This document shows positions 1-64,000 of a DNA stretch of 64,000 nucleotides, piece after piece; within the stretch, counting starts at the first letter, position 1, and each line of letters begins with the position of its first letter. Under the pieces are notes generated by a model. The model was not told the origin of the DNA and ran no database searches. It worked only from the letters and a program-made list of their open reading frames with translations. Source of the stretch: Halosimplex salinum (lineage in GTDB: Archaea; Halobacteriota; Halobacteria; Halobacteriales; Haloarculaceae); the NCBI RefSeq assembly GCF_003730195.1, contig NZ_QWGG01000002.1:496001-560000 (forward strand). Direction: 5' to 3'. Position numbers and translations under genes: made by a program.

Positions 1-555
1 GCCGATCACGGCCATCTTCGCGAGGCCACTCTCCACGTCGCCGCGGAAGTCGGTGTGCGGTTTGACGCGATTGGCGAGCAAGATGGCGTCCGCTTCGAGC
101 GCGTCCTCCGCGGCGTACACCGGCCGACCGAGGTCGTCCTCGCCGACCGCCTCGATGGCCATCGACGACCTGATCTCGCACCCCAGCGCTTCGGGCGTCA
201 TCCCGAGCGCCGCGAGCGTCTCGCGCTGACCCGCCGCGGTCGCGCCGCCGTGGCTCCCCATCGCGGGGATCACGAACGGCTCGAACCCCCGCTCCCGGAG
301 GCGGTCGACGGCCGCCGCGAGCACGGCGGCGATGTCGTGGATCCCCCTGCTCCCGGCCGTGACGGCGACGGTCGACCCCGCGTCGAGGTCGTCGAACCCG
401 TCGATGGCGTCGACGGCCGCTCTGGTCGCCGCGCTCACGTCGTCGACGGACTCCGGGTTCCGCTCGCGGCGGGCGACGGCGAACTCGGGGAGGTCGTCGC
501 TCGTGTACTCGCTGGCGCTCCGTAGCGCGTCGGCGTCGGGAAAGTCGAGGGTCAT
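1..555 (-). CDS. LarA-like (DUF2088) racemase-family protein, C-terminus cut by window edge
   Basis: The first 185 residues of a protein resembling the N-terminal domain of LarA, the nickel-pincer lactate racemase, and its relatives that act on other 2-hydroxy acids. Family motifs visible are GSHGGAT (100-106), NRVKPHTDF (162-170) and ESGLAKM (175-181); His102 and His167 sit where family members have functional histidines. The ATG overlaps the stop of the upstream PdxA-like gene by four bases (ATGA), so the two are translationally coupled. The third member of a kinase, dehydrogenase, LarA-like run; probably a racemase or epimerase of a four-carbon sugar acid (inference). The rest of the gene lies before base 1. 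Confidence 0.75.
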   Translation of the reverse strand, partial: MTLDFPDADALRSASEYTSDDLPEFAVARRERNPESVDDVSAATRAAVDAIDGFDDLDAGSTVAVTAGSRGIHDIAAVLAAAVDRLRERGFEPFVIPAMGSHGGATAAGQRETLAALGMTPEALGCEIRSSMAIEAVGEDDLGRPVYAAEDALEADAILLANRVKPHTDFRGDVESGLAKMAVIG

Positions 556-1610
556 CGGGCTCCGCTCGGGTTCGGTTCCGAGTCCGATTCGAGAGCGTCG
601 TCCCGGGCCGCGCGGTTGCGAGCGATCCGCGCGGCGAGTTCGACGGCGTCGACCATGCTGGCCTCGCTCGCGACGCCCTCGCCCGCGATGTCGAAGGCGG
701 TGCCGTGGTCGACGCTGGTGCGGACGATGGGCAGGCCGATGGTGACGTTCACGCCCGAGACGGCGTCGTCGCTGGCGAACCCGAGCATCTTGATCGGGAT
801 GTGGCCCTGATCGTGGTACATGGCGACCACGCAGTCGTAGGCGCCACCGGCCGCCTGCGCGAACACGGTGTCGGGCGACTCGGGGCCGTGCACGTCCAGT
901 CCGTCCGCGCGGGCGGCTTCGACGGCGGGCCGGATATCGCTGGCCTCCTCGGTGCCGAGCAGGCCGCCGTCGCTGGCGTGGGGGTTGAGCCCCGCGACGG
1001 CGATGGTCGGGTCCTCGACCCCGAGGTCGCGGAGTCCCTCGTGGGTCACGTCGATGGTCGCCCGGACGCGACGCGTGGAGACCCGGTTGCAGGCCTCCGA
1101 CAGCGACACGTGCGTGCTGACGTGGGTGACCACGAGACTATCCTCGACCAGCATCATCGCGTAGTCGTCGGTGTCGGTGTAGTCGGCGAGCATCCCGGTG
1201 TGACCCGCGTACTCGCTCCCAGCGAGCCGCGTCGCCTGTTTGTTGATCGGTGCGGTCGCGATGGCGTCGACGTCCCCGGCCGTCGCGAGTTCGATCGCCC
1301 GTTCGACGTACTCGAGGCTCGCCTCGCCGTAGGCTTCTCTGACGACGCCGCGCTCCAGGCTCTCGGCGTCGACGGCGTCCAGGTCGAGCACTGGGACGGT
1401 TCCGGGATCGAAGGTCGCGTCGGCCACCGACTCGACGGCGGCGACGGCGAGGTCGCTGTCGCGGATTTCGACGGCGGCGCGGATCACGTCGGCGTCGCCG
1501 ACGACGAGCGGGTTCGCGGCGTCGACCATGGTCGAATACGCCCCGACGACGACCTCGGGGCCGACGCCCGCGGGGTCGCCCATCGTCACGGCGACTGTCG
1601 GTCGCTCCAT
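552..1610 (-). CDS. PdxA2-like 4-phosphate dehydrogenase (4-hydroxythreonine-4-phosphate dehydrogenase family)
   Basis: A 352-residue NAD-dependent dehydrogenase of the PdxA family. Visible features are the MGDPAGVGPE start (10-19), APINK (120-124), GHTG, and the three probable metal ligands His167, His211 (GLNPHASDGG) and His266 (AMYHDQGH), matching the spacing in bacterial PdxA. Its neighbour is a DUF1537 kinase, which is the signature of PdxA2, an enzyme that oxidises and decarboxylates D-threonate or D-erythronate 4-phosphate to dihydroxyacetone phosphate, rather than of true PdxA in vitamin B6 synthesis. One base separates its ATG from the kinase stop and it overlaps the LarA-like gene by four bases, so one mRNA is likely. 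The substrate stereochemistry is not readable. Confidence 0.85.
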   Translation of the reverse strand: MERPTVAVTMGDPAGVGPEVVVGAYSTMVDAANPLVVGDADVIRAAVEIRDSDLAVAAVESVADATFDPGTVPVLDLDAVDAESLERGVVREAYGEASLEYVERAIELATAGDVDAIATAPINKQATRLAGSEYAGHTGMLADYTDTDDYAMMLVEDSLVVTHVSTHVSLSEACNRVSTRRVRATIDVTHEGLRDLGVEDPTIAVAGLNPHASDGGLLGTEEASDIRPAVEAARADGLDVHGPESPDTVFAQAAGGAYDCVVAMYHDQGHIPIKMLGFASDDAVSGVNVTIGLPIVRTSVDHGTAFDIAGEGVASEASMVDAVELAARIARNRAARDDALESDSEPNPSGAR

Positions 1611-1611
1611 G

Positions 1612-2877
1612 TCACCGATCCAGCGCGTCCAGACAGTTGAAGATGACTCTTTCGTCGCCGAATCCGCCTGCCTTCGTGACCACTCGCGTCCCCGCTGCCG
1701 GCCCGGTCGCGATCCGCCCCGCTGGTACCCCGTCGGCGACGGACTCGCCGGTGAGTTCGATCGCGTCGGCTGCCAGCGCGTCGAGGACCGCTCCGGCCAC
1801 GTCGCCGCCGGTGAGAAACAGCCCCGCGGGAGCGGCGTCGGCCACCGTCGAACGCGCCGCAGCGGCGAGTGCGGTCGAGACGCGCTCCGCGGCCGTCACC
1901 GCCGCCGCGTCGCCGCCGTCGAGGTCGGTGGCGGCCCGTTCCGCGGTGGCAACGTCGTCGGTGTCGGTGGCGGCCGTCACGACCGCTCGCCCCTGCCGGT
2001 CGAGCAGGTTGACGAGAGCGTACGCGGCCGCTCGACCGGTCGATTCAGGGTCGCGAACGGCCGCCGCCGGATCGAGTCGGACGACAGCGTCGCCGTCGAC
2101 CGTCGCGAGCTGGGTCAGCGTGCGCTCGTTGACGCTCCCGACGACGCCGAGGACGCCGGCGCCGTCGGGACCTGCCGGTACCTCAGTATCAGCACCGCCG
2201 CCGGCGTCGGCGTCGCCCGGCACGTCGACGTGGGCCGCGAGCCCGCCGCTCCCGACGTACAGCGGGGTCGTGTCCGTGGAACCCGCACCCGCCGCGACCG
2301 CTTCGAGGTGGCGCTCCGTGCGCGCGTCACAGACGACGAGCGTCGGCCCGTCACCGCTCGCGAGTTCGGCGAGGCGGTCCGCGACGGTCGCCGCGCCGCT
2401 CTCGACGGTCGCGGTGTCGAGGTGGGCGACCGGATACTCCGACGGCGCGAAAACGGCTCGCAGATCCGACTCGTCCACGCCGTAGCCCGCCTCGGCCAGC
2501 GGCGTCCCGTCGACGAGGTGGCGACCGTCCTCAGTGGTCCGCCCGGTCGACGGGAACGCGGGCGCGACGACGGCGAGGTCCGCTCCCGAGGCCGCGACGG
2601 CGGCGTCGACCTCCGCGACGACGTTGCCCCGGAGCGTCGAGTCGACCTTCTTGTACACCAGTTCGGCGGGGGCGGTTTCGACTGCGCGCGTCACAGCGGC
2701 CGCGGCCGTCTCGGGATCGGCGTCGCGGCTGTCCGTGTCGACGACGAGCACGTCCACCTCGACGGCGTCGCCGTCTGCGGAGCGGCGGACTCGGACGGTT
2801 CGTCCGCCCGCGGCGAACCCGTGACCGGTGTCCATCGCGCCGGTCAGGTCGTCGGCGACGACGAGCGCGGCTGGCAT
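1612..2877 (-). CDS. four-carbon acid sugar kinase family protein (OtnK/DUF1537)
   Basis: A 421-residue protein with the DUF1537 N-terminal signature ADDLTGAMDTGHGFA (residues 8-22), in which the aspartates bind substrate, and a C-terminal nucleotide-binding domain with LFLTGGDVA and GAGTR-like (AAGTRVVTKAGGFG) motifs. It is predicted to phosphorylate D-threonate, D-erythronate or a related four-carbon acid at O4, feeding the PdxA2-like enzyme. First gene of a three-gene unit; an ATG lies about 27 bases from a TATA-like tacttaac, fitting a leaderless transcript. Family assignment is firm from the motifs and context; exact substrate is inferred. Confidence 0.85.
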   Translation of the reverse strand: MPAALVVADDLTGAMDTGHGFAAGGRTVRVRRSADGDAVEVDVLVVDTDSRDADPETAAAAVTRAVETAPAELVYKKVDSTLRGNVVAEVDAAVAASGADLAVVAPAFPSTGRTTEDGRHLVDGTPLAEAGYGVDESDLRAVFAPSEYPVAHLDTATVESGAATVADRLAELASGDGPTLVVCDARTERHLEAVAAGAGSTDTTPLYVGSGGLAAHVDVPGDADAGGGADTEVPAGPDGAGVLGVVGSVNERTLTQLATVDGDAVVRLDPAAAVRDPESTGRAAAYALVNLLDRQGRAVVTAATDTDDVATAERAATDLDGGDAAAVTAAERVSTALAAAARSTVADAAPAGLFLTGGDVAGAVLDALAADAIELTGESVADGVPAGRIATGPAAGTRVVTKAGGFGDERVIFNCLDALDR

Positions 2878-2899
2878 TGGCCCGGGTTCCGCTCGCTCG

Positions 2900-2907
2900 T
2901 ACTTAAC
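2900..2907 (-). promoter_or_regulatory. TATA box for the kinase-dehydrogenase-LarA operon
   Basis: Read on the minus strand the sequence is GTTAAGTA, centred about 27 bases before the kinase ATG at 2877, the usual haloarchaeal spacing for a leaderless transcript. The divergent gene at 2987 starts from the same 109-base intergenic region. Confidence 0.55.
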
Positions 2908-2986
2908 CGCGTTCGTCCCGACCCGCTCGGCGGCGGTCGCATATCGCCGGCCCGCAACTTATCGGATGCACGCCCCAACCGGCCAC

Positions 2987-3568
2987 ATGAGCGAACCGAA
3001 CCAGGCGGTCGTCGACGAGATCATCCGCGAAGGGGAGGCGATAGGCGCGCGCGGCTTGGTCGAACTGATCGAACGCTACCACCGGGGACCGGGGGTCGAA
3101 CTGGAGACGATCGAGGCGTACGTCGAGGAACTCGAAGCCCGGGACGACTACGCCTTCGACGGCGCGGACTTCCTCGCGCACGTGGCGGAGAACACCACCG
3201 ACGCCGACTGGTGGGAGGGCGGCGTGTACTACGAGATCGGTGACGACGCCGACGACGACCGGATCAGTCTGTTCCCGCGGGCGTGGCACGACCACCTCGG
3301 CGGGTCGGCCGACGTGACCGAGTACGTCGCGTTCATCGAGGACGAGGACCCAGAGTACCTCGAAGACGTCGAACTGGGCGGTCCCGGCTCGGGCGTCCCG
3401 GAGAAGGCCGTCGTCGAAGCGATGATGCTCGTCGGGCGGGTTCAGCGCGGCGACGCCACCACGGCCATCCACGAGGCCCGCGACGCCGGCGAGATCGTCG
3501 AGGACGCCGACCAGAGCCCCGAAGCGGACATCTACCTCACCGACCGGGCGCCCGAGGAGTTGCGCTGA
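2987..3568 (+). CDS. conserved haloarchaeal hypothetical protein
   Basis: A 193-residue very acidic soluble protein without signal peptide or membrane segment. I do not recognise a catalytic motif. The N-terminal half looks helical; a Gly-rich stretch GGPGSGVPEKAVVEAMM near residue 138 precedes a helical tail ending in ADIYLTDRAPEELR. The open frame extends upstream, but ATG at 2987 is preferred because the extension is low-complexity and runs through the promoter region of the divergent kinase gene. Monocistronic: the next gene downstream is on the other strand. Confidence 0.65.
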   Translation: MSEPNQAVVDEIIREGEAIGARGLVELIERYHRGPGVELETIEAYVEELEARDDYAFDGADFLAHVAENTTDADWWEGGVYYEIGDDADDDRISLFPRAWHDHLGGSADVTEYVAFIEDEDPEYLEDVELGGPGSGVPEKAVVEAMMLVGRVQRGDATTAIHEARDAGEIVEDADQSPEADIYLTDRAPEELR

Positions 3569-3633
3569 GTCGGGGGCCGCCCCCGTCTCGACCGAGGTGT
3601 CGAAGCCGTCGTCGACTGACTGCCGCCACGCCG

Positions 3634-3856
3634 CTACAGGTGGATCCGTTCCCAGCACCCTTCGGCGCGCGCCCGTTTCTGGGCCCGTCCGATGACATCA
3701 TTTTTCGCCCGAGTGTAGGCGCTCACGTCGTGGCGCGTGTGTTCGATCGAGAGTACGAGGTCGCCCGACCGCCTCGACCAGCCGCTCGCGCTCACGCTCC
3801 AACAGATCCGGCCACGCTGGATCGTAGTCGCCGATCTCGATCGTGTATTCGGACAT
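3634..3856 (-). pseudogene. grpB (UPF0157) remnant, internally deleted
   Basis: The start codes for MSEYTIEIGDYDPAWPDLLE, the typical N-terminus of GrpB/UPF0157 nucleotidyltransferase-fold proteins, which are normally about 170 residues long. After about 32 residues the frame shifts; in another frame the sequence continues SAYTRAKNDVIGRAQKRAR to a stop at 3634, resembling the GrpB C-terminus. The catalytic middle, including the HVGSTAVPG-type segment, is absent. The whole remnant is about 74 codons. It is a gene core lost by deletion plus a frameshift, not a small functional gene. Confidence 0.7.
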
Positions 3857-3897
3857 GGACCGGGCTACTACCGCGACCGGGGAGAAATCTTGTGTGA

Positions 3898-4308
3898 TCA
3901 GTCGTCGGCCGGCTCCGCCCCGCTCGACGACTGCGGCGACTCCGAGGACTCCCGCTCCAGCGCGTCCAGCCCGCCGAAGAAGTAGCCGATCATGAACGTC
4001 GAGAGGACGACGACGTGGAGCCCGACCTGGTCGATCAGCGGGACATCGACCGAGAAGACCGCCTGGAACGCGATCATGATCACGAAGACCTGTCCGATGG
4101 CGCTCCACCTGTTGTCGCGCCAGCTCCCGTCGGTACTGGTGTAGACGGGGTGTTCGCGCACGGCTCGCGACATCGCCAGCCAGAGGACGAGCACGGAGAG
4201 TCCGGCGGCCGCCGCGAGCCCCGGCGCGGCGTCGAACCACCAGAGCACGGCGCCCGTGCTGACGCCGAGGACGAGTGCGAGGGCCCGATGGAGGAGTGTT
4301 CGCTGCAT
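3898..4308 (-). CDS. small integral membrane protein of unknown function
   Basis: A 136-residue protein with about four hydrophobic segments: residues 8-26 (ALALVLGVSTGAVLWWF), 28-47, 69-88 (AIGQVFVIMIAFQAVFSV) and 93-113 (VGLHVVVLSTFMIGYFFGG), then a short acidic Ser-rich cytoplasmic tail. No enzyme or transporter motif is seen. It lies between the grpB remnant and a hairpin cluster. Product unknown; the reading frame is supported by its hydrophobic pattern and by haloarchaeal codon use. Confidence 0.6.
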   Translation of the reverse strand: MQRTLLHRALALVLGVSTGAVLWWFDAAPGLAAAAGLSVLVLWLAMSRAVREHPVYTSTDGSWRDNRWSAIGQVFVIMIAFQAVFSVDVPLIDQVGLHVVVLSTFMIGYFFGGLDALERESSESPQSSSGAEPADD

Positions 4309-4396
4309 CGGTCCGATCTACGACTGCGGCCGTGAAAAATCCACTGCGGAGACACGACGCGGTCGGTCGTCGGTGTCGTTACGCCGGATCGAGTAC

Positions 4397-4496
4397 CGCC
4401 AGAGCAAGCTCTGGCGAACACGACGAAGCTACGCTTCGTCGAGCGTGTCGAATCGGAGATTCGCCGGCTCGATCCGGCTCAAGGAGCCGGATCGAG
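4397..4496. repeat. cluster of four perfect hairpins
   Basis: Four perfect inverted repeats follow each other: 4397-4416 (cgccagagc-aa-gctctggcg), 4421-4441 (cgacgaagc-tac-gcttcgtcg), 4449-4463 (cgaatc-gga-gattcg) and 4468-4496 (13-base arms around aag). The last overlaps the final codons and stop of the dehydratase gene. No T-run follows. The first has a close relative at 51611-51630 whose outer pair is changed on both sides. Confidence 0.75.
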
Positions 4497-5672
4497 GAGC
4501 GTCTCACCGGGTTTCATGTGCTCCTCGACGGCGTCGAGGTCGAGCGTCACGCCGAGGCCGGGGTCGTCCGAGAGCGGGACGGCGCCGTCCTCGATGACCG
4601 AGTCCTCCTCGACGAACGTCTCCCAGTCGGGGTCGTCGCGGCCGTGCCACTCCAGCGCGAGGAAGTTCGGGCTGGCGGCGCCGACGTGGGCGCCGGCCAC
4701 GGTCCCAAGCGGCGAGGAGACGTTGTGGAGCGCGAGCGGGATGTAGTAGTCAGAGGCCATCTGCGCGGCCTTGACCGTCTCGGCCATCCCGCCGAACTTC
4801 GGCATGTCCGGCTGGAACACGTCGACGCCCTGCTGTTCGATCATGTCGCGCGCGCCGTGGGAGCGGAACACGTTCTCGCCGGCGCAGATGGTCGTGTCGG
4901 TCGCCCGCGTGACCTCGCGCTGGACCTGCAGGTTCTCCGGCGGGACGACGTCTTCGAGCCACCACACGTCGTACTCCTCGACGGCGGCGGCGAGGCGGCG
5001 GGCGCTGTCACCCGCGTAGTTCCAGTGGCAGTCGAAGGCCACGTCGGCGTCGTGGCCGACGCGTTCGGTGACCGCCTGCACGACCGACGACTTGTAGTCG
5101 ATGGCCTCGGCGTTGAGGTGGCGGTTGTGCCGGTCCTTCTCGTAGCGCTTGCTCGCGTCGAGGTCGAACTTGATCGCGTCGTGGCCCTCCTCGACGACCA
5201 TCTCCGCCGCGTCGGCGTAGCTCTCGGGCGAGTAGATGTCCCGGTCGTGTTCTTCCTGTTTCGCGCCCTCGAAGGCGCCGCCGAGGTGCGCGCCGGCGTG
5301 ACAGTCCACGTAGATCCGCGCCTCGTCGCGGTACTTCCCGCCGAGCAGGCGGTAGGCGGGCTGGTCCTCGAGTTTCCCCGTCAGGTCGTGGAGCGCGATG
5401 TCGATGCCGGAGATGGCGCTGACCGTCGCGCCGGCGAGCGACCCCGTCGCCGAGTGGATCTCGTACAGTCTGTGCACGAGCGGCCCGACGTCGCGCGGGT
5501 CCTCGCCCACGAGCCACTCTTTCGAGTCCCGCACGATGTCGGCCACCCCTGGCCCCCAGTAACACTCGCCCGTCCCCGTGGCACCGTCGTCCGTGTAGAT
5601 CCGGACGAACGTCCACGTCCAGTCCGCGTCAACCTGCGTCGCCTGTACGTCCGTGATTTCGACGTCCGTCAT
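4479..5672 (-). CDS. mandelate racemase/muconate lactonizing enzyme family sugar-acid dehydratase
   Basis: A 397-residue enolase-superfamily enzyme. The three metal ligands are visible as Asp214 (VAFDCHW), Glu240 (WWLEDVV) and Glu266 (CAGEN), with KFD at 168-170 and His316 (LALHN) as probable general acid/base. The N-terminal capping domain carries GTGECYWGPG (33-42). This arrangement is closest to the D-gluconate, D-xylonate or D-galactonate dehydratases of haloarchaea, which yield 2-keto-3-deoxy acids; the substrate cannot be chosen from sequence. A TATA-like TTCATTACC lies about 27 bases upstream. It is near, but separated by four loci from, the four-carbon acid genes, so shared sugar-acid catabolism is only suggested. 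Confidence 0.8.
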   Translation of the reverse strand: MTDVEITDVQATQVDADWTWTFVRIYTDDGATGTGECYWGPGVADIVRDSKEWLVGEDPRDVGPLVHRLYEIHSATGSLAGATVSAISGIDIALHDLTGKLEDQPAYRLLGGKYRDEARIYVDCHAGAHLGGAFEGAKQEEHDRDIYSPESYADAAEMVVEEGHDAIKFDLDASKRYEKDRHNRHLNAEAIDYKSSVVQAVTERVGHDADVAFDCHWNYAGDSARRLAAAVEEYDVWWLEDVVPPENLQVQREVTRATDTTICAGENVFRSHGARDMIEQQGVDVFQPDMPKFGGMAETVKAAQMASDYYIPLALHNVSSPLGTVAGAHVGAASPNFLALEWHGRDDPDWETFVEEDSVIEDGAVPLSDDPGLGVTLDLDAVEEHMKPGETLLDPAP

Positions 5673-6113
5673 GACCCCCCGTTTCGAGGCGACGGTAATG
5701 AACGTCGGGGGCCCCGGATCACTGGCCCGCTTCTTCGGGAGGACTACTCACACCGTCCCGACGGCTGCCGGAGTCTTCGCGCTCGACTGTCGAAGAGATC
5801 TCCACCGAGACGGCTGGAAATGTGTCGCTACCGACACTCGACGCTCGACAGATCCGAGTAATCGGTCCATACTACCGTTCAAGCGCTCGAATACGACCGT
5901 TCACGCGAACCGGACGATCGCTCCAGTGGTGTGATACCCCATCTCACGACCGTCCAGTTTCGCCGGGTATTATCGAACTAACATTCGTGACAGTTCCTAT
6001 TTTTCGACGATCCGTCCGAATAGGGTGCGATTGCAGATGTTCGATCAGTTAATTACCGATTACCCCCGTGGAGGCGTATGATTTTTCACGATCAGTGTGC
6101 TATGATCACTCGT
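5673..6113. other. divergent intergenic region, no gene seen
   Basis: 441 bases between the divergent dehydratase and DUF5786-like genes, noticeably richer in A and T than its surroundings. It contains two similar segments, taccgttcaagcgc and gaccgttcacgcga (about 5874-5916), that could be half-sites for a regulator of the dehydratase, and TATA-like tracts near each start (ggtaatgaa at about 5694; tatgatttttc at about 6077). No convincing ORF or RNA gene was seen. Confidence 0.4.
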
Positions 6114-6293
6114 ATGGGGTTCGGGAGCTACGACGAATCAGAACAGGAGAACCAGGAGATCGACACCGACATCGACGACGACGACGGTGTCAACACAGCG
6201 GAAAACACACACGACGGTGACGTCGAGTACGAGTTCGACGCCTCGAACGACGAGCTCCTCGACAGGCTACAGGACATCAAAGAGAACACGTGA
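6114..6293 (+). CDS. small conserved haloarchaeal protein (DUF5786-like)
   Basis: A 59-residue acidic protein beginning MGFGSYDESEQENQEIDTD, a strongly conserved opening in a small haloarchaeal family that I recall as DUF5786, and ending NDELLDRLQDIKENT. The frame is open to 6078, but ATG at 6114 matches the conserved N-terminus and lies about 30 bases from an AT-rich TATA-like tract. Its stop overlaps the GTG of the DUF99 gene by four bases (GTGA), so the two are translationally coupled. Function unknown. Confidence 0.85.
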   Translation: MGFGSYDESEQENQEIDTDIDDDDGVNTAENTHDGDVEYEFDASNDELLDRLQDIKENT

Positions 6294-6853
6294 AACACGG
6301 GGTCCGCGCCCTCGGCGTGGCCGAATCGTTCCGTGCGGAGTACAGCACGCTGGCGGGTGCCGTCGTCCGCGCCGACCGTGTCGTCGACGGGTTCGCGTTC
6401 GACACGTGCACTGTCGGCGGCACCGACGCCACCGAGACGGTCGTCTCGCTGGTCGAACGGCTCGACCGCGACGACGTCCGATACGTTCTGCTCGCGGGCG
6501 TCGCGCCCGCGTGGTTCAACCTCTTCGACCTGCCGGCGATCCGCGAGCGAGTCGAGCGCCCGGTGTGTTCGGTTAGCTTCGAGGAGAGCGCGGGCCTCGA
6601 ACCCGCCCTGCGCGAGGCGTTCGAGGGCGAGTCCCTCGACGAGCGACTCGCCGTGTATCGCCGCCAGCCCGAGCGCCACCCGGTTTCGGTCGACGGTGAG
6701 ACGGTGTACGTCCGCGCGGCGGGGCTGGACGAGGAGGCGGCCGCGGAGGTCGTCCGCGCGTTCACGCCCGAGGGCGGCCGGCCGGAACCCCTCCGGGTCG
6801 CGCGACTCGCCGCCCGCGCCGCCGACGAGCGGTTCGGCCGCGACGGCGAGTGA
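6290..6853 (+). CDS. DUF99 (UPF0215, endonuclease dU-like) family protein
   Basis: A 187-residue protein with the DUF99 pattern: KHGVRALGVAES at the N-terminus, a TVGGTDATE segment near residue 44, YVLLAGVAPAWFNLFDL (64-80) and PVCSVSFEES. The family includes archaeal endonuclease dU and EndoV-like folds thought to act on damaged or deaminated DNA, though most members are uncharacterised. It starts with GTG overlapping the previous stop. The next gene on this strand is a uracil-DNA glycosylase, consistent with a DNA repair neighbourhood. Confidence 0.8.
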   Translation: MKHGVRALGVAESFRAEYSTLAGAVVRADRVVDGFAFDTCTVGGTDATETVVSLVERLDRDDVRYVLLAGVAPAWFNLFDLPAIRERVERPVCSVSFEESAGLEPALREAFEGESLDERLAVYRRQPERHPVSVDGETVYVRAAGLDEEAAAEVVRAFTPEGGRPEPLRVARLAARAADERFGRDGE

Positions 6854-6970
6854 GGTGCGGTCGGTTCGCGGCCGGTCCGCGACCGCGGCTGGTCCGCGAC
6901 CGCGTCCGGTCCCGCTCCGCGCCGTCCCGCGACCGACTCCGTTATAGGGGTCCCGGGCACAGAGCAGGTC

Positions 6971-7564
6971 ATGAGTGAGGGCGAGCTGGACGGGCTCGAC
7001 GTGACCGCCTGCGAGCGGTGCCCGGCGCTGGTCGAGTGCCGTAGTCGCATCGTCAACGGCGTCGGCCCCGCGGACGCCGACCTGCTGTTCGTCGGCGAGG
7101 CGCCCGGCCAGTACGAGGACGAACAGGGCGAGCCGTTCGTCGGCCGGAGCGGCGACGTGCTCGACGACGGCCTCCGCGACGCGGGCCTCGACCGCGGCGA
7201 CGTGCGCATCACCAACTGCGTCCGCTGTCGCCCGCCGGACAACCGCGACCCGACCGACGAGGAACTCTCGAACTGTCGCGGCTACATCGAGACGGAGATC
7301 GACCGGGTCGACCCCGAAGTCGTCGTCACGCTCGGGAAGGTCCCCGCGGAGCACCTGCTCGAACGCGACGTCGCCGTCACTGGCGAGGCGGGCGACGTGG
7401 TCGAGGCCGAACTGGGGAGCGAGCGCCGGCGCGTCCTGATCTGCGTCCACCCCGCGGCGACGCTGTACGACCCGTCACAGCGCGACACCTTCGCGTCGAC
7501 CCTCGAACGCGCCGCCGACTTCACCGACGAGACGAGCGGCCAGTCCCGCATCGGCGACTTCTGA
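6971..7564 (+). CDS. family 4 uracil-DNA glycosylase
   Basis: A 197-residue protein with the family 4 UDG hallmarks: four candidate [4Fe-4S] cysteines at 14, 17 (CERC), 86 (CVRCRPPDNRDP) and 102, the uracil-binding GEAPGQ motif (42-47) and the C-terminal HPAATL motif (160-165). It removes uracil from DNA arising from cytosine deamination, starting base excision repair. A TATA-like gttatagg lies about 27 bases upstream of the ATG, so it has its own promoter even though it follows the DUF99 gene. Confidence 0.93.
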   Translation: MSEGELDGLDVTACERCPALVECRSRIVNGVGPADADLLFVGEAPGQYEDEQGEPFVGRSGDVLDDGLRDAGLDRGDVRITNCVRCRPPDNRDPTDEELSNCRGYIETEIDRVDPEVVVTLGKVPAEHLLERDVAVTGEAGDVVEAELGSERRRVLICVHPAATLYDPSQRDTFASTLERAADFTDETSGQSRIGDF

Positions 7565-7626
7565 GCCGCCGGCGGGACGCCCGCGTCTCGTCCGAACCCC
7601 GCTCGCGAGGCGACCGCGACGGCCGT

Positions 7627-8745
7627 TCACTTCGTCGCGGCCTCGGCCATCCGGCGCGGGAACCCGGTGATCAGTTCCCAGAGCCCCATCTTCTCCTCGT
7701 CGGAGCGCAGCCGCGAGCGGAGGCGCTGGCTGAACAGTTCGACGGAGATGATGAGGAGGAAGATCGACAGCAGCGTCGCCATCATGTTCGTGAACCGGAG
7801 CAGGTTCTGCTGGGCGGTCACGATGTAGCCGAGGCCGCCGCCGCCGATGACGCCGACGGTGACGGCGATCCGGACGTTGATCTCGAAGATGTACAGCGTC
7901 CAGGCGATGAACGCCGTGCGGACCTGGCTCAGCATGCCGAAGAAGACGACCTGCGGCTTGTTCGCGCCGGTGGTGCGCATGGCCTCTATCGGCCCGTCCT
8001 CGATCTCCTCCAGTTCGTCGACGAACAGTCGGCCGAGGTTCCCCGTCGTGTCGAACGCGATCGCGATCGCGGCGGAGGCCGGCCCCAGCCCCAGGAAGGG
8101 GATGAAGATCAGCGTCCAGATGATCGCGGGGATCGCGCGGATGAACGACATCGTCCCGCGGAAGACGAAGTTGAACGGGAACGGGATGACTCGCTCGGAG
8201 CCGAGGATCCCGAACACCAGCGCGACCGGGAATCCCAGCACCGTGCCGACGAAGCCCATCGCGAGCGTGATCCCGGCCTCGCCGAAGACGCTGAAGATGC
8301 CGAGTTCCCAGAAGAAGAACGCGTAGGGCTGGGGCGGCCACTGGAACAGCAGGTTCCCGACCTCGGGGTCGTACAGCAGGTTCTCCTGGACGATGAACTC
8401 GACGTACTGACCGAAGTCGAGGAACGGGACCACCCCGAAGTACAGCGTGGTCGGGAAGAACTCCGTGAGCGACTCGACGAACGTCTCCAGTCGGGCGTCC
8501 GGGTTCAACAGCTCCGTCGCGGCGAACGCCTGCAGGGTGACGAACGCGAGCGCGGCCAGCAGCGCGACCGACCCGACGGCTTTGCGCCGGCGCGTCCGCT
8601 TGATGTTCTCGAACTGCCTGGCCACGCCGCTCGTCACGTCGGCGTCGCCCTCGCCCGCGACGCCCCCGTCCGGGGCAGTGTCCGCCCCGGGAGCGGAGTC
8701 GGATTCGCTCCAGTCGTCGGGCGCGTCGCGCTCGCTGTCGGTCAC
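7627..8745 (-). CDS. phnE: phosphonate/phosphate ABC transporter permease PhnE
   Basis: A 372-residue permease. An acidic cytoplasmic N-terminus of about 60 residues is followed by a membrane segment (SVALLAALAFVTLQAFAA) and a binding-protein-dependent transport domain with about five further helices; the EAA-type loop is around ELEEIEDGPIEAMRTTGANKPQV. It forms the membrane channel of the PhnCDE importer. The ATG overlaps the phnC stop by four bases, placing it last in phnD-phnC-phnE. The substrate may be phosphonate, phosphite or phosphate; no C-P lyase genes are nearby. Confidence 0.88.
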   Translation of the reverse strand: MTDSERDAPDDWSESDSAPGADTAPDGGVAGEGDADVTSGVARQFENIKRTRRRKAVGSVALLAALAFVTLQAFAATELLNPDARLETFVESLTEFFPTTLYFGVVPFLDFGQYVEFIVQENLLYDPEVGNLLFQWPPQPYAFFFWELGIFSVFGEAGITLAMGFVGTVLGFPVALVFGILGSERVIPFPFNFVFRGTMSFIRAIPAIIWTLIFIPFLGLGPASAAIAIAFDTTGNLGRLFVDELEEIEDGPIEAMRTTGANKPQVVFFGMLSQVRTAFIAWTLYIFEINVRIAVTVGVIGGGGLGYIVTAQQNLLRFTNMMATLLSIFLLIISVELFSQRLRSRLRSDEEKMGLWELITGFPRRMAEAATK

Positions 8746-9524
8746 GGCGGCACCTCCTCGCTGTCCGCCGACCGCGTCGCCTCCGTGTCGACGAACATCC
8801 CCTCGGTGTCGATGTCGCCGTATATCTCGTCGACCACGTCTATCGTCAGTTCGTCGCGGTAGCCGTCGAACACCTTCTTCCCGTCTCTGAGGCCGATGAA
8901 CCGCTGTCCGAACTTCCGGGCGATGTTTACCTGGTGGAGGCTACAGAACGTCGTCAGCCCCCGTTCCTCGGAGGCGTCTCGGAGGTATCGCATCACTCCC
9001 TGCGCGCTCCCGGGGTCGAGGCTCGCGACCGGTTCGTCCGCGAGCAGGACGTCCGGTCGCTGGACCAGCGCGCGGGCGATGCCGACGCGCTGTTGCTGGC
9101 CGCCGCTCATCCGACGCGCCTTCTGTTCGGCCTCGTCGAGGAGTCCGACGGTGTCGAGCGCTTCGAGCGCCCGGTGTTTCTCCGCGGTGTCCTGTAACTG
9201 GAGGACGCTCGTCAGGAACCCGCTCCGGTGGACGCCGCCCGACAGCGCGTTCGAGTACGCCGAGAGGTCGCCGATGATGTTGTGCTGCTGGAAGATCATC
9301 GCCACCTCCGGCCGGGGCGCGACCATCGGCTCGCCGTCGAGAAGTATCTCTCCCTCGGTGGGCGCGGTCAGTCCGCACATCGACCGCAACAGCGTCGACT
9401 TCCCGGAGCCGGAGACGCCGAGGACGATCACGAACTCGCCTTCCGGGACCTCGAACGAGACGTCGTCTAGGGCGACCGTCTCCCCGAACGTCTTCGTGAG
9501 GCCGTCGATGACGATTCGGCTCAT
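8742..9524 (-). CDS. phnC: phosphonate/phosphate ABC transporter ATP-binding protein PhnC
   Basis: A 260-residue ABC ATPase with Walker A GVSGSGKST (36-44), Q-loop FQQ (78-80), signature MSGGQQQRVGIARAL (139-153) and Walker B VLLADEP followed by ASLD. The H-loop is in TFCSLHQVN, with LHQ typical of PhnC. It powers import with PhnE and the binding protein PhnD encoded just upstream (26-base gap). It overlaps phnE by four bases. Confidence 0.92.
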   Translation of the reverse strand: MSRIVIDGLTKTFGETVALDDVSFEVPEGEFVIVLGVSGSGKSTLLRSMCGLTAPTEGEILLDGEPMVAPRPEVAMIFQQHNIIGDLSAYSNALSGGVHRSGFLTSVLQLQDTAEKHRALEALDTVGLLDEAEQKARRMSGGQQQRVGIARALVQRPDVLLADEPVASLDPGSAQGVMRYLRDASEERGLTTFCSLHQVNIARKFGQRFIGLRDGKKVFDGYRDELTIDVVDEIYGDIDTEGMFVDTEATRSADSEEVPP

Positions 9525-9550
9525 GTAGTAGTCCTACGACCGCGGGTCGG

Positions 9551-10699
9551 TTAGAGGTCCGCCCAGTCGAGACCGAGTTCCTGGCCGAGCTCCGCGACCG
9601 GGTCGTAGTCCTCGACCGTCGCCGCTTCGATACCACTGAACCACAGGGAGTGGCTCTCGACCAGTTCCACGTCCGCCTGTTCGTCCTCAGAGAGCTCCTC
9701 CTCGTCTTTCTCCAGGAGCTCGGGATCGACGTTGAGCGCCTCCGCGATGTCCGCCTGCGAGTCGTGTTCGAACGCCTCCTGGGGCGCGTCGATCATCAGC
9801 TGTCTGAGTTCCGCCTTGAGGTCCTCCTCCCACGCCCCGTTGCTCACGATGGGGGCCCGCGGGATCGGGTCCGAGACGGCGAGCAGGTCGAGCTTCGGCT
9901 CGGCCTCGCCGGCACCGTCGTACTCGGCGGAGATGTCGACGAACTCCTCGGACATCTCGTCGAACTGCTCCTGCGGGACGTGCGCGGCCGTCGAGAACGC
10001 GCCGGTCCCCGCGGCGGCGATCCTGTCGTCCTGGATCAGTTGCTCGCGCGCGGTGGTGTGGTCCGAGGTCCGCAACTCGAAGTCCTCGGGCGACCCGCCC
10101 GGCGCGCTCCCGATGTCGAGGCCCGCGTTGCTCAGCATCAGGAGCGGGAACAGCGTCCCCGACACCGAGGTCGGCGCGGCGCTCGCGACCGTCTCGCCTT
10201 CGAGGTCCGAGAGCTCCTCGATGCCGCTGTCCTGGGTCGTCGTGATCAGCGAGAAGTACCGCTCGGCACCGAAGGCGACGCGCATCCCGGTGACGTCGAT
10301 CTCCTCGGGGATCTGCGCGACGGCACCGGGAGAGACGTCCGCGAAGATGCGGTCGCCCTCCTCGGCTCGCCGGAGCTCCTGGACCGTCCCGGAGTAACTC
10401 GCCGTCGGTTTCGGCGTGATGGTGACGTCGGCCTCGGACTCGAGGTACTCGAACAGCGGCTGGTACTGGACTTCGATGTCGATCTCCTCCTCCGCCGGAT
10501 TCAGGACCCACGTGATCTCCGTCGGCCCGTCGTCTCCGCCGTCTCCGCCGTCTCCGCCGTCTCCGCCGTCACTGCCGTCTCCGGAACCGTCGCCGTCGCC
10601 ACCGCCTGAACACCCGGCGACGAGTGCGGTTCCCGCGAGACCGGCCTTGGTGAGAAAACGACGCCGTGTGGACCGCCCGCTCGTGCCTTGCTCGGGCAT
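9551..10699 (-). CDS. phnD: phosphonate/phosphate ABC transporter substrate-binding lipoprotein PhnD
   Basis: About 382 residues. The N-terminus has a Tat signal (RSTRRRFLTKAG) and lipobox LVAGC, giving a membrane-anchored extracellular lipoprotein, followed by a Gly/Asp-rich linker and a periplasmic-binding-like domain with TPKPTASYSGTVQEL and VASAAPTSVSGTLFPLLML, as in PhnD. The start is taken at the ATG at 10699: a TATA-like ctatacttac lies about 27 bases upstream, whereas the in-frame GTG at 10708 would be too close to it. First gene of phnDCE. Confidence 0.88.
   Translation of the reverse strand: MPEQGTSGRSTRRRFLTKAGLAGTALVAGCSGGGDGDGSGDGSDGGDGGDGGDGGDDGPTEITWVLNPAEEEIDIEVQYQPLFEYLESEADVTITPKPTASYSGTVQELRRAEEGDRIFADVSPGAVAQIPEEIDVTGMRVAFGAERYFSLITTTQDSGIEELSDLEGETVASAAPTSVSGTLFPLLMLSNAGLDIGSAPGGSPEDFELRTSDHTTAREQLIQDDRIAAAGTGAFSTAAHVPQEQFDEMSEEFVDISAEYDGAGEAEPKLDLLAVSDPIPRAPIVSNGAWEEDLKAELRQLMIDAPQEAFEHDSQADIAEALNVDPELLEKDEEELSEDEQADVELVESHSLWFSGIEAATVEDYDPVAELGQELGLDWADL
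10532..10567. repeat. 9-bp tandem repeat in phnD
   Basis: Four perfect head-to-tail copies of gtctccgcc, with a degenerate fifth, encode the repeated Gly-Gly-Asp linker that follows the lipobox of PhnD. Such in-frame triplet-multiple repeats can vary in copy number without breaking the gene. Confidence 0.8.
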
Positions 10700-10721
10700 T
10701 GATTCCACATATCAGAGGGGG

Positions 10722-10730
10722 TAAGTATAG
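10722..10730 (-). promoter_or_regulatory. TATA box of phnDCE
   Basis: Minus-strand CTATACTTA, centred about 27 bases before the ATG at 10699. It decides the choice of that ATG over the upstream GTG. Confidence 0.6.
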
Positions 10731-10873
10731 CGTTTGGGTTCGAAACAGACACAAACTGAAGAAAACTCTCCGGGCGTCGTCGGTTCTGTCGCGGGCCGAC
10801 CGGTCGCTCGTCGACCGGGCGGGGCGGTGGTCGCCGCGTGACCGGAGGAGCTATTCGGCCGGTCGCCCCACCG

Positions 10874-11677
10874 ATGGCTATGTCCGAAGAGAGGGCCGAG
10901 ACGGCGCGACGAGCGGCCGAAGCGGGCGGCGCGGTGGCGCTCGACCTGTTCCGCGACGAGCTCGCAGTCCAGCGGAAGGGCGGCAAGACGGACCTGGTGA
11001 CGCGGGCCGACCGCGAGGCCGAGGCCGCGGTGCTGGAGCGGATCGAGTCTGCGTTCCCGGGCGAACCGGTCGTCGCCGAGGAGACCGCGAGCGACGCGAC
11101 AGTCCCGGCCGACGGGCCGGCGTGGGTCGTCGACCCCATCGACGGGACGAACAACTTCGTCCACGACATCCCGGTCTGGGCGACGGCGGTCGCGGCCGTC
11201 GTCGACGGCGAGGCGGTCGGCGCCGCGGTCGTGCTCCCCGCGCTCGGGGACACGTACGTCGCCGACGGGAACGGCCCGTCCCTGAACGGCGACCCGATCG
11301 CGGTGAGCGACCGCACCGACCCGGACACGCAGACCGTCACGCCGACGTTCTGGTGGGGACTGGACCGCCGCGAGGAGTACGGGACGGCCGCCACGGAGAT
11401 CGTCGAGCGGTTCGGCGACCTCGTGCGCTTCCGGTCGGCGCAGGCGACGCTCGCGATGGTCGCCGCGGGGTCGCTCGACGCGACGTTCACCAACCGGGAG
11501 ACTCACGCCTGGGACACCGTCGCCGGCGCGTTCCTCGTCGAGCAGGCCGGCGGGCGCGTCACCGATCTCGACGGCGAGCGGTGGCATCACGACGCTCGCG
11601 GGCTCGTCGCCTCCAGCGGTCACACCCACGACGAGGTGCTGGCGGCCGCTCGCGCCGTCGACGCCGTCGCCGAGTAG
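10874..11677 (+). CDS. inositol-1-monophosphatase family phosphatase
   Basis: A 267-residue metal-dependent phosphatase. Motifs are VVAEET, the metal-binding core WVVDPIDGTNNF, and the C-terminal HAWDTVAGAFLVEQAGG. Archaeal members act on inositol-1-phosphate and often on fructose-1,6-bisphosphate; the substrate cannot be told here. The frame is open to 10838, but ATG at 10874 (or the ATG two codons later) starts the conserved part. It runs the opposite way from phnD and is followed 76 bases later by hisH. Confidence 0.88.
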   Translation: MAMSEERAETARRAAEAGGAVALDLFRDELAVQRKGGKTDLVTRADREAEAAVLERIESAFPGEPVVAEETASDATVPADGPAWVVDPIDGTNNFVHDIPVWATAVAAVVDGEAVGAAVVLPALGDTYVADGNGPSLNGDPIAVSDRTDPDTQTVTPTFWWGLDRREEYGTAATEIVERFGDLVRFRSAQATLAMVAAGSLDATFTNRETHAWDTVAGAFLVEQAGGRVTDLDGERWHHDARGLVASSGHTHDEVLAAARAVDAVAE

Positions 11678-11753
11678 CGCCCGCGGGGCCGCGCGGGTCG
11701 CAGGCTTCGCCCGGACGGAAAGGGACTTGTCCGCGGTGGTCCTACCCGCAGCC

Positions 11754-12401
11754 ATGAACGCACGACAGACCGCGGCCGAAGTCGTCGTGGTCGACTACGG
11801 GCTGGGGAACCTTCGGAGCGTCACGCGCGGTCTCGAACGCGCGGGCGCCGAGATCCGGCTCAGCGACGACCCCGGCGACTTCGCGAGCGCCGACGGCATC
11901 GTCCTCCCCGGCGTCGGCGCCTTCTCCGAGGGGATGGACAACGCCGGCCCCTTCCGCGAGGCGCTGATCGAACAGGCCGAGGCGGGCACCCCCCTCTTCG
12001 GTATCTGCCTCGGGATGCAGATGCTCCTCACGACCAGCGAGGAGGCCGAACGCGAGGGGCAGGGCGACGTCGAAGGGCTCGACCTGGTTCCCGGGAAGAA
12101 CGTCCGCTTCCGCGGCGACCTGAAGGTCCCCCACATGGGCTGGAACGAACTCGACGTCCAGCGCGACCACCGGCTCGTCGACGGCGTCGATGGGGAGTAC
12201 GCCTACTTCGTCCACTCCTACTACGCGGAACCCGAGGACTCCGAGGCCGTCGTCGCCACGACGGACTACGGGGCCGAGTTCGCCTCCATCGTCGCCAACG
12301 AGCGCGGCAACGTCTTCGGCACCCAGTTCCACCCGGAGAAGTCGGGCGAGACCGGACTGCGGATCCTGCGGAACTTCGTCGACATCTGCGTCGAGGGGTA
12401 A
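11754..12401 (+). CDS. hisH: imidazole glycerol phosphate synthase, glutamine amidotransferase subunit
   Basis: A 215-residue class I glutaminase. Seen are VVDYGLGNLRSV near the N-terminus, the PGVGAF oxyanion segment, the nucleophile in FGICLGMQ, and the His-Glu pair in GTQFHPEKS. It releases ammonia for HisF in the fifth step of histidine synthesis. No hisF or other his gene lies in the window, so it stands alone as is common in haloarchaea, where his genes are scattered. Confidence 0.95.
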   Translation: MNARQTAAEVVVVDYGLGNLRSVTRGLERAGAEIRLSDDPGDFASADGIVLPGVGAFSEGMDNAGPFREALIEQAEAGTPLFGICLGMQMLLTTSEEAEREGQGDVEGLDLVPGKNVRFRGDLKVPHMGWNELDVQRDHRLVDGVDGEYAYFVHSYYAEPEDSEAVVATTDYGAEFASIVANERGNVFGTQFHPEKSGETGLRILRNFVDICVEG

Positions 12402-12488
12402 CGGAGCGCCGTCCGACCGACCGCTCGGACGCCGCTACCGCCCGTCTCGCCGGTGACTACTTACCGGGGGCCGCCGACAGTTCGCCGT

Positions 12489-13004
12489 ATGTACCCGCTC
12501 GCGATGCGAGTCACGAGCCTGTTGCTCCAGGTCGACGTGGACGTGGACTTCGACCCGCTCGTCGACGCCGGGAACGTCGCCGGGAGCGCCGTCGGCGCGT
12601 TCGTCACGACGCTGGTCGTCGGCGCGATCCTCGTCGCCGTCGCCCCGGAGTTCACCGAGGACCGGATGGCCGCGGTGCTCGACGACCCCGTCGGGTCGTT
12701 CGTCTACGGGTTCCTCGTCTTCCTGTTGCTGATACTCGTCGCGTTCGTCCTCGCGATCACGATCGTCGGGATCGTCTTCGCCCTCCCGCTGGTGTTCGTC
12801 GGCTACGTCGTCTGGGCGATCGGGTCGGCCATCGCCTTCCTCGCCATCGCGGACCGCCTCGTCGGCGACGAGGACGGCTGGACGAAACACCTCCTCGTCG
12901 CCGCCGCCCTGAACGGCGGCCTCGTCGTCACCGGCATCGGCGGCATTATCGCGTTCGCGATCGGCGCGGCCGGATTCGGCACCGTCCTCGAAGGCCGTCT
13001 CTGA
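12489..13004 (+). CDS. membrane protein of unknown function
   Basis: A 171-residue protein with about four membrane segments: GSAVGAFVTTLVVGAILVAVAP, FVYGFLVFLLLILVAFVLAITIVGIVFALPLVFVGYVVWAIGSAIAFLAI (two or three helices) and a C-terminal LVVTGIGGIIAFAIGAAGFGTV. It resembles bactofilin-neighbour or polymer-forming type membrane proteins but without a firm family. The ATG at 12489 follows a TATA-like tacttacc by about 28 bases. Function unknown. Confidence 0.6.
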   Translation: MYPLAMRVTSLLLQVDVDVDFDPLVDAGNVAGSAVGAFVTTLVVGAILVAVAPEFTEDRMAAVLDDPVGSFVYGFLVFLLLILVAFVLAITIVGIVFALPLVFVGYVVWAIGSAIAFLAIADRLVGDEDGWTKHLLVAAALNGGLVVTGIGGIIAFAIGAAGFGTVLEGRL

Positions 13005-13028
13005 CCGGCGTTCGGACGCGAGACTCGG

Positions 13029-14738
13029 CTACGGCTCCCCGTTCCCGTTCCCGTTCACGTTCCCGCTCTCTGGGCGCTCTCCGTCGGGCACGGTAACCGT
13101 CGCGGTCGTCCCGTCGCTCGTGTCGAAGGCGAGGTCGCCGCCCAGCGTCGTCGCGCCCCAGTTGGCCAGCCAGAGGCCCAGCCCGGACCCGTGTTCGAGC
13201 GCGGACTCCGCGTCGGCGTCCAGCACGTCGAGTTCGTGCTCGGGCACGCCCGGCCCGTCGTCGGCGACGCCGACCGCGACGGCTCCGTTCCGGCGCTCGG
13301 CCGAGAGCACGACCGTCGGCGCCTCGCCGGCGTGTTCGAGCGCGTTCTCCAGGAGCGCTCCGACGACGACCTGCAGGACCGCGGGGTCAGACGTGACCGC
13401 CACGTCCGACGCGTCGACGGAGACCGTCGTCCCTTCGTCGCCGTCGACGTGCTCGTCGCGGACCGCCCCGAGCAGGTCCGCGAGCGCCACCCGTTCCGAG
13501 CGCGGGTCGCTGTCGAGGACGCGCTCGACCGTCCGGGCGTTCTCCCCGAGCGCGACCAGCTCCGTCGACTTCGCCGCCGCCCGGTCGAGCATCGACCGCG
13601 TCTCGGCGTCGTCGACGCGCTCGGCGGCCGCCTCGGTGAACCCCCGGACGACGGTCATGTCGTTGCGGAGGTTGTGCCGGAGGACGCGGTTGAGCACGGC
13701 GAGTCGCTGTTCGCGGCGCCGCTCCGCGGTCACGTCCTGGAAGACGACCGTGTAGCCGACGTGGGTCCCGCCGGCGTCCGAGAGCGACGTCGCGGTCACC
13801 GCGTAGATCCGCTGGCGTCCCTCGGTCTGGACGGTCACGGTGTCGTCGGTCGCGGTCGGGTCGACGCTCCCTTCGCCGAACAACTCGTCGAGCGGTCGCG
13901 TCAGCGCCGCAGCCTTCGGCACGCCGAATGACGACTCGGCAGCGCCGTTGAGCGTCACCACCCGCCGCTGTTCGTCGACGATCACCACCGGCGCGCCGAG
14001 GTCGTCGATGGCCGCCCGCTCGCCGACTCGGCGGGTGGCCGGGTGGAACTCGAACATGTCGCTCCCGGCGAAGGCGTAGGCGTCCAGCGCCACGTGGGGC
14101 AGGAACATCACCGTCGCGAAGTTCACCTCCGGGACCGGCCCGAGCCCGTAGATCCAGACGAGCACCGCGACGACCGGCGGGATCGTACTCAGCCCTACCG
14201 CGACCGCCTCGCGCCGGTAGAGCGGCCCGTAGCTGACGACCGTGTCGAACAGGACGAGACTCCCGACAGTGATCGAGAGGACGCCGATCGTGGCGGCGAC
14301 TGTCGCCCACAGGCGCATGTCGTAGGTCGCTCCGGCCATCCCCGCGACCGGAACCACGGTGAAGTCGACCCACGCCAGCCCGTGGACCGGGTTCGTCGCC
14401 CCGATCAGCCCGATCAGTATCGGGAAGCCCAGAAACCCGCGCCACCACCGCTCGACGAGGTGCCCGCGGCCCGTGTACGCCAGCGCGAACGCCAGGAAGT
14501 AGACCCCAGTTCCGGCCATCCCCGCCCACGACACCACTTCGAGCGCCCACCGGATCGGCTCGGCGAACGTCAGGAGCGCTACCCCGTACGCGGCGCTCCA
14601 CACCGTCTGGAAGGAGAGACTCGCCAGGAACCAGTCCGCGCCGGGCTTGCCGCGGTACTGCCGGAGATACCGGATCAGGAGGAGGGTCCCTCCCGCGGCG
14701 AGCAGCGAGGCCGCCGCCGGCCACGGGAGGGGTGCCAT
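13029..14738 (-). CDS. membrane sensor histidine kinase with 7TM N-terminal domain and PAS
   Basis: A 569-residue kinase. Residues 1 to about 215 carry seven hydrophobic segments like the histidine-kinase N-terminal 7TM domain. A PAS domain follows (about 225-340: DDLGAPVVIVDEQRRVVTLNGAAESSFG), then a HisKA helix with the phospho-acceptor in RVLRHNLRNDMTVV, and a HATPase with N box ALLENALEHA, G1 ADDGPGVPE and G2 GSGLGLWL. It should autophosphorylate in response to a membrane or cytosolic signal. No response regulator is adjacent, so it is an orphan kinase. The tail is Asn/Gly repeat-like (NVNGNGNGEP). Confidence 0.88.
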   Translation of the reverse strand: MAPLPWPAAASLLAAGGTLLLIRYLRQYRGKPGADWFLASLSFQTVWSAAYGVALLTFAEPIRWALEVVSWAGMAGTGVYFLAFALAYTGRGHLVERWWRGFLGFPILIGLIGATNPVHGLAWVDFTVVPVAGMAGATYDMRLWATVAATIGVLSITVGSLVLFDTVVSYGPLYRREAVAVGLSTIPPVVAVLVWIYGLGPVPEVNFATVMFLPHVALDAYAFAGSDMFEFHPATRRVGERAAIDDLGAPVVIVDEQRRVVTLNGAAESSFGVPKAAALTRPLDELFGEGSVDPTATDDTVTVQTEGRQRIYAVTATSLSDAGGTHVGYTVVFQDVTAERRREQRLAVLNRVLRHNLRNDMTVVRGFTEAAAERVDDAETRSMLDRAAAKSTELVALGENARTVERVLDSDPRSERVALADLLGAVRDEHVDGDEGTTVSVDASDVAVTSDPAVLQVVVGALLENALEHAGEAPTVVLSAERRNGAVAVGVADDGPGVPEHELDVLDADAESALEHGSGLGLWLANWGATTLGGDLAFDTSDGTTATVTVPDGERPESGNVNGNGNGEP

Positions 14739-14817
14739 GGGTAGTACAGCGAGTACAGCTACTTCGGGATTGTGATGGGTCGAACGGTGCGACTTCGAAC
14801 CGTCGGTATCCCGTGAT

Positions 14818-14825
14818 TACTTAAC
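14818..14825 (+). promoter_or_regulatory. TATA box of the EamA transporter gene
   Basis: tacttaac, centred about 33 bases before the ATG at 14855 in the 116-base gap between divergent genes. Confidence 0.45.
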
Positions 14826-14854
14826 AGCGTCTGAGTGCCGGTTCGAGCTACGTC

Positions 14855-15769
14855 ATGGCTCGTTCCAGAACGGTGGCGCTGTTCCTGTTCGTCACCGTCG
14901 TGTTCGGGACCGCGTTCCCGGCGATCAAGACCGGGCTCTCGTTTTTCCCGCCGCTGTTGTTCGCCGCGATACGAAATCTCGCCTCCGGCGTCTTCCTCCT
15001 CGCCTACGTCGCCACCACGGCGGACCACCGGTTTCCCGAGTCGCGGCGGGACTGGGGCGCAGTCCTCCCCGGCGGCGTGTTCCTGATCGGCGGCACGGGG
15101 TTCGGCTTCGTCGGCCAGCAGTTCGTCCCGAGCGGCGTGTCCGCGGTCATCTTCAGCCTCTCCCCCATCGTCACCGGTCTGTTCGCCTGGGTGTTCCTCC
15201 CGGCCGAGCGCCTCGCCGGTCGGGACTACGCCGGAATCCTCCTCGGTTTCCTCGGCGTCGCGATACTGCTCCGGCCGGACCCAGCCGCGCTCTTCGATCC
15301 GACCCTCTTCGGGAAGCTGCTCGTGTTGCTGGCCGTCGTCACCGTCTCGCTCGGGACGGTACTCGTCAGGCGAAGCGAGAGCACACTGCCGGTCCCGGCG
15401 CTGACCGGCTGGTCGATGCTGCTCGGCGCGGCGATCCAGTTCGCGGTCGCCGTTCTCGCCGGCGAATCGCCGGCGGCTATCCGCGTCACTCCCCTGGCGG
15501 TCGCGACGGTGCTCTACCTCGCCGTCTTCATCGGCGCGATCGGGTTCGTCTCCTTCCTCACGCTGCTCGGCGAGGTCGGCGCGCTGAAGGCGAACCTCGT
15601 GACGTATCTCACACCCGTCGTCGCGCTCGCCGTCGGCTGGCTCGCGCTCGACGAGCGCGTCGGACTGACGACGCTCGCCGGCTTCGCCGTCATCGTCGTC
15701 GGATTCGCGGTGCTCGAGGGCCGGGAGCTGTACGGCGAACTCTTCAGGTATCGCGGGCTGACCCGATGA
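14855..15769 (+). CDS. EamA/DMT-family transporter
   Basis: A 304-residue protein with about ten membrane helices in two EamA repeats, beginning VALFLFVTVVFGTAFPAIKTGLSFFPPLLFAAIRN, the drug/metabolite transporter start, and ending with a second repeat TYLTPVVALAVGWLALDERVG. It probably exports or imports small metabolites or amino acids; the substrate is not predictable. Monocistronic; it converges on polC, with the duplicated polC end and a T-tract element between. Confidence 0.85.
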   Translation: MARSRTVALFLFVTVVFGTAFPAIKTGLSFFPPLLFAAIRNLASGVFLLAYVATTADHRFPESRRDWGAVLPGGVFLIGGTGFGFVGQQFVPSGVSAVIFSLSPIVTGLFAWVFLPAERLAGRDYAGILLGFLGVAILLRPDPAALFDPTLFGKLLVLLAVVTVSLGTVLVRRSESTLPVPALTGWSMLLGAAIQFAVAVLAGESPAAIRVTPLAVATVLYLAVFIGAIGFVSFLTLLGEVGALKANLVTYLTPVVALAVGWLALDERVGLTTLAGFAVIVVGFAVLEGRELYGELFRYRGLTR

Positions 15770-15902
15770 GGCGGCGGCCGCCGACGACCGACACGAAATC
15801 GGCGACGGCGCTCCGCTCGCTGTGGACACCCTCGCGACAAAAACGTGGTCTCGCTGAGCAGAGCGAAGCGAGGCTCGGGAGAGCTCCGCTCTCCCGGTGG
15901 CG

Positions 15903-16012
15903 AAAAAGCCGCTCTCTCCCGTCGGTCGAGAGCGGTGAACCGCCTCGCTCCGCTCGGCGGACGCCGACCGCGGTCACATGAAGTCCGCGATGCCACTCTG
16001 CTTGTTGTTGTC
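15903..16012. repeat. downstream copy of a 110-bp repeat carrying the 3' end of polC
   Basis: These 110 bases match 16080-16189 at all but three positions. They contain a second copy of the last 38 bases of polC coding sequence including its stop, plus 71 bases of downstream hairpin and T-run. The unit offset is 177 bases, so it is a tandem repeat with a divergent 67-base spacer. The intervening and following spacers both contain CCACGTTTTTG on the minus strand. Confidence 0.9.
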
Positions 16013-16016
16013 AGTT

Positions 16017-16078
16017 CCACCTTTTTCGCCTCGGGGCCGCTCACTTCGTTCGCGACCCGCTCGGCCAAAAACGTGGGG
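16017..16078. terminator. bidirectional T-tract/hairpin/A-tract element
   Basis: Begins ccacctttttcgcc, continues with a GC-rich hairpin core (ggccgctcacttcgttcgcgaccc) and ends ccaaaaacgtgg, so each strand of a convergent pair (EamA transporter, polC) meets a hairpin followed by five T residues. It shares its layout with elements at 30077, 35823 and 51705. Confidence 0.6.
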
Positions 16079-16079
16079 G

Positions 16080-16189
16080 AAAAAGCCGCTCTCTTCCGTC
16101 AGTCGAGAGCGGTGAACCGCCTCGCTCCGCTCGGCGGACGCCGACCGCGATCACATGAAGTCCGCGATGCCACTCTGCTTGTTGTTGTC
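16080..16189. repeat. upstream copy of the 110-bp repeat, overlapping the true 3' end of polC
   Basis: This is the copy that includes the genuine polC stop (16151-16153) and its last 12 codons. After the stop, reading the minus strand, come a GCCGAGCGGAGCGAGGC-type hairpin and a longer hairpin followed by TTTTT, an intrinsic-terminator-like arrangement. Confidence 0.9.
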
Positions 16190-19100
16190 GTTCTCGAAGA
16201 TGCGGTTTATCTTCCGGTCGAGCAGTTCGATGCGCTGTTTGGTGTAGGTGCGACAGTCGAACTCCTCGGCGACGCGCGTGGCGGTCTCGATGTACTTGTT
16301 GACCGACCCCTCGTGGACGGTGAGGTTGACGCGGCCGCCGCACTCACGGCAGTCCCCGGAGAGGGGCATCCGCCGGTACTTCTCGCCGCAGTCCAGACAG
16401 CGCACGTCCTGCCGCGAGAAGGCGCGGAGGTTCCCGATCAGGTCCGGCAGGAAGTGGTACTCGATGATGCGCTCGGCCACGTCCGTCTCGTCGACCGCCC
16501 GGATCTTCCGCGAGAGGTTCAGCTGGGCGTCCATCTTCTCCTCCATCGACCCGAGGGTCTTGTACGCCGAGAGCGCCGGTCCCGCGGCGATGTCCGTCGT
16601 GTCGTGGGTGTGGTCGAAGCCCGTGTACTCCTCGTCGGTCCCCAGCGTCGCCTCCGCGATGGTCATGATGTCCTCGACGTCCTCCGGGTCTGCCAGATCG
16701 CGGGTCGCCTCGTAGAACTCCCGCGGGTACTCCCGCATGATGTCGATGTTGTGCGCCTCGTCGTCGATCTCGGCCGGGTCGATCCGCGAGGACATGACGA
16801 GCGGCGCGTCCATCTGCCCACCCCGCTGGTCGGGGAGAAACTGTTTCGAGAAGTTGAGAAGACCGTCCATCAAAAGCATCACACAGTCTTCGTCGCCGTC
16901 GCATTGCTTGACTGATAGGTCGCCGGCGACAAGCGAGTGCGTTTCGTCGACAGTGAGACAGTAAACGTGATCGACATCAGATTCGGTGTACGATACCTCC
17001 TGTATCGGGTCGAGGTGATAGTCGCTGGCGCCGCCATCGAAGACGTAGGCGTGGCGGCTGTTCGTGTCTCGTCCACTGACTTGCTGCTGGAGGCGGTCGT
17101 CTTTCTCGGAGAGGTGGAACCCGACGCGGTCGGCGAACCGAACCGCATCGTCTCGTGAGACGGATAGTTCGTAGCTGGGGCGTGAAAGCGACTGGTCAGC
17201 CTCGTCGTAGAACTCCGGGAACTGATCGGAGAGCACCACTGGTTCGATGTGATTGACCGTCGCAGTGATTCCGAGTCGAGTCAGTAACGAGACGAGATCG
17301 GTCTTGAGTTCTTGACTTACCGTCGTCGTACCGATGCGAGCAGACTGGTTGTCGGCAGTCCCGTCCCCACTGAAGTATCCCGCGAGATACGCACCGACGA
17401 TCCGGTCCGGTGCGTCGAAAATACACTGTGGGACGCGCTTGGTGTGTGCGAGAACACCGGCCTCCAGAACGGTATCGAAGAATCCACGGAGCAGTCGTCC
17501 GGACGCAGTCACTTTCGCGTGGTTCTCGACGTACGGATCGACGCCGAACTCGTCCGCGAGCACGTCGAGGAAGAACTGCCGAGCTTCTTCGTCCGTTCCG
17601 CAGAGCGTCGTTTGATGGATCGCTCCTTTCGGAGTCTCCTGTTCGCGGGCGAACCCTTCGGCAGCGTAGTAGCCAAGGAGGGTCGCGACCCGTTCGTTGA
17701 GCGTGACGTATCGGTCGATCTCGGCCCCGTCGCGCTTGACACCCAGAGTGGCATTTTCGGGAACGAATGCGAGCAATTCGTCCGTGGAATCGAAGAATAC
17801 GTCGAGAAGGTCGACCGGGATACTCCCCCGGTAAAGGTAGTTACTCAGCGTCTTTTTCGTGAGACCCAGGTAATCAGCGGTGCTCTGGAGCGGGTAGAAC
17901 CGGCCGTCCCAATCGTCGGCGAGTCGCTGTTCGAAGTGTTCGTACAGACGCCCCTTGTCGAGGCCCTTCACCATCAGCCGGTCGTTTTCGACGACATCGG
18001 ACTCGACGAACGCTTCGAGGAGATCGAACCGGCGCAGTTCGTCCGCTGGTTCGACGCTATCGAGGTGTTTCGGCGTGACGAGACAGTCCGAGTCGTCGAG
18101 TTCGCCCGCAGAGACCGGAACCATCCGTCCGAGGTCCGTGTCGTAGATGTGAACGTCGTGGTCAGCAGTTACTGTTAACTCCCGACCTGATTCGGTCCGA
18201 ATCTCGACGAGATGATCCGGCGCCGGATGTTTACTGAGCGCTTCGACAGTCTGTGCGGACTGGGATCCGCCGTTGTCGAACGAGGGGACGGAGAGTTCAC
18301 CGTCGAGGTGGCCGAGTTCGTCTACGAGTGTTCCGAAGTCGTCTTCGTCGGCGTCCTCCGAGTCGAGATACTTCTCGACGAGAGTTTCGATAGACTCGTG
18401 CCTCAGCTCGTCGGCCTCGTCCTCGTACCAGACCTTCGTGTCCGGGTGGAAGCAGTTCCGCCTCTTAGCGGCGTGGAAATAGGGGTGAGCGTACCCGACT
18501 GCGGCTGTCGTGAATCCGACAATTCGGCCGACGGTCGCGGCGCTCGTGTGGGGCGCCATCCCGAAGACCAGTTCCCCCACCAGGTCGTCGCGCTCCTCCA
18601 GATTGTAGAAGGGGTCGAGGCCGTAGTAGGACTCCAGCAGGTCGTCGACGAAGTCGGCGGTCTTGAGCATGTGCTCTGCGGCGCCCTCCGAGAGGACGAC
18701 GTCCTGCACGTTGAGTTCCACGAGCTGGTCGTCGTGCTGGAGGGGCTGGCCGTGGATGTCCGCCTCGTAGCCCAGCGACCGGAAGGCGTCGGCGGTCACG
18801 TCGAGTTCGGAGGGGCGGACGGCCGTGACGGGCAGGTCGGTCATGTCGTAGCGGACGGTGCCGTCCTTGAACGCGGAGACGCCGTGTTTCGCCCGGAGGA
18901 TCCCCTTCTCCATGGGTTCGGGCGTCTTCATCTCCGAGGAGAGCCCCTTGACGGCCTTGAGCGCGTCGTAGGCGGTGGGGCGCTCGTTGAGGTTCGCGAG
19001 GGCGTCCTTGAACTCCCGGTTGACGTCGACGACTTCGGTCTGGGTGGGGCGGGCGAGCGTCTCGCAGCGCGAGCACTCGGCGCGGCCGGACTCGTCGGGT

Positions 19101-21502
19101 TCGACCTCGCTGTCGCAGTCGGGGCAGACGTAGACGGCCTCGCAGACGCCGCCGCAGTCGGGACAGCGGGGCTTGTACGTCCGATTCCCGCAGTCGGTAC
19201 ACTCCTGACGGCCGACCTCGAGTTCGATCTTCCCCTGCGTGTCGTCGTAGCTGTCGCCCGAGAGCGCGGCGTCGCCGACCTTCCGCTGGGACCCACCGGC
19301 CTCGCCGATCGGGAAGAGGGTGTGGACCGCCGGCGAGAGGTCGCGGCTCTCAGACTTCTCCGGGCGTCCCATCCGGTTGCCGATGCGGGTCGGGGCTCGC
19401 TCGCGCACGTCGAAGGGGGCGATCTCGTTGACCGCCAGGACGGCGTTCGCGCCGTCCTCGGTGGAGGCCGCGGAGGAGTCCAGTTGCGCGTCGCTGGCCT
19501 CGCCGCCGCCGTAGGTCCGGGCGCGCTCCGAGAGGTCCCCGGGTGCCCAGTCTCGCTCCAGCGAGTCGTCGAAGCCGAGCGTGCGTGCGAGCGGTCGCCA
19601 GTCCGGGATCACGAGCGTCTCGTCGGTCTGGGTGTGTTCGACGAGGAGGTGCTCGACCGCTTCGCGGACGGGCGGCGAGCGCGGGAGGACGAGGTCGCCG
19701 GCCGCCGAAGCGCCGGCGTCGCGGTCGTGGCCGTCGGTCGCGGCGTCGTGTTGGGTGCGGGTCGTCCCGTCGTCGTCCCGGTCGTCGGGGTCTCGTGCCA
19801 TCGCTCGCGGGTCGCTCTGCTCCCCGTCTTCTCGCGGGCTCTGCCCGCTCGAATGGTTCGCGGAGCTTCGCTCCGCGCCACTCGCGTCCGAGGTGCTTCG
19901 CACCTCGCTCGCCCCATCAGTCTGTACGATCCTCCCCTGGTCGACGGCGTCGGCGAGCGCGCACACCTCGTCGACGCTCAGGTCGTGCCAGCAGTAGGTG
20001 TACTTGGGATGGAGCGGCGCGTCGTACGCTTCGACCCAGTCGAGCGCCTCCTGGGCGCTGGGGTTCGACAGGTCCACGTCCGTCGAGTCGCGCATCGCCT
20101 GCACGTCGGCGCCGGCCTCGTCGAACTCCTGGGCCCACCACTCGACGGTGTAGGAGGCGGGCGCGAGCGGGTGGTTGTTCTCGACGAACTCGCCGTAGTT
20201 GACGAGGTACTCCCCGAGGTCGATCACCTTCTCGACGCCGTTGCGGACCTCCAGCGCGTCCTCGGGGTCGTCGATCCGCCGGACCTCGCCGTTGGCGAGG
20301 CGGACCGTCGGCCCCTCGATGGTGTCGACGGGGACGACGCCCGCTGCCTTCCCGGGTCGTTCGGTCTTGATCTGGGTCCCGGTCGCGAGGAAGTCGTCGA
20401 CGAGGTGCATCGTCGCCGGGTGGACGCCCGCGGTGGCGTTCCCGTGGTTGCGCGCGCGACCGTATCGCAGTCGAAAGCCCCCCGCCTCGCTCGGGTGTGA
20501 GAAGACGGGGCGGCCGGCGATGAGGTCGCGGAGGAACTTCTTCGAGGGGTCGAGACGGGGTGGGCCAGCGTTGTCGTCCGCCTCGTCGCCCGCCTCGCCG
20601 TCGGCGTCGTCGGCATCCTCGCCCTCTTCGTCCGCGTCGCCGTCCTCGTCACCCTCCTCCTTGCCGATGGTGCCGTCGATGAGGTCCTGCAGCCACGGCC
20701 AGTCGACCTCGTCGAGGTTTCGGGTGTAGCGCTGGATCTTCGGGGCCTTCAGGGCGATCCCCTCGGCCATGACGAGACACATCCCGCCGCGGGCGGAGTT
20801 CGAGTCGACTCGTTCGAGGTCGCGGTACCCCGACACCTCCTCGTCGCCGGTGGCCTCGCCGTCCAGCATGATCGGCATGTGCTCGGCGATGAACTTCGAC
20901 TCCTTCTCCTTCGGCGTGTACTGCAGGCCCGTCTCCTTGTCGTAGAGGTCGATCTCCTCCGCGAAGCGGCCGATCTCCTCGTCGCGAGCCTTGTACTGGT
21001 CGATGCCGAGCATCGCCCGGGCGTAGTCGGCGACGAGCACGGACAGTGCCTGCGCGGTCCCGCCCGCAGAGCGGATCGGCCCGGCGTAGTAGACGTTGAC
21101 GAACTCCGTGCCGTCGTCGTTCTCCAGGATCTCGACGCGGTCGATCCCCTCGATGGGGGCGGCGACGACGCCTTCGGTGAGGAGGGCGACGGCGGTTCGA
21201 ACGGCGCCCTCGACCTTCCCGGCGCGGGTGTCGTAGTCGCCCACGTCGCCGTCGACGAAGTCCGACACGAGTTCGAGCGCGGCCTCTTCGCGGCTCATCT
21301 CGCCCTCGAGTTCGCGGACGCGCTCGGCGACGCCCTCGATACCGAGGATGTTCTCGACGCGGTCGGCCATGTCGCGAGCGACCGGGATCTCCACGTCGTC
21401 GGTGGGGTCGCCGCCGCGCTCGCGGGCCGCCTCGGCGACGTCGAAGGCGTCGTCGAGGCCGGACTCCAGTCGCTCGAAGTACGCCTCGTCCTCGGGTTTC
21501 AT
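16151..21502 (-). CDS. polC: DNA polymerase D large subunit (DP2), intein-containing
   Basis: The precursor is 1783 residues; without the intein it is 1266. DP2 is the catalytic subunit of the archaeal replicative polymerase PolD. Features in order: N-terminal domain with IRSAGGTAQALSVLVADYAR; an acidic Gly/Glu/Asp loop near 280; a poorly conserved insert at about 525-605; zinc motifs CTDC...CPDC...CPDC...CSRC around 770-815; the active-site motif NCDGDED, interrupted after Asn1016 by the intein; and a C-terminal zinc module CLDCGEKYRRM...CREC. The ATG at 21502 (KPEDEAYFERLESGL) is 13 bases after the stop of the PPC gene, so both may be co-transcribed. No small subunit lies in the window. Confidence 0.96.
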   Translation of the reverse strand: MKPEDEAYFERLESGLDDAFDVAEAARERGGDPTDDVEIPVARDMADRVENILGIEGVAERVRELEGEMSREEAALELVSDFVDGDVGDYDTRAGKVEGAVRTAVALLTEGVVAAPIEGIDRVEILENDDGTEFVNVYYAGPIRSAGGTAQALSVLVADYARAMLGIDQYKARDEEIGRFAEEIDLYDKETGLQYTPKEKESKFIAEHMPIMLDGEATGDEEVSGYRDLERVDSNSARGGMCLVMAEGIALKAPKIQRYTRNLDEVDWPWLQDLIDGTIGKEEGDEDGDADEEGEDADDADGEAGDEADDNAGPPRLDPSKKFLRDLIAGRPVFSHPSEAGGFRLRYGRARNHGNATAGVHPATMHLVDDFLATGTQIKTERPGKAAGVVPVDTIEGPTVRLANGEVRRIDDPEDALEVRNGVEKVIDLGEYLVNYGEFVENNHPLAPASYTVEWWAQEFDEAGADVQAMRDSTDVDLSNPSAQEALDWVEAYDAPLHPKYTYCWHDLSVDEVCALADAVDQGRIVQTDGASEVRSTSDASGAERSSANHSSGQSPREDGEQSDPRAMARDPDDRDDDGTTRTQHDAATDGHDRDAGASAAGDLVLPRSPPVREAVEHLLVEHTQTDETLVIPDWRPLARTLGFDDSLERDWAPGDLSERARTYGGGEASDAQLDSSAASTEDGANAVLAVNEIAPFDVRERAPTRIGNRMGRPEKSESRDLSPAVHTLFPIGEAGGSQRKVGDAALSGDSYDDTQGKIELEVGRQECTDCGNRTYKPRCPDCGGVCEAVYVCPDCDSEVEPDESGRAECSRCETLARPTQTEVVDVNREFKDALANLNERPTAYDALKAVKGLSSEMKTPEPMEKGILRAKHGVSAFKDGTVRYDMTDLPVTAVRPSELDVTADAFRSLGYEADIHGQPLQHDDQLVELNVQDVVLSEGAAEHMLKTADFVDDLLESYYGLDPFYNLEERDDLVGELVFGMAPHTSAATVGRIVGFTTAAVGYAHPYFHAAKRRNCFHPDTKVWYEDEADELRHESIETLVEKYLDSEDADEDDFGTLVDELGHLDGELSVPSFDNGGSQSAQTVEALSKHPAPDHLVEIRTESGRELTVTADHDVHIYDTDLGRMVPVSAGELDDSDCLVTPKHLDSVEPADELRRFDLLEAFVESDVVENDRLMVKGLDKGRLYEHFEQRLADDWDGRFYPLQSTADYLGLTKKTLSNYLYRGSIPVDLLDVFFDSTDELLAFVPENATLGVKRDGAEIDRYVTLNERVATLLGYYAAEGFAREQETPKGAIHQTTLCGTDEEARQFFLDVLADEFGVDPYVENHAKVTASGRLLRGFFDTVLEAGVLAHTKRVPQCIFDAPDRIVGAYLAGYFSGDGTADNQSARIGTTTVSQELKTDLVSLLTRLGITATVNHIEPVVLSDQFPEFYDEADQSLSRPSYELSVSRDDAVRFADRVGFHLSEKDDRLQQQVSGRDTNSRHAYVFDGGASDYHLDPIQEVSYTESDVDHVYCLTVDETHSLVAGDLSVKQCDGDEDCVMLLMDGLLNFSKQFLPDQRGGQMDAPLVMSSRIDPAEIDDEAHNIDIMREYPREFYEATRDLADPEDVEDIMTIAEATLGTDEEYTGFDHTHDTTDIAAGPALSAYKTLGSMEEKMDAQLNLSRKIRAVDETDVAERIIEYHFLPDLIGNLRAFSRQDVRCLDCGEKYRRMPLSGDCRECGGRVNLTVHEGSVNKYIETATRVAEEFDCRTYTKQRIELLDRKINRIFENDNNKQSGIADFM
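16904..18454 (-). other. PolC intein with LAGLIDADG homing endonuclease
   Basis: 517 residues, in frame, precursor positions 1017-1533. It starts with Cys (CFHPDTKVWYED), has a block B TADHDVHIYD (96-105), two dodecapeptide motifs LLGYYAAEGF (259-268) and YLAGYFSGDG (356-365), and ends VYCLTVDETHSLVAGDLSVKQ before the +1 Cys of CDGDED. The last residue is Gln and the penultimate is Lys instead of the usual His-Asn; Gln endings are known in archaeal PolII inteins at this same site. Splicing should rebuild the NCDGDED catalytic motif. The endonuclease motifs look intact, so it may still be mobile. Confidence 0.93.
19834..19907. repeat. three hairpin repeats inside the polC coding sequence
   Basis: Three perfect hairpins occur in 74 bases: 19834-19848 (gcgggc-tct-gcccgc), 19859-19877 (cgcggagc-ttc-gctccgcg) and 19889-19907 (cgaggtgc-ttc-gcacctcg). 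They encode a Ser/Ala/Glu-rich part (about residues 532-557) of an insert with no resemblance to the surrounding DP2 domain. They look like the intergenic hairpins elsewhere in the window. Confidence 0.75.
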
Positions 21503-21515
21503 CGTCGCGCTCCGG

Positions 21516-21944
21516 TCATAGCGGCCACAGGTCGAGCGCGGTCTCCTCGTCGTACTCTCGCTCCAGAGCGGCGTCGAACTCGCGGACGTACAGCTCGCCG
21601 GCGAAGACGGTCGCGCTGTCGAGGTGGCCCGCCAGCGTCGTCCCGTCCTCGCGCGAGAGGACGGCGTGGGTGTGGGCGAACGGCTCGCCGTCCAGTTCGG
21701 AGACGTTCCCGACGCAGGCGGCCATCTCCAGCGGCTCGTCGAAGCGCTCGGGGTAGTACTCCTCGTCGTCCTGGTCGTAGTAGAGGATCTCGGCGTCCTG
21801 CACCGCGCCGAGACCGAAGAAGAAGGCGGCGTCGACTCCTTCCTCGGCGGCGAAGGCCTCGATCTGGGCGCGCCAGTCCGCGCCGTGTTCGAGGCGGGCG
21901 ACGAACTCTCGAGCCCCTTCGAGTTCCAGGTAATCCATACGCAT
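21516..21944 (-). CDS. PPC (DUF296) domain protein
   Basis: A 142-residue single-domain protein. The PPC/DUF296 fold is indicated by FFFGLGAVQDAEILYYDQ (about 41-58) and the metal-site pattern HTHAVLS...GHLDSATVFAGEL. Archaeal and bacterial PPC proteins form trimers with metal-binding sites and unknown biochemical role; plant relatives bind DNA. Two ATGs lie two codons apart; the first (MRMDYLE) is about 27 bases from a TATA-like CGTTTTTTG. The polC start follows 13 bases after the stop. Confidence 0.82.
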   Translation of the reverse strand: MRMDYLELEGAREFVARLEHGADWRAQIEAFAAEEGVDAAFFFGLGAVQDAEILYYDQDDEEYYPERFDEPLEMAACVGNVSELDGEPFAHTHAVLSREDGTTLAGHLDSATVFAGELYVREFDAALEREYDEETALDLWPL

Positions 21945-22074
21945 AGCAGGGACGGGCGCGACAAAAAACGTTTCCGACGGACGACGCGACAGCGCGGAGC
22001 CCGGACCGCGCGGAACGGGGCGGAACCTTCCGCGGAGGCCGGCCTTGAAGACGCCGGCCCCACAACGCCGCGCT

Positions 22075-22857
22075 ATGGATCTCGATCTGACAGGAGAGAC
22101 GGCCCTGGTCACCGGCGGCGGCCGCGGCAACGGTCGCGCCATCGCGCTCGAACTCGCGACCCACGGCGCCGACGTCGTCGTCAACGACTTAGACGAGGAC
22201 GTGGCGAAAGACACCGCCCGGACCATCCGCGACCGCGACGACGACAGCGACGCCGTCGGCCTCGCCGCCGACGTGACCGACGAGGACGAAGTCGCGGCCA
22301 TGGTCGAACACGGCGTCGAGGAACTCGGGAGTATCGACATTCTCGTCAACAACGCCGGCGTCGGCGACGCGGGCCCCTTCCTCGACGAGGACTACGACTC
22401 GGACTTCCGTCTCAACATCGAGGTCCACCTGTTCGGGTCGATCAACTGCACGCGCGCCGTCGTCGACGGGATGATCGAGCGCGGCTACGGCAAGATAATC
22501 AACATCACCTCCATCCACACGAAAAACGCCGTCGGCCAGTCCCCGCAGTACGACGTGGGAAAGTGGAGCCTGCTCGGCCTCACAAAGAGTCTCGCGCTCG
22601 AACTCGGCGGCGACGGCATCCGCGTCAACGCCGTCGCCCCCGGCTGGGTGAACACCCGCATGACCGAGGGGTTCTCCGACGCCGTCGCCGATCAGATCAG
22701 GGACCTCAACCCGCTCGGCCACTTCGCCGAACCCGAGGACATCGCCAACGGCGTCACCTTCCTCGCCTCCCCCGCCGCCGACTACGTCAACGGCCACGAG
22801 CTCCGCGTCGACGGCGGACAGGTCCCCATCCCCGACTGGAGCCGCGACAACCGGTAA
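22075..22857 (+). CDS. short-chain dehydrogenase/reductase
   Basis: A 260-residue classical SDR. The cofactor motif is TGGGRGNGRAIA (13-24), with an acidic residue after the second strand (NDLDED) suggesting NAD, then NNAG, the catalytic Ser in INITSIHTK and YDVGK (YxxxK), and the Rossmann C-terminus APGWVNTRMTEG and DGGQVPIP. It probably oxidises or reduces a sugar or 3-hydroxyacyl group; the substrate is unknown. The ATG at 22075 begins the conserved DLTGETALVTGG. It diverges from the PPC-polC pair. Confidence 0.88.
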   Translation: MDLDLTGETALVTGGGRGNGRAIALELATHGADVVVNDLDEDVAKDTARTIRDRDDDSDAVGLAADVTDEDEVAAMVEHGVEELGSIDILVNNAGVGDAGPFLDEDYDSDFRLNIEVHLFGSINCTRAVVDGMIERGYGKIINITSIHTKNAVGQSPQYDVGKWSLLGLTKSLALELGGDGIRVNAVAPGWVNTRMTEGFSDAVADQIRDLNPLGHFAEPEDIANGVTFLASPAADYVNGHELRVDGGQVPIPDWSRDNR

Positions 22858-22900
22858 GCGACTGCGAGGCGGGTTTTCGGAGCGGATTCGGCGATTCGGA

Positions 22901-23163
22901 GTTCGTTCTGGCGCGCGCTGTCGCGAGTCTCGTCTCGCGACAGCACCGTGCGAGGGATGAGGGAAGGAGCGTAGCGACTGAGCGAATCGGCTGGGGAGGT
23001 ACGTGGCCGTCTGCGGTGCTGTGCGGTGCGGTCTGCTGTCCTTGGTGGACTGAAAGGGCGAGGCCTGGTCGCGTTCATACAGTCGTCTGAGCAGGCACTA
23101 TCCGAGCGAAGCGAGGATATCCTGCTCAGCGACCGCGAGCGGGCCGAGGGCTTTCAGCGCTTG
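22901..23163. repeat. structured intergenic element, family 1 copy A
   Basis: About 263 bases with strong similarity to 32681-32959. It contains a perfect hairpin at 22919-22942 (tgtcgcgag/ctcgcgaca), a second with ctgagcagg (23087-23095) pairing cctgctcag (23121-23129) and an inner tatcc/ggata pair, and outer ctgaaag/ctttcag arms. In the other copy the stems have different bases that still pair. The final 29 bases are repeated once at 23190-23219, running into the xdhC 3' end. It fills the 353-base gap between the convergent SDR and xdhC genes; no ORF is credible. Confidence 0.8.
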
Positions 23164-23210
23164 CTTTCGCCAGCGGCTGGTCCGACTGCTAGCGAGCGGG
23201 CCGAGGGCTT

Positions 23211-24365
23211 TCAGCGCTGGTCTCGGCCGTGGATCGGTCGATCACTCGTCCGCAGATGCCCGCCGGGGCGACCGTTCCGAACGGCGAGCGCTTCGGCGAC
23301 GATGCTGTGGGCGACCTGATACGGACTGCCGCCACCCAGATCCAGCCCCACGGGCGCGTAGATCCGCTCCCGATCGGCATCGTCGATACCCCGACCGTCC
23401 GACGCCAGCGCGTCGCTCAGTCGCTCGAAGCGGTCGGACGGTCCCATGACGCCGACGTACTCGACTGGGGTCGCCAGCAACTCGCCGAGCGCGATTTGGT
23501 CGTCGACGAAGTTGTGGGTCATCAGGACCACCGAATCCGACGCCGCGAGATCCACCGCCTCGCGCAGGTCCCGCGGCGAAGTCGAGACCACCCGGTCGGC
23601 GCGTGGGAACCGGTCGGCGGTCGCCTTCCCGCCGCGGAAGCCGACGACGGTCACGCGGAACCCGGCCGAGCGGGCCAGGTCGACGACCGGGCGGACGTCG
23701 GCGTTGCTTCCGACGACCACGAGCCGCGGCGGCGGCCGCACGCGCTCGACGAACAGCCGGACCGCGCCCCCCTCCGTTTCCACTCGAACCGTCGCCGTCC
23801 CGTCCAGATCGTCGGGGATCTCGGCGACGACGGCCGACGGGAGCTCCCCCGCGACGCCGCCATCGTTGCTCGTCCACCTGTCGCCGACATCGACGCTGTC
23901 GTCGTCGCTCTCGACGACGACTGCGGCGATTCGACCGCTGTCCAGTTCGTCGGCGGACGCCAGCATCGGCCGATGGCTCTTCCCGAGCGGTTCGAGCAGT
24001 ACGTCCACGACGCCGTCACAGCCGACGCCGAGGCCCCACGTCTCGCCGTCCGCGCCGAGGTCGAACCGCTCCAGCCGGGCGGTCCCGTCGGCGAGCACGT
24101 CCCTCGCCAGTTTGCGCAGGTCGTCGGCCAGACAGCCGGCGGTGACCGACCCGGCGCCGCCTGTCCCCGATTCGTCGGTCTCGGGCGCGACGACCATCTT
24201 CGCGCCCGGCCGCCGGTAGGCGCGCCCCTCGACCGCGACCACGGTCGCCAGCACCGCAGGCTCGCCCGATTCGAGGAACTCGCGAGCGGTGGCGCGCACC
24301 TCGCGTGCGGGCGCCGTCCAGTCCGGTGCGGTCGTCGCGTCGCGGCCGCGTTCGTCCTCGCTCAT
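23211..24365 (-). CDS. XdhC/CoxI family molybdenum-enzyme maturation protein
   Basis: A 384-residue protein with the N-terminal XdhC domain (PAVLATVVAVEGRAYRRPGAKMVV, SVTAGCLADDL, GLGVGCDGVVDVLLEP) and C-terminal XdhC Rossmann domain (RLVVVGSNADVRPVVDLARSAGF, VLMTHNF, YVGVMGPSDR). XdhC proteins carry sulfurated molybdenum cofactor to xanthine-dehydrogenase-type enzymes. Its ATG overlaps the coxM stop by four bases, forming coxS-coxM-xdhC. The matching large subunit is at 48898. Confidence 0.88.
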   Translation of the reverse strand: MSEDERGRDATTAPDWTAPAREVRATAREFLESGEPAVLATVVAVEGRAYRRPGAKMVVAPETDESGTGGAGSVTAGCLADDLRKLARDVLADGTARLERFDLGADGETWGLGVGCDGVVDVLLEPLGKSHRPMLASADELDSGRIAAVVVESDDDSVDVGDRWTSNDGGVAGELPSAVVAEIPDDLDGTATVRVETEGGAVRLFVERVRPPPRLVVVGSNADVRPVVDLARSAGFRVTVVGFRGGKATADRFPRADRVVSTSPRDLREAVDLAASDSVVLMTHNFVDDQIALGELLATPVEYVGVMGPSDRFERLSDALASDGRGIDDADRERIYAPVGLDLGGGSPYQVAHSIVAEALAVRNGRPGGHLRTSDRPIHGRDQR

Positions 24366-25267
24366 GCCGTCGGCGGGTCATCGGCGACTCGCTCGGCGGC
24401 CGATTCGAGCGCGCGAGCCGTGTAGGTCGAAAGCAGTTCGGCGCGGAACTCACCGGAGGCGTAGGCGTCCGAGCGGAGCTTCTCGGCCTCGATATCGGCC
24501 TGCGCCTCGCCCGCCGCGGCCTCGATAGTTCCCTCTTCGAGCGGTTCGCCGGCGAGCGCGTCTTCCACCGAGGGCAGGCGGACTGCCCGGTCGACCGCAC
24601 CGGTCGCCGCCACCCGCGCACCCGAGACGGTCCGCTCCGCGGCCCCGTCCCCGTCGTCCACCTCGACCACCGCCGCCACGCCGACCATCGCGTAGCCCGT
24701 CGCGGGATGGGTCTTCTTCGCGTACGCGACGCCGGCGTCGTCCGTGTGCGGGATGCGAACGCCGGTGAGGAGTTCGTCGCGTTCGACCGCGGTCTCCCCG
24801 TCACCGCGGAAGAAGTCGGTGGCGGGCACCTCGCGCTTGCCGTCGCGGTGGCGGAGTAAAACGATCGCGTCGCTCGCCAGCACCGCCGCGGGGAGGTCGG
24901 CGCCCGGATGGGCTTCGGCGAGGTTGCCGCCGATCGTCCCCCGGTTGCGGATCTGCAGGTCGCCGACCTCGGCGGCCGTCTCGGCGAGGAGCGGCGCGTT
25001 CGCCCGGACCGCCTTCGAGTCCGCGATCGTCGCGTAGGTCGTCAGCGCGCCGACGACGGTTCGATCCGAGAGCGCGTTGATAGCGTCGAGGGCGGGCACG
25101 TCCAGATCCACGACCACGTCGGGACTGCGCCCCTCGGTCTTCATCGCCGGGACGAGGCTGTGACCGCCGGCGAGGATCTCCACGTCCGCGTCGGCGTGCT
25201 CGTTTATCGCGTCGAGCGCCTCGCCGACCGACGCGGCGCGCTCGTAGTCGAACTCCGCGGGGAACAT
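24362..25267 (-). CDS. xanthine dehydrogenase/CO dehydrogenase family FAD-binding subunit (CoxM-like)
   Basis: 301 residues. The FAD-binding motifs EILAGGHSLVPAMK (about 30-43) and TIGGNLAEAHPGADL are present, followed by the CO_deh_flav_C domain with SDAYASGEFRAELLSTYTARAL. The ATG at 25267 begins MFPAEFDYERA, the normal start. One base separates it from the stop of the iron-sulfur subunit. It relays electrons from the [2Fe-2S] subunit to the acceptor. Confidence 0.9.
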   Translation of the reverse strand: MFPAEFDYERAASVGEALDAINEHADADVEILAGGHSLVPAMKTEGRSPDVVVDLDVPALDAINALSDRTVVGALTTYATIADSKAVRANAPLLAETAAEVGDLQIRNRGTIGGNLAEAHPGADLPAAVLASDAIVLLRHRDGKREVPATDFFRGDGETAVERDELLTGVRIPHTDDAGVAYAKKTHPATGYAMVGVAAVVEVDDGDGAAERTVSGARVAATGAVDRAVRLPSVEDALAGEPLEEGTIEAAAGEAQADIEAEKLRSDAYASGEFRAELLSTYTARALESAAERVADDPPTA

Positions 25268-25268
25268 C

Positions 25269-25793
25269 TCAGTCCTCGGCCTCCAGCTCGGGCGCGTCGG
25301 CGCGCGCTTCCGACTCGTCGTCTGTCTCGGCCAGTCTGTCGGCCGCCGTCTCGACGGCGTCGACGATGTTCCCGTAGCCAGTACAGCGGCAGACGTTCCC
25401 CTTGAGCGCCGTTCGGATCTCCGCGCGGGAGGGGTCGGGGTTCTCGTCCAGTAGCTGGTGGGTCGTCGCGAGCATCCCGGGCGTGCAGTAGCCACACTGC
25501 AGGCCGTGCTCGTCGTGGAACGCCTGCTGGACGGGGTCGAGTCCCTCGTCGGCGAGGCCGGCAGCGGTCCTCACGTCGCTCCCGTCGGTCTGGACCGCGA
25601 GGATCGTACAGGACTTGACGGCGTCGCCGTCGACCTCGACCGTACAGGCGCCGCACTTGCCGCTCTCGCAGCCGACGTTCGGGCCGGTGTAGCCCAGGTC
25701 GTCGCGCAGCGCGTGGACCAGCAGCGTCCGGGACTCGACGGTCAGGGACTCCGCCGCTCCGTTCACCGTGAGCGTGATATCGTGTGTAGCCAT
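25269..25793 (-). CDS. xanthine dehydrogenase/CO dehydrogenase family [2Fe-2S] subunit (CoxS-like)
   Basis: A 174-residue two-cluster iron-sulfur protein: plant-ferredoxin-type cysteines in GCESGKCGACTVEVDG...SC (about 41-62) and the helical [2Fe-2S]-2 domain CGYCTPGM...CRCTGY. It has an acidic tail after about residue 150. It passes electrons from the molybdenum centre to the FAD subunit. First gene of the operon; ATG at 25793 starts MATHDITLTVNG. Confidence 0.92.
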   Translation of the reverse strand: MATHDITLTVNGAAESLTVESRTLLVHALRDDLGYTGPNVGCESGKCGACTVEVDGDAVKSCTILAVQTDGSDVRTAAGLADEGLDPVQQAFHDEHGLQCGYCTPGMLATTHQLLDENPDPSRAEIRTALKGNVCRCTGYGNIVDAVETAADRLAETDDESEARADAPELEAED

Positions 25794-25918
25794 GGCGAGA
25801 GGTGGTAACTTGTCCCGACAACGGCCCACGGAGAGTAAAGTGTTGGTCTCGGGGACGCGTGAGAGGGCGTCGGTGGTGGCGTCGTGTGACAGCGACCGCT
25901 ACTGTCGATCCGGCAGCG

Positions 25919-26158
25919 AACAGCGTGAAAGCCCCGACGCGTTCGACTACTGCGACTCGCTGCGCTCCTCACTCCGTTGCGGTGCTTGCGTCGCCTCGTA
26001 CGTCGAACGCGTCGCCCCTTTCATTCCCGCCCACACAGACTGCCCGAACAGCCGACACGGGTGGGAATGAAAGGGGGCGGGCCGCTTCGGGAAGCACGGC
26101 GCCGCAACCACGCGCACCAAGCCGCGTGACCGAAGCAGGCCGGGGCTTTCACGCTGTT
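25919..26158. repeat. nested long palindrome, family 2 copy C
   Basis: Outer arms aacagcgtgaaagcccc (25919-25935) and its exact complement (26142-26158) enclose a 12-bp stem (25936-25947 with 26002-26013), a stem based on cccctttcattccc (26015-26028 with 26063-26076), and an imperfect stem in the 3' third. The loop after the second stem keeps acagactg and cagccga in both copies. It occupies most of the 400-base gap between the methyltransferase 3' end and coxS start. No ORF is credible here. Confidence 0.85.
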
Positions 26159-26193
26159 TGTGGTGCTTCTGATGACCGCCCCTCCTCCTGGCA

Positions 26194-26940
26194 CTACTCC
26201 CGCGCCCGCAAGATTCCCACGTAGTCGCCGCCGGCGTCGGTTAACTCCTCGTCGGGTTCGATCGCCTCGACGAATTCCCAGGGCGTCTCCGCCGCGAGTT
26301 CGGCCATCGTGTCGGGGGCGGCCATGAGGTAGTCGAACCACGGCGTCGCGTACACCTCGTAGCGCACCCGGATGCGGAGCGCGCCGGGGAGCCGACCGCG
26401 CTCTCGATTCGTCTCGTGGTAGGAGAGGTGATGTTCGTCGTCGGTCGCCGTCGGGTCGCGGCTCTGCCCGACGAGCGTCGCGTCCGCCGTCGCCACCTCC
26501 GCCAGCGCGCGCAACCGCTCGGGCGCCGTCTCCGCTGTCCCGACCAGCCCGAAGTTGTTGCCCATCATGAGGATCGTGTCGAACGTGCCGGGGTCGAACG
26601 CCTCGGCCACGTCGGCGACGTCCACCTCGCGTACGTCCTCGACGCCGCGGTCGCGGGCGACCTCGATGGCCCCCGGCGACACGTCGATGCCGGTCACGTC
26701 GTGGCCCCGTTCCTGCAGGTACAGCGCGTGCGAGCCCGGGCCACAGCCCACGTCGAGGACGCGCCCCTCCACGCGGTCCATCGCCCGCGTGACGAACGCC
26801 GGCCACTCTTCCGGGTCGGCGAAGTAGTTCGCCGCAGCGGCCGGACCGATCCAGCCGTCGTCGCGCTCGATCACCTCTGCGACATCGTCGCCCGCGTACT
26901 GATCCCTGATCACGGCACCGTAGGCGTCCGACTCGTCCAT
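26194..26940 (-). CDS. SAM-dependent class I methyltransferase
   Basis: A 248-residue Rossmann-fold methyltransferase with motif I VLDVGCGPGSHAL (about 61-73), an acidic loop-2 residue in GIDVSPGAIE, and motif FDTILMMGNNFGLVG. There is no membrane or extra domain. The substrate is unknown. The ATG at 26940 gives MDESDAYGAVIRDQY; longer readings run into the divergent creatininase promoter. Confidence 0.85.
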   Translation of the reverse strand: MDESDAYGAVIRDQYAGDDVAEVIERDDGWIGPAAAANYFADPEEWPAFVTRAMDRVEGRVLDVGCGPGSHALYLQERGHDVTGIDVSPGAIEVARDRGVEDVREVDVADVAEAFDPGTFDTILMMGNNFGLVGTAETAPERLRALAEVATADATLVGQSRDPTATDDEHHLSYHETNRERGRLPGALRIRVRYEVYATPWFDYLMAAPDTMAELAAETPWEFVEAIEPDEELTDAGGDYVGILRARE

Positions 26941-27041
26941 GGGATCGGGTCTGCGCGCTCCGAGATGAGTTGCGGGGATGGTGTGTCGTGTGGTACCGTC
27001 TCTTGGGAAACAGTAAGGTCGGGCCAGTCCCGTATCCGGGT

Positions 27042-27815
27042 ATGTACCTCGCAGACCGGACGTGGCCCGAACTGGGCGAGTACTTCGCCGAGGAGTCGCT
27101 GGCGCTGGTCCCACTGGGATCGACCGAACAGCACGGCCCGCACCTCCCCGAATCGACGGACCACCGCATCGCGCAGGCGCTCGCCCGCGACGCCGCCGAG
27201 AGGACGGGCTTTCTCTGCACGCCCACCATCAACGTCGGCGTCAGTCCCCACCACCGGCAGTTCCACGGCACGATGTGGGTCGAGCCCGGCGTCTTCCGCG
27301 ACTACGTCGAGTCGCTCACCCGCAATCTCACCTACCACGGCATCGACCGCGTGGTCTTCGTCAACGCCCACGGCGGCAACGTCCAGCACCTCCGCGAAGT
27401 GGGCCGGCGCCTCCGCGACGACGGCGACGCCTACGCCATCGAGTGGATGTGGGACGAGTCCATCCCCGACCTCGTCGACGACCTCTTCGAACACAACGGC
27501 CCCCACGGCGGCCCCAAGGAGACCGCGATGATGCTCCACATCGCCGACGAACTCGTCCGCGAGGACCAGTTCGAGGCGGCCCGCGACGACGGCATCCGGA
27601 GCTTCGAGGACTACGAGGGCGCCCGCCAGTTCGGCGCGCGCACCTTCTACGACGCCATCGACAACACCGAGAGCGGCGTCATCGGCGACCAGACCGACGC
27701 GACTCGGGAGAAGGGCGCCCAGTTGTTCGAAGCCGCCAGCGACCAGTTAGTTCGGTTGGCGGAGTGGCTCGACGACCAGCCCTACGACGACTTGATGCCG
27801 CGAGACCACGTCTGA
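27042..27815 (+). CDS. creatininase-family amidohydrolase
   Basis: A 257-residue metal-dependent amidohydrolase. Metal-binding motifs are LVPLGSTEQHGPHLPESTDH (about 21-40), NAHGGN (about 107-112) and the Glu of GPHGGPKETAMML. The family includes creatinine amidohydrolase, FAPy deformylases (ArfB) and MftE-type peptidases, so the substrate remains open; the haloarchaeal genomic role is not known to me. The last eight codons are echoed 1.8 kb downstream at 29587-29612. Confidence 0.85.
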   Translation: MYLADRTWPELGEYFAEESLALVPLGSTEQHGPHLPESTDHRIAQALARDAAERTGFLCTPTINVGVSPHHRQFHGTMWVEPGVFRDYVESLTRNLTYHGIDRVVFVNAHGGNVQHLREVGRRLRDDGDAYAIEWMWDESIPDLVDDLFEHNGPHGGPKETAMMLHIADELVREDQFEAARDDGIRSFEDYEGARQFGARTFYDAIDNTESGVIGDQTDATREKGAQLFEAASDQLVRLAEWLDDQPYDDLMPRDHV

Positions 27816-27948
27816 TTCGGCTTCCCGGGTTTTGCCGGCGTGTCCACGCGCACGTTGACGGGAAATGTGCAGTCTCGATGTCTATTGTGTCCGGATATCT
27901 CGATTTTGGGACCGATCTAATATGTATCCAGAACTCGAACTCTCGGCT

Positions 27949-28320
27949 ATGAGTGACTCAGATCCCCTTGCTAACTGCGAGTTCGAAATCAATAGTTTCG
28001 AAATCTTTCCTCCCTCTACGGGCGAATCGATGGCATTCTTTCTGCCAGACAATGGGGCTATTCTGATATCCGGAGTTTTCGTCGGCGGTCCATCGAATCG
28101 CACTATTTCTCTTGACGAGGTCGTAGCCGACGACGATGAAGTATCGGTCAGGATTCGAGAAGTCGACGATGCGGACTCCGATCAGTTCGTCATGGGCGCA
28201 GACCGCCCCATCTCGTACAGTGTACGTCTGGAGTTCACTCCAGCTATCCCGAACGAAGTGGTCATCACGCATACCTCCGATGGAGAACGGACACTCGAAA
28301 GGCGGATACTTAATCGCTAG
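27949..28320 (+). CDS. hypothetical protein of the island
   Basis: A 123-residue acidic protein, probably mostly beta-strand (alternating hydrophobic pattern through EFEINSFEIFPPSTGESMAF and SYSVRLEFTPAIPNEVVITH), with no signal peptide, membrane segment or motif that I recognise. ATG at 27949 is preferred over 27922 because a TATA-like taatatg lies about 28 bases upstream of it. Codon use is less GC-rich than its neighbours, in keeping with acquisition by transfer. The protease gene ends 16 bases beyond it on the other strand. Confidence 0.5.
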   Translation: MSDSDPLANCEFEINSFEIFPPSTGESMAFFLPDNGAILISGVFVGGPSNRTISLDEVVADDDEVSVRIREVDDADSDQFVMGADRPISYSVRLEFTPAIPNEVVITHTSDGERTLERRILNR

Positions 28321-28336
28321 AACTGGCCGATGGCAG

Positions 28337-29463
28337 CTAATAGAATTCGATATTGTATGAATCTTTCATCTTCCAGGCAGGGGTGCTGTAACCCTGCGAC
28401 GCGATATTCTGATCCTGACAGTTCTGTTCGTCCATCTCATCGTTTTCGTAGTGTCCACTGTAAATGGAAATAGCCGAGACATCGCCGATATCAAGAGAGC
28501 TCTCGGCGTAGATCGGACCGCCGGAGTCGCCACCACATACGTTACAAGTGGTTAACACCCCGTCGTCAAATACGTCAACACAATTCTTATCGTTACTGTA
28601 ACTCTCATTTATACCCAGTATCTGTCCTTTCGTCGTGCCTGTCCCGACACCCGTCTGCCAGACTGTTTCATCGGTGTCCATAAGATCCTTAATCCCGCTT
28701 CGGGTGAAGTTCGACGCCTGCTCTGGGTAGTCGTCACCGGGGAAGCCACCGCTCGTTTCATCGATGTACTCACTAGAAGAGATGCTATCTTTCACATCAA
28801 TGAGCGCCCAGTCCCACAGGTCACGGTATCTATCACAGTTTCCGACCTTGTTGTTGTCTACGTCGTAGATAGGTAACCCTGAACCATCACAGTTGTAATC
28901 TGATGTCAACACATGGTTCGCAGTTAAACAATATTCGGACCCGTCCCAGTCTACAATCCATCCTGATGAACCGGTACCGCCACTGCCATACAAGAGTTCT
29001 CCCGGGTTTATTACGGAGATTGGGTCGTTATTATAACAGCCACGATCTGCATCAAGGACGAACTCACCGCGCTGCGAAGCCGTCTCGATTGGAACACCAT
29101 CGATTGACTCCGGGATGTTTGATTTCGATTTATCTTTCAGAAAGACCTTGATCTTATTCGTTCGATGCCCATTTATTCGGTTCTCCGTTCTTCGAATCCC
29201 CATCCCTGTAACGTTCTCGTCGGTACCATGCCTCTCGCTAGTGGTATCGTAAACCCTGTCTACCGTTTCTTCATATCGGTGCCACTCCCTCGGTACCTCT
29301 TTTGTCGCGTCTTGTTTGTTTTCTGGTGCTTTCTCGACTACAATTTCGACGGTATCGTCGCCGCTATAGCTACTTTCATCCCATTGAGCCCTACAAATCC
29401 GGCACCCGTGGCGTGTAGTACAGTACGTCGATTTACGTTTCGATTGATTGAGTCGTCGTCCAT
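28337..29463 (-). pseudogene. Tat-exported trypsin-like serine protease, frameshifted
   Basis: The long intact part (28337 to an ATG at 29203, 288 residues) has the chymotrypsin-fold triad: His in CLTANHVL, Asp in WDWALIDV and Ser in CGGDSGGPIY, plus paired cysteines fitting an extracellular enzyme. Upstream, ATG at 29463 encodes MDDDSINRNVNRRTVLHATG, a Tat signal, but that frame stops after GLNGMKVAIAATIPSKL. A different frame (WDESSYSGDDTVEIVVEK) joins the protease frame without a stop. So a single shift near 29375-29395 separates signal and enzyme. Either a pseudogene, a sequencing error, or a truncated intracellular form starting at 29203. Confidence 0.65.
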
Positions 29464-29657
29464 ATGTGGTTTCGACTTAGATGTACTCTGGTCATGATTT
29501 GTACTTAATTGCAATATTCAAATACGAATAGTGATAAAATAATTACATATTCACGCTCACCTGGAGCAAAGACACGGGGTTAGCGGACCTGATGCCCCGA
29601 AAACACGTCTGAACCCAAGTGGAAAGTCATTCGTGGACCGGTCACGAACGCACGCGT

Positions 29658-29957
29658 ATGAGCGACGACACCTTCGAGAGCGAACTGCGCGACGCGTTCG
29701 AGGACAAGTTCGGTGCCGACGGCGACACCGCCGCGGCGGCCGCCGAGAAGGCCACGGCCTTCCGCGAGGACTACGACGAGCACCTGACCGCGCAGGACGT
29801 GTTCGACCGACTCGAGAGCCGTGAGGGCGAGTTCGAACACCGCTACGACTTCGCCATCGGCGACCTGGCCGCTGCGACCGAAGACTGTACCGACTCCCGC
29901 GAGTACCGGCTGGCCGGCTTCGACGAGAAGGCCGCTGACCCGGACGTGGGTTCCTGA
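29658..29957 (+). CDS. conserved haloarchaeal hypothetical protein
   Basis: A 99-residue acidic, helical protein: MSDDTFESELRDAFEDKFG, then AAAAAEKATAFREDYDEHLT and ending FAIGDLAAATEDCTDSREYRLAGFDEKAA. No domain recognised, but the high-GC codon use and acidity agree with an old chromosomal gene outside the island. It converges on tRNA-Arg, with a hairpin followed by T6 (about 30052-30074) and a bidirectional element between. Confidence 0.6.
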   Translation: MSDDTFESELRDAFEDKFGADGDTAAAAAEKATAFREDYDEHLTAQDVFDRLESREGEFEHRYDFAIGDLAAATEDCTDSREYRLAGFDEKAADPDVGS

Positions 29958-30076
29958 GATTTCAGCCGATCGTTCGTTTCACGTTCGTCGGTGTCGCGGA
30001 CCAGAACGCGGTCGTCGAGCATCCGCCGAGCGGAGCGAGGCGGTTCACCGGCCGCGAGGCGGCCGGCTTTTTTGCC

Positions 30077-30146
30077 CCATCTTTTTGCGTCGGGGGTGCC
30101 CGCAGGGAGCGAAGCGACCGAGGACACCCCCGGCGGAAAAAGGTGG
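30077..30146. terminator. bidirectional T-tract/hairpin/A-tract element
   Basis: A 70-base near-palindrome: ccatctttttgcg, then cgggggtg pairing with cacccccg, and cggaaaaaggtgg at the far side. It lies between the convergent 29658 gene and tRNA-Arg, so each transcript would end in a GC hairpin and a T5 run. The same layout occurs at 16017, 35823 and 51705. Confidence 0.65.
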
Positions 30147-30148
30147 AC

Positions 30149-30222
30149 GGGCACGGTGGGATTCGAACCCACGACCGTCGGATTAGAAGTCCGACGCTCT
30201 ATCCGGACTGAGCTACGTGCCC
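30149..30222 (-). tRNA. tRNA-Arg (anticodon UCU)
   Basis: 74 bases folding as a full cloverleaf: acceptor GGGCACG/CGTGCCC, D arm with AGCTCAGTCCGGATAGAGC, anticodon stem TCGGA/TCCGA with loop CTTCTAA (anticodon TCT), and T arm with GGTTCGAATCC. CCA is not encoded and no intron is seen. It reads AGA codons, which are rare in this GC-rich genome. Confidence 0.97.
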
Positions 30223-30310
30223 TCGTCTGAGAGTGAAAGGGCGCGCGTAAAAAGCGGCGTGGGTTCTCCCCGACCGATCACACTTGCTACTCCACGCCGA
30301 ACGATCACAC

Positions 30311-31300
30311 ATGCCCCGAATCGGTCTGACGGGGGACGTGATGCTGGGGCGGCTGGTCGACGAACGCTACAGCGAGCCGGGAACCGCCGCGACGGACGTC
30401 TGGGGGAATCTACTCGACCGCCTCGGTGACCTCGACGGCCTGCTGATCAACCTCGAATGCGCGATTTCCACGAGAGGCCGGCGCTGGAAGCGAACGCGTC
30501 GACCGTTCCACTTCCGGGCGACGCCGGACTGGGCGACCGACGCGCTGGCCGCCGCCGGCGTCGACTTCGCCTGCCTCGCCAACAACCACCTGCTGGACTT
30601 CGAGGAGCCCGCGCTGCTGGATACGCTCGACCACCTCGACGCGATCGACGTCGCTCACGCCGGCGCGGGCGAGACCGTCGCCGACGCCCGCGAACCCGCA
30701 GAGTTCACCGTCGACGGCCTCGATATCGCGGTGATCGCCGCGACGGACAACACGCCCGAGTACGCGGCCGGGCCGGACAGTCCGGGGGTGTGCCACCTCG
30801 ATTTCGACCCCGGCGACGAGGTGACCCAGGCCGCTATCGAGGGGATGGTCGACGACGCCCGCGCGCTGAAGCCGGACCTGCTGGTCGCGTCGGTCCACGG
30901 CGGGCCGAACATGGAGACCGAGCCGGCCGACACGCTCCGGGAGTTCCACCGCTGGCTCGCCGGGCGTGTCGACCTCGTCCACGGCCACAGCGCCCACGTG
31001 TTCCAGGGGGTCGAGGTGGTCGACGGGACGCCCGTGCTCCACGACTGCGGCGACTTCGTCGACGACTACCGGGTTGACGGCGAACTCCGGAACGACCGGA
31101 GCTTCCTGTTCGTCGCCGACGCCAACGAGTCGGGCGTCGACTCTCTCCGCCTCGAACCGACGGAGATCAGCGACCGGGCGGTCCACGCGGCCGAGGGGTC
31201 GGTCGCGGCGTGGAGTCGAGAACGGATGCGCGAACGGTCGGAGCGCTACGGCACCCGCTTCGAGCGCGACGGTGAGGCGCTAGTGCTGGACGTGGCTTGA
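30311..31300 (+). CDS. CapA-family metallophosphatase-like protein
   Basis: A 329-residue protein of the PGA_cap (CapA) family: N-terminal GLTGDVMLGR, NLECAIS, ANNHLLDF (the NH metal motif), HAGAGETVADAREP, and the C-terminal VASVHGGPNM, VHGHSAH, YDCGDF-like HDCGDFVDDY. CapA takes part in poly-gamma-glutamate export or synthesis in bacteria; this copy lacks a signal peptide or membrane anchor, so it is likely cytosolic and may act on another substrate. ATG at 30311 begins the conserved region. Confidence 0.85.
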   Translation: MPRIGLTGDVMLGRLVDERYSEPGTAATDVWGNLLDRLGDLDGLLINLECAISTRGRRWKRTRRPFHFRATPDWATDALAAAGVDFACLANNHLLDFEEPALLDTLDHLDAIDVAHAGAGETVADAREPAEFTVDGLDIAVIAATDNTPEYAAGPDSPGVCHLDFDPGDEVTQAAIEGMVDDARALKPDLLVASVHGGPNMETEPADTLREFHRWLAGRVDLVHGHSAHVFQGVEVVDGTPVLHDCGDFVDDYRVDGELRNDRSFLFVADANESGVDSLRLEPTEISDRAVHAAEGSVAAWSRERMRERSERYGTRFERDGEALVLDVA

Positions 31301-31360
31301 GCAGTGTGAGACGACACGACAACCGTCCCTCTTTTGGTCGCCGGGCGTTCAGAGCCACCA

Positions 31361-32641
31361 ATGAGCGCACACCTGGACCTGGCCGAGCCCGAGCCCGCGG
31401 TCGCGACCGACGGCGTCTGGCTCACCTGCATCGAGTGCGGCGAGACGTTCGCGCCGTTCGACGCGATCCGGTACACCTGCGACGACTGCGACGGCCTCCT
31501 CGAAGTCCGCTACGCCGACCTCCCCACGTGGGACGACTTCGGCGGCGCGAGCACGCCCGAGAGCGGCCCCTACGGCGTCTGGCGATACGCCGCGGCCCTG
31601 CCCTTCGAGGAGGGCGTCTCCCTCCCCGAGGGCGGCACGCCGCTCCACTACGTCCCCGACCTCGAAGAGGAGACCGGTGTCAACACCCTCCGCGTGAAGC
31701 ACGAGGGGATGAACCCCACCGGCTCGTTCAAGGACCGCGGGATGACCGTCGGCGTCCGCGTCGCGAAGGAGGTCGGCGTCGACCGCCTCGCCTGCGCGTC
31801 GACCGGGAACACCAGCGCCGCGCTGGCCGCCTACGGCGCCCGCGGCGGCATGCAGACGCTCGTGCTCCTCCCCGCCGGGAAGGTCGCCGCCGGGAAGGTC
31901 GCGCAGGCCAGCCTCCACGGCGCACGCATCCTCGAAGTCGACGGCAACTTCGACTCCTGTCTCGACATCGTCCAGGACCTGGCCGCCCGCGGCGAGGCGT
32001 ACCTCCTCAACTCCCTCAACCCCTTCCGCCTCGAAGGCCAGAAGACCATCGGCCTCGAGATCATGGAGCGCTTCCACGCCGACGAAGGTCGCTATCCCGA
32101 CCGGATCGTCCTGCCGGTCGGTAACGCCGGCAACACCGCCGCGCTGTACAAGTGCTTCCGAGAACTCCGGGAGGTCGGCGCTATCGACGAGGACGAGGTG
32201 CCCAAACTCACCGGTGTGCAGGCCGAGGGCTCCGCGCCGATGGTCGAGGCCATCCGCGAGGGCAACGACGAGGTCCGCCGCTGGGACGAGGTCGAGACCC
32301 GCGCGACCGCCATCCGCATCGGCAACCCGGTCAACGCCCCGAAGGCCCTGCCCGGCATCCGCGAGACGGGCGGCACCGCCGTCGCCGTCTCCGACGAACA
32401 GATCACCGACGCCCAGCGCTCGCTCGCCGAGGAGGGCGTCGGCGTCGAACCCGCCTCCGCCGCCTCCATCGCCGGTCTCCGCAAACTCCGCGAGTCCGGC
32501 GAAATCGACGCCGACGAGGACGTCGTCTGTCTCACCACGGGCCACCTGCTCAAAGACCCCAACGCGGCCTACGAGGCAGGGAGCGAGCCCGAACCCGTCC
32601 CCAACGACACCGAAGCCGTCCTCGACCACCTGAGCGAGTAA
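31361..32641 (+). CDS. thrC: threonine synthase
   Basis: A 426-residue PLP enzyme. An N-terminal zinc-ribbon-like segment (CIECGETF...CDDCDG) precedes the catalytic domain with the PLP lysine in NPTGSFKDRG, the phosphate-binding STGNTSAALAAYGARGG and GNAGNTAALYKCF. It makes threonine from O-phosphohomoserine. GVEPASAASIAG in the C-terminal third is typical for ThrC. ATG at 31361 starts MSAHLDLAEP. The terminal 40 residues are a less conserved acidic tail. Confidence 0.93.
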   Translation: MSAHLDLAEPEPAVATDGVWLTCIECGETFAPFDAIRYTCDDCDGLLEVRYADLPTWDDFGGASTPESGPYGVWRYAAALPFEEGVSLPEGGTPLHYVPDLEEETGVNTLRVKHEGMNPTGSFKDRGMTVGVRVAKEVGVDRLACASTGNTSAALAAYGARGGMQTLVLLPAGKVAAGKVAQASLHGARILEVDGNFDSCLDIVQDLAARGEAYLLNSLNPFRLEGQKTIGLEIMERFHADEGRYPDRIVLPVGNAGNTAALYKCFRELREVGAIDEDEVPKLTGVQAEGSAPMVEAIREGNDEVRRWDEVETRATAIRIGNPVNAPKALPGIRETGGTAVAVSDEQITDAQRSLAEEGVGVEPASAASIAGLRKLRESGEIDADEDVVCLTTGHLLKDPNAAYEAGSEPEPVPNDTEAVLDHLSE

Positions 32642-32680
32642 CGCCGATTCGGCCGGCGAATCTGTTTCGACTCACCGTTC

Positions 32681-32959
32681 TTCGTTCTGGCGCGCGCTGT
32701 CGCGCGCTTTCATGCGCGCGACGGAGCCGTGCGAGGGATGAGCGAAGGAGCGGAGCGACTGAGCGAATCGGCTGGGGAGGCGTGAGGCTGTTTGCGGTGC
32801 GATGTGGGTCGCTGTGTTCCTGGAGGACTGAAAGGGCGAGGCGCGCTCGCGGTGAACGCAGTGAACGGAGGCGCCTGAGTAGGCACTATTCGAGGGAGCG
32901 AAGCGAGCGAGAATATCCTACTCAGCGCCCGCGAGCGGGTCGAGGGCTTTCAACGCTTG
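32681..32959. repeat. structured intergenic element, family 1 copy B
   Basis: About 279 bases aligned to 22901-23163. Its first hairpin is gtcgcgcgc (32699-32707) with gcgcgcgac (32714-32722); the second is ctgagtagg (32875-32883) with cctactcag (32917-32925) and inner tattc/gaata. Each stem differs from copy A at paired positions. It fills most of the 436-base gap between the convergent thrC and HTH genes; the rest of the gap shows no gene. Confidence 0.8.
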
Positions 32960-33077
32960 CCGCCGAGTGCGGTAGAACTGTCTGAGAGTGAGCGGGTCGA
33001 AAGCGGTCAGCACAAGCTGTCGAGTACGGTCGAGAATGTAACAGAGATACCCAGACACCAGGACCAGACCCACCAGA

Positions 33078-33467
33078 TCAGAGGTCTTCTTCGCCGAACT
33101 CGTCGATGCGGTCGTGGACGTACGCGGTCCACTCGTCGAGGGTGTCGTGCATCAACTCGCGGGCCTCGGGAAGCGGTGTCGCGGAGTACTGGTAGACGTG
33201 GCCGCCGCCGTCGAGCAACCGCCGTTCCCGTCCGGCCAGCCCTTTCTCTCGGAGGGTGGACAGCGACCGGTTGACGTTACTGCGGTCGCGCTCTAGCTGG
33301 TCGGCCAGCTCGGCGACCGTGCTGCCGGGGAACTCCTGGAGTGTCAGGAACGTCCTGACCTCGTGTTCCTGGATGTTGAAGACGCAGGCGAGCACGTCCT
33401 CGAAACCGGGCTCCTCGTCGAGCATCAGTTCGCGAAAGCGCTGGGGCGAAGGGTCCGCCTCGACCAT
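33078..33467 (-). CDS. winged-helix transcriptional regulator (TrmB/MarR-like)
   Basis: A 129-residue protein with a winged helix: LACVFNIQEHEVRTFLTLQE, STVAELADQLERDRSNVNRSL (recognition helix), STLREKGLAGRERRLLDGGGHVYQYSA (wing). This is the compact haloarchaeal form of TrmB/MarR-type regulators with no effector domain. A TATA-like TGTTTAAGCG (33494-33505) lies upstream; ATG at 33467 and an in-frame GTG at 33479 are both possible, ATG preferred. Target genes unknown. Confidence 0.8.
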   Translation of the reverse strand: MVEADPSPQRFRELMLDEEPGFEDVLACVFNIQEHEVRTFLTLQEFPGSTVAELADQLERDRSNVNRSLSTLREKGLAGRERRLLDGGGHVYQYSATPLPEARELMHDTLDEWTAYVHDRIDEFGEEDL

Positions 33468-33549
33468 AGTATCCGACACTTGCGGCCCCCGACGCTTAAA
33501 CAGGCATGTTACCCACGCCTCACCCGAGATCCGTCGACCGATCCGTCAC

Positions 33550-33783
33550 CTACGTTCCGTAGCCCTGGTTCTGCAGGCAGGTCCGCATCTCCGACTCGGA
33601 GTCGTGTTTGTGGAGGCGCGTGGGCGTGTCGCAGTAGAAGGTGGTGCCGTCCCACCGGAGCGTCACCTCGTGCTCGGCGTCGAGGAACTCCGTGCGGACG
33701 CGGACTCGCCCCTCCGATTTGATCCGGGCGAGGAGGGCGTCGGCGTCCATCTCGCCGGCGTCGACGACTGGCAGGTCGGTCAT
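33550..33783 (-). CDS. small conserved haloarchaeal protein
   Basis: A 77-residue protein with a beta-rich core (VRVRTEFLDAEHEVTLRWDGTTFYCDTPTRLHKH) and a C-terminal helix with MRTCLQNQGYGT. It has the look of a small single-domain protein widespread in haloarchaea, but I cannot name it. Start at ATG 33783 rather than the preceding GTG. Confidence 0.6.
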   Translation of the reverse strand: MTDLPVVDAGEMDADALLARIKSEGRVRVRTEFLDAEHEVTLRWDGTTFYCDTPTRLHKHDSESEMRTCLQNQGYGT

Positions 33784-33856
33784 CACGCCACGGTTGGACC
33801 GCCGCGATAATCAGTGTTCGTTCCGGTCCACCGGCGCCTGCCGGCCGCGTCGGTCG

Positions 33857-34138
33857 CTACTGCCAGCTCCGGTTCGGGTGGGGCTGGTTGTCGCCGCGGT
33901 CGTCGTAGTACTTGCGGCCGATGAAGGTCTCGTCGACGTTGCTCATCATCGCCGTGTACACGGCGTCGGCCGACCGGTACGTCGTCTCGTTCGACCGCGC
34001 GAGCACCGTCTCGACCGTCGTCGTGTCGCCCGTCGGCGCCTCGATCTCCACGTCACCGAACGCGTCCGTGACGGCCGCCGCGTCTGTCGGGTACTCGCAC
34101 GATTCCGTGAACAACTTTCGCGTCTCTGTGATCCGCAT
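33857..34138 (-). CDS. small conserved haloarchaeal protein (DUF5789-like)
   Basis: A 93-residue protein beginning MRITETRKLF, with YPTDAAAVTDAFGDVEIEAP, TVETVLARSNETTYRSADAVYTAMMS and ending GRKYYDDRGDNQPHPNRSWQ. The order (DAFGD, then YxSADxV, then GRKYYxDR) matches a haloarchaeal family that I recall as DUF5789. Function unknown. The upstream tract attataaatcatgagg region supplies an AT-rich promoter. Confidence 0.75.
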   Translation of the reverse strand: MRITETRKLFTESCEYPTDAAAVTDAFGDVEIEAPTGDTTTVETVLARSNETTYRSADAVYTAMMSNVDETFIGRKYYDDRGDNQPHPNRSWQ

Positions 34139-34303
34139 CTGTATTTCACGATCATTCTACGTCATTATAAATCATGAGGTTAGGAGTGTGTCAATCTCAC
34201 GCACGATATCGGGGCGCCGTTCTGGACGTACGTTGGCAGTGCGGCGGAAGAACTGGAGAGTCCGGGGTCGAGGGTCGGTTCGCCGGGTTCGCGAGGGGGC
34301 CGC

Positions 34304-35116
34304 TCAGTCGGCGGTCGACTCCTCGTGGCCGGGCCGTTCGTCGTCGAAGTCGCCCTCCTCGTGTTCGTCGGCGAACTCGTCGGGTTCGTCCGCGTCGCGG
34401 TCGCGGAGCTGGCCGCCGAGGTAGCCGCCAAGCGCGCCGAAGCCGCCCGAGAGGAGCGCCGTGAACAGCAGCGACACGAGTACGACGCCGGTGACCAGCA
34501 GCGCGACGCCGACCGCGTCGACCCGCAGCGCCCCGACAGCGACCCCGGCGGTGACGAACGCCAGCGCCACCGCCAGCGGCAGTATCGACAGCACGCCGGA
34601 CAGCGCGCCCACTCGCGTCGCGCTCGTTCGCTCGTTGCGGTGGAGATACCCGCCGGCGAACCCACCGAGCATCGGTGCGAACGGCAACAGGAACGAGGCG
34701 ACGGCCGTCACCACCCCGCCCGCCACCGCGTCGGTCCACGTGTACGTCGGGTCGGGTCCCGTCCCGGCTTCCCGGCTCCGCTCGCGCCGTCGATGCGCGA
34801 CGAACGCTATCGCCCCCGCCCACGCCAACAGCCCCGTCACGACCAGCCCGACCCCGCTCCAGCGCGCCGTCGCGAAGCTCACGTCCACCAGCGTCGCGTC
34901 CGTGAACACGTCCGACTGGATCGTCCCCTCGGCCACCAGCTTCGCGATCACGGTCCGGTCCGCGGCCACCGCCAGCGCCGCCCCGCCGAACCCCAGCGCC
35001 AGCCCGTACAGCCCCAGCAGTATCGGCACCGCCCAGTCCACTACCCGCCGCGCCCGCTGTTCGCCGCTCCCGCTCGTCGCGTCGCGCTCGCTCGCGTTCG
35101 TCCCTGTCGAGGCCAT
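34304..35116 (-). CDS. polytopic membrane protein with acidic tail (DUF5518-like)
   Basis: A 270-residue protein with five to six membrane segments: WAVPILLGLYGLALGFGGAALAVAA, GVGLVVTGLLAWAGAIAFVA, AVAGGVVTAVASFLLPFAPMLGGFAGGYLHR, GALSGVLSILPLAVALAFVTAGVAVGAL, and VALLVTGVVLVSLLFTALLSGGFGALGGYLGG. Gly-rich GGFAGGYL and GGYLGGQL helix ends resemble the DUF5518 type of haloarchaeal membrane proteins. A cytoplasmic tail of Asp/Glu follows. Function unknown. Confidence 0.7.
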   Translation of the reverse strand: MASTGTNASERDATSGSGEQRARRVVDWAVPILLGLYGLALGFGGAALAVAADRTVIAKLVAEGTIQSDVFTDATLVDVSFATARWSGVGLVVTGLLAWAGAIAFVAHRRRERSREAGTGPDPTYTWTDAVAGGVVTAVASFLLPFAPMLGGFAGGYLHRNERTSATRVGALSGVLSILPLAVALAFVTAGVAVGALRVDAVGVALLVTGVVLVSLLFTALLSGGFGALGGYLGGQLRDRDADEPDEFADEHEEGDFDDERPGHEESTAD

Positions 35117-35272
35117 ACGAGATCTTGGCTGAGCGACACCTTGACCACTGCCGACCGTTCTCGCCGGTCGAGACGCCTTACCGGCGATAACCCGAGCCTA
35201 TCGCCGCCCGCGACACGGCGCCCCACTCGCGTGGGGGATACCTTTAGGACCTGTCCGAATAACGTCATCTCT

Positions 35273-35758
35273 ATGGGCGGCGTGATACTGTACGTGCTGG
35301 CTGTTCCGGCCGCCGTCGCCGGGGTCGTCGTCGCGCTTTTCCTCCACGAGGCCGCCCACTCCGTTCCGATCCTCCTCGCAGGTGGGTGCGTACACGTTTC
35401 GATCGGGAGCGACTCGGGGAGAACGGCCCGTCTCGGTCCGCTGACGGTGACGGTCGGTTTCGATGGCGTGCGGAAACTGCTGACGTACGGCTACTTCGAG
35501 TGGGAGGGGACGCACTCGAAGCGCGTCCGGGCGCTCTCCTTCGCGGCCGGGCCGGCGATGACGGTTCTCGTCGTCGCGACGCTGGGAGCGATGGTCTTCC
35601 GCGACGGTACCGGACCGCTATCCGTCTGCCTGACCGCTATCTTCTACAGTGAACTCGTTCGGGCGGTAGCGACCATCGTCCCGAGGACGTACTCCGGCGG
35701 CGCCTACGACGGACTGGACAGCGACGGCAAACAACTACTCGACCTCGTCCGCTCCTGA
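35273..35758 (+). CDS. M50-like membrane metalloprotease homologue
   Basis: A 161-residue membrane protein whose first helix carries HEAAH (residues 25-29), the zinc motif form of site-2-protease/M50 peptidases, followed by LSFAAGPAMTVLVVATLGAMV, which recalls the AAGP helix of that family. Three to four membrane segments are visible. The usual C-terminal LDG-type motif is weak; DGLDSDGKQLLDL near the end may stand in for it (as in NxxPxxxLDG). Catalytic activity is plausible but not assured. Confidence 0.65.
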   Translation: MGGVILYVLAVPAAVAGVVVALFLHEAAHSVPILLAGGCVHVSIGSDSGRTARLGPLTVTVGFDGVRKLLTYGYFEWEGTHSKRVRALSFAAGPAMTVLVVATLGAMVFRDGTGPLSVCLTAIFYSELVRAVATIVPRTYSGGAYDGLDSDGKQLLDLVRS

Positions 35759-35785
35759 CCGGCCACCGTCCCGGCACCTACCGCG

Positions 35786-35817
35786 CTACTCCTGCTCGGC
35801 CAGCCACGCCACGAGCC
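35786..35817. repeat. second copy of the argF 3' end
   Basis: These 32 bases repeat 36085-36116 (the last ten codons and stop of argF) with two mismatches; on the minus strand they still encode VAWLAEQE and a stop. The T-tract element and a G/C homopolymer lie between the copies, in a 326-base gap without genes. Confidence 0.85.
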
Positions 35818-35822
35818 AGCTA

Positions 35823-35883
35823 CCATCTTTTTCCGCTCGGGGTCGCTCGCTTCGCTCGCGACCCACTCGCGCAAAAAAAATTT
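35823..35883. terminator. bidirectional T-tract/hairpin/A-tract element
   Basis: ccatctttttccgctc, a perfect hairpin gggtcgc...gcgaccc around tcgcttcgct, then gcgcaaaaaaaa. It lies between convergent genes (M50-like, argF). Directly abutting it is the duplicated argF end, the same relation as at polC. A separate hairpin plus T5 (gcgcc...ggcgc, 36052-36081) directly follows the true argF stop. Confidence 0.6.
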
Positions 35884-35916
35884 GTCGCCCAGCGGTGCGA
35901 GGCGAGGGGCGGTAGT

Positions 35917-35987
35917 GGGGGGGGGGGCCCCCCCCCCCCCCCCCACCCCCCCACACAAACCGGGGCGCCCCCCCCCCCCCCCCCCCC
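35917..35987. other. G/C homopolymer tract, sequence uncertain
   Basis: Runs of 11 G, 17 C, 7 C and 20 C within 71 bases, unlike anything else here. Runs of this length are prone to assembly or base-calling error, and the G11-C17 junction could be an artefact of a collapsed or mis-joined hairpin. Nothing is annotated in it. Confidence 0.7.
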
Positions 35988-36084
35988 GAGGCTCGGAAGT
36001 CGCAGTCCGCGCAGTGAGCGAAGCGAACGAGCAGAACCGTCTTCCGGTGGTGAAAAAGCGCGCCTCGCTTCGCTCGGCGCGTGA

Positions 36085-36975
36085 CTATTCCTGCTCGGCC
36101 AGCCACGCCATGAGCCCTTTCTGGGCGTGCAGGCGGTTCTCCGCCTGGTCCCAGACGATGGCGTTGTCGCTCTCCAGCACCGCGTCGGTGACCTCCTCGC
36201 CGCGGTGGGCGGGGAGACAGTGCATCAGCGCGCGGTCGCCGAGCAACTCCTCGGTGATCTGGAACCCCTCGAAGTCGGCGAGCTTCTGCTCGCGCTCGTC
36301 CTCCTGGCCCATGCTGACCCACACGTCCGTGTACACCACGTCGGCGTCCGCGACGGCCGCTTCGGGATCGGTCGTCACCGCGGGCGCCGTTCCCAGCGTC
36401 TCCGCGCGGTCCAGCACGCCCTCGTCCACCTCGTAGCCCTCGGGCGTGGCGACGCTCAGATCGAGCCCGCACATCGCGGCGCCGAGGACGAACGACTGAC
36501 AGACGTTGTTGCCGTCGCCGACCCACGCGACCGTCGGGTCCTCGAAGCGTTCGCGGATGGTCAACAGGTCGGCGAGGGTCTGGCAGGGGTGGGCGTCGTC
36601 GGTCAGCGCGTTGATCACCGGCACCTCCGCGTACTCGCCGAGTTCCACCACGTCCTCGTGGTCGAACACGCGAGCCATCACGAAGTCGACGTAGCGACCG
36701 AGCGCCCGCGCGATGTCTTTCACCGGCTCGCGGCCGTGCAGGCCGATGTCGTCGGGGCCGAGGAACACCGCGTGCCCGCCCAGCTGTGTCATGCCGGTCT
36801 CGAAGGAGACTCGCGTCCGTGTCGACGGCTTCTCGAAGATCATCCCGAGGGTCTGACCGTCCAGCAGGTCGGTCGACCCGTGCTCGCGGTAGTCGGCCTT
36901 GATCGCCGCCGCGCGGTCGAGGACGGCCGTCAGTTCGTCGGTCGTGAGGTCGTCGACGTCGAGGAAGTTCGTCAT
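36085..36975 (-). CDS. argF: ornithine carbamoyltransferase
   Basis: A 296-residue transcarbamylase with the carbamoyl-phosphate motif STRTR (51-55), HPCQ (129-132), SMGQE and HCLPAHRG near the C-terminus. It converts ornithine and carbamoyl phosphate to citrulline. It is the last gene of argW-X-C-B-D-E-F; its ATG is six bases from the argE stop. Downstream it has its own hairpin and T5, and a second copy of its 3' end. Confidence 0.95.
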   Translation of the reverse strand: MTNFLDVDDLTTDELTAVLDRAAAIKADYREHGSTDLLDGQTLGMIFEKPSTRTRVSFETGMTQLGGHAVFLGPDDIGLHGREPVKDIARALGRYVDFVMARVFDHEDVVELGEYAEVPVINALTDDAHPCQTLADLLTIRERFEDPTVAWVGDGNNVCQSFVLGAAMCGLDLSVATPEGYEVDEGVLDRAETLGTAPAVTTDPEAAVADADVVYTDVWVSMGQEDEREQKLADFEGFQITEELLGDRALMHCLPAHRGEEVTDAVLESDNAIVWDQAENRLHAQKGLMAWLAEQE

Positions 36976-36981
36976 GAGTTG

Positions 36982-38106
36982 CTAATCGAGCAGTTGGTCG
37001 GTCGCGGCTTCCAGCGCGGCCACGGCGCGGTCGTACTCCGCCAGCGAGACGTGCTCGTCCGGCGCGTGGTCCAGGTCCGAGTCGCCGGGCCCGTAGGTCA
37101 CCATCGGACAGTCCCACTCCTGTGCGTATATGTTCATATCACTCGTCCCGGTCTTCCGCAGGAGTCGCGGGTCGCCGCCCGTCTGCCGGACCGCGGCGCG
37201 GAACGCCCGCGCGACCGCCGTCCGCGGGTTCTGCATCACCGGCTCGACCGCGTCGTGCCAGTGAACCGTCCCGTTCGTCAGGTGGCCGTCCGCCAGTTCA
37301 CGGACTTCTTCGGTCGTGTACTCCGGCGGGACGCGCAACTGCACGTCCACCGTCGCCTCGACGGAGAGCCCGTCGTCGCTGGCGCCGCCCTCGAAGCTGA
37401 TCGGCTTGCACGTCACCCGCTCGAAGACGGGCACCCACTCGTCGTGGGCGAACTCGTCCTCGACGCGGGACCACCAGTCGATGGCGTCCTGGATGGCGTT
37501 GTTCTCCGGCCGCGAGGAGTGGCCCGACTCGGAGGTCGCGACGTACGTCCCCGCGAGCAGGCCGCGATACCCCAGCGTGATGCCGTCCCAGCCCGAGGGC
37601 TCGCCGTTCACGACGGCCCCCGGGACCTCGTCGCGGTTTTCGACGAGGTAGCGGGCACCACGCGAGTCGACCTCCTCGCCGACGACGCCGACGAAGGAGA
37701 CGCCCGTCCGCACGGCCGCGACGGCCATCGAACACAGCGGCCCCTTCGCGTCGACGCTCCCGCGTCCCCACAGCTGCTCCTCACCGTCCTCGCTGTCGGC
37801 GGTTTCACCGCCTCCGAACCGTGCCTCCTCCGGAGGCACGCGCTCCACTCGCACCGGGATGTCTCCGGGGACGGTGTCGATGTGCGAGGTCAACAGCACG
37901 CTGTCGTCGGCCGGCGCGCGGACGTTCCCGACCTCGTCGATCCACACCTCGCGGTCGTGGGCCTCGAAGAACTCCACGAGGACCTGCGCGGCCTCCGCTT
38001 CCTCGCCGGTCACCGACGGCGTGTCGACCACCTCGATCAGGAGGTCGCGCGCCGCCTCGTCGGGGCCGATGTCCGCTCCGGCGTTCTCGCCCGCGCTCTC
38101 ACTCAT
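36982..38106 (-). CDS. argE: [LysW]-ornithine/lysine hydrolase (M20 family)
   Basis: A 374-residue zinc peptidase of the ArgE/LysK type: first metal motif LLTSHIDTVPGD, catalytic Glu in VGVVGEEVDSRG, and dimerisation domain with ASDDGLSVEATVDVQLRVPP. In this operon it should release ornithine (and perhaps lysine) from the C-terminal Glu of the carrier protein LysW. The ATG at 38106 lies within the 3' end of argD (8-base overlap); a GTG one codon earlier is less likely. Confidence 0.88.
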   Translation of the reverse strand: MSESAGENAGADIGPDEAARDLLIEVVDTPSVTGEEAEAAQVLVEFFEAHDREVWIDEVGNVRAPADDSVLLTSHIDTVPGDIPVRVERVPPEEARFGGGETADSEDGEEQLWGRGSVDAKGPLCSMAVAAVRTGVSFVGVVGEEVDSRGARYLVENRDEVPGAVVNGEPSGWDGITLGYRGLLAGTYVATSESGHSSRPENNAIQDAIDWWSRVEDEFAHDEWVPVFERVTCKPISFEGGASDDGLSVEATVDVQLRVPPEYTTEEVRELADGHLTNGTVHWHDAVEPVMQNPRTAVARAFRAAVRQTGGDPRLLRKTGTSDMNIYAQEWDCPMVTYGPGDSDLDHAPDEHVSLAEYDRAVAALEAATDQLLD

Positions 38107-39232
38107 CACCGACGACCTCCGCCATGGCGTCGACGACCTGGTCGACCTCGTCCTCGGTGACCGTCAGCGGCGGCAGGAACCGGACGACCGTCCGTCCGGC
38201 CGGCAGCGCCAGGATGCCGTGGTTCATCGCCAGCTGCTTCAGCGCGCGGTTCGCGCCGCGTCCGACCTCGACGCCGACCATCAGGCCCTCGCCGCGCACG
38301 TCGCGCACCTCGTCGCCGATCTCCGCTTCGAGGCGCTCCTGCATGTACGCGCCCACGTCGCTGGCGTGGGTCGGGACGTCCTCGTCGACGATGGTCGAGA
38401 CGGTCGCGCCGGCGGCCGCCGAGATGACGGGGCCGCCCGAGAACGTCGAGGCGTGCGAGCCGTAGTCCTCGGCGATCCAGTCGCGACACAGCGTCGCGCC
38501 GACCGGGAACCCGTTGCCCAGTCCCTTCGCCGCGGTGAGGATGTCGGGCGTGACGCCCGACTGCTCGGCGGCCCACAGCGTCCCCGTCCGACCCATCCCC
38601 GTCTGCACCTCGTCGAAGATGAGCGCCGCGCCCGACTCTTCGGTCTCCTCGCGGGCGCGCTGGAGGAACTCGGCGGAGGCGGGGTTGATGCCGCCCTCGC
38701 CCTGGACGGGTTCGACGATGACAGCCGCGGTCTCGTCGTCGACGGCGTCGGCGAGTTCGTCGCCGTCGTCGTAGGGGACGAACTCCACGTCGCCCATCAG
38801 CGGCTCGTAGGGCTTCTTGTACTTGCTCTTCCAGGTGGTCGCGAGCGACCCCATCGTCCGGCCGTGGAACCCCTGCATCGTCGCGACGATCTTCGAGTTC
38901 CCGGTGGCCGAGCGGGCGAACTTCAGCGCCGCCTCGTTGGCCTCCGTGCCGGAGTTACAGAGCCACGTCTTGTCGATGGGATCGGGCGCGGTGTCGGCCA
39001 GCAACTCGTACAGCGCCGTCCGCGCCGCGTTGGGGTAGGAGGCCTGCACGTAGGTCAGTTTCTCGAACTGCTCGGTCACGGCGTCGTGGACCGCCTCGTG
39101 CCCGTGCCCCAGCGGGACGCAGGCGTACGAGGCGCCGAAGTCGAGGTAAGCTGTGCCGTCGTCGTCGTAGAGGGTCGCACCGTCGCCCTCCTCGATCTGG
39201 ATGGGTTTCTCCGAAAAGACGAATCCGCTCAT
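38099..39232 (-). CDS. argD: [LysW]-aminoadipate/glutamate semialdehyde aminotransferase
   Basis: A 377-residue class III aminotransferase. Visible are YLDFGASYACVPLGHGHEAV, the NSGTEANEAALKFAR phosphate-binding segment, GFHGRTMGSL, FDEVQTGMGRTG and the PLP lysine in LTAAKGLGNGFP. It transfers an amino group to the semialdehyde held on LysW. Its ATG overlaps the argB stop by four bases. Confidence 0.92.
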   Translation of the reverse strand: MSGFVFSEKPIQIEEGDGATLYDDDGTAYLDFGASYACVPLGHGHEAVHDAVTEQFEKLTYVQASYPNAARTALYELLADTAPDPIDKTWLCNSGTEANEAALKFARSATGNSKIVATMQGFHGRTMGSLATTWKSKYKKPYEPLMGDVEFVPYDDGDELADAVDDETAAVIVEPVQGEGGINPASAEFLQRAREETEESGAALIFDEVQTGMGRTGTLWAAEQSGVTPDILTAAKGLGNGFPVGATLCRDWIAEDYGSHASTFSGGPVISAAAGATVSTIVDEDVPTHASDVGAYMQERLEAEIGDEVRDVRGEGLMVGVEVGRGANRALKQLAMNHGILALPAGRTVVRFLPPLTVTEDEVDQVVDAMAEVVGDE

Positions 39233-40083
39233 TGTGTCTCCTCCGTCTCCGCAGTATCTGAAAGTGCCGACGCGTGGACGTGCGTGCCGCCGCCGGACAG
39301 GGCCGACAGGATCGGCTCCTCGGCGTTCGCGTCCGCGACGATGACCTCCGCCGCACCGCCGTCGAGGGACTCCTCGATGGCCATCACCTTCCGCTCCATG
39401 AACCCCTCGGCGGCGTCCTCGAGGGCCGCCCACTCGTCGGGCGTCTCGACGGACTCGATGAGCGTTGACGGATCGTCGGGATCCGCGTAGATGCCCTCCA
39501 CGTCCGTCAGCAGGACGAGCGTCGCCTCCAGCGCGCCCGCGATGTGGGCCGCCGAGCGATCGGCGTCGGTGTTGACGGGGATAACGTCTTCCTCGTCCTT
39601 GCCGGCCATCGGCGGCGACGCGACTGGCGTGTAGCCGTCGTCGAAGAGCGTCTCCAGCAGGTCCGCGTTGACCCGCTTGATCGTCCCCGAGTGGTCGCCG
39701 CGCTTGATCTTGCGCTTGCCGTCCTCCACGACGCGCACCGCGGACTTCCGCGGGCCGTAGAGGAGCCTGCCGTCCACGCCGTTCAATCCGACGGCGTCGA
39801 CGCCCTGGCTCTGGAGGCCCGCGACGAGCTGTGTGTTGAGGTGGCCGAACACCATCTCGAACACCTCCATCGTGTCCTCGTCGGTAAAGCGGCCGACGAC
39901 GCCCGACGGGGTCTCGACGTACTCGGGTTCGATACCGAGCCGTTCGAGCGTCTCGTCGACGGCGGTCGAGCCGCCGTGGACGACCGCGACGCTCTCTCCG
40001 TCTTCACGTAACGATGCAACGTCCGCCAGTGCGCCCGCGGGGTCGACCGCGCGAGCGCCGCCGATCTTGACGACTGTAGTCAC
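39229..40083 (-). CDS. argB: [LysW]-aminoadipate/glutamate kinase
   Basis: A 284-residue amino-acid kinase with VVKIGGARA, VVHGGSTAVDETLERLG and the C-terminal VTDVEGIY-like LLTDVEGIYADPDD. It phosphorylates the side-chain carboxylate of Glu attached to LysW. The start is GTG at 40083, the only start codon that keeps the conserved TTVVKIGG opening. It is 14 bases from the argC stop and overlaps argD. Confidence 0.92.
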   Translation of the reverse strand: MTTVVKIGGARAVDPAGALADVASLREDGESVAVVHGGSTAVDETLERLGIEPEYVETPSGVVGRFTDEDTMEVFEMVFGHLNTQLVAGLQSQGVDAVGLNGVDGRLLYGPRKSAVRVVEDGKRKIKRGDHSGTIKRVNADLLETLFDDGYTPVASPPMAGKDEEDVIPVNTDADRSAAHIAGALEATLVLLTDVEGIYADPDDPSTLIESVETPDEWAALEDAAEGFMERKVMAIEESLDGGAAEVIVADANAEEPILSALSGGGTHVHASALSDTAETEETQ

Positions 40084-40097
40084 GAAAAATCACCTGC

Positions 40098-41135
40098 TCA
40101 GGGGGCGCCGACCGGGTGGAGGCCCCCGAACTCCAGTCCCGCCGTCTCCTCGAGACCCAGCGCGACGTTGGCGGCGTGGACCGCCTGCCCCGCCGAGCCC
40201 TTCATCATGTTGTCGATCGCCGAGAAGACGACGAGGCGCCTGTTTCCGGGGTCGAGCTCGAACCCGACCTCCGCACGATTCGTCCCCGCGACCGCCTTCG
40301 GCTCGGGGTAGCGATACACGCCACCGCCGCCCGCGACGAGTTCGACGAACGGCTCGTCCTCGTACTCGCCGCGATACGCCCCCCAGAGGTCGCCCTTCGA
40401 GACGGGCTCGCCCGGGAAGACGTGACAGGTCGCGCTCGCACCGCGGATCATGTCCACCGCGTGGACGGTAAAGGACACGTCGAGTCCGAGGAACTGCTCG
40501 ATCTCGGCCTCGTGACGGTGGCCCGTCGGCGCGTACGGGCGAACGACGCCCGAGCGCTCGGGGTGCGAGGACGCTTCCCCGCCCCCCGCACCGCCTTCCG
40601 AGGAGCCGACCTTCACGTCGACGACGACCTGCTCGTCGCCGGTGAGGATCCCGTCCTCGACCAGCGGTTTGAGCCCGAGGATCGTCGCGGTCGCGTTACA
40701 GCCGCCGGAGGCGATCAGATCCGCGCCCGGCAGTTCGTCGCGCGTCACTTCGGGGAGCGCGTAGACGGACTCCTCCAGCAGCTCGGGGCGCGTGTGCCCG
40801 TCGTACCACTCGTCGTACTGCGCTTCCGTGTCGAGACGGAAGTCCGCCGAGAGGTCGACGACCGTGTCGGCGGCGTCCTGGAACGCGTCGATCTGCTCCA
40901 TCGAGACGCCGTGAGGCGTCGCCGCGAACAGCACGTCCACGCTCTCTAGCTCCTCGGGCGAGGAGAAACGCAGGTCCAGGTCGCGGAGGTTCGGGTGCGC
41001 GTGGCCCACCGTCTTGTTCTCCTTCGACCGGCTCGTCGCCTGGGCGAGTTCGAACTCCGGGTGGCCCGCCAGCAGGCGGAGGAGCTCGCCACCGGTGAAG
41101 CCCGATCCACCGACGACCGATGCAGTGTAGCTCAT
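40098..41135 (-). CDS. argC: [LysW]-glutamyl/aminoadipyl phosphate reductase
   Basis: A 345-residue ArgC/LysY reductase: N-terminal Rossmann VVGGSGFTGGELLRLLAGHPE, the catalytic Cys in ASGGCNATATI, and the substrate segment SSEGGAGGGEASSHPERSGVVRPYAPTGHRHEAE. It reduces the acyl phosphate to the semialdehyde with NADPH. It lies 10 bases after argX and 14 before argB. Confidence 0.94.
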   Translation of the reverse strand: MSYTASVVGGSGFTGGELLRLLAGHPEFELAQATSRSKENKTVGHAHPNLRDLDLRFSSPEELESVDVLFAATPHGVSMEQIDAFQDAADTVVDLSADFRLDTEAQYDEWYDGHTRPELLEESVYALPEVTRDELPGADLIASGGCNATATILGLKPLVEDGILTGDEQVVVDVKVGSSEGGAGGGEASSHPERSGVVRPYAPTGHRHEAEIEQFLGLDVSFTVHAVDMIRGASATCHVFPGEPVSKGDLWGAYRGEYEDEPFVELVAGGGGVYRYPEPKAVAGTNRAEVGFELDPGNRRLVVFSAIDNMMKGSAGQAVHAANVALGLEETAGLEFGGLHPVGAP

Positions 41136-41145
41136 ACGTTCGTCC

Positions 41146-42051
41146 TCATGTGGTTGCCTCTGCCGTCTCCGTGTCCGCCGCCCCCGCGACGCTCTCCAGC
41201 CAGTCGACGACCCGCGCGGGCACGTCGACGTCGGTGACCTCGTTGAGCGCCTTGAACTCGACGGTGTGGTTGACCTCGTGGACGGTGTACCCCGAGGGGT
41301 TCCCGTCGTCGTCCACGCCGGTCTCCATCAGGTCGATCCCGAGGAGGCCGCCGCCGACCGCGTCGCTGGCCTTCCGCACGAGTTCTTCCATCTCCGGCGT
41401 GATCTCGATCTCCGCCGTCTCGGCACCCTTGGCGGCGTTGGTCAGCCAGTGGTCCGACGAGCGGACCATGCCGGCGACCGGCTCGCCGTCGACGGCCACG
41501 ATACGGATGTCGCGACCCGGCTTGTCGACGAACTCCTGGATGTAGAACACCTTGTGCTCGTAGTGCCCGAGCGTCTCCTTGTGTTCGAGGATCGCTTCGG
41601 CCGCCGAACGGGAGTCGATCTTCGCCATCAGGCGCCCCCACGAGCCGACGACCGGCTTGAGGACGCACGGATAGCCGAAGTCCTCGATGCTCTCGAGGGC
41701 CGCGTCTTTCGTGAACGCCACGTCGGTCGTCGGCGTCGGCACACCCGCCTGCTCCAGCGCGATGCTGTTTTTCACCTTGTTCGCACAGACCTCCGCCGTC
41801 GCGGCCGCGTTGACGACCGGGATGTCGTAGGCCTCGGCGAACTGGGTGGCGTACAGCGAGCGGCTCGTGGCGAGACAGCGGTCCACGAGCACGTCGACGT
41901 CCTGCATGTCCTCGGGCGGGTCGGAGAGCCCGAAGCGCTGCTTGCGGACGTCGACCTTCACGACCTCGTGGTCGCGCTCACGCAACTCGTTGAGCAGGAG
42001 CTTCTCGTCCCGACGGATCCGGGAGTAGAGGATGCCGACGTTCACTCTCAC
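41146..42051 (-). CDS. argX: glutamate-LysW ligase ArgX (RimK/ATP-grasp family)
   Basis: A 301-residue ATP-grasp ligase: VGILYSRIRRDEKLLLNEL at the N-terminus, VLKPVVGSWGRLMAKI, FYIQEFVDKPGRDIRIVAVDGEPV and the Mg site IDLMETG...VHEVNHTVEFK. It joins the amino group of glutamate to the C-terminal Glu of LysW, starting arginine synthesis. GTG at 42051 overlaps the argW stop by four bases; GTG at 42045 is a second possibility. Confidence 0.92.
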   Translation of the reverse strand: MRVNVGILYSRIRRDEKLLLNELRERDHEVVKVDVRKQRFGLSDPPEDMQDVDVLVDRCLATSRSLYATQFAEAYDIPVVNAAATAEVCANKVKNSIALEQAGVPTPTTDVAFTKDAALESIEDFGYPCVLKPVVGSWGRLMAKIDSRSAAEAILEHKETLGHYEHKVFYIQEFVDKPGRDIRIVAVDGEPVAGMVRSSDHWLTNAAKGAETAEIEITPEMEELVRKASDAVGGGLLGIDLMETGVDDDGNPSGYTVHEVNHTVEFKALNEVTDVDVPARVVDWLESVAGAADTETAEATT

Positions 42052-42212
42052 TCACCCCAGTCCTCTTCGAGCTCCGGTGCCGTCTCGAGGACTGGAGGTT
42101 CGGTGTCGACGACTTCGAGCTCCGCACCGCAGGTGCCACAGTCGACGATCTCTCCTATCTCGATGCCGTCGTGCAGAGATACCTCCGCTCCGCACTCGAC
42201 GCATTCTGCCAT
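42048..42212 (-). CDS. argW: amino-group carrier protein LysW/ArgW
   Basis: A 54-residue zinc-ribbon protein: CVEC...CGTC cysteine pairs (zinc) and the diagnostic C-terminus EEDWGE, whose last Glu carries the growing arginine (and possibly lysine) intermediates by its gamma-carboxyl. It replaces N-acetylation. First gene of the seven-gene arg operon; ATG at 42212 lies about 29 bases after a TATA box, so the mRNA is probably leaderless. Confidence 0.96.
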   Translation of the reverse strand: MAECVECGAEVSLHDGIEIGEIVDCGTCGAELEVVDTEPPVLETAPELEEDWGE

Positions 42213-42237
42213 TGTACCAGCTACTCGCAGTGCTATG

Positions 42238-42246
42238 TACTTAAAG
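42238..42246 (-). promoter_or_regulatory. TATA box of the argW-X-C-B-D-E-F operon
   Basis: Minus-strand CTTTAAGTA, centred about 29 bases before the argW ATG. No obvious operator palindrome was seen between it and the start. Confidence 0.6.
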
Positions 42247-42351
42247 CCTTCGAACCTATCAGACAAGAAGGGTTACGCATACGCCACTCTAAGCGCGTTG
42301 CAAGCCGAAATTCGCGGACAGTCCGTTCACTGTATCAAGATTGTGGTAGTT

Positions 42352-42364
42352 CCCCTCGAAGGGG
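42352..42364. terminator. small hairpin downstream of argH
   Basis: Minus-strand CCCCTTCGAGGGG, a four-base GC stem with a TTCGA loop, about 70 bases after the argH stop and upstream of the argW promoter. No T-run follows, so termination function is uncertain. Confidence 0.35.
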
Positions 42365-42428
42365 TCGTGGGAGCGGTTGTGGTCGGTAGTGCGGGTCGCT
42401 GTGAGCGCGCTGCCGGCGCGCGGTCGTC

Positions 42429-43955
42429 TCAGACATACTCTGTCACCTCCGTCTCGAGGTCGTCGAGCGCGCCGGTCACCGCTTCGCGGCGGTCGGCGAC
42501 CGCGGCCTCGCCGGCCGACAGGCGCTCGCGAGCGCCCTCGATCTGGACGGCCACCGCGTCGGGCGCGGGACCGCCGGCCGAGTCGCGCATCGCCACGCTC
42601 TCGACGGGGGACAGCGTCGCCGTCAGCGTCTCCCTGTCGACGTACGCCGTCAGCGGCTCGCCCAGAATCTCCTCGGCCGCCGCCTCCAGCGCGTCGATGT
42701 CGGGGGCGTCCTGCCCGGGTTCGAGGTCTTCGGCGACGGTCGCCACGACCTCGTGGGCCGTTCGGAAGGGGACGCCCGCCATCGCCAGCCGGTCGGCGAC
42801 GCCCGTCGCCGTCGAGAACCCGGCCGCCGCTTCGGCGGCCAGCACGTCCTCGTGCCACTCCGCCGTGGTCAGCGCGCCCGTCACCACTTCCAGCGCGGGC
42901 GGCACGGTATCGACCGCGGTCCAGGCCGGCGGCGTCGCCTCCTGCAGGTCGATGTTGTACGACCGGGGCAGCCCCTTCAGCGTCGTCAGTAACCGCTGGA
43001 GCGCGCCCTGTGCCTCGCCTGCGGTCGCGCGGACGATCTCGAGGGTGTCGGGATTTTTCTTCTGGGGCATGATCGACGACGTCGACGCGTAGTCGTCGCT
43101 GATTTCGAGGTAGTCCCGACCGCTGTACACCACGAGGTCCTCGGCCAGCCCCGACAGCGTCGTCGCCAGCGTCGTCAGCGCGCTCGTCGTCTCGACGAGG
43201 AAATCACGGGAGGACGTAGCGTCCATCGAGTTCGCGACCGTCCCGTCGAAGCCCAGCAGGTCGGCGGTGCGCTCGCGGTCCACGTCGAAGGGCGTCCCCG
43301 CGAACGCCGCCGCGCCGAGCGGCGACTGGTTCGTCGTGTCGAACGCCGAGAGCAGGCGCTCCGTGTCGCGGGCCAGCGGCCCCTCGTATGAGAGGATCCA
43401 GTGGGCCACCGTGACCGGCTGGGCGTACTGGAGATGCGTGAACCCGGGCATCACCGTCTCGGTGTGCTCGGCCGCGGCGTCGAGCAACTGCTCGCGCGCG
43501 CCGACCACAGTTTCGAGCGCCTCGAACAGGTCCGCACGCAGGCGATACCGGATGCAGGTCGCCACCTCGTCGTTGCGCGAGCGGGCGGTGTGCATCCGTC
43601 CGCCCTCGGGCCCGACGCGCTGGATCACTGCGGTCTCGATGGCCTCGTGGACGTCCTCGGCGTCGGGCAACTCGCCGTGGCCCGCCGCCTCCACGTCGTC
43701 CAGCGCGGCGAGGATCGAACCGGCGTCCTCGTCGTCGACGATGCCCTGTTCGGCGAGCATCACGACGTGAGCGCGGTCGACCTGCAGGTCGGCCGCGAAG
43801 ATGCGTTCGTCCGCCGCGAGCGAGGACATGAACCCGCGCGCCGGCCCGCCGGAGAAGCGGTCCCGGCGGATCGCGGTGCCGGCGCTGGCGGCGTCGCCGC
43901 TGTCAGCGTCACCGGTCGTATCGCCCGCGTCGGGAGTGTCCTCGCCGTTCGTCAT
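42429..43955 (-). CDS. argH: argininosuccinate lyase
   Basis: A 508-residue member of the fumarase/aspartase superfamily. Signature SSIMPQKKNPDTLE (catalytic loop) is present, with HTARSRNDEV and GFTHLQYAQPVT, typical of ArgH. It splits argininosuccinate into arginine and fumarate. One base separates its ATG from the argG stop, so argG-argH are co-transcribed. The first 25 residues are an acidic haloarchaeal extension. Confidence 0.95.
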   Translation of the reverse strand: MTNGEDTPDAGDTTGDADSGDAASAGTAIRRDRFSGGPARGFMSSLAADERIFAADLQVDRAHVVMLAEQGIVDDEDAGSILAALDDVEAAGHGELPDAEDVHEAIETAVIQRVGPEGGRMHTARSRNDEVATCIRYRLRADLFEALETVVGAREQLLDAAAEHTETVMPGFTHLQYAQPVTVAHWILSYEGPLARDTERLLSAFDTTNQSPLGAAAFAGTPFDVDRERTADLLGFDGTVANSMDATSSRDFLVETTSALTTLATTLSGLAEDLVVYSGRDYLEISDDYASTSSIMPQKKNPDTLEIVRATAGEAQGALQRLLTTLKGLPRSYNIDLQEATPPAWTAVDTVPPALEVVTGALTTAEWHEDVLAAEAAAGFSTATGVADRLAMAGVPFRTAHEVVATVAEDLEPGQDAPDIDALEAAAEEILGEPLTAYVDRETLTATLSPVESVAMRDSAGGPAPDAVAVQIEGARERLSAGEAAVADRREAVTGALDDLETEVTEYV

Positions 43956-43956
43956 C

Positions 43957-45213
43957 TTATTCGCTGTCGTCAGTCTGACCGCCGTCCGTGGCGGCCTCGG
44001 CCTGCTTCGCCGCGACGTTCGCCGCGACGCGGTTGGCGAGACGCGACTGGAAGCCGTGGTACTTCGCGACGCCGGTGGCGTCGTCCTGTTCGATGTCGTC
44101 GGTCACCGCTTCTTCGTTGAACGAGGCCGCCGACTCGCTGTAGACCGCGTAGTCGCTGTCGCGGCCGACCGGACGGGCCTGCCCGCCGTCGAGCTTGACC
44201 GTCACGGTCCCGGTGACCTTCGTCTGGGTCTGCTCGATGAAGCTCTCGAGGGCCTTCGTGAGCGGCGCCTCGACGAGCCCCTCGTAGCCCTTCTGGGCCC
44301 AGCGCTGGTCGACCTGCTGTTTGAACGCGCGCTCCTCCTGCGTGAGGACCAGACTCTCCAGGGCCTCGTGGGCGTTCAGCAGCACCGTCGCGGCCGGGTG
44401 CTCGTAGTTCTCGCGCACCTTGAGGCCGAGCATGCGGTCCTCCATGATGTCCGAGCGGCCGACGCCGTGCTTGCCGGCCGTCTCGTTGAGCTGTTCGATG
44501 AGTTCGACGGCGTCGATCGCCTCGCCGTCGAGGGCGACCGGGACGCCCTGCTCGAAGGTGAGTTCGAGCGTCTCCGTCTCTGCACTGCCCGGTGCGGTCG
44601 TCCAGTCGTAGATCTCCTCGCCGGGGACGTACGACGGGTCCTCCAGTTCGGAGCCCTCGACGGAGCGGCTCCAGAGGTTCGTGTCGATGCTCCAGCGGCC
44701 GCCGTCGCCGCCCTCGACGGGCAGGCCCTTCTCGGCGGCGTACTCGTTCTCCCACTCGCGGGTGAGGCCGAGTTCGCGAATCGGCGCGAGCACGTCCAGG
44801 TCGGAGGCGCGCCAGACCGCTTCGAAGCGGAGCTGGTCGTTGCCCTTCCCCGTACAGCCGTGGGCGAGGGCGCTACAGCCCTGTTCCTCGGCGACTTCGA
44901 GGATGGCGTTGGCGATGACCGGGCGCGCGAGCGCGGTGCCCAGCGGGTAGCCCTGGTAGGTGCCGTTGGCCTTGACGGACTGCATGCAGAGGTCGGCGAA
45001 CTCCGCTTTCGCGTCGACGACGAAGTGCTCGAGGCCGAGTTCCTCGGCGGTCTCCTCGGCTTCGTCGAACTCCTTGGCGGGCTGGCCGACGTCGACGGTG
45101 ACGCCGATGACGTCGTCGTAGCCGTACTCTTCCTTGATGAGCGGGACGCAGACTGTCGTGTCGAGCCCGCCGGAGAAGGCGAGCGCGACCGTGCCGGATG
45201 GGTCGGATGTCAT
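43957..45213 (-). CDS. argG: argininosuccinate synthase
   Basis: A 418-residue PP-loop ligase with the ATP motif ALAFSGGLDTTV near the N-terminus, GCTGKGNDQLRFE and SIDTNLWSRSVEG. It joins citrulline and aspartate using ATP. The ATG at 45213 is chosen because it starts the conserved region; the in-frame extension to 45414 is low-complexity. The nearest good TATA box lies about 270 bases upstream, before a separate small ORF, so the gene probably has a long transcribed leader. Confidence 0.95.
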   Translation of the reverse strand: MTSDPSGTVALAFSGGLDTTVCVPLIKEEYGYDDVIGVTVDVGQPAKEFDEAEETAEELGLEHFVVDAKAEFADLCMQSVKANGTYQGYPLGTALARPVIANAILEVAEEQGCSALAHGCTGKGNDQLRFEAVWRASDLDVLAPIRELGLTREWENEYAAEKGLPVEGGDGGRWSIDTNLWSRSVEGSELEDPSYVPGEEIYDWTTAPGSAETETLELTFEQGVPVALDGEAIDAVELIEQLNETAGKHGVGRSDIMEDRMLGLKVRENYEHPAATVLLNAHEALESLVLTQEERAFKQQVDQRWAQKGYEGLVEAPLTKALESFIEQTQTKVTGTVTVKLDGGQARPVGRDSDYAVYSESAASFNEEAVTDDIEQDDATGVAKYHGFQSRLANRVAANVAAKQAEAATDGGQTDDSE

Positions 45214-45308
45214 GTGTTGTGTGGTAGCTGTCGGGTGAAGTGTCCGCCCGGAACCCGACGGTGGCGGCGATTGGAAACGAGACGTGGCGACGATGGGAGA
45301 GGTAGTTT

Positions 45309-45324
45309 CGGGCCTAACGGCCCG
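45309..45324. promoter_or_regulatory. hairpin over the stop codon of the putative argG leader ORF
   Basis: Perfect inverted repeat cgggcc-taac-ggcccg. Its loop holds the TAG stop of the arginine-rich leader ORF. In the mRNA sense it would form where a ribosome stalled near the arginine run would sit, as in attenuators. No T-run follows directly. Confidence 0.4.
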
Positions 45325-45454
45325 GCCGTCGTCGCCGCGGTCGTCGAGTCTCGACGCGGCTTGCCGCCGCGGACGCGACTCGACGCGTGAAAAGTCGGTC
45401 GGCGGACCCGCCACTCGACGCGGCCTGCGTGCCGGGAGCGCGGGTCGTAGCCAT
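45314..45454 (-). CDS. putative arginine-rich leader peptide upstream of argG
   Basis: A 46-residue ORF not in frame with argG: it opens MATTRAPGTQ and ends RVETRRPRRRRPGR. Twelve of 46 residues are Arg, including two Arg pairs and a run of four, concentrated toward the end. Its ATG at 45454 lies about 32 bases after a TATA box (45481-45490), the spacing of a leaderless start, and its stop lies in a hairpin. Together this resembles an amino-acid-responsive leader peptide. Against it: GC-rich DNA gives Arg-rich chance ORFs easily. Confidence 0.45.
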   Translation of the reverse strand: MATTRAPGTQAASSGGSADRLFTRRVASAAASRVETRRPRRRRPGR

Positions 45455-45480
45455 GTATCTGCTACTACCGATAGTTCGGT

Positions 45481-45490
45481 ACTAAAACTT
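45481..45490 (-). promoter_or_regulatory. TATA box upstream of the argG leader
   Basis: Minus-strand AAGTTTTAGT. It is the only clear TATA-like element in the 358 bases between argG and the next gene, and implies a transcript that starts near 45459, with about 245 bases before argG. Confidence 0.5.
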
Positions 45491-45571
45491 TCCGAAGCGC
45501 CGTCGAGCGGGCGGCTATCGACTGGTTATGGTTCACACGAAACACGGTCGCGAGTAGCCGCTGTCGGCCGT

Positions 45572-46690
45572 CTACAGACGCTCGACCGGAACGGCAGACC
45601 GGTTCGTCTCCTCGTCGGCGTTCGAACCGCCGGCACCGCCGGCATCGTCGCCCGCGCCGCCGGAACCGCCGTCACTGCCGCCCGAATCGCCGGACCCGGC
45701 CTGTCCGGTTTCGTTACCCTGGCCGGAGTCGCTGGGCGGTCCGGTCTCGTTACTGGGACCTGAATCGGCGGGCGGCCCGGTCTCGTTACTCGGGCTGGTG
45801 TCTACTGGTGGTCCGGTTTCGTTACCCTGGCCGGAGTCGGCGGGCGGCCCGGTCTCGTTTCCCGGATCAGCGCCGGCGGCCTGTCCGGTTTCGTTACGGG
45901 GACCGGTGTCGGCCGGCGGTCCGGTCTCGTTTCCCGGGCCCGCGTCCGTGGCCTGCCCGGTCTTGGTACCCGGGCCGGCGTCGGCGGGCGGACCGCCGTT
46001 GCCCTGTCCGCCGGCGCTGCCGTTACCGGACGCGCCCGGTCCGCCGGTCCGGTTCTGCACGAACGCCGGCGGGCCGGCCTGCTCGGGCGGGCCGCCCATA
46101 CCCTTGCCGGCGTTCTTCCCGGCGATACCCCGCGCGATGGCCGCGACTTCGGGGCCGCTCATCTCGCTGGCCCGCGTCCGGAGCGTCTCGATGGCGCTCA
46201 CGTTCACGCCCTTCGCTTCGAGCGCCGCGGCGGGCAGTTCGCGGGCGACGTACTCGGTCTGGTTGACCTGCCGCTGGAGCGCACGCTGCTCGGCGTGCAC
46301 CTTCGCGAGTCGGGCGCGGTACTGCCCCTCGCTCAGCGTCTCGTTCTCGTGGGCGCGCTCCAGTTCGGCCAGTCGCTCGTCGAGTTCGGTCAGTCGATCC
46401 TCGAGGTCCGTGACCTCGTCGGCGACGACGCCGGCGGCCGACGCGTTCGACCGCGCGGCGGCGACCCGCTGGCCGAACGCCCGCGCCTCCACCTCGCCGG
46501 CGATCTCGGCCTGTTCGACGCCGACGACCCCGGCGAACCGCTCGCCGGGCGCCAGCGACTCGTTCACCGTCTCGTTCGCGGCGGTCTGTTGCGCGCCGGA
46601 CCCGGCGCCCGACAGCGCGGCGACCGGAACCGCGCCGACGGCACCGAGCACGACCAGAAGCGCCACGGCGACGGGTGATACTTCGTCCAT
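45572..46690 (-). CDS. secreted/cell-surface protein with coiled coil and tandem N-glycosylation repeats
   Basis: 372 residues. An N-terminal hydrophobic signal (SPVAVALLVVLGAVGAVPVAAL) is followed by a helical region with a coiled coil (about 90-150: TDLEDRLTELDERLAELERAHENETL), a short globular part, and a C-terminal Gly/Pro-rich tail made of 12-residue units each centred on NETG. The tail ends without an anchor. It resembles haloarchaeal surface proteins of unknown role. A TATA-like TTTATATGGG lies about 27 bases before the ATG. Confidence 0.7.
   Translation of the reverse strand: MDEVSPVAVALLVVLGAVGAVPVAALSGAGSGAQQTAANETVNESLAPGERFAGVVGVEQAEIAGEVEARAFGQRVAAARSNASAAGVVADEVTDLEDRLTELDERLAELERAHENETLSEGQYRARLAKVHAEQRALQRQVNQTEYVARELPAAALEAKGVNVSAIETLRTRASEMSGPEVAAIARGIAGKNAGKGMGGPPEQAGPPAFVQNRTGGPGASGNGSAGGQGNGGPPADAGPGTKTGQATDAGPGNETGPPADTGPRNETGQAAGADPGNETGPPADSGQGNETGPPVDTSPSNETGPPADSGPSNETGPPSDSGQGNETGQAGSGDSGGSDGGSGGAGDDAGGAGGSNADEETNRSAVPVERL
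45692..45979. repeat. eight 36-bp units encoding NETG repeats
   Basis: Residues about 238-333 of the surface protein form eight 12-residue units of the type PGNETGPPADSG. Seven keep the N-x-T sequon; the first has TKT instead. Unit-to-unit DNA similarity is high (for example the recurring cggtctcgtt), so the tract can expand or contract. Confidence 0.85.
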
Positions 46691-46845
46691 CCTGTCTCTT
46701 CCTTGGCCCGGCTATCCCATATAAACCCACAGTCCTCAACCCGGTTCAATCCCGATTAAGCCCGATTTCGACCTCGGTAGATCGGCGCGCAGTCCCCGGG
46801 TACGCCGGTGATATCCGGTCGGCCGGGCGTGTGAACGACCGGAAG

Positions 46846-47973
46846 CTACAAATCGCTCTCTTCGGGGAGCGCGACGACGTTCTCGCGGCCGATCCGGAAC
46901 GTCTCGACGGCGTCCTCGTCGCGGAGGTTGCCGACGACCTGGCTGGTCTTGGCGTCGGTCCAGTCGAACTCGCCGGCGATCTGCTGCTGTTTGATCCGGC
47001 CGCCGTTGTCCTCGAGCAGGCCGATCACGCGCTCCTCGTTGCTCAGCAGTTCCTCGGGCGGCCCGTCGTCGGCGTCGTCGTCCGACTCGTCCGCGGCGGG
47101 CGCGTCACCGCCGCCCGTCGACGCGGCGGCGGCCGCGCCGCCCGCACCCGCCGCGCCGTCGGCGTCTTCGTCGGTCGCGGCGTCGCCGCTGCGCGAGCGA
47201 TACAGCAGGCCGCCGGCCGCCAGCGCGAGCACGAGCAGCGCGACGCCGGCGAGCGCGGTGGTCGGCAGGCCGCCGCCGGGTGCGACGACCAGGCGCGGCT
47301 CGTTCGGGCCGAAGTCGGCCGGACCGCGCCAGGTGACCGAGCCGTTGCCCGTGTCGTCCGGTTCGGGCGTCACCGACTGGCGCTCGTAGTCGGTCGGCCA
47401 CGCGAGCACCAGTGCGGACTGTTCGTCGAGGAAGAAGCCCGAGAGCGAGTCGCCGACCCGGAGCCGGTCTCCGTCGGCTCGCGCGAAGTTCGTCCACGTG
47501 AACCGGTAGGTGAGGACGCCGTACTCCTGTGGGAGCTGCTCTCTCGTGGTGGTGACGGTGACGTTCTCCAGCGCCATCTCGCGGCCGGTGCTGTTCTCGG
47601 CGCTCGACACCGTGCGCTCCATCCCGGTGGCGAACTGGTCCGTGAACTCCGCCGGGTTCGCCTCGACGTCGTCCTGGACCGACTCGAAGGCCGCGGTGTC
47701 GTTCTCGTCGGTCAGGCGCACCCGGAACTCGACGGTCCACTCGGCGGTGCCGTCCTCGCTGACCGCGGCCCGCAGTTCCACCGAGTCTGGGTCGACCGCC
47801 GTCTGGAACGCGGGCGCCTGCTGGGCGGGCCCGACCTGCTGTCCGAGTTCCCCCTGTGCCGCGGTGTTCCGGTCGCCCGACTGTCCGACGGCCCCGAGCG
47901 CGGGGCCGACCGCCGACAGACAGACGAGTGCGACCGCGACCGACACGGCGATCCGGCGCGACGTGCCTCTCAT
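46846..47973 (-). CDS. membrane-anchored protein with C-terminal winged helix (DUF7345/DUF7343-like)
   Basis: 375 residues: an N-terminal signal peptide (AVSVAVALVCLSAVGPALGA), an extracellular beta-rich domain of about 200 residues (EWTVEFRVRLTDENDTAAFESVQ...), one membrane helix (ALAGVALLVLALAAGGLLY, about 245-263), an acidic low-complexity linker, and a C-terminal HTH (SNEERVIGLLEDNGGRIKQQQIAGEFDWTDAKTSQVVGNLRDEDAV). This is the haloarchaeal one-component layout of an outside sensor domain joined to a cytosolic DNA-binding domain. ATG at 47973 starts the signal peptide. Confidence 0.78.
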   Translation of the reverse strand: MRGTSRRIAVSVAVALVCLSAVGPALGAVGQSGDRNTAAQGELGQQVGPAQQAPAFQTAVDPDSVELRAAVSEDGTAEWTVEFRVRLTDENDTAAFESVQDDVEANPAEFTDQFATGMERTVSSAENSTGREMALENVTVTTTREQLPQEYGVLTYRFTWTNFARADGDRLRVGDSLSGFFLDEQSALVLAWPTDYERQSVTPEPDDTGNGSVTWRGPADFGPNEPRLVVAPGGGLPTTALAGVALLVLALAAGGLLYRSRSGDAATDEDADGAAGAGGAAAAASTGGGDAPAADESDDDADDGPPEELLSNEERVIGLLEDNGGRIKQQQIAGEFDWTDAKTSQVVGNLRDEDAVETFRIGRENVVALPEESDL

Positions 47974-48086
47974 CGTCACTGGGGTTGGTCCGAACGGCGA
48001 AAGGCTTTCCGCAGTGTGACCGCGAGCGCCACCGCCCCGGCGAGCCGGCCACAACGCCTTTCCCGCCGGACGCCGACCGTCTGCCC

Positions 48087-48269
48087 ATGGATTCACGAGC
48101 TGATCTGGACGTCGAGACGCTGTTGAAGGTCGTCCTCGTCCTCGTCGTCGTCTGGATCGCTATCGAGATACTCGACGCAGCGCTGTCTATCGTCCTCGGT
48201 CCGCTGAAGTCGGTCTTCGGGCTGGTGATCGTCGTCCTGATCGTCCTCTGGCTGCTGGACCGGATCTGA
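48087..48269 (+). CDS. small two-helix membrane protein (DUF7554-like)
   Basis: A 60-residue protein: an acidic N-terminus (MDSRADLDVETLLK) followed by two closely spaced hydrophobic helices (VVLVLVVVWIAIEILDAAL and FGLVIVVLIVLWLL) and a charged DRI end. I recall a small haloarchaeal family (DUF7554) with this layout. The frame is open further upstream but ATG at 48087 gives the compact conserved form. It faces away from the winged-helix gene. Confidence 0.7.
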   Translation: MDSRADLDVETLLKVVLVLVVVWIAIEILDAALSIVLGPLKSVFGLVIVVLIVLWLLDRI

Positions 48270-48315
48270 GGCGGCGTTCGACGGTCTTTTCGCCCGCGCT
48301 CCACTCCTCACGGTC

Positions 48316-48825
48316 GTGTACAGCCTGAACGTCCCCGTCCCCGGCACGGTCGCCGCACTCGCCCGCGACCTGGGGACCCGCCTCGGCACGGCCTCCGTCC
48401 GCCGCCGCGGCGAACACACCCTCGTCTGCAAGCGCCTCGACACCGACGACGCCGCCACCTACCACGAACTCGAGGCCCGCGCCCGCGAAGTGCTGGCCGG
48501 CGAACCCCCCTTCGCCGTCCGCGTCACCGGCGTCGACGTGTTCACCGACGTCCCGAGAGGCGAGAGCCCGGTCGTCTACCTCGCCGTCGAGAGCCCCGGT
48601 CTCGTCGCCCTCCACGAACGGCTCTGCGAGGTGTTCCGCCCCGTCGACGAGATCGAGGGCGAGGGGTACGTCCCCCACGTCACCGTCGCTCGCGGCGGGT
48701 CTATCGAGCGGGCCGCCGGCCTGCGCGACACCCCCTTCGACCCCGTCGAGTGGTCCGTCGAGCGCCTGGAGTTCTGGGACGCCGAACACGACCAGTCGGT
48801 CAGCTCCGTCTCGCTCCCCCATTGA
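48316..48825 (+). CDS. 2'-5' RNA ligase (2H phosphoesterase) family protein
   Basis: A 169-residue protein with the two HxT/S-type signatures of 2H phosphoesterases: HTL (34-36) and HVTV (121-124), 87 residues apart. Such proteins act on 2',3'-cyclic phosphates or 2'-5' linkages in RNA; the true substrate in archaea is unclear. It starts with GTG at 48316, giving MYSLNVPVPG. It is 46 bases after the small membrane protein gene. Confidence 0.78.
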   Translation: MYSLNVPVPGTVAALARDLGTRLGTASVRRRGEHTLVCKRLDTDDAATYHELEARAREVLAGEPPFAVRVTGVDVFTDVPRGESPVVYLAVESPGLVALHERLCEVFRPVDEIEGEGYVPHVTVARGGSIERAAGLRDTPFDPVEWSVERLEFWDAEHDQSVSSVSLPH

Positions 48826-48897
48826 CTCTGCGTCGGGGTCGTGCTCGCACGCTCGCGCGGGACAACAGTTTAGCCGCTGTCGCCAGATCCATCGTCC

Positions 48898-51237
48898 ATG
48901 ACCGACGACGCGCCGACGGACCCACCGGACGGCACCGACGCCGGATCTGACGCCCTCGTCGGCGAGAGCGTCGACCGCCGCGAGGACGCCGCCCTGCTCA
49001 CCGGCGACGCCACCTTCACCGACGACGTCGCCGCGGCCGACCTGACCTACCTCACCTTCGCCCGGAGCGACGAAGCCCACGCCGCAGTCGAATCGGTCGA
49101 CGCGAGCGCCGCGGAATCGATGGACGGCGTGCTCGCCGTCTACACGTGGGACGACGTTGCCGACTCCGGGGTCCCCGGCGTCCTCCCCATCTCGACGCAC
49201 GGCCTCGACTGCGACCCGCCCGGCCACCCGATACTCGCCCGCGACCGCGTCCGCTACCAGGGGCAACCGGTCGCCGCCGTCGTCGCCGAGGACCGCTACC
49301 GCGCCCGCGACGCCGCGGACGCGGTCGACGTCGAATACGACCCGCTCCCGACCGTCGTCGACCAGCGCGCCGCGCAGGAACCCGACGCCCCGACCGTTTA
49401 CGACGACGCGCCGGACAACGTCGCGGCGGTCTCGGAACTCGGCGACGCCGAGGCGACCGACGAGGCCGTCGCCGCGGCCGACCACGTCGTCGAAGTCGAC
49501 CTGACGAACAACCGACTGATCCCGAACGCGCTCGAACCCCGCGCGGCGGTCGCCCGCTGGGACGCCGGCGACGAGCGCCTGACCGTCGAGATGACGACCC
49601 AGTCGCCACACGGCCACCGCGGGAAGCTCTCGACGACGCTCGGCCTCCCCGAGCGAGCGATCCGCGTCGTCGCACCCTCCGTGGGCGGCGGCTTCGGCCA
49701 CAAGGGCCACCACCATCCCGGCGAGGCCGCCGCGGCCTTCGCCGCGATGGACCTCGGGGACCCGGTGAAGTGGACCGCGACGCGCAGCGAGAACTACCTC
49801 GCGGGCGCTCACGGCCGCGACCACCGGACCACCGCGGAACTCGCCGTCGACGACGACGGGACGATCCGCGGGCTCCGCGTCGAGACCGACGCCAACGTCG
49901 GCGGGTACGGCCTCGGCGGCAGCCTCTCCATGCCCAGCTGGTACGGGTCGCTCCTCGCCAGCCAGTACGACATCCCCGCGATCCACTGCGAGACCCGCGC
50001 CGTCTTCACGAACACCGCACCGATCCACTCCTACCGCGGCGCGGGCCGCCCCGAGGCAAACTACGTCACCGAGCGCCTCGTCGGCGCGGCCGCGCGGGAA
50101 CTGGGCTTCGACCCCGCCGAGTTGCGGCGAGCGAACCAGATCGCCGAGTTCCCCCACGAGACGGCCGTCGGCGCCACCTACGACAGCGGCGACTACGAAC
50201 TCGGCCTCGACGAGGCGCTCGACGCGGCGGACTGGGCGGACCTCCGGGACCGCCCGGACCGCGACGACGACGGGCGCTACCTCGGTGTGGGGCTGGCCTG
50301 CTACGTCGAGTCGACCGGCGGCGGCCACGAGAGCGGCGTCGTGCGCGCCCACCCCGACGGCACCGTCACCGTCTACGCTGGCACCCACTCCCACGGGCAG
50401 GGTCACGGCACCACCTACGCACAGATCGTCGCGGACGAACTCGGCGTCGACTACGACGCCATCGACGTGAACGAGGGGGACTCGGACGCCACGCCCACCG
50501 GGACCGGCACCTTCGGCAGTCGCTCGACCATCACCGGCGGCAACGCCGTCGCGGAGAGCGCCCGCGCCGTGCGCGAGAAGGCCCGCGAGCTGGCCGCGAA
50601 CCTGCTCGACGCGCCCGTCGAGGCCGTCGAGTACGAGAACGGCGAGTTCGCCGCTCCCGACCACACGGACGAGACCCGTACCTTCGCCGACGTGGCCGAA
50701 GCGGCCTACGGCTGGGGCGTCCCCGAGGGGATGGACCCCGGACTGGAGGCGACGACGTTCTTCGAGCAGGAGGAGACTGCCTACACGTTCGGGACGCACG
50801 TCGCCGCCGTCGCCGTCGACCCGGAGACCGGCGCGGTGGACATCGAGCGCTACGTCGCGCTCGACGACTGCGGCGAGCGGGTCAATCCCACCATCGTCGA
50901 GGGGCAGGTCGAGGGCGGCGTCGCCCAGGGCATCGGCCAGGCGCGCTACGAAGGAGCCGTCTACGCCGACGACGGGACGCTCGAAACCGACTCGATGCTC
51001 GACTACGCCGTCCCCCGCTCCTTCCACGTCCCCGATATCCAGACGGAGGCGACCGTCACGCCGAGTCCGACGAACGATCTGGGCGTGAAAGGCATCGGCG
51101 AGGCGGGGACCATCGCCGCGCCGCCGGCGGTCGTCAACGCGGTCTGCGACGCGCTCGACCCCCTCGGAATCGCCCACGTCGACATGCCGCTCACCGAAGA
51201 GCGGGTGTGGACGGCGATCCGCGAGGCCGAACAGTAG
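48898..51237 (+). CDS. molybdopterin-binding large subunit of a xanthine dehydrogenase/form II CO dehydrogenase-like enzyme (CoxL-like)
   Basis: 779 residues. N-terminal a/b hammerhead domain (VGESVDRREDAALLTGDATFTDD), then the molybdopterin domain with GGGFGHKGHHHPGE, the active-site loop SYRGAGRPE (about 378-386) and the conserved Glu in GIGEAG near 734. Form I CO dehydrogenase has a Cys in that loop (AYRCSFR); here it is YRGAGR, so a CO-oxidising function is not supported and the substrate is another aldehyde, purine or hydroxylated compound. The matching small subunits and XdhC are 23 kb away at 23211-25793. Monocistronic. Confidence 0.9.
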   Translation: MTDDAPTDPPDGTDAGSDALVGESVDRREDAALLTGDATFTDDVAAADLTYLTFARSDEAHAAVESVDASAAESMDGVLAVYTWDDVADSGVPGVLPISTHGLDCDPPGHPILARDRVRYQGQPVAAVVAEDRYRARDAADAVDVEYDPLPTVVDQRAAQEPDAPTVYDDAPDNVAAVSELGDAEATDEAVAAADHVVEVDLTNNRLIPNALEPRAAVARWDAGDERLTVEMTTQSPHGHRGKLSTTLGLPERAIRVVAPSVGGGFGHKGHHHPGEAAAAFAAMDLGDPVKWTATRSENYLAGAHGRDHRTTAELAVDDDGTIRGLRVETDANVGGYGLGGSLSMPSWYGSLLASQYDIPAIHCETRAVFTNTAPIHSYRGAGRPEANYVTERLVGAAARELGFDPAELRRANQIAEFPHETAVGATYDSGDYELGLDEALDAADWADLRDRPDRDDDGRYLGVGLACYVESTGGGHESGVVRAHPDGTVTVYAGTHSHGQGHGTTYAQIVADELGVDYDAIDVNEGDSDATPTGTGTFGSRSTITGGNAVAESARAVREKARELAANLLDAPVEAVEYENGEFAAPDHTDETRTFADVAEAAYGWGVPEGMDPGLEATTFFEQEETAYTFGTHVAAVAVDPETGAVDIERYVALDDCGERVNPTIVEGQVEGGVAQGIGQARYEGAVYADDGTLETDSMLDYAVPRSFHVPDIQTEATVTPSPTNDLGVKGIGEAGTIAAPPAVVNAVCDALDPLGIAHVDMPLTEERVWTAIREAEQ

Positions 51238-51254
51238 TGCGGTCGGCGGGCGTC

Positions 51255-51494
51255 TCAGTCCGCGCCCTCGGACCCTCGCTGTCGCGCGAGGAAGTCGAGC
51301 GCCTTCGTGAACAGCCACCCGACGATCAGGAAGGGCAGCAGCGGGACGAGCAGGATTACGAGGCCGAGAAACAGCGCCCACCCGAGCGAGTCCATCTCCA
51401 CGTCGGGGCGGTACCCCGTCCCCGGCGTGACCGTCCGCAGGAGTTGCGTCGCGGTACCCGGATCCTCGCTCTCGTCCGCTGTCGTGTCGCTCAT
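51255..51494 (-). CDS. small membrane protein (DUF7535-like)
   Basis: A 79-residue protein with an acidic N-terminus, a short conserved-looking segment TVTPGTGYRPDVEMDSLGW and one long or two short membrane helices (ALFLGLVILLVPLLPFLIVGWLFTKALDFL). It resembles the small haloarchaeal family DUF7535 as I recall it. It converges on coxL. ATG at 51494; the longer frame upstream runs through repeat sequence. Confidence 0.7.
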   Translation of the reverse strand: MSDTTADESEDPGTATQLLRTVTPGTGYRPDVEMDSLGWALFLGLVILLVPLLPFLIVGWLFTKALDFLARQRGSEGAD

Positions 51495-51704
51495 AGCCTC
51501 ATATAGGGCGAGAGATTCGATAAAACCGTTCCCCGGGATCGTCGACGTGTTCGGGTCCGTCTGCCGGTTGCGCAATAGCGTTCGCGCGAGCGGAGCGAGG
51601 CGCGGTTCGCCGTCAGAGCAAGCTCTGACGAGGCCGCGGTCGTTCGCGGCGGGCACTCCCGCGGATACCGAGCCCGAACGAAGTGAGGGCTCGGCCTTTT
51701 TCAC

Positions 51705-51773
51705 CCATGTTTTTTGGCGGGGGTTGAGGCGCGAGCCGACGGCTCGCGCCGATGCCCCCGTGAAAAAAGATGG
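51705..51773. terminator. bidirectional T-tract/hairpin/A-tract element
   Basis: ccatgttttttggcgggggt, a perfect ggcgcgagcc/ggctcgcgcc hairpin, then gcccccgtgaaaaaagatgg. It starts right after the stop of the minus-strand gene at 51775 and lies in a 280-base gap that also holds the hairpin cgtcagagc-aa-gctctgacg (51611-51630) and a cgagccc...gggctcg hairpin before T5 (51669-51700). Unlike the other three members it is not between convergent genes. Confidence 0.6.
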
Positions 51774-51774
51774 T

Positions 51775-52431
51775 TTAGCAGACCGGCTTCGGGTCGACGC
51801 CCATCGCTTCGAGCGCGTCGACGTACTCGTCGTAGGCCGCCTCGACGACTCCCTCCGCGGCCCGCTGGGCGCGCTCCCAGTCGGCGTCCGTCTCGCAGGT
51901 CGCGTCGAGGAGGGCGATCCCCTCGTCCAGCCGGTCTTGCGTGTCCGAGCGCAGGTCTCTGGCCAGGTCCGCCCGCACCTCGTCGGCCTCGTTGACGAAG
52001 AAGCTGATCGCCTGCAGGCGCGCCCGGTCGGCGACCAGCGGGCGGCCGACGAATCCTGCGGCCAGGCGCTCGACCGCGCCGTCGAACTCCGCGAGCGCGG
52101 CGTGGAGCGGGTCGTCGGCCGCGTCGATCGTCGCGTCGGCCTCGGCGTCGTCGTTCGGCAGGGCCGACAGCGATTCGACGACCCGGTCGAAGTGGGCCGC
52201 CTCGGTCTCGGCCGCCGACCCGAACGCCGTCGCGAGGTCGCCGACCGCCGCTTCGCTCCAGCGCTCGAACGTCTCGCGGCCGCTGACGGCCGACTCCGCG
52301 ACCGTCCGCAGGACCGGGGCGCGCTCCAGGTCGGCGCCCGTCGCGGCGATCAGGTACTTGTCCGACCCGAGTCGGTCGAGTTCCGTCGCCCGCTTCTCGC
52401 GGACCGCGTCGACGAGTTCCTGGCCGTTCAT
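51775..52431 (-). CDS. helical conserved haloarchaeal protein (rubrerythrin-like fold possible)
   Basis: A 218-residue acidic, almost wholly helical protein. The segments RLGSDKYLIAATGADLERAPVLRTVAESAVSGRETFERWS and ETEAAHFDRVVESL resemble haloarchaeal proteins annotated loosely as rubrerythrin-like, but only a partial E...E..H pattern is visible and the second iron-binding helix is not clear. Function unknown. A TATA-like ACATATACCC lies about 28 bases upstream of the ATG. Confidence 0.6.
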   Translation of the reverse strand: MNGQELVDAVREKRATELDRLGSDKYLIAATGADLERAPVLRTVAESAVSGRETFERWSEAAVGDLATAFGSAAETEAAHFDRVVESLSALPNDDAEADATIDAADDPLHAALAEFDGAVERLAAGFVGRPLVADRARLQAISFFVNEADEVRADLARDLRSDTQDRLDEGIALLDATCETDADWERAQRAAEGVVEAAYDEYVDALEAMGVDPKPVC

Positions 52432-52492
52432 GTCCGCTCGTTCGGGCGGCGAACGGGTATATGTACGGGCGGCGGGTCGTCCCCGCCGGCAG

Positions 52493-52499
52493 TTATATG
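52493..52499 (+). promoter_or_regulatory. TATA box of the ZIP transporter gene
   Basis: ttatatg, centred about 30 bases before ATG 52526. A second TATA-like tatatgt on the other strand at about 52457-52463 serves the divergent gene. Confidence 0.55.
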
Positions 52500-52525
52500 G
52501 ACGGCCGCGCAGGCGTTACCAGTAC

Positions 52526-53398
52526 ATGCAGGGAGTCGCCGAGACGCTCGTCGAGGCACTGAGCGTGCAGTCGCTCCTCGTGCAGGCGCTGATCGGCGGC
52601 GGCGTCATCGCCGGGCTCAACCTCTTCGGGGCGTCGCTCGTGCTCGTCTGGCGCGACCCCTCCGAGCGGGCGCTCGACGGCGCGCTCGGCTTCGCCGCGG
52701 GCGTCATGCTCGCGGCGAGTTTCACGAGTCTCATCCTCCCGGGGATCGAGGCGACGCCCGGCGGCAGTCCGCTGCCGGTGCTCGGCGGCGTCCTGCTGGG
52801 CGCGCTCGCGCTCGACCGCGCGGACGTGCTCGTCCCGCACGCCCACTACCTGCTGACCGGCAAGAGACGCGACGACGCGGCGAAACCCAGCGAGGATACG
52901 GCGAAACCCGACGGGAGCGTTCCCATCGACGAGGACCGCCTGGCCTCGGTCGTCCTGTTCATCCTCGCGATCACGCTCCACAACATGCCAGAGGGACTGG
53001 CCGTCGGGGTCGGGTTCGGGTCGGCGGCCGCCGGCGACGCCTCCATCGGGAGCGCCGTCGCGCTCATGCTCGCCATCGGGATCCAGAACGTCCCCGAGGG
53101 GCTGGCGGTGTCGGTCGCCGCGGTCAACGCCGGTCTCGATCGCCGGTTCTACGCGATGGTCACCGGGATCCGGTCAGGGGTCGTGGAGATCCCGCTCGTC
53201 CTGCTGGGCGCGCTCGCGGTCACGCTCGCCGCGCCCATCCTCCCCTACGCGATGGGCTTCGCCGCGGGCGCGATGCTGTTCGTCATCAGCGACGAGATCG
53301 TCCCGGAGACCCACATCCGGGGCAACGAGCGGGTCGCGACGCTCGGCACCATCGTCGGCGTCGTCGTCATGCTCTACCTCGACATCTCGCTGGCGTAG
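52526..53398 (+). CDS. ZIP-family metal transporter
   Basis: 290 residues with eight membrane segments. The metal-binding helices IV and V show LHNMPEGLAVGVGF and IQNVPEGLAVSV, the paired (H/Q)NxPEG motifs of ZIP transporters; a hydrophilic loop with Asp/Glu/Lys (GKRRDDAAKPSEDTAKPD) lies between helices III and IV and is the usual variable loop, here without a His cluster. It imports zinc, iron or manganese into the cytosol. ATG at 52526 follows its TATA box. Confidence 0.9.
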   Translation: MQGVAETLVEALSVQSLLVQALIGGGVIAGLNLFGASLVLVWRDPSERALDGALGFAAGVMLAASFTSLILPGIEATPGGSPLPVLGGVLLGALALDRADVLVPHAHYLLTGKRRDDAAKPSEDTAKPDGSVPIDEDRLASVVLFILAITLHNMPEGLAVGVGFGSAAAGDASIGSAVALMLAIGIQNVPEGLAVSVAAVNAGLDRRFYAMVTGIRSGVVEIPLVLLGALAVTLAAPILPYAMGFAAGAMLFVISDEIVPETHIRGNERVATLGTIVGVVVMLYLDISLA

Positions 53399-53466
53399 CG
53401 TCGGCCGGCCCGCCCCCGCACGCGTCGGACCGACCGACTTAGGTGCGTCTGCCGTCTAATTCGGCT

Positions 53467-53808
53467 GTGACACCGCTTCGTCCGGTCGCCCACGCGGCGC
53501 CGTCCCCGGACCCCGCCCTCCTCGGGATCCACCTGCTCGCGGGCGTCGGCTCCGGGCTCTTGCTCGCGCTGGGCGTCGTCGCGCTCGGCCAGCGCGGGTC
53601 GCGCTCGTACCTGCTGGTCGTGCTCGCGCTCGGGGCGCTGGTCGCCCGGACGCTCGTCTCGGGACTGGCGATGTTCGGACCGCTCGGTCCCGGCGTCCAC
53701 CACTTCGCCGAGCACGCGCTCGACGCGATGCTCGCCACCTTCCTGCTCGGGGCGGTCTACTACGGGCGGACGACCGACTCCACTTCACCCACGGAGGACT
53801 CCAGATGA
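53467..53808 (+). CDS. small membrane protein (DUF7471-like)
   Basis: A 113-residue protein with three membrane segments (LGIHLLAGVGSGLLLALGVVAL, SYLLVVLALGALVARTLVSGLAMF, HALDAMLATFLLGAVYYG). Its stop overlaps the ATG of the regulator gene by four bases. This membrane protein/two-HTH regulator pair is a recurrent haloarchaeal unit; the membrane partner may sense or transmit a signal (inference). GTG at 53467 is preferred over the GTG at 53443, being about 28 bases after TATA-like gacttagg. Confidence 0.7.
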   Translation: MTPLRPVAHAAPSPDPALLGIHLLAGVGSGLLLALGVVALGQRGSRSYLLVVLALGALVARTLVSGLAMFGPLGPGVHHFAEHALDAMLATFLLGAVYYGRTTDSTSPTEDSR

Positions 53809-54317
53809 CCGAGAACGACGCGCGCACACGAGTCGCCGCCCACGTCGCGGACCACCCGGGCGTCTACTTCAGCGAACTCGTCCGTCAGACCGACCTCGCG
53901 CCGGGACAGGTCCAGTACCACCTGCGGAAACTCGGCGACGCCGTCGTCTCTCGGGAGTTCCACGGGCGGACCCACTACTACCCGCCAGACTGCGACGCCT
54001 TCGAGCGGCGAGCGCTGGCGGTCCTGCGCCGCGAGACGGCCGTCGACATCGTCGTCTCCCTCCTCAGACACGGCCCGACTCCCGCGGCCGACACCGCCGA
54101 GCGGGTCGACGTGGCCCGGAGCACGCTGGAGTGGCACCTCGACCGACTGACCGACCTCGGCGTCGTCGCCAAGCGCCGCGACGAGCGCGGGCGCGTGACG
54201 CTCGTGCTCGAACGACCCGAGGAGACCGCGGGGCTCCTCCGCACGGTCGAACCGTCGCTGCCGGAGCGGCTGGTCGACCGATTCACGCGACTGGTCGACC
54301 GCCTGCTGGCGGAATAA
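53805..54317 (+). CDS. transcriptional regulator with two winged helices
   Basis: 170 residues. First HTH at about 20-45 (YFSELVRQTDLAPGQVQYHLRKLG) with wing REFHGRTHYYPP; second at about 95-125 (AADTAERVDVARSTLEWHLDRLTDLGVVAKRR). A C-terminal helix (LPERLVDRFTRLVDRLLAE) may mediate dimerisation. This tandem ArsR/MarR-like layout is common in haloarchaeal regulators. It is translationally coupled to the small membrane protein and precedes the Dyp-like gene by 78 bases. Confidence 0.82.
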   Translation: MTENDARTRVAAHVADHPGVYFSELVRQTDLAPGQVQYHLRKLGDAVVSREFHGRTHYYPPDCDAFERRALAVLRRETAVDIVVSLLRHGPTPAADTAERVDVARSTLEWHLDRLTDLGVVAKRRDERGRVTLVLERPEETAGLLRTVEPSLPERLVDRFTRLVDRLLAE

Positions 54318-54343
54318 CGGACCGGAGAACCGAGCTCGCGGCT

Positions 54344-54363
54344 TTCGACTGCCCGACCAGAAC
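54344..54363 (+). promoter_or_regulatory. shared 20-bp upstream motif, first copy
   Basis: tttcgactgcccgaccagaa, ending 33 bases before the ATG of the Dyp-like gene. The same motif with two changes stands 32 bases before the ATG at 55786. Confidence 0.5.
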
Positions 54364-54395
54364 CCCCTTGTCCGACCGGTCGCTAGGAGTCGCCA

Positions 54396-55700
54396 ATGCC
54401 ACCCACCCGCTCGCGAGGGATCTCCCGCCGCGACTTCGTGAAGGCCGCGGTCGCCATCGGCGGGTCCGCGGCGCTGTCGGCGTGTCTCGACCGGGAGAAC
54501 CCCGATCTCCCGCAGGGCACCGACGACCTGTCCGCCCTCCCGGAGCGCCAGCACGCCTGGAACGCTGCCCTCCAGACGGACGACCACGGGAACGACGTGC
54601 CGCCCCGCCACCACCTCCTCCTGTACCTCGACTACGCGGGCGACGGGACGCCCACCGACGCGGACCGCGAGACGGTCGAGACCGCTCTCCGGTCGCTCGA
54701 ACGGGCCTACCCGCGGAGCCACGAGGGCGATGTCGGCCTCCTCTTCACGGTCGGCTACGCGCCCGCCTACTTCGACCGCTTCGACGACCCGCTCCCGGAG
54801 AGCGTCGACCTGCCGGCGCCCGAACCGCTCGCGCCGTTCGAGGACCCGGCGCCCGACGAACCGGATGCCGTCCTCCACCTCGCCAGCGACTACGGCTCCG
54901 TCGTCATCGGCGCCGAGGAGGCCCTGCTCGGGGAGACGACCGAACTCAACGGGCGCGAGATGGACGCCACCTTCGAGGGGGTCTTCGAGCGCGCTGCGCT
55001 CGCCGACGACGGCCCGAATCGCCGGACGGGGTTCGTCGGCGAAGGACTCCCCGCCGACAACCAGGACGTGACCGGCGTCCCCGACTCCGAGCCGGTCCCC
55101 GAGGACTCGCCGCTGTTCATGGGCTTCGAGTCCGGCTTCGAGAAGACGCAGGCCACCGAGGACCGCGTGACCATCGACGAGGGCCCCTTCGCGGGCGGCA
55201 CGACCCAGCACGTGTCGACGATGCACCTGAACCTCGAGCAGTGGTACGAACAGGACACTCGCTACCACCGCGAGGCGACGATGTTCTGCCCGGCCCACGC
55301 CGACGAGGGGCGCATCGAGGGCACGGGGAAGAACCTCGGGAACACCAGCGGCGTCGGCGCCTGTGCCGAGGACGTAGCCAGCGACGCCCGCGAGGAGGGC
55401 GTCGTCGGGCACGCACAGAAGAACGCTCGCGCCCGCGAGGACGGGCGCCCGGTCATCCTCCGCCGCGACTTCGACTCGACGGACGGCGACCACGCGGGCC
55501 TGCACTTCCTCGCCCTCCAGGAGTCCATCGCCGACTTCGTGGCGACGCGCGAGGCGATGAACGGCACCGACGCGGCCGACGAGGGCGCCGTCGGCCAGCG
55601 GACGAACAACGGCATCCTCCAGTACATCAACGTCCGGCGGCGCGGCAACTACCTCCTCCCGCCCCGTTCTTCGAGAGCGCTCCCGACGCCGCGTGCCTGA
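54396..55700 (+). CDS. Tat-exported Dyp-type peroxidase-like protein (DUF7405-like)
   Basis: A 434-residue protein with a Tat signal and lipobox (RGISRRDFVKAAVAIGG...LSACL). The mature part resembles Dyp-type heme peroxidases/deferrochelatases: PPRHHLLLYLDYAG, LLFTVGYAPAYFDRF, GFVGEGLPA, SPLFMGFESGF, and RRDFDS...GLHFLALQ near the end. The distal heme motif GXXDG is not evident, so peroxidase activity is unsure. It may handle heme or iron outside the cell together with the following lipoprotein, which shares an upstream motif. Confidence 0.75.
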   Translation: MPPTRSRGISRRDFVKAAVAIGGSAALSACLDRENPDLPQGTDDLSALPERQHAWNAALQTDDHGNDVPPRHHLLLYLDYAGDGTPTDADRETVETALRSLERAYPRSHEGDVGLLFTVGYAPAYFDRFDDPLPESVDLPAPEPLAPFEDPAPDEPDAVLHLASDYGSVVIGAEEALLGETTELNGREMDATFEGVFERAALADDGPNRRTGFVGEGLPADNQDVTGVPDSEPVPEDSPLFMGFESGFEKTQATEDRVTIDEGPFAGGTTQHVSTMHLNLEQWYEQDTRYHREATMFCPAHADEGRIEGTGKNLGNTSGVGACAEDVASDAREEGVVGHAQKNARAREDGRPVILRRDFDSTDGDHAGLHFLALQESIADFVATREAMNGTDAADEGAVGQRTNNGILQYINVRRRGNYLLPPRSSRALPTPRA

Positions 55701-55734
55701 CATTCGGCTGCCGATCCTCGTCCCCGCCGGCGGT

Positions 55735-55754
55735 TTTCGACTGTCCAACCAGAA
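55735..55754 (+). promoter_or_regulatory. shared 20-bp upstream motif, second copy
   Basis: tttcgactgtccaaccagaa, with two differences from 54344-54363. Its distance to ATG 55786 (32 bases) matches the first copy's 33 bases and supports that ATG as the start. Confidence 0.5.
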
Positions 55755-55785
55755 GCCGCTTACAGGTATGGCCGATAGAGAGCGT

Positions 55786-56883
55786 ATGCACAGACGACGC
55801 TTCCTCGCCGCGGGAGCTACCGCGGCGTCGGTGGGGCTGGCCGGGTGTCGGTCGCTGTTCCAGACGCGCTCGGCGCGCTCCCCGCCGCTGGTCGAGGACC
55901 GCCCGGACGCCGTCTACGTCCCCAGCCACGTCGAAGGGATGGAGATGGTCGACACCGCCGAGGCGGGCGACTACACGGTCGCGCTCACCTACAGCTTCCC
56001 CCACCGGTTCTGGCTGGTCAACGGCGACCGGACGAATCAGGTCGAGATCGAGGGGAGCGACTCCGTCCACCTCATGACGACCGTCTGGGACACCGACACC
56101 GGGACGGTGATCCCCACCGACGGCATCAGGACGACGATCACGAGCGACGGCGAGACGCTGGTCAGCGGCGAACCGCTCTGGCCGATGCTCTCCCAGAACA
56201 TGGGCGTCCACACCGGCGACAACCTCGAACTCGACGGCGACGGCACCTACGAGGTCGAGGTGGACGTCCCGCCCCTCTCGGCGCGCCGGACGGGCGGCTT
56301 CCGCGACCGCTTCGACGAGCAGGTCACCGCCGACTTCTCGCTGGCGTTCGCCCAGTCGACGCTCGACGAGATATCCTTCGAACGGCTCCAGGACCGGCAG
56401 GGGGAGCGCGACGCCCTCGATCCGATGGAGATGGACATGCTCCCGGTGTCGACGGCGCCCGCCGTCGAGGACCTGCCCGGCACCGTCGTCGGTGAGGGGT
56501 CGAGCGGCGACGCCCGCTTCGTCGCGACGCGACTGGACTCGCCGCCCGCGGGCGCCGGTGGTGAGTCGACGGACGAGGGCGGCGATTCGAGCGACGAGCG
56601 CCCGTACCTCGCTGTCTCGATGCGGACGCCGTACAACGGCTACCCGCTCCCGCTGGCCGCGCTGTCGGCGACGGTCGCTCGCGACGGGGAGACCGTCTTC
56701 GACGGGCCGCTCGGCGCGACCGTCGACCCGGACATCGGCTATCACTACGGCGCGCTCGCGGACGTACAGTCGGGAGACGAACTGGCGATCACGGTCGACA
56801 CGCCGCCGCAGGTCTCCCGTCACGAGGGCTACGAGACGGCGTTCCTCGACTTCGCCGAGACGTCGATGACCGTCGAGAAGTGA
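55786..56883 (+). CDS. iron-transport-like lipoprotein (p19/DUF7350 type)
   Basis: 365 residues from ATG 55786 (an ATG at 55768 would add six). The Tat signal HRRRFLAAGATAASVGLAGC ends in a lipobox Cys. Two beta-sandwich domains follow; YTVALTYSFPHRFWLVNGDRTNQVEI and PSHVEGMEMVDTAEAG resemble the Fe(II) p19-like family with a Met/His-rich metal site (EGMEM, QNMGVH, MEMDML). I recall DUF7350 as the haloarchaeal family. With the preceding gene it forms a metal/heme-handling pair (inference). Confidence 0.72.
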   Translation: MHRRRFLAAGATAASVGLAGCRSLFQTRSARSPPLVEDRPDAVYVPSHVEGMEMVDTAEAGDYTVALTYSFPHRFWLVNGDRTNQVEIEGSDSVHLMTTVWDTDTGTVIPTDGIRTTITSDGETLVSGEPLWPMLSQNMGVHTGDNLELDGDGTYEVEVDVPPLSARRTGGFRDRFDEQVTADFSLAFAQSTLDEISFERLQDRQGERDALDPMEMDMLPVSTAPAVEDLPGTVVGEGSSGDARFVATRLDSPPAGAGGESTDEGGDSSDERPYLAVSMRTPYNGYPLPLAALSATVARDGETVFDGPLGATVDPDIGYHYGALADVQSGDELAITVDTPPQVSRHEGYETAFLDFAETSMTVEK

Positions 56884-56928
56884 GGCGTCACGAACACCCG
56901 GATAGTAGCGTGGCACCGTAGCCCGCGC

Positions 56929-58641
56929 TCACTCGGTGCTGTCCCGGTAGAACTCCCTGAGGACGGAGAACGCCTGCTTCTTCCGGCCGTGCTGGTCGAG
57001 GAGTCCCTTCCGATTGTACCCCCGCTGATGGGGGTTCTGCCGCGAGGGTGACCTGAAGTCGAACAGGATCCACGGAGTCATCCCCGCGATCTGCTCGTTG
57101 CCGTCGATCGCGTCGGTCTGGTCCCGGTAGATGGCGGCCTGAAACTCCTCCGTCCACCGCTCGTCGGCCGGGCCGTGGTTCCCCCACTTCGCGCCGCCGC
57201 CGGTCTCGGAGACGACCACCGGCGTCCCGTCGGGGTCGTCCTGAAAGGCCCGCATGTCGTCGGCGTCGCCGTGGTACCACCCGTAGTACTCGTTGATTCC
57301 GATCACGTCGAGCGAGTCCGCCAGCGGGTCCCGGATCTCGATTCCGTCGTCGGTCTCCTCGGCGAAGCAGGCGGCGGTCACGAGTCTGCTATCGTCCAGA
57401 TCCCGGACGAACTCGACCGTCTCTGACAGCACCCGGTTCCTGGTCTCGTCGTCGTGGTCGGTCTCGTTCGCGACGGACCACAGCGCCACCGAGGGCCGGT
57501 TCCAGTCGCGCTGGATCAGCTCGCGTAGCTGTCGGTGGTACAGCTCCCGCACGTCGTCGTCACCGAAGTCGACGTCCCAGTAGGCGGGGACCTCCTCCCA
57601 GAGGAGGATGCCCTCCTCGTCGGCTCGCCGCGTCATCTCCCGGGAGTGCGGGTAGTGTGCGAGCCGCGCGAAGTTGCAGCCGAGTTCGCCGAGCCACTGG
57701 AACCGCTCGTCGACGTCGGCCGCACGGAGCGCCCGGCCCGACCCCGCCGACTCCTCGTGCAGCGAGACGCCGCGCAACCAGACGGGGTCCCCGTTCAGGA
57801 GCACGTCGCCGTCGCGCACCCGGACCTCCCGGAATCCGACCCGGTCCTCGATCGTATCGCCGCCACACTCGAGTTCGATATCGTAGAGCCGGGGGTCGGC
57901 CGGACTCCAGAGCGTGACGGCGTCCGCGTCCAGCGACAGTTCGGCGCTGTATCGGCCGTCGCCGTCGGCGGACAGCTCCGCCTCGCGGTCGAGTTCCGGG
58001 AGTCGGACCGAGACGGTCGATTCGTCGTCGGGGCCGTCGATCCACGCGGTCACCGCGACGCCGACCTGGCCGTCCGAGAGCGTCGTCTCGGCCCGGTAGT
58101 TCCGGACGAACGTCTCCGGGACCGGGACCAGCTCGACGGACCGGAACACGCCGCCGAAGTTGAACCAGTCCGTCTGCGTGTCGGGGACGCCGTCCTCGCG
58201 GCGCTCGTTGTTCGCCCGCACGACGAGCACGTTGTCGCCCGCTTCGAGCGCGTCGGTCACTTCGAACGCGAACGGCGTGTAGCCGCCCTCGTGGCTGCCC
58301 AGCAGTTCGCCGTTCAGCCAGACCGTCGCCTCGTAGTTCACCGCTCCGAACGCGAGGAAGGACCGACCGTCGTCCCCGTCGGCGGACCAGGAGAACCGCC
58401 TCGTGTGCCACATCCATCCCTCGTAGTGACGGAACTCCGGCAGCTCCTCGCCCCAGTTCGACGGGACGCGGATCGAGTACCCGTCGTCGACGTCGAAGTC
58501 CAGCCGGTCTCCTGCCGGCGCGTTCGGGAGAGCCAGCGAGTCACCGATCGGATGGTCCTCGAACACTCGATACTGGTCCGGTATCGCCTGCCACTCGCCG
58601 TCCAGCGATACCGTCTCGCGGCTGTAGTCGAACAGGTGCAC
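56929..58641 (-). CDS. glycoside hydrolase family 2 protein (beta-glucuronidase/beta-galactosidase-like)
   Basis: 570 residues. The N-terminal jelly-roll sugar-binding domain contains SLDGEWQAIPDQYR and FLAFGAVNYEATVWLNGELLGSHEGGYTPF; then an immunoglobulin-like domain and a C-terminal barrel with the acid/base Glu in VANETDHD (about 391) and the nucleophile Glu in VVSETGGG (about 478). Cytosolic, as no signal peptide is present. Starts with GTG at 58641, about 26 bases after TATA-like AACTATTAG. Substrate could be a glucuronide or galactoside. Confidence 0.88.
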   Translation of the reverse strand: MHLFDYSRETVSLDGEWQAIPDQYRVFEDHPIGDSLALPNAPAGDRLDFDVDDGYSIRVPSNWGEELPEFRHYEGWMWHTRRFSWSADGDDGRSFLAFGAVNYEATVWLNGELLGSHEGGYTPFAFEVTDALEAGDNVLVVRANNERREDGVPDTQTDWFNFGGVFRSVELVPVPETFVRNYRAETTLSDGQVGVAVTAWIDGPDDESTVSVRLPELDREAELSADGDGRYSAELSLDADAVTLWSPADPRLYDIELECGGDTIEDRVGFREVRVRDGDVLLNGDPVWLRGVSLHEESAGSGRALRAADVDERFQWLGELGCNFARLAHYPHSREMTRRADEEGILLWEEVPAYWDVDFGDDDVRELYHRQLRELIQRDWNRPSVALWSVANETDHDDETRNRVLSETVEFVRDLDDSRLVTAACFAEETDDGIEIRDPLADSLDVIGINEYYGWYHGDADDMRAFQDDPDGTPVVVSETGGGAKWGNHGPADERWTEEFQAAIYRDQTDAIDGNEQIAGMTPWILFDFRSPSRQNPHQRGYNRKGLLDQHGRKKQAFSVLREFYRDSTE

Positions 58642-58749
58642 CGCTCGAAAAGTCCGCGGAGCGCTAATAGTTGTTGCGCAGCCTCGAGACGGTCCAGCAC
58701 GGATCCGGGCCGGGCCGCTCCCGGCCGTCCGAGGGCGGAGTCAGTCGCG

Positions 58750-60249
58750 CTACTCGTTGCCCGGGAGCGACAGGCCCCGCGTCGACAGCAGGTGGTCGAC
58801 GCCGCCGACGAGGACGAAGAGGAAGCCGACGACCGTCGCGACGAGGTGGACTTCGCGGAACCAGAACGGCACCAGCGAGAACGTTCCCTGGATGCCCGCG
58901 ACCGCTTCGGTGAGCAGCGGGAACCCGCTCTCGTCGGCGCCGCCGGCGTCGCCGGTCATCTGGGGCAGGGGGGTCTTGGTCGGCGTCGCCGTGCCGTCGC
59001 CGTCGGTGGCCGTCCCGTCTCCGTCCGTCGCCGTCTCGCTGCCGTCGTCGTAGCTCCCCGAGAACTCGCCGAACGGGAGTCGGTCGGCCTCGTAGGGGAT
59101 GCCGGACCCGCTCGTGACGTGTTCGTCGACCGGGACGCTCCAGACGGCCTCGCCCTGCGGGTTCACCTCGACGACGCGCTTGTTCCGCGAGTCGGTGATC
59201 AGGGTGTTACCGTTGGGGAGGCGGTCGGCGTCGCGCGGCCAGTAGAGTTCGAGCCCGCCGGTCTCCTCGACCACCCACGCGGGCTCCCAGCTGCCGTTCT
59301 CGGCGCGGTGGAGTTCGACCACGCGGTCGTTCTCGCTGTCGGCCACGAGGACGGCGCCGTCGCCGAGCCACTGCGGGTTGTGCTGTTCCTTGATCACCGA
59401 CGGGTCGCCACAGCGCACGTCGCCGTCGCCGTCGGCGTCGACGAGGCGGTCGCCCCCTCGCAGGCAGTTCTCGTCACTCGTACCAGTGTCCTCGTTGATC
59501 GTCTCGACGACGCCCTCGCCGCGTTCGACGATGACGAGCTGGTTGGCGTTGCGCACGGAGACGAGGAAGCGGCCGTCGCCGATGGTGTCCACGTCGTTGA
59601 TGTGGAGCCAGTCGCGACTCGTCGGGTCCTCGGGCGCCTCGTAGTGGTCGCTCGCGTTCCACTCCCACGCCTCGGTGCCGTTCTCGACGACGACGACGCG
59701 CTCGGCCTCCATGTCGGTGTAGACGACGCCACCGTTCCCGGTCGCGTCCATCGCGTGGACCTCGCTGTTCGTGATAGAGCCGACGGGGAAGCTGTACTCG
59801 TCGACGATCTCGCCGGTCTCGGGGTCGAGGGTGCGATAGCCCGTGCGGGCACAGGAGTCGCCGTACTCGCCGCAGTCGGTCGAACTCTCGTTGGCGAACG
59901 CGGCCAGAACTCGGCCGTCGTCGAGCATGCTCACCTCGAAGTAGCCGTCCGCCTGCGTGTTGCGCCAGGCGACGTCCTGTCCGTCGTAGCCGAGGACGCT
60001 GCCGTGAGTCACCCAGCCGCCCTGCACGCCGACGAGCGTCTGCGGCGAGTCGGGGAGGGGCGTCGCCGTCGGCGTGGCGTCGCCGGGGTCACTCGACGCC
60101 GGCGTGCCGTCCGTTGGTTCGGGCGTCGGTGTCGAGACGTCGACGCCGCCGACGGAGCGGTCGGGGGCGGTCGCGGCGCCGACGAGCATCGTCGTGAGGA
60201 ACAGGCCGACGCCGAGCAGGATCAGGGCACTGCCGCGCGAGACGTCCAT
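58750..60249 (-). CDS. arylsulfotransferase (ASST)-like membrane-anchored protein
   Basis: 499 residues: N-terminal membrane helix (ALILLGVGLFLTTMLVGAA), a Thr/Pro linker, a beta-propeller with repeated short motifs (VLGYDGQDVAWRNTQADGY, HAMDATGNGGVVYTDMEAERVVVVENGTEAWEWNASDHYEAPEDPTSRDWLHINDVD cut into blades, ITDSRNKRVVEVNPQGEAVW) and a C-terminal helix (HLVATVVGFLFVLVGGVDHLL). The HINDV segment is typical of the ArylsulfoT family. Many members are not proven sulfotransferases. The linker near the C-terminus has GDGTATDGDGTATPT repeats. Confidence 0.75.
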   Translation of the reverse strand: MDVSRGSALILLGVGLFLTTMLVGAATAPDRSVGGVDVSTPTPEPTDGTPASSDPGDATPTATPLPDSPQTLVGVQGGWVTHGSVLGYDGQDVAWRNTQADGYFEVSMLDDGRVLAAFANESSTDCGEYGDSCARTGYRTLDPETGEIVDEYSFPVGSITNSEVHAMDATGNGGVVYTDMEAERVVVVENGTEAWEWNASDHYEAPEDPTSRDWLHINDVDTIGDGRFLVSVRNANQLVIVERGEGVVETINEDTGTSDENCLRGGDRLVDADGDGDVRCGDPSVIKEQHNPQWLGDGAVLVADSENDRVVELHRAENGSWEPAWVVEETGGLELYWPRDADRLPNGNTLITDSRNKRVVEVNPQGEAVWSVPVDEHVTSGSGIPYEADRLPFGEFSGSYDDGSETATDGDGTATDGDGTATPTKTPLPQMTGDAGGADESGFPLLTEAVAGIQGTFSLVPFWFREVHLVATVVGFLFVLVGGVDHLLSTRGLSLPGNE

Positions 60250-60311
60250 CTTGAGAGACGTGTCCGCCGCGTCGGCGAATAAGCCTTCGGGTACCGACTG
60301 TCAGAACGGCC

Positions 60312-60617
60312 TCACTCGTCGGCGTCGTAGGGCCAGTTCGGGTCGCGGGGCTCCTCCGGGTCGGGGGCGCGGGTGTTCGGCGCGGCGCCCTCGACGCAGG
60401 CGCCGTACTCGCGGACGTTCTCGCGGGCGTCGCTGAGCGTGACGTGGTTGGTGTCGCTGACGAACTCGGGGTCGCCGAACTGGATGGGGTCGTCCAGCCA
60501 GTCGCAGACGGGGCAGCGCTCGTACGATCCGGGTCGCCCCGGCGGGAGCGTCCGGTAGCCACAGCACGGACAGTAACCCAGCTCTCGCGCGGCGGGGTTG
60601 CCGGGGCGGTCCGCCAT
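60312..60617 (-). CDS. CPCC-type cysteine-rich zinc-binding protein
   Basis: A 101-residue protein with an N-terminal CPCC...CPVC module (CPCCGYRTLPPGRPGSYERC), followed by DDPIQFGDPEFVSDTNHVTLSDARENVREYGAC. This matches the CPCC cysteine-rich family (PF14206 type), which is small, probably zinc-binding and of unknown function. It ends 62 bases before the ASST-like gene and diverges from the sulfatase. Confidence 0.85.
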   Translation of the reverse strand: MADRPGNPAARELGYCPCCGYRTLPPGRPGSYERCPVCDWLDDPIQFGDPEFVSDTNHVTLSDARENVREYGACVEGAAPNTRAPDPEEPRDPNWPYDADE

Positions 60618-60722
60618 GCTCGGCCGTAGGGACGCTCCCCGGATAGCTGTGACGACGGACGCGACCCGCGACCCTGACAACCCCGCAACAATGTTTAGGG
60701 CCGCGGCGGCCGCCCGTTGGGT

Positions 60723-62384
60723 ATGCCCGGGGCCGACCGACCCAACGTCGTCTGGATCGCGATGGAAGACACGACGCCGCGTCTGGGGTGCTACGGCGAC
60801 GACCTCGCCCGAACCCCCAACATCGACGGCCTCGCGGCCGACGGCCGGCGATATCCGAACGCCTTCTCCACCGCGCCGGTGTGTGCGCCCAGTCGCGCCG
60901 CGGTGATGACCGGCTGTCACCAGAACGCCATCGGCACCCACCACATGCGGACGACCCACACCAACGAGGACGCCCCGGGACTCCCGACGCCCTACGAGGC
61001 CGTCCCGCCCCACTACGTCACCGCGGTCCCGGAACTGTTCCGACAGGAGGGGTACTACTGCACGCTCGACTCGAAGGCCGACTACCAGTTCGGTACGCCG
61101 TTCACGATGTGGGACCACCACGGCGAGGGCGCCGGCTGGTGGGACGACGCACGCGACTCCGATCAGCCCTTCTTCGCCATGTTCACCAACGGCGTCACCC
61201 ACGAGAGCGGCCAGTGGGACCCGACCGAACCCGGCACCGACGACCAGTTCGGCGGGAGCGTGGCGGAACCCGACACCGACCCCGACGCCGTCGAGGTGCC
61301 GCCCTACCTCCCCGACACCGAGGAGACACGGCTGGCTATCGCCCGGCAGTACGACAATATCGCCCGTTCGGACGAGTGGGTCGGGGACCTGCTCGACCGG
61401 CTCGACGACGCGGGGCTGGCGGAGGACACGCTCGTCGTCCTCTGGAGCGACCACGGCGAGGGACTCCCGCGGAGCAAGCGCTGGCCCTACGACGGCGGCA
61501 TCCACGTCCCCCTGATCGTCCGCTGGCCCGGCGAGGCCGACGACGGGGGCGTCGACGACCGACTCGTGAGCACGATGGACCTCGGTCCGACGACGATGGC
61601 CGCCTGTGGCCTCGACGTGCCCCAGTACGCGGGCGGTCGGCAGTTTCTCGGCCCGGACGCCACGGAGCGCGAGTACGTCTTCGCCAGTCGCGACCGCTAC
61701 GACGAGTCCTACGACATGGTCCGGGCCGTCCGCGACGACCACTTCAAGTATATCCGCCACTACCGCCCGGGGACGCCGTACCGCCAGTGGATCCCGTTCA
61801 GGAATCGCCATCCCGTGATGCGCCAGATCCTCGACCGCGCGGCCGCGGGCGAACTGGAGGGCGCCGAGCAGTGGTTCGACGCCCGCCGCCCCGCCGAGGA
61901 ACTGTACGACCTCCGCTCCGACCCCCACGAGGTCGACAACCTCGCCGGGGATCCGGAGTACGCGGATACGCTCCAGCGCTTCCGCGACGCGCTGGACGAG
62001 TGGCGCGAGCGCGTCGACGATACCGGTGACACGGCGGAGGCGGAGATGGTCTGGGAGCGCCATCGCGGCGACGAGCAACCGGAGACGGCGGCGCCGCGGT
62101 TCCTCGTCAACGCGCCGGACCACGACGAGCGCGAGGCGCTGGTCGATGGCACGACGGTCGAGGGTCCGGCGACGCTCTCGCTCTACTGTGCGACGCAGGG
62201 CGCGTCGATCGGCTACGCGCTGTCCGACGAGATGGTCGGGAACGACGGGTCCGAGCCGCGCTGGCGACTGTACACGGGACCCGTCGACCTTCCCGAGGGG
62301 GAGACCACCGTGCGCGCGAAGGCGATCCGGTACGGCTTCGAAGAGAGCGACCAGCAGGTCGGCGTGTTCACCGTCTCCGAGTGA
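60723..62384 (+). CDS. sulfatase family hydrolase
   Basis: 553 residues. N-terminal metal site NVVWIAMEDTTP, formylglycine signature C54-A-P-S-R (VCAPSRAAVMTG), and GKSD-like ...VVLWSDHGEGL. The conserved EL(Y/F)DLRSDPHEVDNLAGDPE motif of type I sulfatases lies near 400. A C-terminal 90-residue beta domain follows. There is no signal peptide, so it acts in the cytosol, or is exported by an unknown route. TATA-like aatgtttagg lies about 27 bases before ATG 60723. The GH2 enzyme and ASST-like protein upstream suggest sulfated glycan handling. Confidence 0.88.
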   Translation: MPGADRPNVVWIAMEDTTPRLGCYGDDLARTPNIDGLAADGRRYPNAFSTAPVCAPSRAAVMTGCHQNAIGTHHMRTTHTNEDAPGLPTPYEAVPPHYVTAVPELFRQEGYYCTLDSKADYQFGTPFTMWDHHGEGAGWWDDARDSDQPFFAMFTNGVTHESGQWDPTEPGTDDQFGGSVAEPDTDPDAVEVPPYLPDTEETRLAIARQYDNIARSDEWVGDLLDRLDDAGLAEDTLVVLWSDHGEGLPRSKRWPYDGGIHVPLIVRWPGEADDGGVDDRLVSTMDLGPTTMAACGLDVPQYAGGRQFLGPDATEREYVFASRDRYDESYDMVRAVRDDHFKYIRHYRPGTPYRQWIPFRNRHPVMRQILDRAAAGELEGAEQWFDARRPAEELYDLRSDPHEVDNLAGDPEYADTLQRFRDALDEWRERVDDTGDTAEAEMVWERHRGDEQPETAAPRFLVNAPDHDEREALVDGTTVEGPATLSLYCATQGASIGYALSDEMVGNDGSEPRWRLYTGPVDLPEGETTVRAKAIRYGFEESDQQVGVFTVSE

Positions 62385-62502
62385 ACCGTTTCGGAGTGAG
62401 TCGTCCCGGAGCGCCGTCGGTTCCGAGGGAACCGTCCCGGAGCGCCCCGTCAGAAAAGCTATCCGTCCGCGCGGTCAACCACGCAGTAATCGGTCGAACA
62501 GC

Positions 62503-63552
62503 ATGACAGACGATACGGACCAGCCGACGGCGGACGGGCGCTCGGGGGAGACGGAGACCGTCGGGAACCTGGTCGAGAAGATACGGGCGCTGGACGACGA
62601 CGAGGAGCGCGGGCAGGGGATCCTCCTCGATCAACTCGCCGAGGTCGAGACCCGGCTCCTGTCGTTCGGACGGGCGCTCGGCGGCGACCCGGACACGGTG
62701 GCGGATCTCCCCTTCACGGAGGAGGCGGGCACCGACAAGATGCCCGAACCGCTGTACGTCCGCCACGACACGGAGATGCTCAACCAGGTGACCGGCTGGC
62801 TCCTCCAGGAACAGCACATCGGGCTCGTCAGCCACTACGGTACCGGCAAGACCGCGTTTCGGGAGATCGTCCGCCGCGACCTGGGCGAACACGACGAGTT
62901 CGTCGTCGCCATCCTCGACAACCCCAGAGAGACCACGCCCCGGAAACTGTACGCCACGATCCAGACCACCGCCGAGGCCGCGGGCTACGAGATCGAAGAT
63001 CGTGACTACTGGCAGACCCGCGACGGCGTCCCGTGGGCCACCGAGGACGCCAAGGAGGCCGCTCGCGAACTCGTCGAGGAGGTCCGCGCCGACGGGAAGA
63101 CCATCCTGCTCGTCGTCGACGAGATAGAGGTCCTCCCCGCGGACATCCTCTCGACCCTGCAGGTCGCCGGCGACATGGGCGTCCGACTCTTCCTGATGGG
63201 CACGCCCGAGGGGAAAGAGCGCGTCGCGGACCTGCGCGGCACGCTCGACTCCCGACTGCGCTACTACGAGGAGATCGAGCCGTTCGACCCCGGGGACATC
63301 GCGGAGTACATCGCTCGCTCGTTCGCCTACTTCCGCGGCGAACCGTACGAGGACCAGCCCGTCGAACTGTTCACGGAGGACGCCATCCGGGACGTCCACC
63401 AGCGGACCGAGGGCGTCCCGCGGGAGGTCCGCATCGAGTGTCGCGAACTGTTCACGCGCGCGGCGTTCGTCTGGTACCGCACCGGCCAGGAGATCGACCG
63501 CATCCAGATCACGCCGGAGTTGCGGCATCGTCGCTTCGGGATGGGCCGCTAG
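62503..63552 (+). CDS. AAA-type ATPase
   Basis: 349 residues with Walker A SHYGTGKTA (110-118), Walker B TILLVVDEIEVL (about 203-214) and a sensor-like LFLMGTPEGKERV, followed by a helical lid (DIAEYIARSFAYFRG) and C-terminal helical domain. The layout resembles Orc1/Cdc6 or ExeA-type ATPases, but the winged helix of Orc1 is missing, so a replication initiator is not supported. No operon partner is visible. The 448 bases after it hold a structured repeat and no gene. Confidence 0.8.
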   Translation: MTDDTDQPTADGRSGETETVGNLVEKIRALDDDEERGQGILLDQLAEVETRLLSFGRALGGDPDTVADLPFTEEAGTDKMPEPLYVRHDTEMLNQVTGWLLQEQHIGLVSHYGTGKTAFREIVRRDLGEHDEFVVAILDNPRETTPRKLYATIQTTAEAAGYEIEDRDYWQTRDGVPWATEDAKEAARELVEEVRADGKTILLVVDEIEVLPADILSTLQVAGDMGVRLFLMGTPEGKERVADLRGTLDSRLRYYEEIEPFDPGDIAEYIARSFAYFRGEPYEDQPVELFTEDAIRDVHQRTEGVPREVRIECRELFTRAAFVWYRTGQEIDRIQITPELRHRRFGMGR

Positions 63553-63629
63553 CAGTCTGATTTTCGATTAGTACCAGTGGGAGTGTCGTGAACAGCACGG
63601 CGACGACCGCTGGCGTGCTCGTGACCGCG

Positions 63630-63937
63630 AACAGCGTGAAAGCCCCCGACCGCTCCGGTCCCGGGGCTCGTTGCGCGCTTCGCTCACTGCGTTCGCTGCA
63701 GTGCTTACGTCGCCCGGGTTCCCGGAGCGGTCGGCCCCTTTCATTCCCACCCGTACAGACTGGTCGGCCAGCCGAATCGGGTGGGAATGAAAGGGGCGAC
63801 GTGCTGGACGAAGGCCGGCGACGCAAGCACCGTGGTTCGAGAGAGCAAAGCCCTCTCGTCATCACGAAAGAGCGCTCTGCGCTCTTTCGGCGACAGCGAG
63901 CCGCCCGAGTCCAGCGCGTCGGGGCTTTCACGCTGTT
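63630..63937. repeat. nested long palindrome, family 2 copy D
   Basis: Same outer arms as copy C (63630-63646 and 63921-63937). The first inner stem is ccgaccgctccgg (63646-63658) with ccggagcggtcgg (63722-63734), a different sequence from copy C but also perfectly paired. The second is cccctttcattcccacc (63735-63751) with its complement (63780-63796). The 3' third adds hairpins gagagcaaagccctctc-type and gaaagagcgc-tct-gcgctctttc. It lies downstream of the ATPase; no ORF is credible. Confidence 0.85.
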
Positions 63938-64000
63938 TCAGAAGGCGGTCGCTGTCTCCTCGACAGCTCGTTCGGCCGCAGTTCTCGACCGACCCCTCCT

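Follow-up and report, generated by a model that had tools for sequence, protein, structure and literature searches.

What are the two nested palindromes that recur within a 64,000-nucleotide stretch of the Halosimplex salinum genome (the window; contig NZ_QWGG01000002.1, positions 496,001 to 560,000), and why do they pair perfectly along a stem whose sequence differs between them? A sequence-only reading had placed them at 25919-26158 (copy 1) and 63630-63937 (copy 2) and suggested a structured RNA or a non-autonomous mobile element, with selection acting on structure. Both elements were confirmed at these positions, and comparative evidence supports both halves of the suggestion. The core of both is a hairpin unit of ~105 nt, here termed U, with each copy composed of two inverted Us flanking a central hairpin. 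U is dispersed, its insertions are polymorphic, and its structure is under strand-specific constraint. We consider it fairly probable that the window elements stem from old insertions of a non-autonomous mobile repeat, probably moved by IS6, whose U core folds on one strand.

Copy 1 is an inverted dimer with the order outer arm, U_A, central hairpin, U_B, outer arm. Its left outer arm (AACAGCGTGAAAGCCCC, 25919-25935, plus strand) pairs with the right outer arm (GGGGCTTTCACGCTGTT, 26142-26158, minus strand). U_A (25927-26032), for which the alignment and strand test predict minus as the sense (folding) strand, contains a perfect main stem, P2, between GACGCGTTCGAC (25936-25947, the 5′ side on the plus strand) and GTCGAACGCGTC (26002-26013). 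The central hairpin (26015-26076; arms 26015-26032 and 26059-26076) displays the stem CCCCTTTCATTCCC / GGGAATGAAAGGGG (26015-26028 / 26063-26076) and the loop words ACAGACTG (26035-26042) and CAGCCGA (26049-26055), while U_B (26059-26150, predicted sense strand plus) possesses an imperfect stem (26081-26090 / 26130-26140). Copy 2 has the same layout with a longer second unit. It comprises identical 17-base outer arms (AACAGCGTGAAAGCCCC, 63630-63646, plus strand; GGGGCTTTCACGCTGTT, 63921-63937, minus strand), U_A (63638-63752, sense strand minus from its alignment row) with a perfect P2 of CCGACCGCTCCGG (63646-63658) and CCGGAGCGGTCGG (63722-63734), a central hairpin (63735-63796) with the same stem (63735-63748 / 63783-63796) and loop words, and U_B (63779-63929, sense strand plus). 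The stem of this last unit (63798-63809 / 63909-63920) is imperfect, with one T·G wobble on the sense strand, and its apical part (63839-63888) holds two additional hairpins at 63839-63857 and 63866-63888. The arms, the conserved stem and loop words, and the sequence-divergent, perfectly paired P2 had all been recognized correctly from the letters. A third, imperfect stem had also been reported and does pair in both copies; what had been missed is that each element holds a single unit twice, in inverted orientation, so that the stems then called first and third are homologous.

U extends well beyond the window. Two motifs occur four times each in the window, where 0.17 (up to two mismatches) and 0.22 (up to three mismatches) are expected, and a strict gapped pattern retrieved 12 Us from the H. 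salinum genome versus none for a reversed control. A covariance-model search of other haloarchaea, a check proposed in the sequence-only reading, matched 336 of the 391 genomes sampled from the class and 76 of 86 genera, scoring the best ~10 candidates per genome; in a phylum sample, scoring the best ~19, 29 of 196 genomes matched, all 29 within the window's order and none marked "same phylum" beyond it. Several genomes carry at least 19 matches each, and a long form of 202-396 nt is represented by 31 copies. A U-dimer also matched 36 plasmid records, none of them from Halobacterium salinarum. No match was found in the phages searched or, using an exact 19-base end motif, in the viral contigs searched, and a phage or virus origin was rejected on these results. 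Among the curated models of Rfam 15, only tRNA matched the window; a relaxed threshold applied to four loci gave four matches at E 0.6-1.9, far under gathering scores, two of which were mir-8515 on the central hairpin of one locus (L046). The literature searched yielded no description of the U family.

The unit consists of a closing stem (GAAAG/CTTTC), a constant 3 × 3 internal loop (CCC/CCC, or GGG/GGG on the other strand), a main stem of 12-13 bp that varies in sequence and keeps its pairing, and an interior with a conserved inner loop and a variable apical hairpin. Two-sided changes were observed at 23 of its 27 base pairs, and the covariation is overwhelming: in a statistical test of the kind recommended at the outset, the score was 0.510 versus 0.152 ± 0.009 after shuffling (reached by 0 of 500 shuffles) and at most 0.081 for a slid control. 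Across 270 distinct units, all 12 main-stem positions tested are paired in 148 and at least eight in 244, so further copies retain their stems rather than displaying the stem-breaking drift that the sequence-only reading had named as evidence against a selected structure. In genus g24, the closing stem is altered on both sides to CAAAG/CTTTG in 18 of 18 loci. At one locus in another family, stem sequences vary between species and pairing is retained; replacement by gene conversion from other copies could explain the differing stems there. Comparison of 34 loci in a common orientation (the best 30 of 59 matching genomes plus four named loci, three of them chosen for having U) gave 12 with U (L393 with a decayed end; L215, L237, and L392 full, each with a stem that opens in a near-copy of the end motif), two with a deleted arm (L388 and L396), and 20 without recognizable U, a share that, given this choice of loci, is not a frequency. 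Stem pairing was scored in seven of the 12, with L386, L387, L392, L393, and L402 left out for reasons such as inserts, a bulge, or decay. The apical pairs and the structure of the long form are less certain; for the latter, RNAalifold on its own alignment gave an energy of only -2.7 with none of eight pairs covarying, and the claim is therefore limited to sequence blocks.

Mispairs in the main stem carry information on the folding strand. An alignment-free count over 244 units (26 of 270, with fewer than eight of 12 pairs, were dropped) gave 68 A-C and 22 G-T on the strand of the sequence-only reading (p = 1.2e-6), equivalent to 68 G-U and 22 A-C on the reverse strand. An SRP RNA control showed G-U 46 : A-C 12, a ratio similar to that of U (Fisher p = 0.84 for the difference). 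Dimers (21:9), module-2 forms (10:4), and others (37:9) all deviate in one direction, and the bias persists at 50:20 (p = 4e-4) when only distinct stems are counted and the last pair is omitted. In two smaller alignments it is not significant (A1, 11 G-T : 21 A-C, p = 0.11; A2, 37:47, p = 0.33); the alignment-free count is preferred because it avoids a model-fitted alignment. A reverse-strand RNAalifold count (G-U 134 : A-C 23) was set aside, since much of it was attributed to invariant pairs. The bias implies that one strand folds, as RNA or as single-stranded DNA (ssDNA), and the constraint would act on one strand only, always with the polarity 5′ GGGYGGGAMTGAAAGGGGC-stem...stem-GGGGCTTTC 3′. 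G·T is the best-tolerated mispair in DNA, and strand bias alone thus cannot tell RNA from ssDNA. Selection on structure, as originally proposed, is supported by covariation far above both controls and by wobble pairs that favor one strand as strongly as those of a known RNA do.

The proposal of a non-autonomous mobile element is borne out by presence and absence at orthologous sites and by the ends of related elements. The copy 1 site is empty in all five sister genomes with both flanks (two of seven sisters, without the left flank, were excluded), and the copy 2 site is empty in four of seven sister genomes, filled in two, and occupied by other DNA in one. Perfect 8-mer duplications were detected for 14 of 50 elements versus a mean of 1.55 and a maximum of six in a permuted control. 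Seven elements from four genera, relatives of the window's species, combine 8-bp duplications with IS6-type inverted repeats. U-dimers in relatives lie between IS6-type ends such as GGTACTGTTTAGAT and GGTCGTGTTTAGTT, which resemble or equal IS6 ends in genomes G306, G267, and G007, the last being of the window's genus and carrying the IS6 ends GGTCGTGTTTAGTTA. Furthermore, a 695-bp element with ends matching the dimers encodes a 178-aa ORF that matches NF033587 at 168.8 bits. Judging from these relatives, with dimers set between IS6-type repeats and flanked by 8-bp duplications, the U-dimers were most likely mobilized in trans by an IS6-family transposase. Target-site duplications, whose examination had also been suggested, were found as 8-bp repeats in relatives, but none of the 11 elements in the window's genome has a perfect one. 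No IS6-type ends were recognized on the window copies, IS6 traces in their genome amount to just a pair of fragments (63.8 and 44.7 bits), and neither G126, a genome with clean dimers, nor G002 yielded an IS6 gene. Most U copies display neither inverted ends nor an 8-bp duplication. For the window copies, whose ends are too decayed to show it, we infer an IS6-driven history.

The folded strand is more probably RNA, read outward from the center of the element, than an ssDNA intermediate, given that DDE transposition requires no ssDNA fold and that the G·U bias equals that of SRP RNA. Such an RNA would most likely serve the element itself, or a host factor binding it. More tentatively, U may be the 3′ domain of a previously undescribed family of structured RNAs present across the haloarchaeal class (long form ~200-400 nt), which spread with short mobile elements, IS6-type ones among them, with the window dimers as its condensed, MITE-borne form.

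The strand bias suits an ssDNA fold equally well, and U could belong to an ssDNA element in which a Y1/HUH transposase (IS200/IS605 or RAYT type) recognizes the hairpin on one strand, as in PATEs and REP/REPIN, the IS6 ends being hitch-hikers or later captures. Haloquadratum PATEs are likewise diverse and palindrome-ended and are reported to lack duplications (PMC3119063). Perfect duplications together with inverted ends occur in only 10 distinct elements among 337 units tested, and an inverted outer-arm copy was not found downstream of 21 of 23 module-2 units, both as an ssDNA element would have it. We nevertheless regard such an element as unlikely, given the seven elements with 8-bp duplications and IS6-type inverted repeats and the absence of U from all 30 TnpB loci fetched (out of 92 PF07282 matches across 10 genomes). 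TnpB/IscB transposons are mobile elements that carry a structured RNA domain, the omega RNA, in many copies; absence from those 30 loci sets U apart from it, and U was rejected as a TnpB omega RNA. A module-2-like 13-mer is uninformative, being equally frequent in TnpB and SRP control loci (five of 30 each).

A copying process that keeps stems perfect without selection, either quasi-palindrome-correcting template switching or gene conversion between copies, would account for several features: apical hairpins enlarge via insertion of perfect hairpins, identical stems recur in separate copies (194 distinct 12-mer stems among 244 units), and in L388 a deletion between GGGGC repeats took out precisely the arm. 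This explanation is improbable, as a strand-blind process predicts equal numbers of G-T and A-C mispairs, in conflict with the observed 22 and 68, and does not explain why the unpaired CCC/CCC and the bases of the inner loop are conserved. A cis-acting mRNA element (terminator, stabilizer, or UTR element) would fit with the finding that none of 127 units lies inside genes predicted by a simple codon-usage caller, unchecked against annotation, and with the P0001-endA locus, where the U sense strand is the gene strand, but it is very improbable and a terminator or UTR role was rejected, because gaps with U (52 tandem, 35 divergent, 11 convergent) resemble the remaining gaps ≥100 bp long (153, 95, and 37), orientation relative to genes from that caller is not significantly biased (34 same, 21 opposite; p = 0.10), and neighboring gene families are not recurrent. 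Clustering of 1092 proteins predicted by the same caller, in which the top family lies near U at no more than four loci, likewise rejected a linked protein gene. A long-form promoter was also rejected, there being no clear AT peak upstream of the 31 long forms.

As a probable IS6-moved repeat, U can be set beside known systems. Bacterial REP/REPIN and ERIC-type repeats also lie between genes as palindromic hairpin dimers, in many copies and over a narrower taxonomic range; in contrast, one U core spans an archaeal class, where its stems covary and duplications of the DDE type occur. Like IS6-mobilized MITEs, U-dimers are short and non-coding, with inverted ends that match an autonomous IS and 8-bp duplications in four genera, but they enclose one U or two, a folded unit that occurs class-wide and is constrained on one strand, and the window copies are without clean ends. 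The haloarchaeal MITEHsal2 is reported at 413 bp with an 8-bp duplication and at 411 bp with one of 6 bp (PMC10264941). SMR-A of Haloquadratum walsbyi (HqIRS42/43/55) is reported to be ~110 bp long, with inverted ends, an unknown mobilizer, and many copies, which commonly share >95% identity and sit inside PATEs/IS605 elements; PATEs are non-coding, and neither SMRs nor PATEs are reported with duplications (PMC3119063). Compared with these descriptions, U resembles SMR-A in size, inverted ends, and copy number and differs in being diverse and intergenic, with 8-bp duplications in some dimers. A PATE, related to IS605 and with palindromes close to each end, has neither inverted ends nor a duplication; seven U elements have both, and most U copies show neither. 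If an RNA, U would represent a large unannotated class in an archaeal model group; if an ssDNA signal, it would show that a MITE can undergo single-strand structural selection. In both cases U offers a mobile repeat, open to testing, in which conservation extends from the ends to the inside.

For none of 121 units did ViennaRNA place a G-quadruplex in the minimum-energy fold, a null that is no test, as its quadruplex model is not known to bridge a long hairpin loop. In the tentative reading of U as a 3′ RNA domain, the four conserved G-tracts (GGGYGGG, GGGG, GGGG) may fold, in the high-salt cytoplasm, into a quadruplex that stacks between two helices.

The two palindromes picked out by the sequence-only reading, at 25919-26158 and 63630-63937, are real and their positions exact within the window. 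Close reading of the sequence revealed that each consists of one ~105-nt unit (U) present as an inverted pair, a dimer. On the strand shown, U runs GAAAG-CCC-main stem-inner loop and apical hairpin-main stem-CCC-CTTTC, followed by AKTCCCRCCC. The second U in each window element is the first inverted, and the central hairpin is formed by the paired TTTCATTCCC ends of both Us. Since each element is an inverted pair of U, the stems earlier distinguished as "intervening" and "third" are homologous. Rfam 15 returned no family for the elements, either across the window, where the sole match was a tRNA gene (30148-30222, minus strand), or at four loci examined with a relaxed threshold. Perfect hairpins that resemble one another (GAGAGAGC..GCTCTCTC and GAAAGAGCGC..GCGCTCTTTC types) recur inside the arms of different elements, at window 63839-63888 and in copies L003, L004, L005, and L045, and are inserts within inserts. 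Short tandem arrays, GAACGGAGACGAAACCGC and TGCGGTTCC, abut outer arms at the left flank of L008 (C22:155600) and the right flank of L051 (G007:C11).

U also occurs outside dimers. Among 134 units in loci picked independently of the end motif, 87 had an inverted partner, 23 a second upstream module, and 24 neither. The long form with the second module (31 copies; 202-396 nt, median 243) is ordered 5' GGCGCGCGCUG...CGCGCGAGGGAUGAG...GGCUGGGGAGGYGUGAGGC...GGGUGGGACUGAAAGGGGC-U-GGGGCUUUC. The GGGYGGG tract beside U is retained in these partnerless forms too, its six G positions being kept in 20-22 of 23 single units with the second module and in 22-24 of the 24 other single units.

The covariation proposed from the two window copies withstood statistical testing. 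RNAalifold predicted 27 pairs from 57 units, with two-sided changes in 23; the covariation score was 0.510, as against 0.152±0.009 in shuffles (n=500) and at most 0.081 when partners were slid by 1-3 columns. In the same alignment, variation is restricted in the 3×3 internal loop (CCC facing CCC) and the inner-loop words. One genus (g24) has changed both sides of the closing stem, from GAAAG/CTTTC to CAAAG/CTTTG, in all 18 fetched loci (L411-L428; genomes G061, G067, G076, and G053), each of which carries the second-module word upstream of U. The long-form copies of this genus have additional conserved flanks resembling imperfect inverted repeats.

A fold selected on one strand should tolerate G-U pairs there, which read as A-C on the opposite strand. 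Twelve main-stem pairs were therefore counted by position, without alignment, in 270 distinct units, of which the 244 with at least eight Watson-Crick pairs were kept. The strand shown gave 2790 Watson-Crick, 68 A-C, 22 G-T, and 48 other pairs (p=1.2e-6), which puts the reverse strand at a G-U:A-C ratio of 68:22. As a control, eleven covarying pairs were counted in 30 haloarchaeal SRP RNAs (of 39 found); their ratio of 46:12 did not differ from that of the reverse strand of U (Fisher p=0.84) but did from that of the forward strand (p=1e-11). The direction held in dimers (21:9), second-module forms (10:4), and other units (37:9), as well as for distinct stems with the last pair omitted (50:20); in two smaller alignments taken alone, the bias was not significant. 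This asymmetry points to a constraint acting on one strand only, always the one that reads 5' GGGYGGGAMTGAAAGGGGC-arm-GGGGCTTTC 3', and in a dimer both constrained strands point outward from the center.

Copies are widespread among haloarchaea. A gapped exact pattern matched U 12 times in the window's genome (5.07 Mb; window on contig C21) and its reversed control 0 times. BLAST with copy 1 matched 32 of 59 genomes at E<=1e-8, the window's own included, and at E<=1e-5 33 plasmid records, including Natrinema, Natribaculum, and Haladaptatus. A covariance model built from the 57 units (E<=0.001) had hits in 336 of the 391 genomes sampled from the class, spread over 76 of 86 genera. In a sample of 196 genomes from the phylum, which doubles as a negative control, 29 matched, all in the window's order, and none of those marked "same phylum" did; in this sample several genomes reached at least 18-19 matches, with no more than 19 scored in any one. 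Phage records contained no match to the element, nor did viral contigs searched for the exact end motif.

The mobile-element reading is borne out by empty sites. At the copy 1 site, all five sister genomes having both flanks hold 30-90 bp, versus ~330-370 in the window (two additional sisters lack the left flank). At the copy 2 site, four of seven sisters are empty (28-47 bp), two carry an element, and one has ~1 kb of other DNA; in the G007 element there, one arm's stem is quite different yet still paired. Of 50 elements, 14 lie between perfect 8-bp duplications (permuted mean 1.55, maximum 6 in 200 permutations); none of the 11 elements checked in the window's genome retains one. Dimers of genome G267, nearly identical by eye, carry a word resembling GGTACTGTTTAGAT at one end and its inverted form at the other. 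IS6-type ends accompany a perfect 8-bp duplication in seven elements from four genera (L044, L057, L115, L127, L140, L141, and L184), and likewise bound a 695-bp element carrying an IS6-family transposase ORF and IS6 elements of G007, from the window's genus. In the window's genome, IS6 is represented by no more than two fragments; with these and 0/11 duplications, its copies look like relics, and their own evidence is not taken as enough to class them as IS6 MITEs. In G267, the 8 bp flanking one dimer on its right (GTCGCGAG) are identical to those flanking another on its left (L137, C7:1575700-1578700; L138, C7:1812700-1815700), as if the copies had recombined, inverting or exchanging the intervening DNA. 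L158 (G008:C1:225855-226060) is a 214-bp MITE with IS6 ends and an 8-bp duplication that contains just one U-like unit; end pairs of this kind, ~205 bp apart, occur in G126 and G259.

The reading we favor is a MITE-like element, probably mobilized in trans, with an interior that is a single-strand fold. DDE transposition requires no single-stranded DNA fold; this and the wobble bias make RNA, a putative transcript, the more likely form over single-stranded DNA. None of 127 units lies inside a predicted gene. U shows no bias toward convergent gaps and no significant orientation relative to genes, and no gene family recurs beside it in more than four loci. Described kinds include SMRs (~110 bp, inverted ends, mobilizer unknown) and PATEs (PMC3119063), MITEHsal2, with listed 8-bp and 6-bp duplications (PMC10264941), and 22 conserved intergenic halobacterial RNAs reported without function (PMC7002113).

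Persistence can be followed in one family, in the gap between endA and a gene we label P0001. Across 34 loci (the best 30 of 59 matching genomes plus four named loci), U is present in 12, three of them chosen for having it, and has lost its arm in two; in 20 no U is recognizable. Seven of the 12 stems were scored; they comprise six different sequences and keep all pairs except two G-U and one mismatch, which fits either long retention with compensation or replacement via conversion from other copies. In L388 (G211:C1), the arm of U is missing exactly between two GGGGC tracts, and TGAAAGGGGCTTTC remains.

Follow-up and report, generated by a model that had tools for sequence, protein, structure and literature searches.

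A leader ORF rich in arginine codons upstream of argG in haloarchaea: a probable ribosome-mediated attenuator

The window analyzed here, a stretch of 64,000 nucleotides from the genome of Halosimplex salinum (contig NZ_QWGG01000002.1, positions 496,001 to 560,000), carries an arginine operon headed by argG and preceded by a short leader (Table 1). Within the operon, argH and argW are separated by a gap of 160 nt (42267-42428) that could contain a further promoter or a transcript boundary. The gene upstream of the leader (45572-46690) encodes a secreted-looking product with many GNETGPPADSGP-type repeats, rich in Gly, Pro, Asn and Glu.

Table 1. Features of the arginine operon and its leader (positions in the window, listed in the direction of transcription).
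Feature	Position	Strand	Remarks
TATA-box-like element aagttttagt	45481..45490	-	about 32 nt 5' of the uORF ATG; predicts a leaderless start
Leader ORF (uORF), 46 codons	45314..45454	-	stop codon TAG at 45316-45314 included
Hairpin H1, first half of the uORF	45405..45446	-	arms GACCCGC (45446-45440) and GCGGGTC (45411-45405)
Regulatory codon run CGA CGA CCG CGG CGA CGA CGG (RRPRRRR)	45326..45346	-	
Hairpin H2, CGGGCC-GTTA-GGCCCG	45309..45324	-	perfect; uORF stop codon at the loop
Untranslated spacer, H2 to argG start	45214..45308	-	no TATA box and no long T run in Halosimplex
Candidate H-type pseudoknot	45230..45267	-	CCGCC (45267-45263)/GGCGG (45248-45244); GTCGGGT (45259-45253)/ACCCGAC (45236-45230); read by eye
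argG, argininosuccinate synthase	43957..45213	-	first structural gene of the operon
argH, argW (lysW), argX, argC, argB, argD, argE, argF	36085..43955	-	remaining arginine operon; NCBIfam matches for all eight

An earlier sequence-only reading of this DNA had described a TATA box spaced for a leaderless ATG at 45454, a 46-codon ORF whose 12 arginines cluster late and whose frame is unlike that of argG, and a stop codon lying within a perfect cgggcc/ggcccg hairpin. All of these elements are present in the letters. The first T of TTTTAG is found 32-33 nt upstream of the ATG, and the distance from this ATG to that of argG (45454-45213 = 241) is not a multiple of 3. The product of the uORF is MATTRAPGTQAASSGGSADRLFTRRVASAAASRVETRRPRRRRPGR, with the C-terminal end RRPRRRRPGR. 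Hairpin H1 pairs codons 2-9 with the stretch that precedes the arginine run, and H2 begins within a few nucleotides of the last arginine codon; of the TAG stop, T and A belong to the H2 loop and G to the 3' arm, as part of its first pair. Between the TATA box and the start site, a palindrome, TACCGATAGTTCGGTA (TACCGA-N4-TCGGTA, 45466-45481), constitutes a unique perfect match in the genome.

Richness in arginine is by itself weak evidence in GC-rich DNA, as 4 of the 58 ATG-initiated ORFs of 35-60 amino acids in the window reach at least 26% Arg. When only the last nine codons are counted, the uORF ranks first of these 58 ORFs for arginine, and it alone has three or more CGA codons in that stretch. 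The decisive evidence is the comparison with relatives, for which 52 loci from named genomes and metagenome-assembled genomes and many more from further genomes were used. Start codons were chosen only by their spacing, 27-34 nt after a TATA-like element, so that the frames were not selected by arginine content. Such an ATG exists in 116 of 123 distinct leaders and, in 108 of these 116, it opens an ORF whose final nine codons include three or more arginines. The other eight leaders are mostly evident arginine-rich variants such as MTRTRRAGPAAPVRAVRAPRPGL; a few candidate ATGs are probably spurious. The ORFs span 21-51 codons with 23 different length values, all in frame, and the ATG and the arginine run have therefore been kept in frame across many insertions and deletions. 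ORF, hairpin and promoter are all maintained within the genus Halosimplex.

Leaders of this kind stand before argG in 9 of the 11 families sampled in the order; none was found in the two others (f5 and f11), each represented by one sampled genome. R1, a covariance model of the arginine run and H2, finds a match at E <=0.01 in 106 of the 116 class genomes searched, its strong matches being argG leaders, and a search of 296 genomes from the phylum returned no match outside the order. The weak R1 matches away from argG that were inspected looked like chance hits, in sequence devoid of an argG leader. Genomes of the Halorubrum type carry a derived form, ARRRGPSGR, that R1 misses. The sequence-only reading had proposed conservation in relatives as a check; the ORF is found in nearly every relative examined and its arginine enrichment proves stronger than suspected and specific for one codon. 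Taken as sequence evidence, uORF, frame, Arg/CGA run, stop codon in a covarying hairpin and TATA spacing thus recur ahead of the arginine operon across nearly the whole order.

The codon signal is concentrated at the end of the ORF, where arginine accounts for 478 of 999 codons (48%) in the last nine positions versus 305 of 2506 in the earlier ones. CGA represents two thirds of these terminal arginine codons (316/478); among the arginine codons of the relatives' argG genes it amounts to 5 of 580 (0.9%) and in the genes of the window to 4.5%. Proline codons in the same terminal stretch are CCG in 162 cases and CCA in 16, and the A in third place is therefore a property of the arginine codons and not of general composition. 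The identity of the stop codon varies (TAG 76, TGA 26, TAA 9). In the N-terminal half, 28 single changes are synonymous for 29 expected, showing no selection on amino acids; codons and frame therefore matter, and not a microprotein. The leaderless ORF and its own promoter would also suit an ordinary small-protein gene standing before argG by chance, but this explanation is highly improbable in view of the unselected N-terminal half, of lengths ranging from 21 to 51 codons and of the fact that only arginine codons and frame are kept. As read from these alignments, the pattern is typical of a leader ORF: its translation, reading frame and regulatory codons would matter and its peptide would not.

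The C-terminal consensus RRxRRPG[RLS] directly at the stop could alternatively belong to a nascent peptide that arrests the ribosome at the stop codon under arginine excess and lowers argG expression. We regard such an arrest as unlikely. The last residues and the position of the stop vary (RRRAGRPE, RRPAL, RRGPSGR), the residues PG follow from the hairpin arm CCGGGC, amino-acid selection is not seen in the N-terminal half, and a peptide sensor would not need a signal specific for CGA. A conserved arrest peptide of the fungal type is accordingly not what these leaders contain. The preference for CGA stands out and is only partly explained, since according to the theory of selective charging rarity does not in itself make a codon the most sensitive (PMC1183508).

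The hairpins are conserved as RNA structures. The stop codon is enclosed by a perfectly paired stem (>=5 bp) in 84% of leaders versus 4% of shuffled flanks. The arms of H2 covary, with GGGCC/GGCCC in most lineages and GGGGTC/GACCCC in Halobacterium and Halarchaeum, and double-change cells number 18 versus 6.9 after shuffling (0/500). The position of the stop within H2 is retained despite the interchangeable use of TAG, TGA and TAA. For H1, arms of the same species pair at -23.1 kcal/mol versus -18.1 kcal/mol for arms combined across species, a value not reached in any of 2000 permutations. Two hairpins and the conserved nucleotides CGACGACCGGGCC..GGCCC could also be expected of a structured RNA or DNA operator, be it a riboswitch, a site for an RNA-binding protein or a repressor palindrome, with the ORF being incidental, and in this genome the palindrome TACCGA-N4-TCGGTA indeed covers the promoter. 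The palindrome was rejected as an operator: it is perfect only here and in one relative and is not kept within the genus. An incidental ORF is likewise hard to reconcile with a frame kept through 23 lengths, interchangeable stops, an ATG always at leaderless distance and the replacement of arginine by proline turning CGA into CCG and not CCA; moreover, no Rfam 15 model matched up to E = 5. An operator of this kind is therefore very unlikely.

These leaders combine a short ORF with cognate regulatory codons, placed before the matching operon, and a conserved RNA hairpin, H2, that a stalled ribosome would be able to alter. The sequence-only reading had suggested a control by arginine through ribosome sensing, an interpretation to which the conserved ORF, the Arg/CGA enrichment and the covarying hairpin holding the stop codon lend support. 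We favor, with a probability of roughly 0.78, a ribosome-mediated attenuator that senses charged tRNA-Arg, and we infer translation, stalling, sign of control and output step as follows. Transcription would start 0-4 nt before the uORF ATG, allowing a ribosome to initiate at once on the leaderless end, to open H1 and then to reach the CGA run. If arginyl-tRNA is in short supply, the ribosome would stall on this run with its footprint covering the 5' arm of H2, a reasoning that rests on general ribosome size, and would stay close behind the RNA polymerase, leaving the arginine operon on. When arginine is ample, the ribosome would reach the stop codon in the H2 loop and depart, and H1 and H2 would refold; the bare downstream RNA would then allow the operon to be turned off, through either factor-dependent (FttA/aCPSF1) termination or a block of argG translation.

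The output may thus be transcriptional or translational, and the model is weakest at this step because no U-rich tract is seen in Halosimplex. No intrinsic terminator made of a hairpin and a U-run was found before argG, and leaders of the Haloarculaceae type contain no T-run; U-rich tracts occur only in families f3, f4 and f9 and do not adjoin H2. For an alternative pairing of the antiterminator type between the arginine run and downstream RNA, 111 leaders gave a mean z of -0.93, a weak signal for the order as a whole; the pairing is strong only in some lineages, for example Haloarcula. Promoter layouts also differ. A transcription start close to argG would have counted against a leader, as the sequence-only reading had pointed out; proximal TATA boxes are lacking in Halosimplex and its family, none of the 46 Haloarculaceae-type leaders counted having one 26-48 nt upstream of argG. 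The Haloarculaceae and Halobacteriaceae types (f1, f2, f6, f8) appear to rely on the leader promoter only. Genomes of the Natrialbaceae, Haloferacaceae and f9 types display a second TATA box 26-48 nt before argG (25/26 leaders in f3, 11/13 in f4 and 3/3 in f9) with a U-rich tract ahead of it; family names for f1-f4 were inferred from named relatives. As this second promoter adjoins argG, part of argG expression can bypass the leader there. The archaeal factor FttA/aCPSF1 terminates transcription in a Rho-like manner with a preference for U-rich RNA, and its exclusion by the ribosome has been hypothesized (PMC11616081). The U-rich tract located between leader and second promoter in f3, f4 and f9 would suit this factor.

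A purely translational control, in which ribosome placement on the uORF would either dictate how the 100-nt spacer folds or supply ribosomes for initiation or reinitiation at argG, leaving transcription unaffected, is possible but rather doubtful. It would fit the Haloarculaceae and Halobacteriaceae, which have neither U-tract terminator nor second promoter, and the distance of about 61-160 nt between uORF and argG. The candidate pseudoknot near the argG start points in the same direction for the part of the Haloarculaceae to which it is limited, with changes in two relatives that appear, by eye, to be compensating. On the other hand, spacer structure is not conserved across families, argG possesses no Shine-Dalgarno sequence to be masked and its start lies far from the uORF stop for a classical termination-reinitiation.

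An attenuator sensing charged tRNA-Arg would be akin to the ribosome-mediated attenuators of enteric bacteria (trpL, hisL, thrL, leuL, pheM/pheST), which also consist of a short ORF with a run of cognate codons of biased choice and overlapping hairpins directly before the operon. It would differ from them in being archaeal and leaderless without a Shine-Dalgarno sequence, with its stop codon in a hairpin loop. In addition, it has neither an adjoining hairpin and U-run terminator nor a clear antiterminator and, in the absence of an intrinsic terminator and a general antiterminator, we make no claim of membership in that family. The fungal arginine attenuator peptide (arg-2/CPA1 uORF) is likewise encoded by a uORF controlling an arginine-synthesis gene, but there a conserved peptide senses arginine at the stop codon, whereas the haloarchaeal leader conserves codons and frame. 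The speFL/orn leader of Salmonella and E. coli senses ornithine through its nascent peptide and controls polyamine synthesis; it shares with the arginine leader the association of a leader ORF with RNA refolding tied to arginine or ornithine, with unrelated sequence and design. The sequence-only reading knew of no archaeal example for argG, and neither Rfam nor the open full-text literature, to which our search was confined, yielded an argG leader or a report of amino-acid attenuation in archaea.

A second leader of comparable layout precedes pheS. In many haloarchaea (24 distinct leaders), a leaderless uORF ends with GFGFFF(A/D).. and a stop codon that is often found in a hairpin, stems of at least 5 bp being present in 42% of cases versus 8% after shuffling. 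In this genome the leader reads MAPEPTTGRLARRPEAARPGFGFFFDGT and is located at about 607.6 kb, outside the window. Small leaderless uORFs have been reported in the long 5' UTRs of Haloferax volcanii, including one of 26 amino acids before pheS, whose long 5' UTR was mapped experimentally (Babski et al. 2016, PMC4983044). That study does not list argG, reports only proteins of low isoelectric point and mentions neither cognate codons, nor a hairpin, nor sensing. The 26-amino-acid H. volcanii uORF product matches the GFGFFF peptide of the same length from a relative in isoelectric point, the reported mass being slightly different, and the two are likely identical. The pheS uORF, which finds a parallel in E. 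coli pheM, is likely, judging from its codons and layout, an independent phenylalanine leader built on the same design as the arginine leader. A scan of relatives for tryptophan leaders before trpE and trpS and for leucine leaders before leuA-like genes found none.

We consider it rather probable that a class of leaderless, ribosome-sensing attenuators peculiar to haloarchaea exists, comprising the arginine leader, the phenylalanine leader and perhaps others, in which codon runs and a stop codon in a hairpin would read tRNA charging, with an output through archaeal factor-dependent termination or translation and no terminator of the bacterial type. If true, amino-acid attenuation would here be described for the first time in the domain Archaea, and the phenylalanine leader before pheS suggests that the system is a general one. 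Ribosome-mediated attenuation is a textbook example of bacterial control; the conservation of such a leader throughout the class, in a codon-specific manner, means that the possible use of attenuation by archaea, which have a eukaryote-like RNA polymerase and no Rho, can be put to a direct test in haloarchaea amenable to genetics. It would also offer access in vivo to the coupling of transcription with translation and to termination by FttA, whose steric exclusion by the ribosome has been proposed (PMC11616081).
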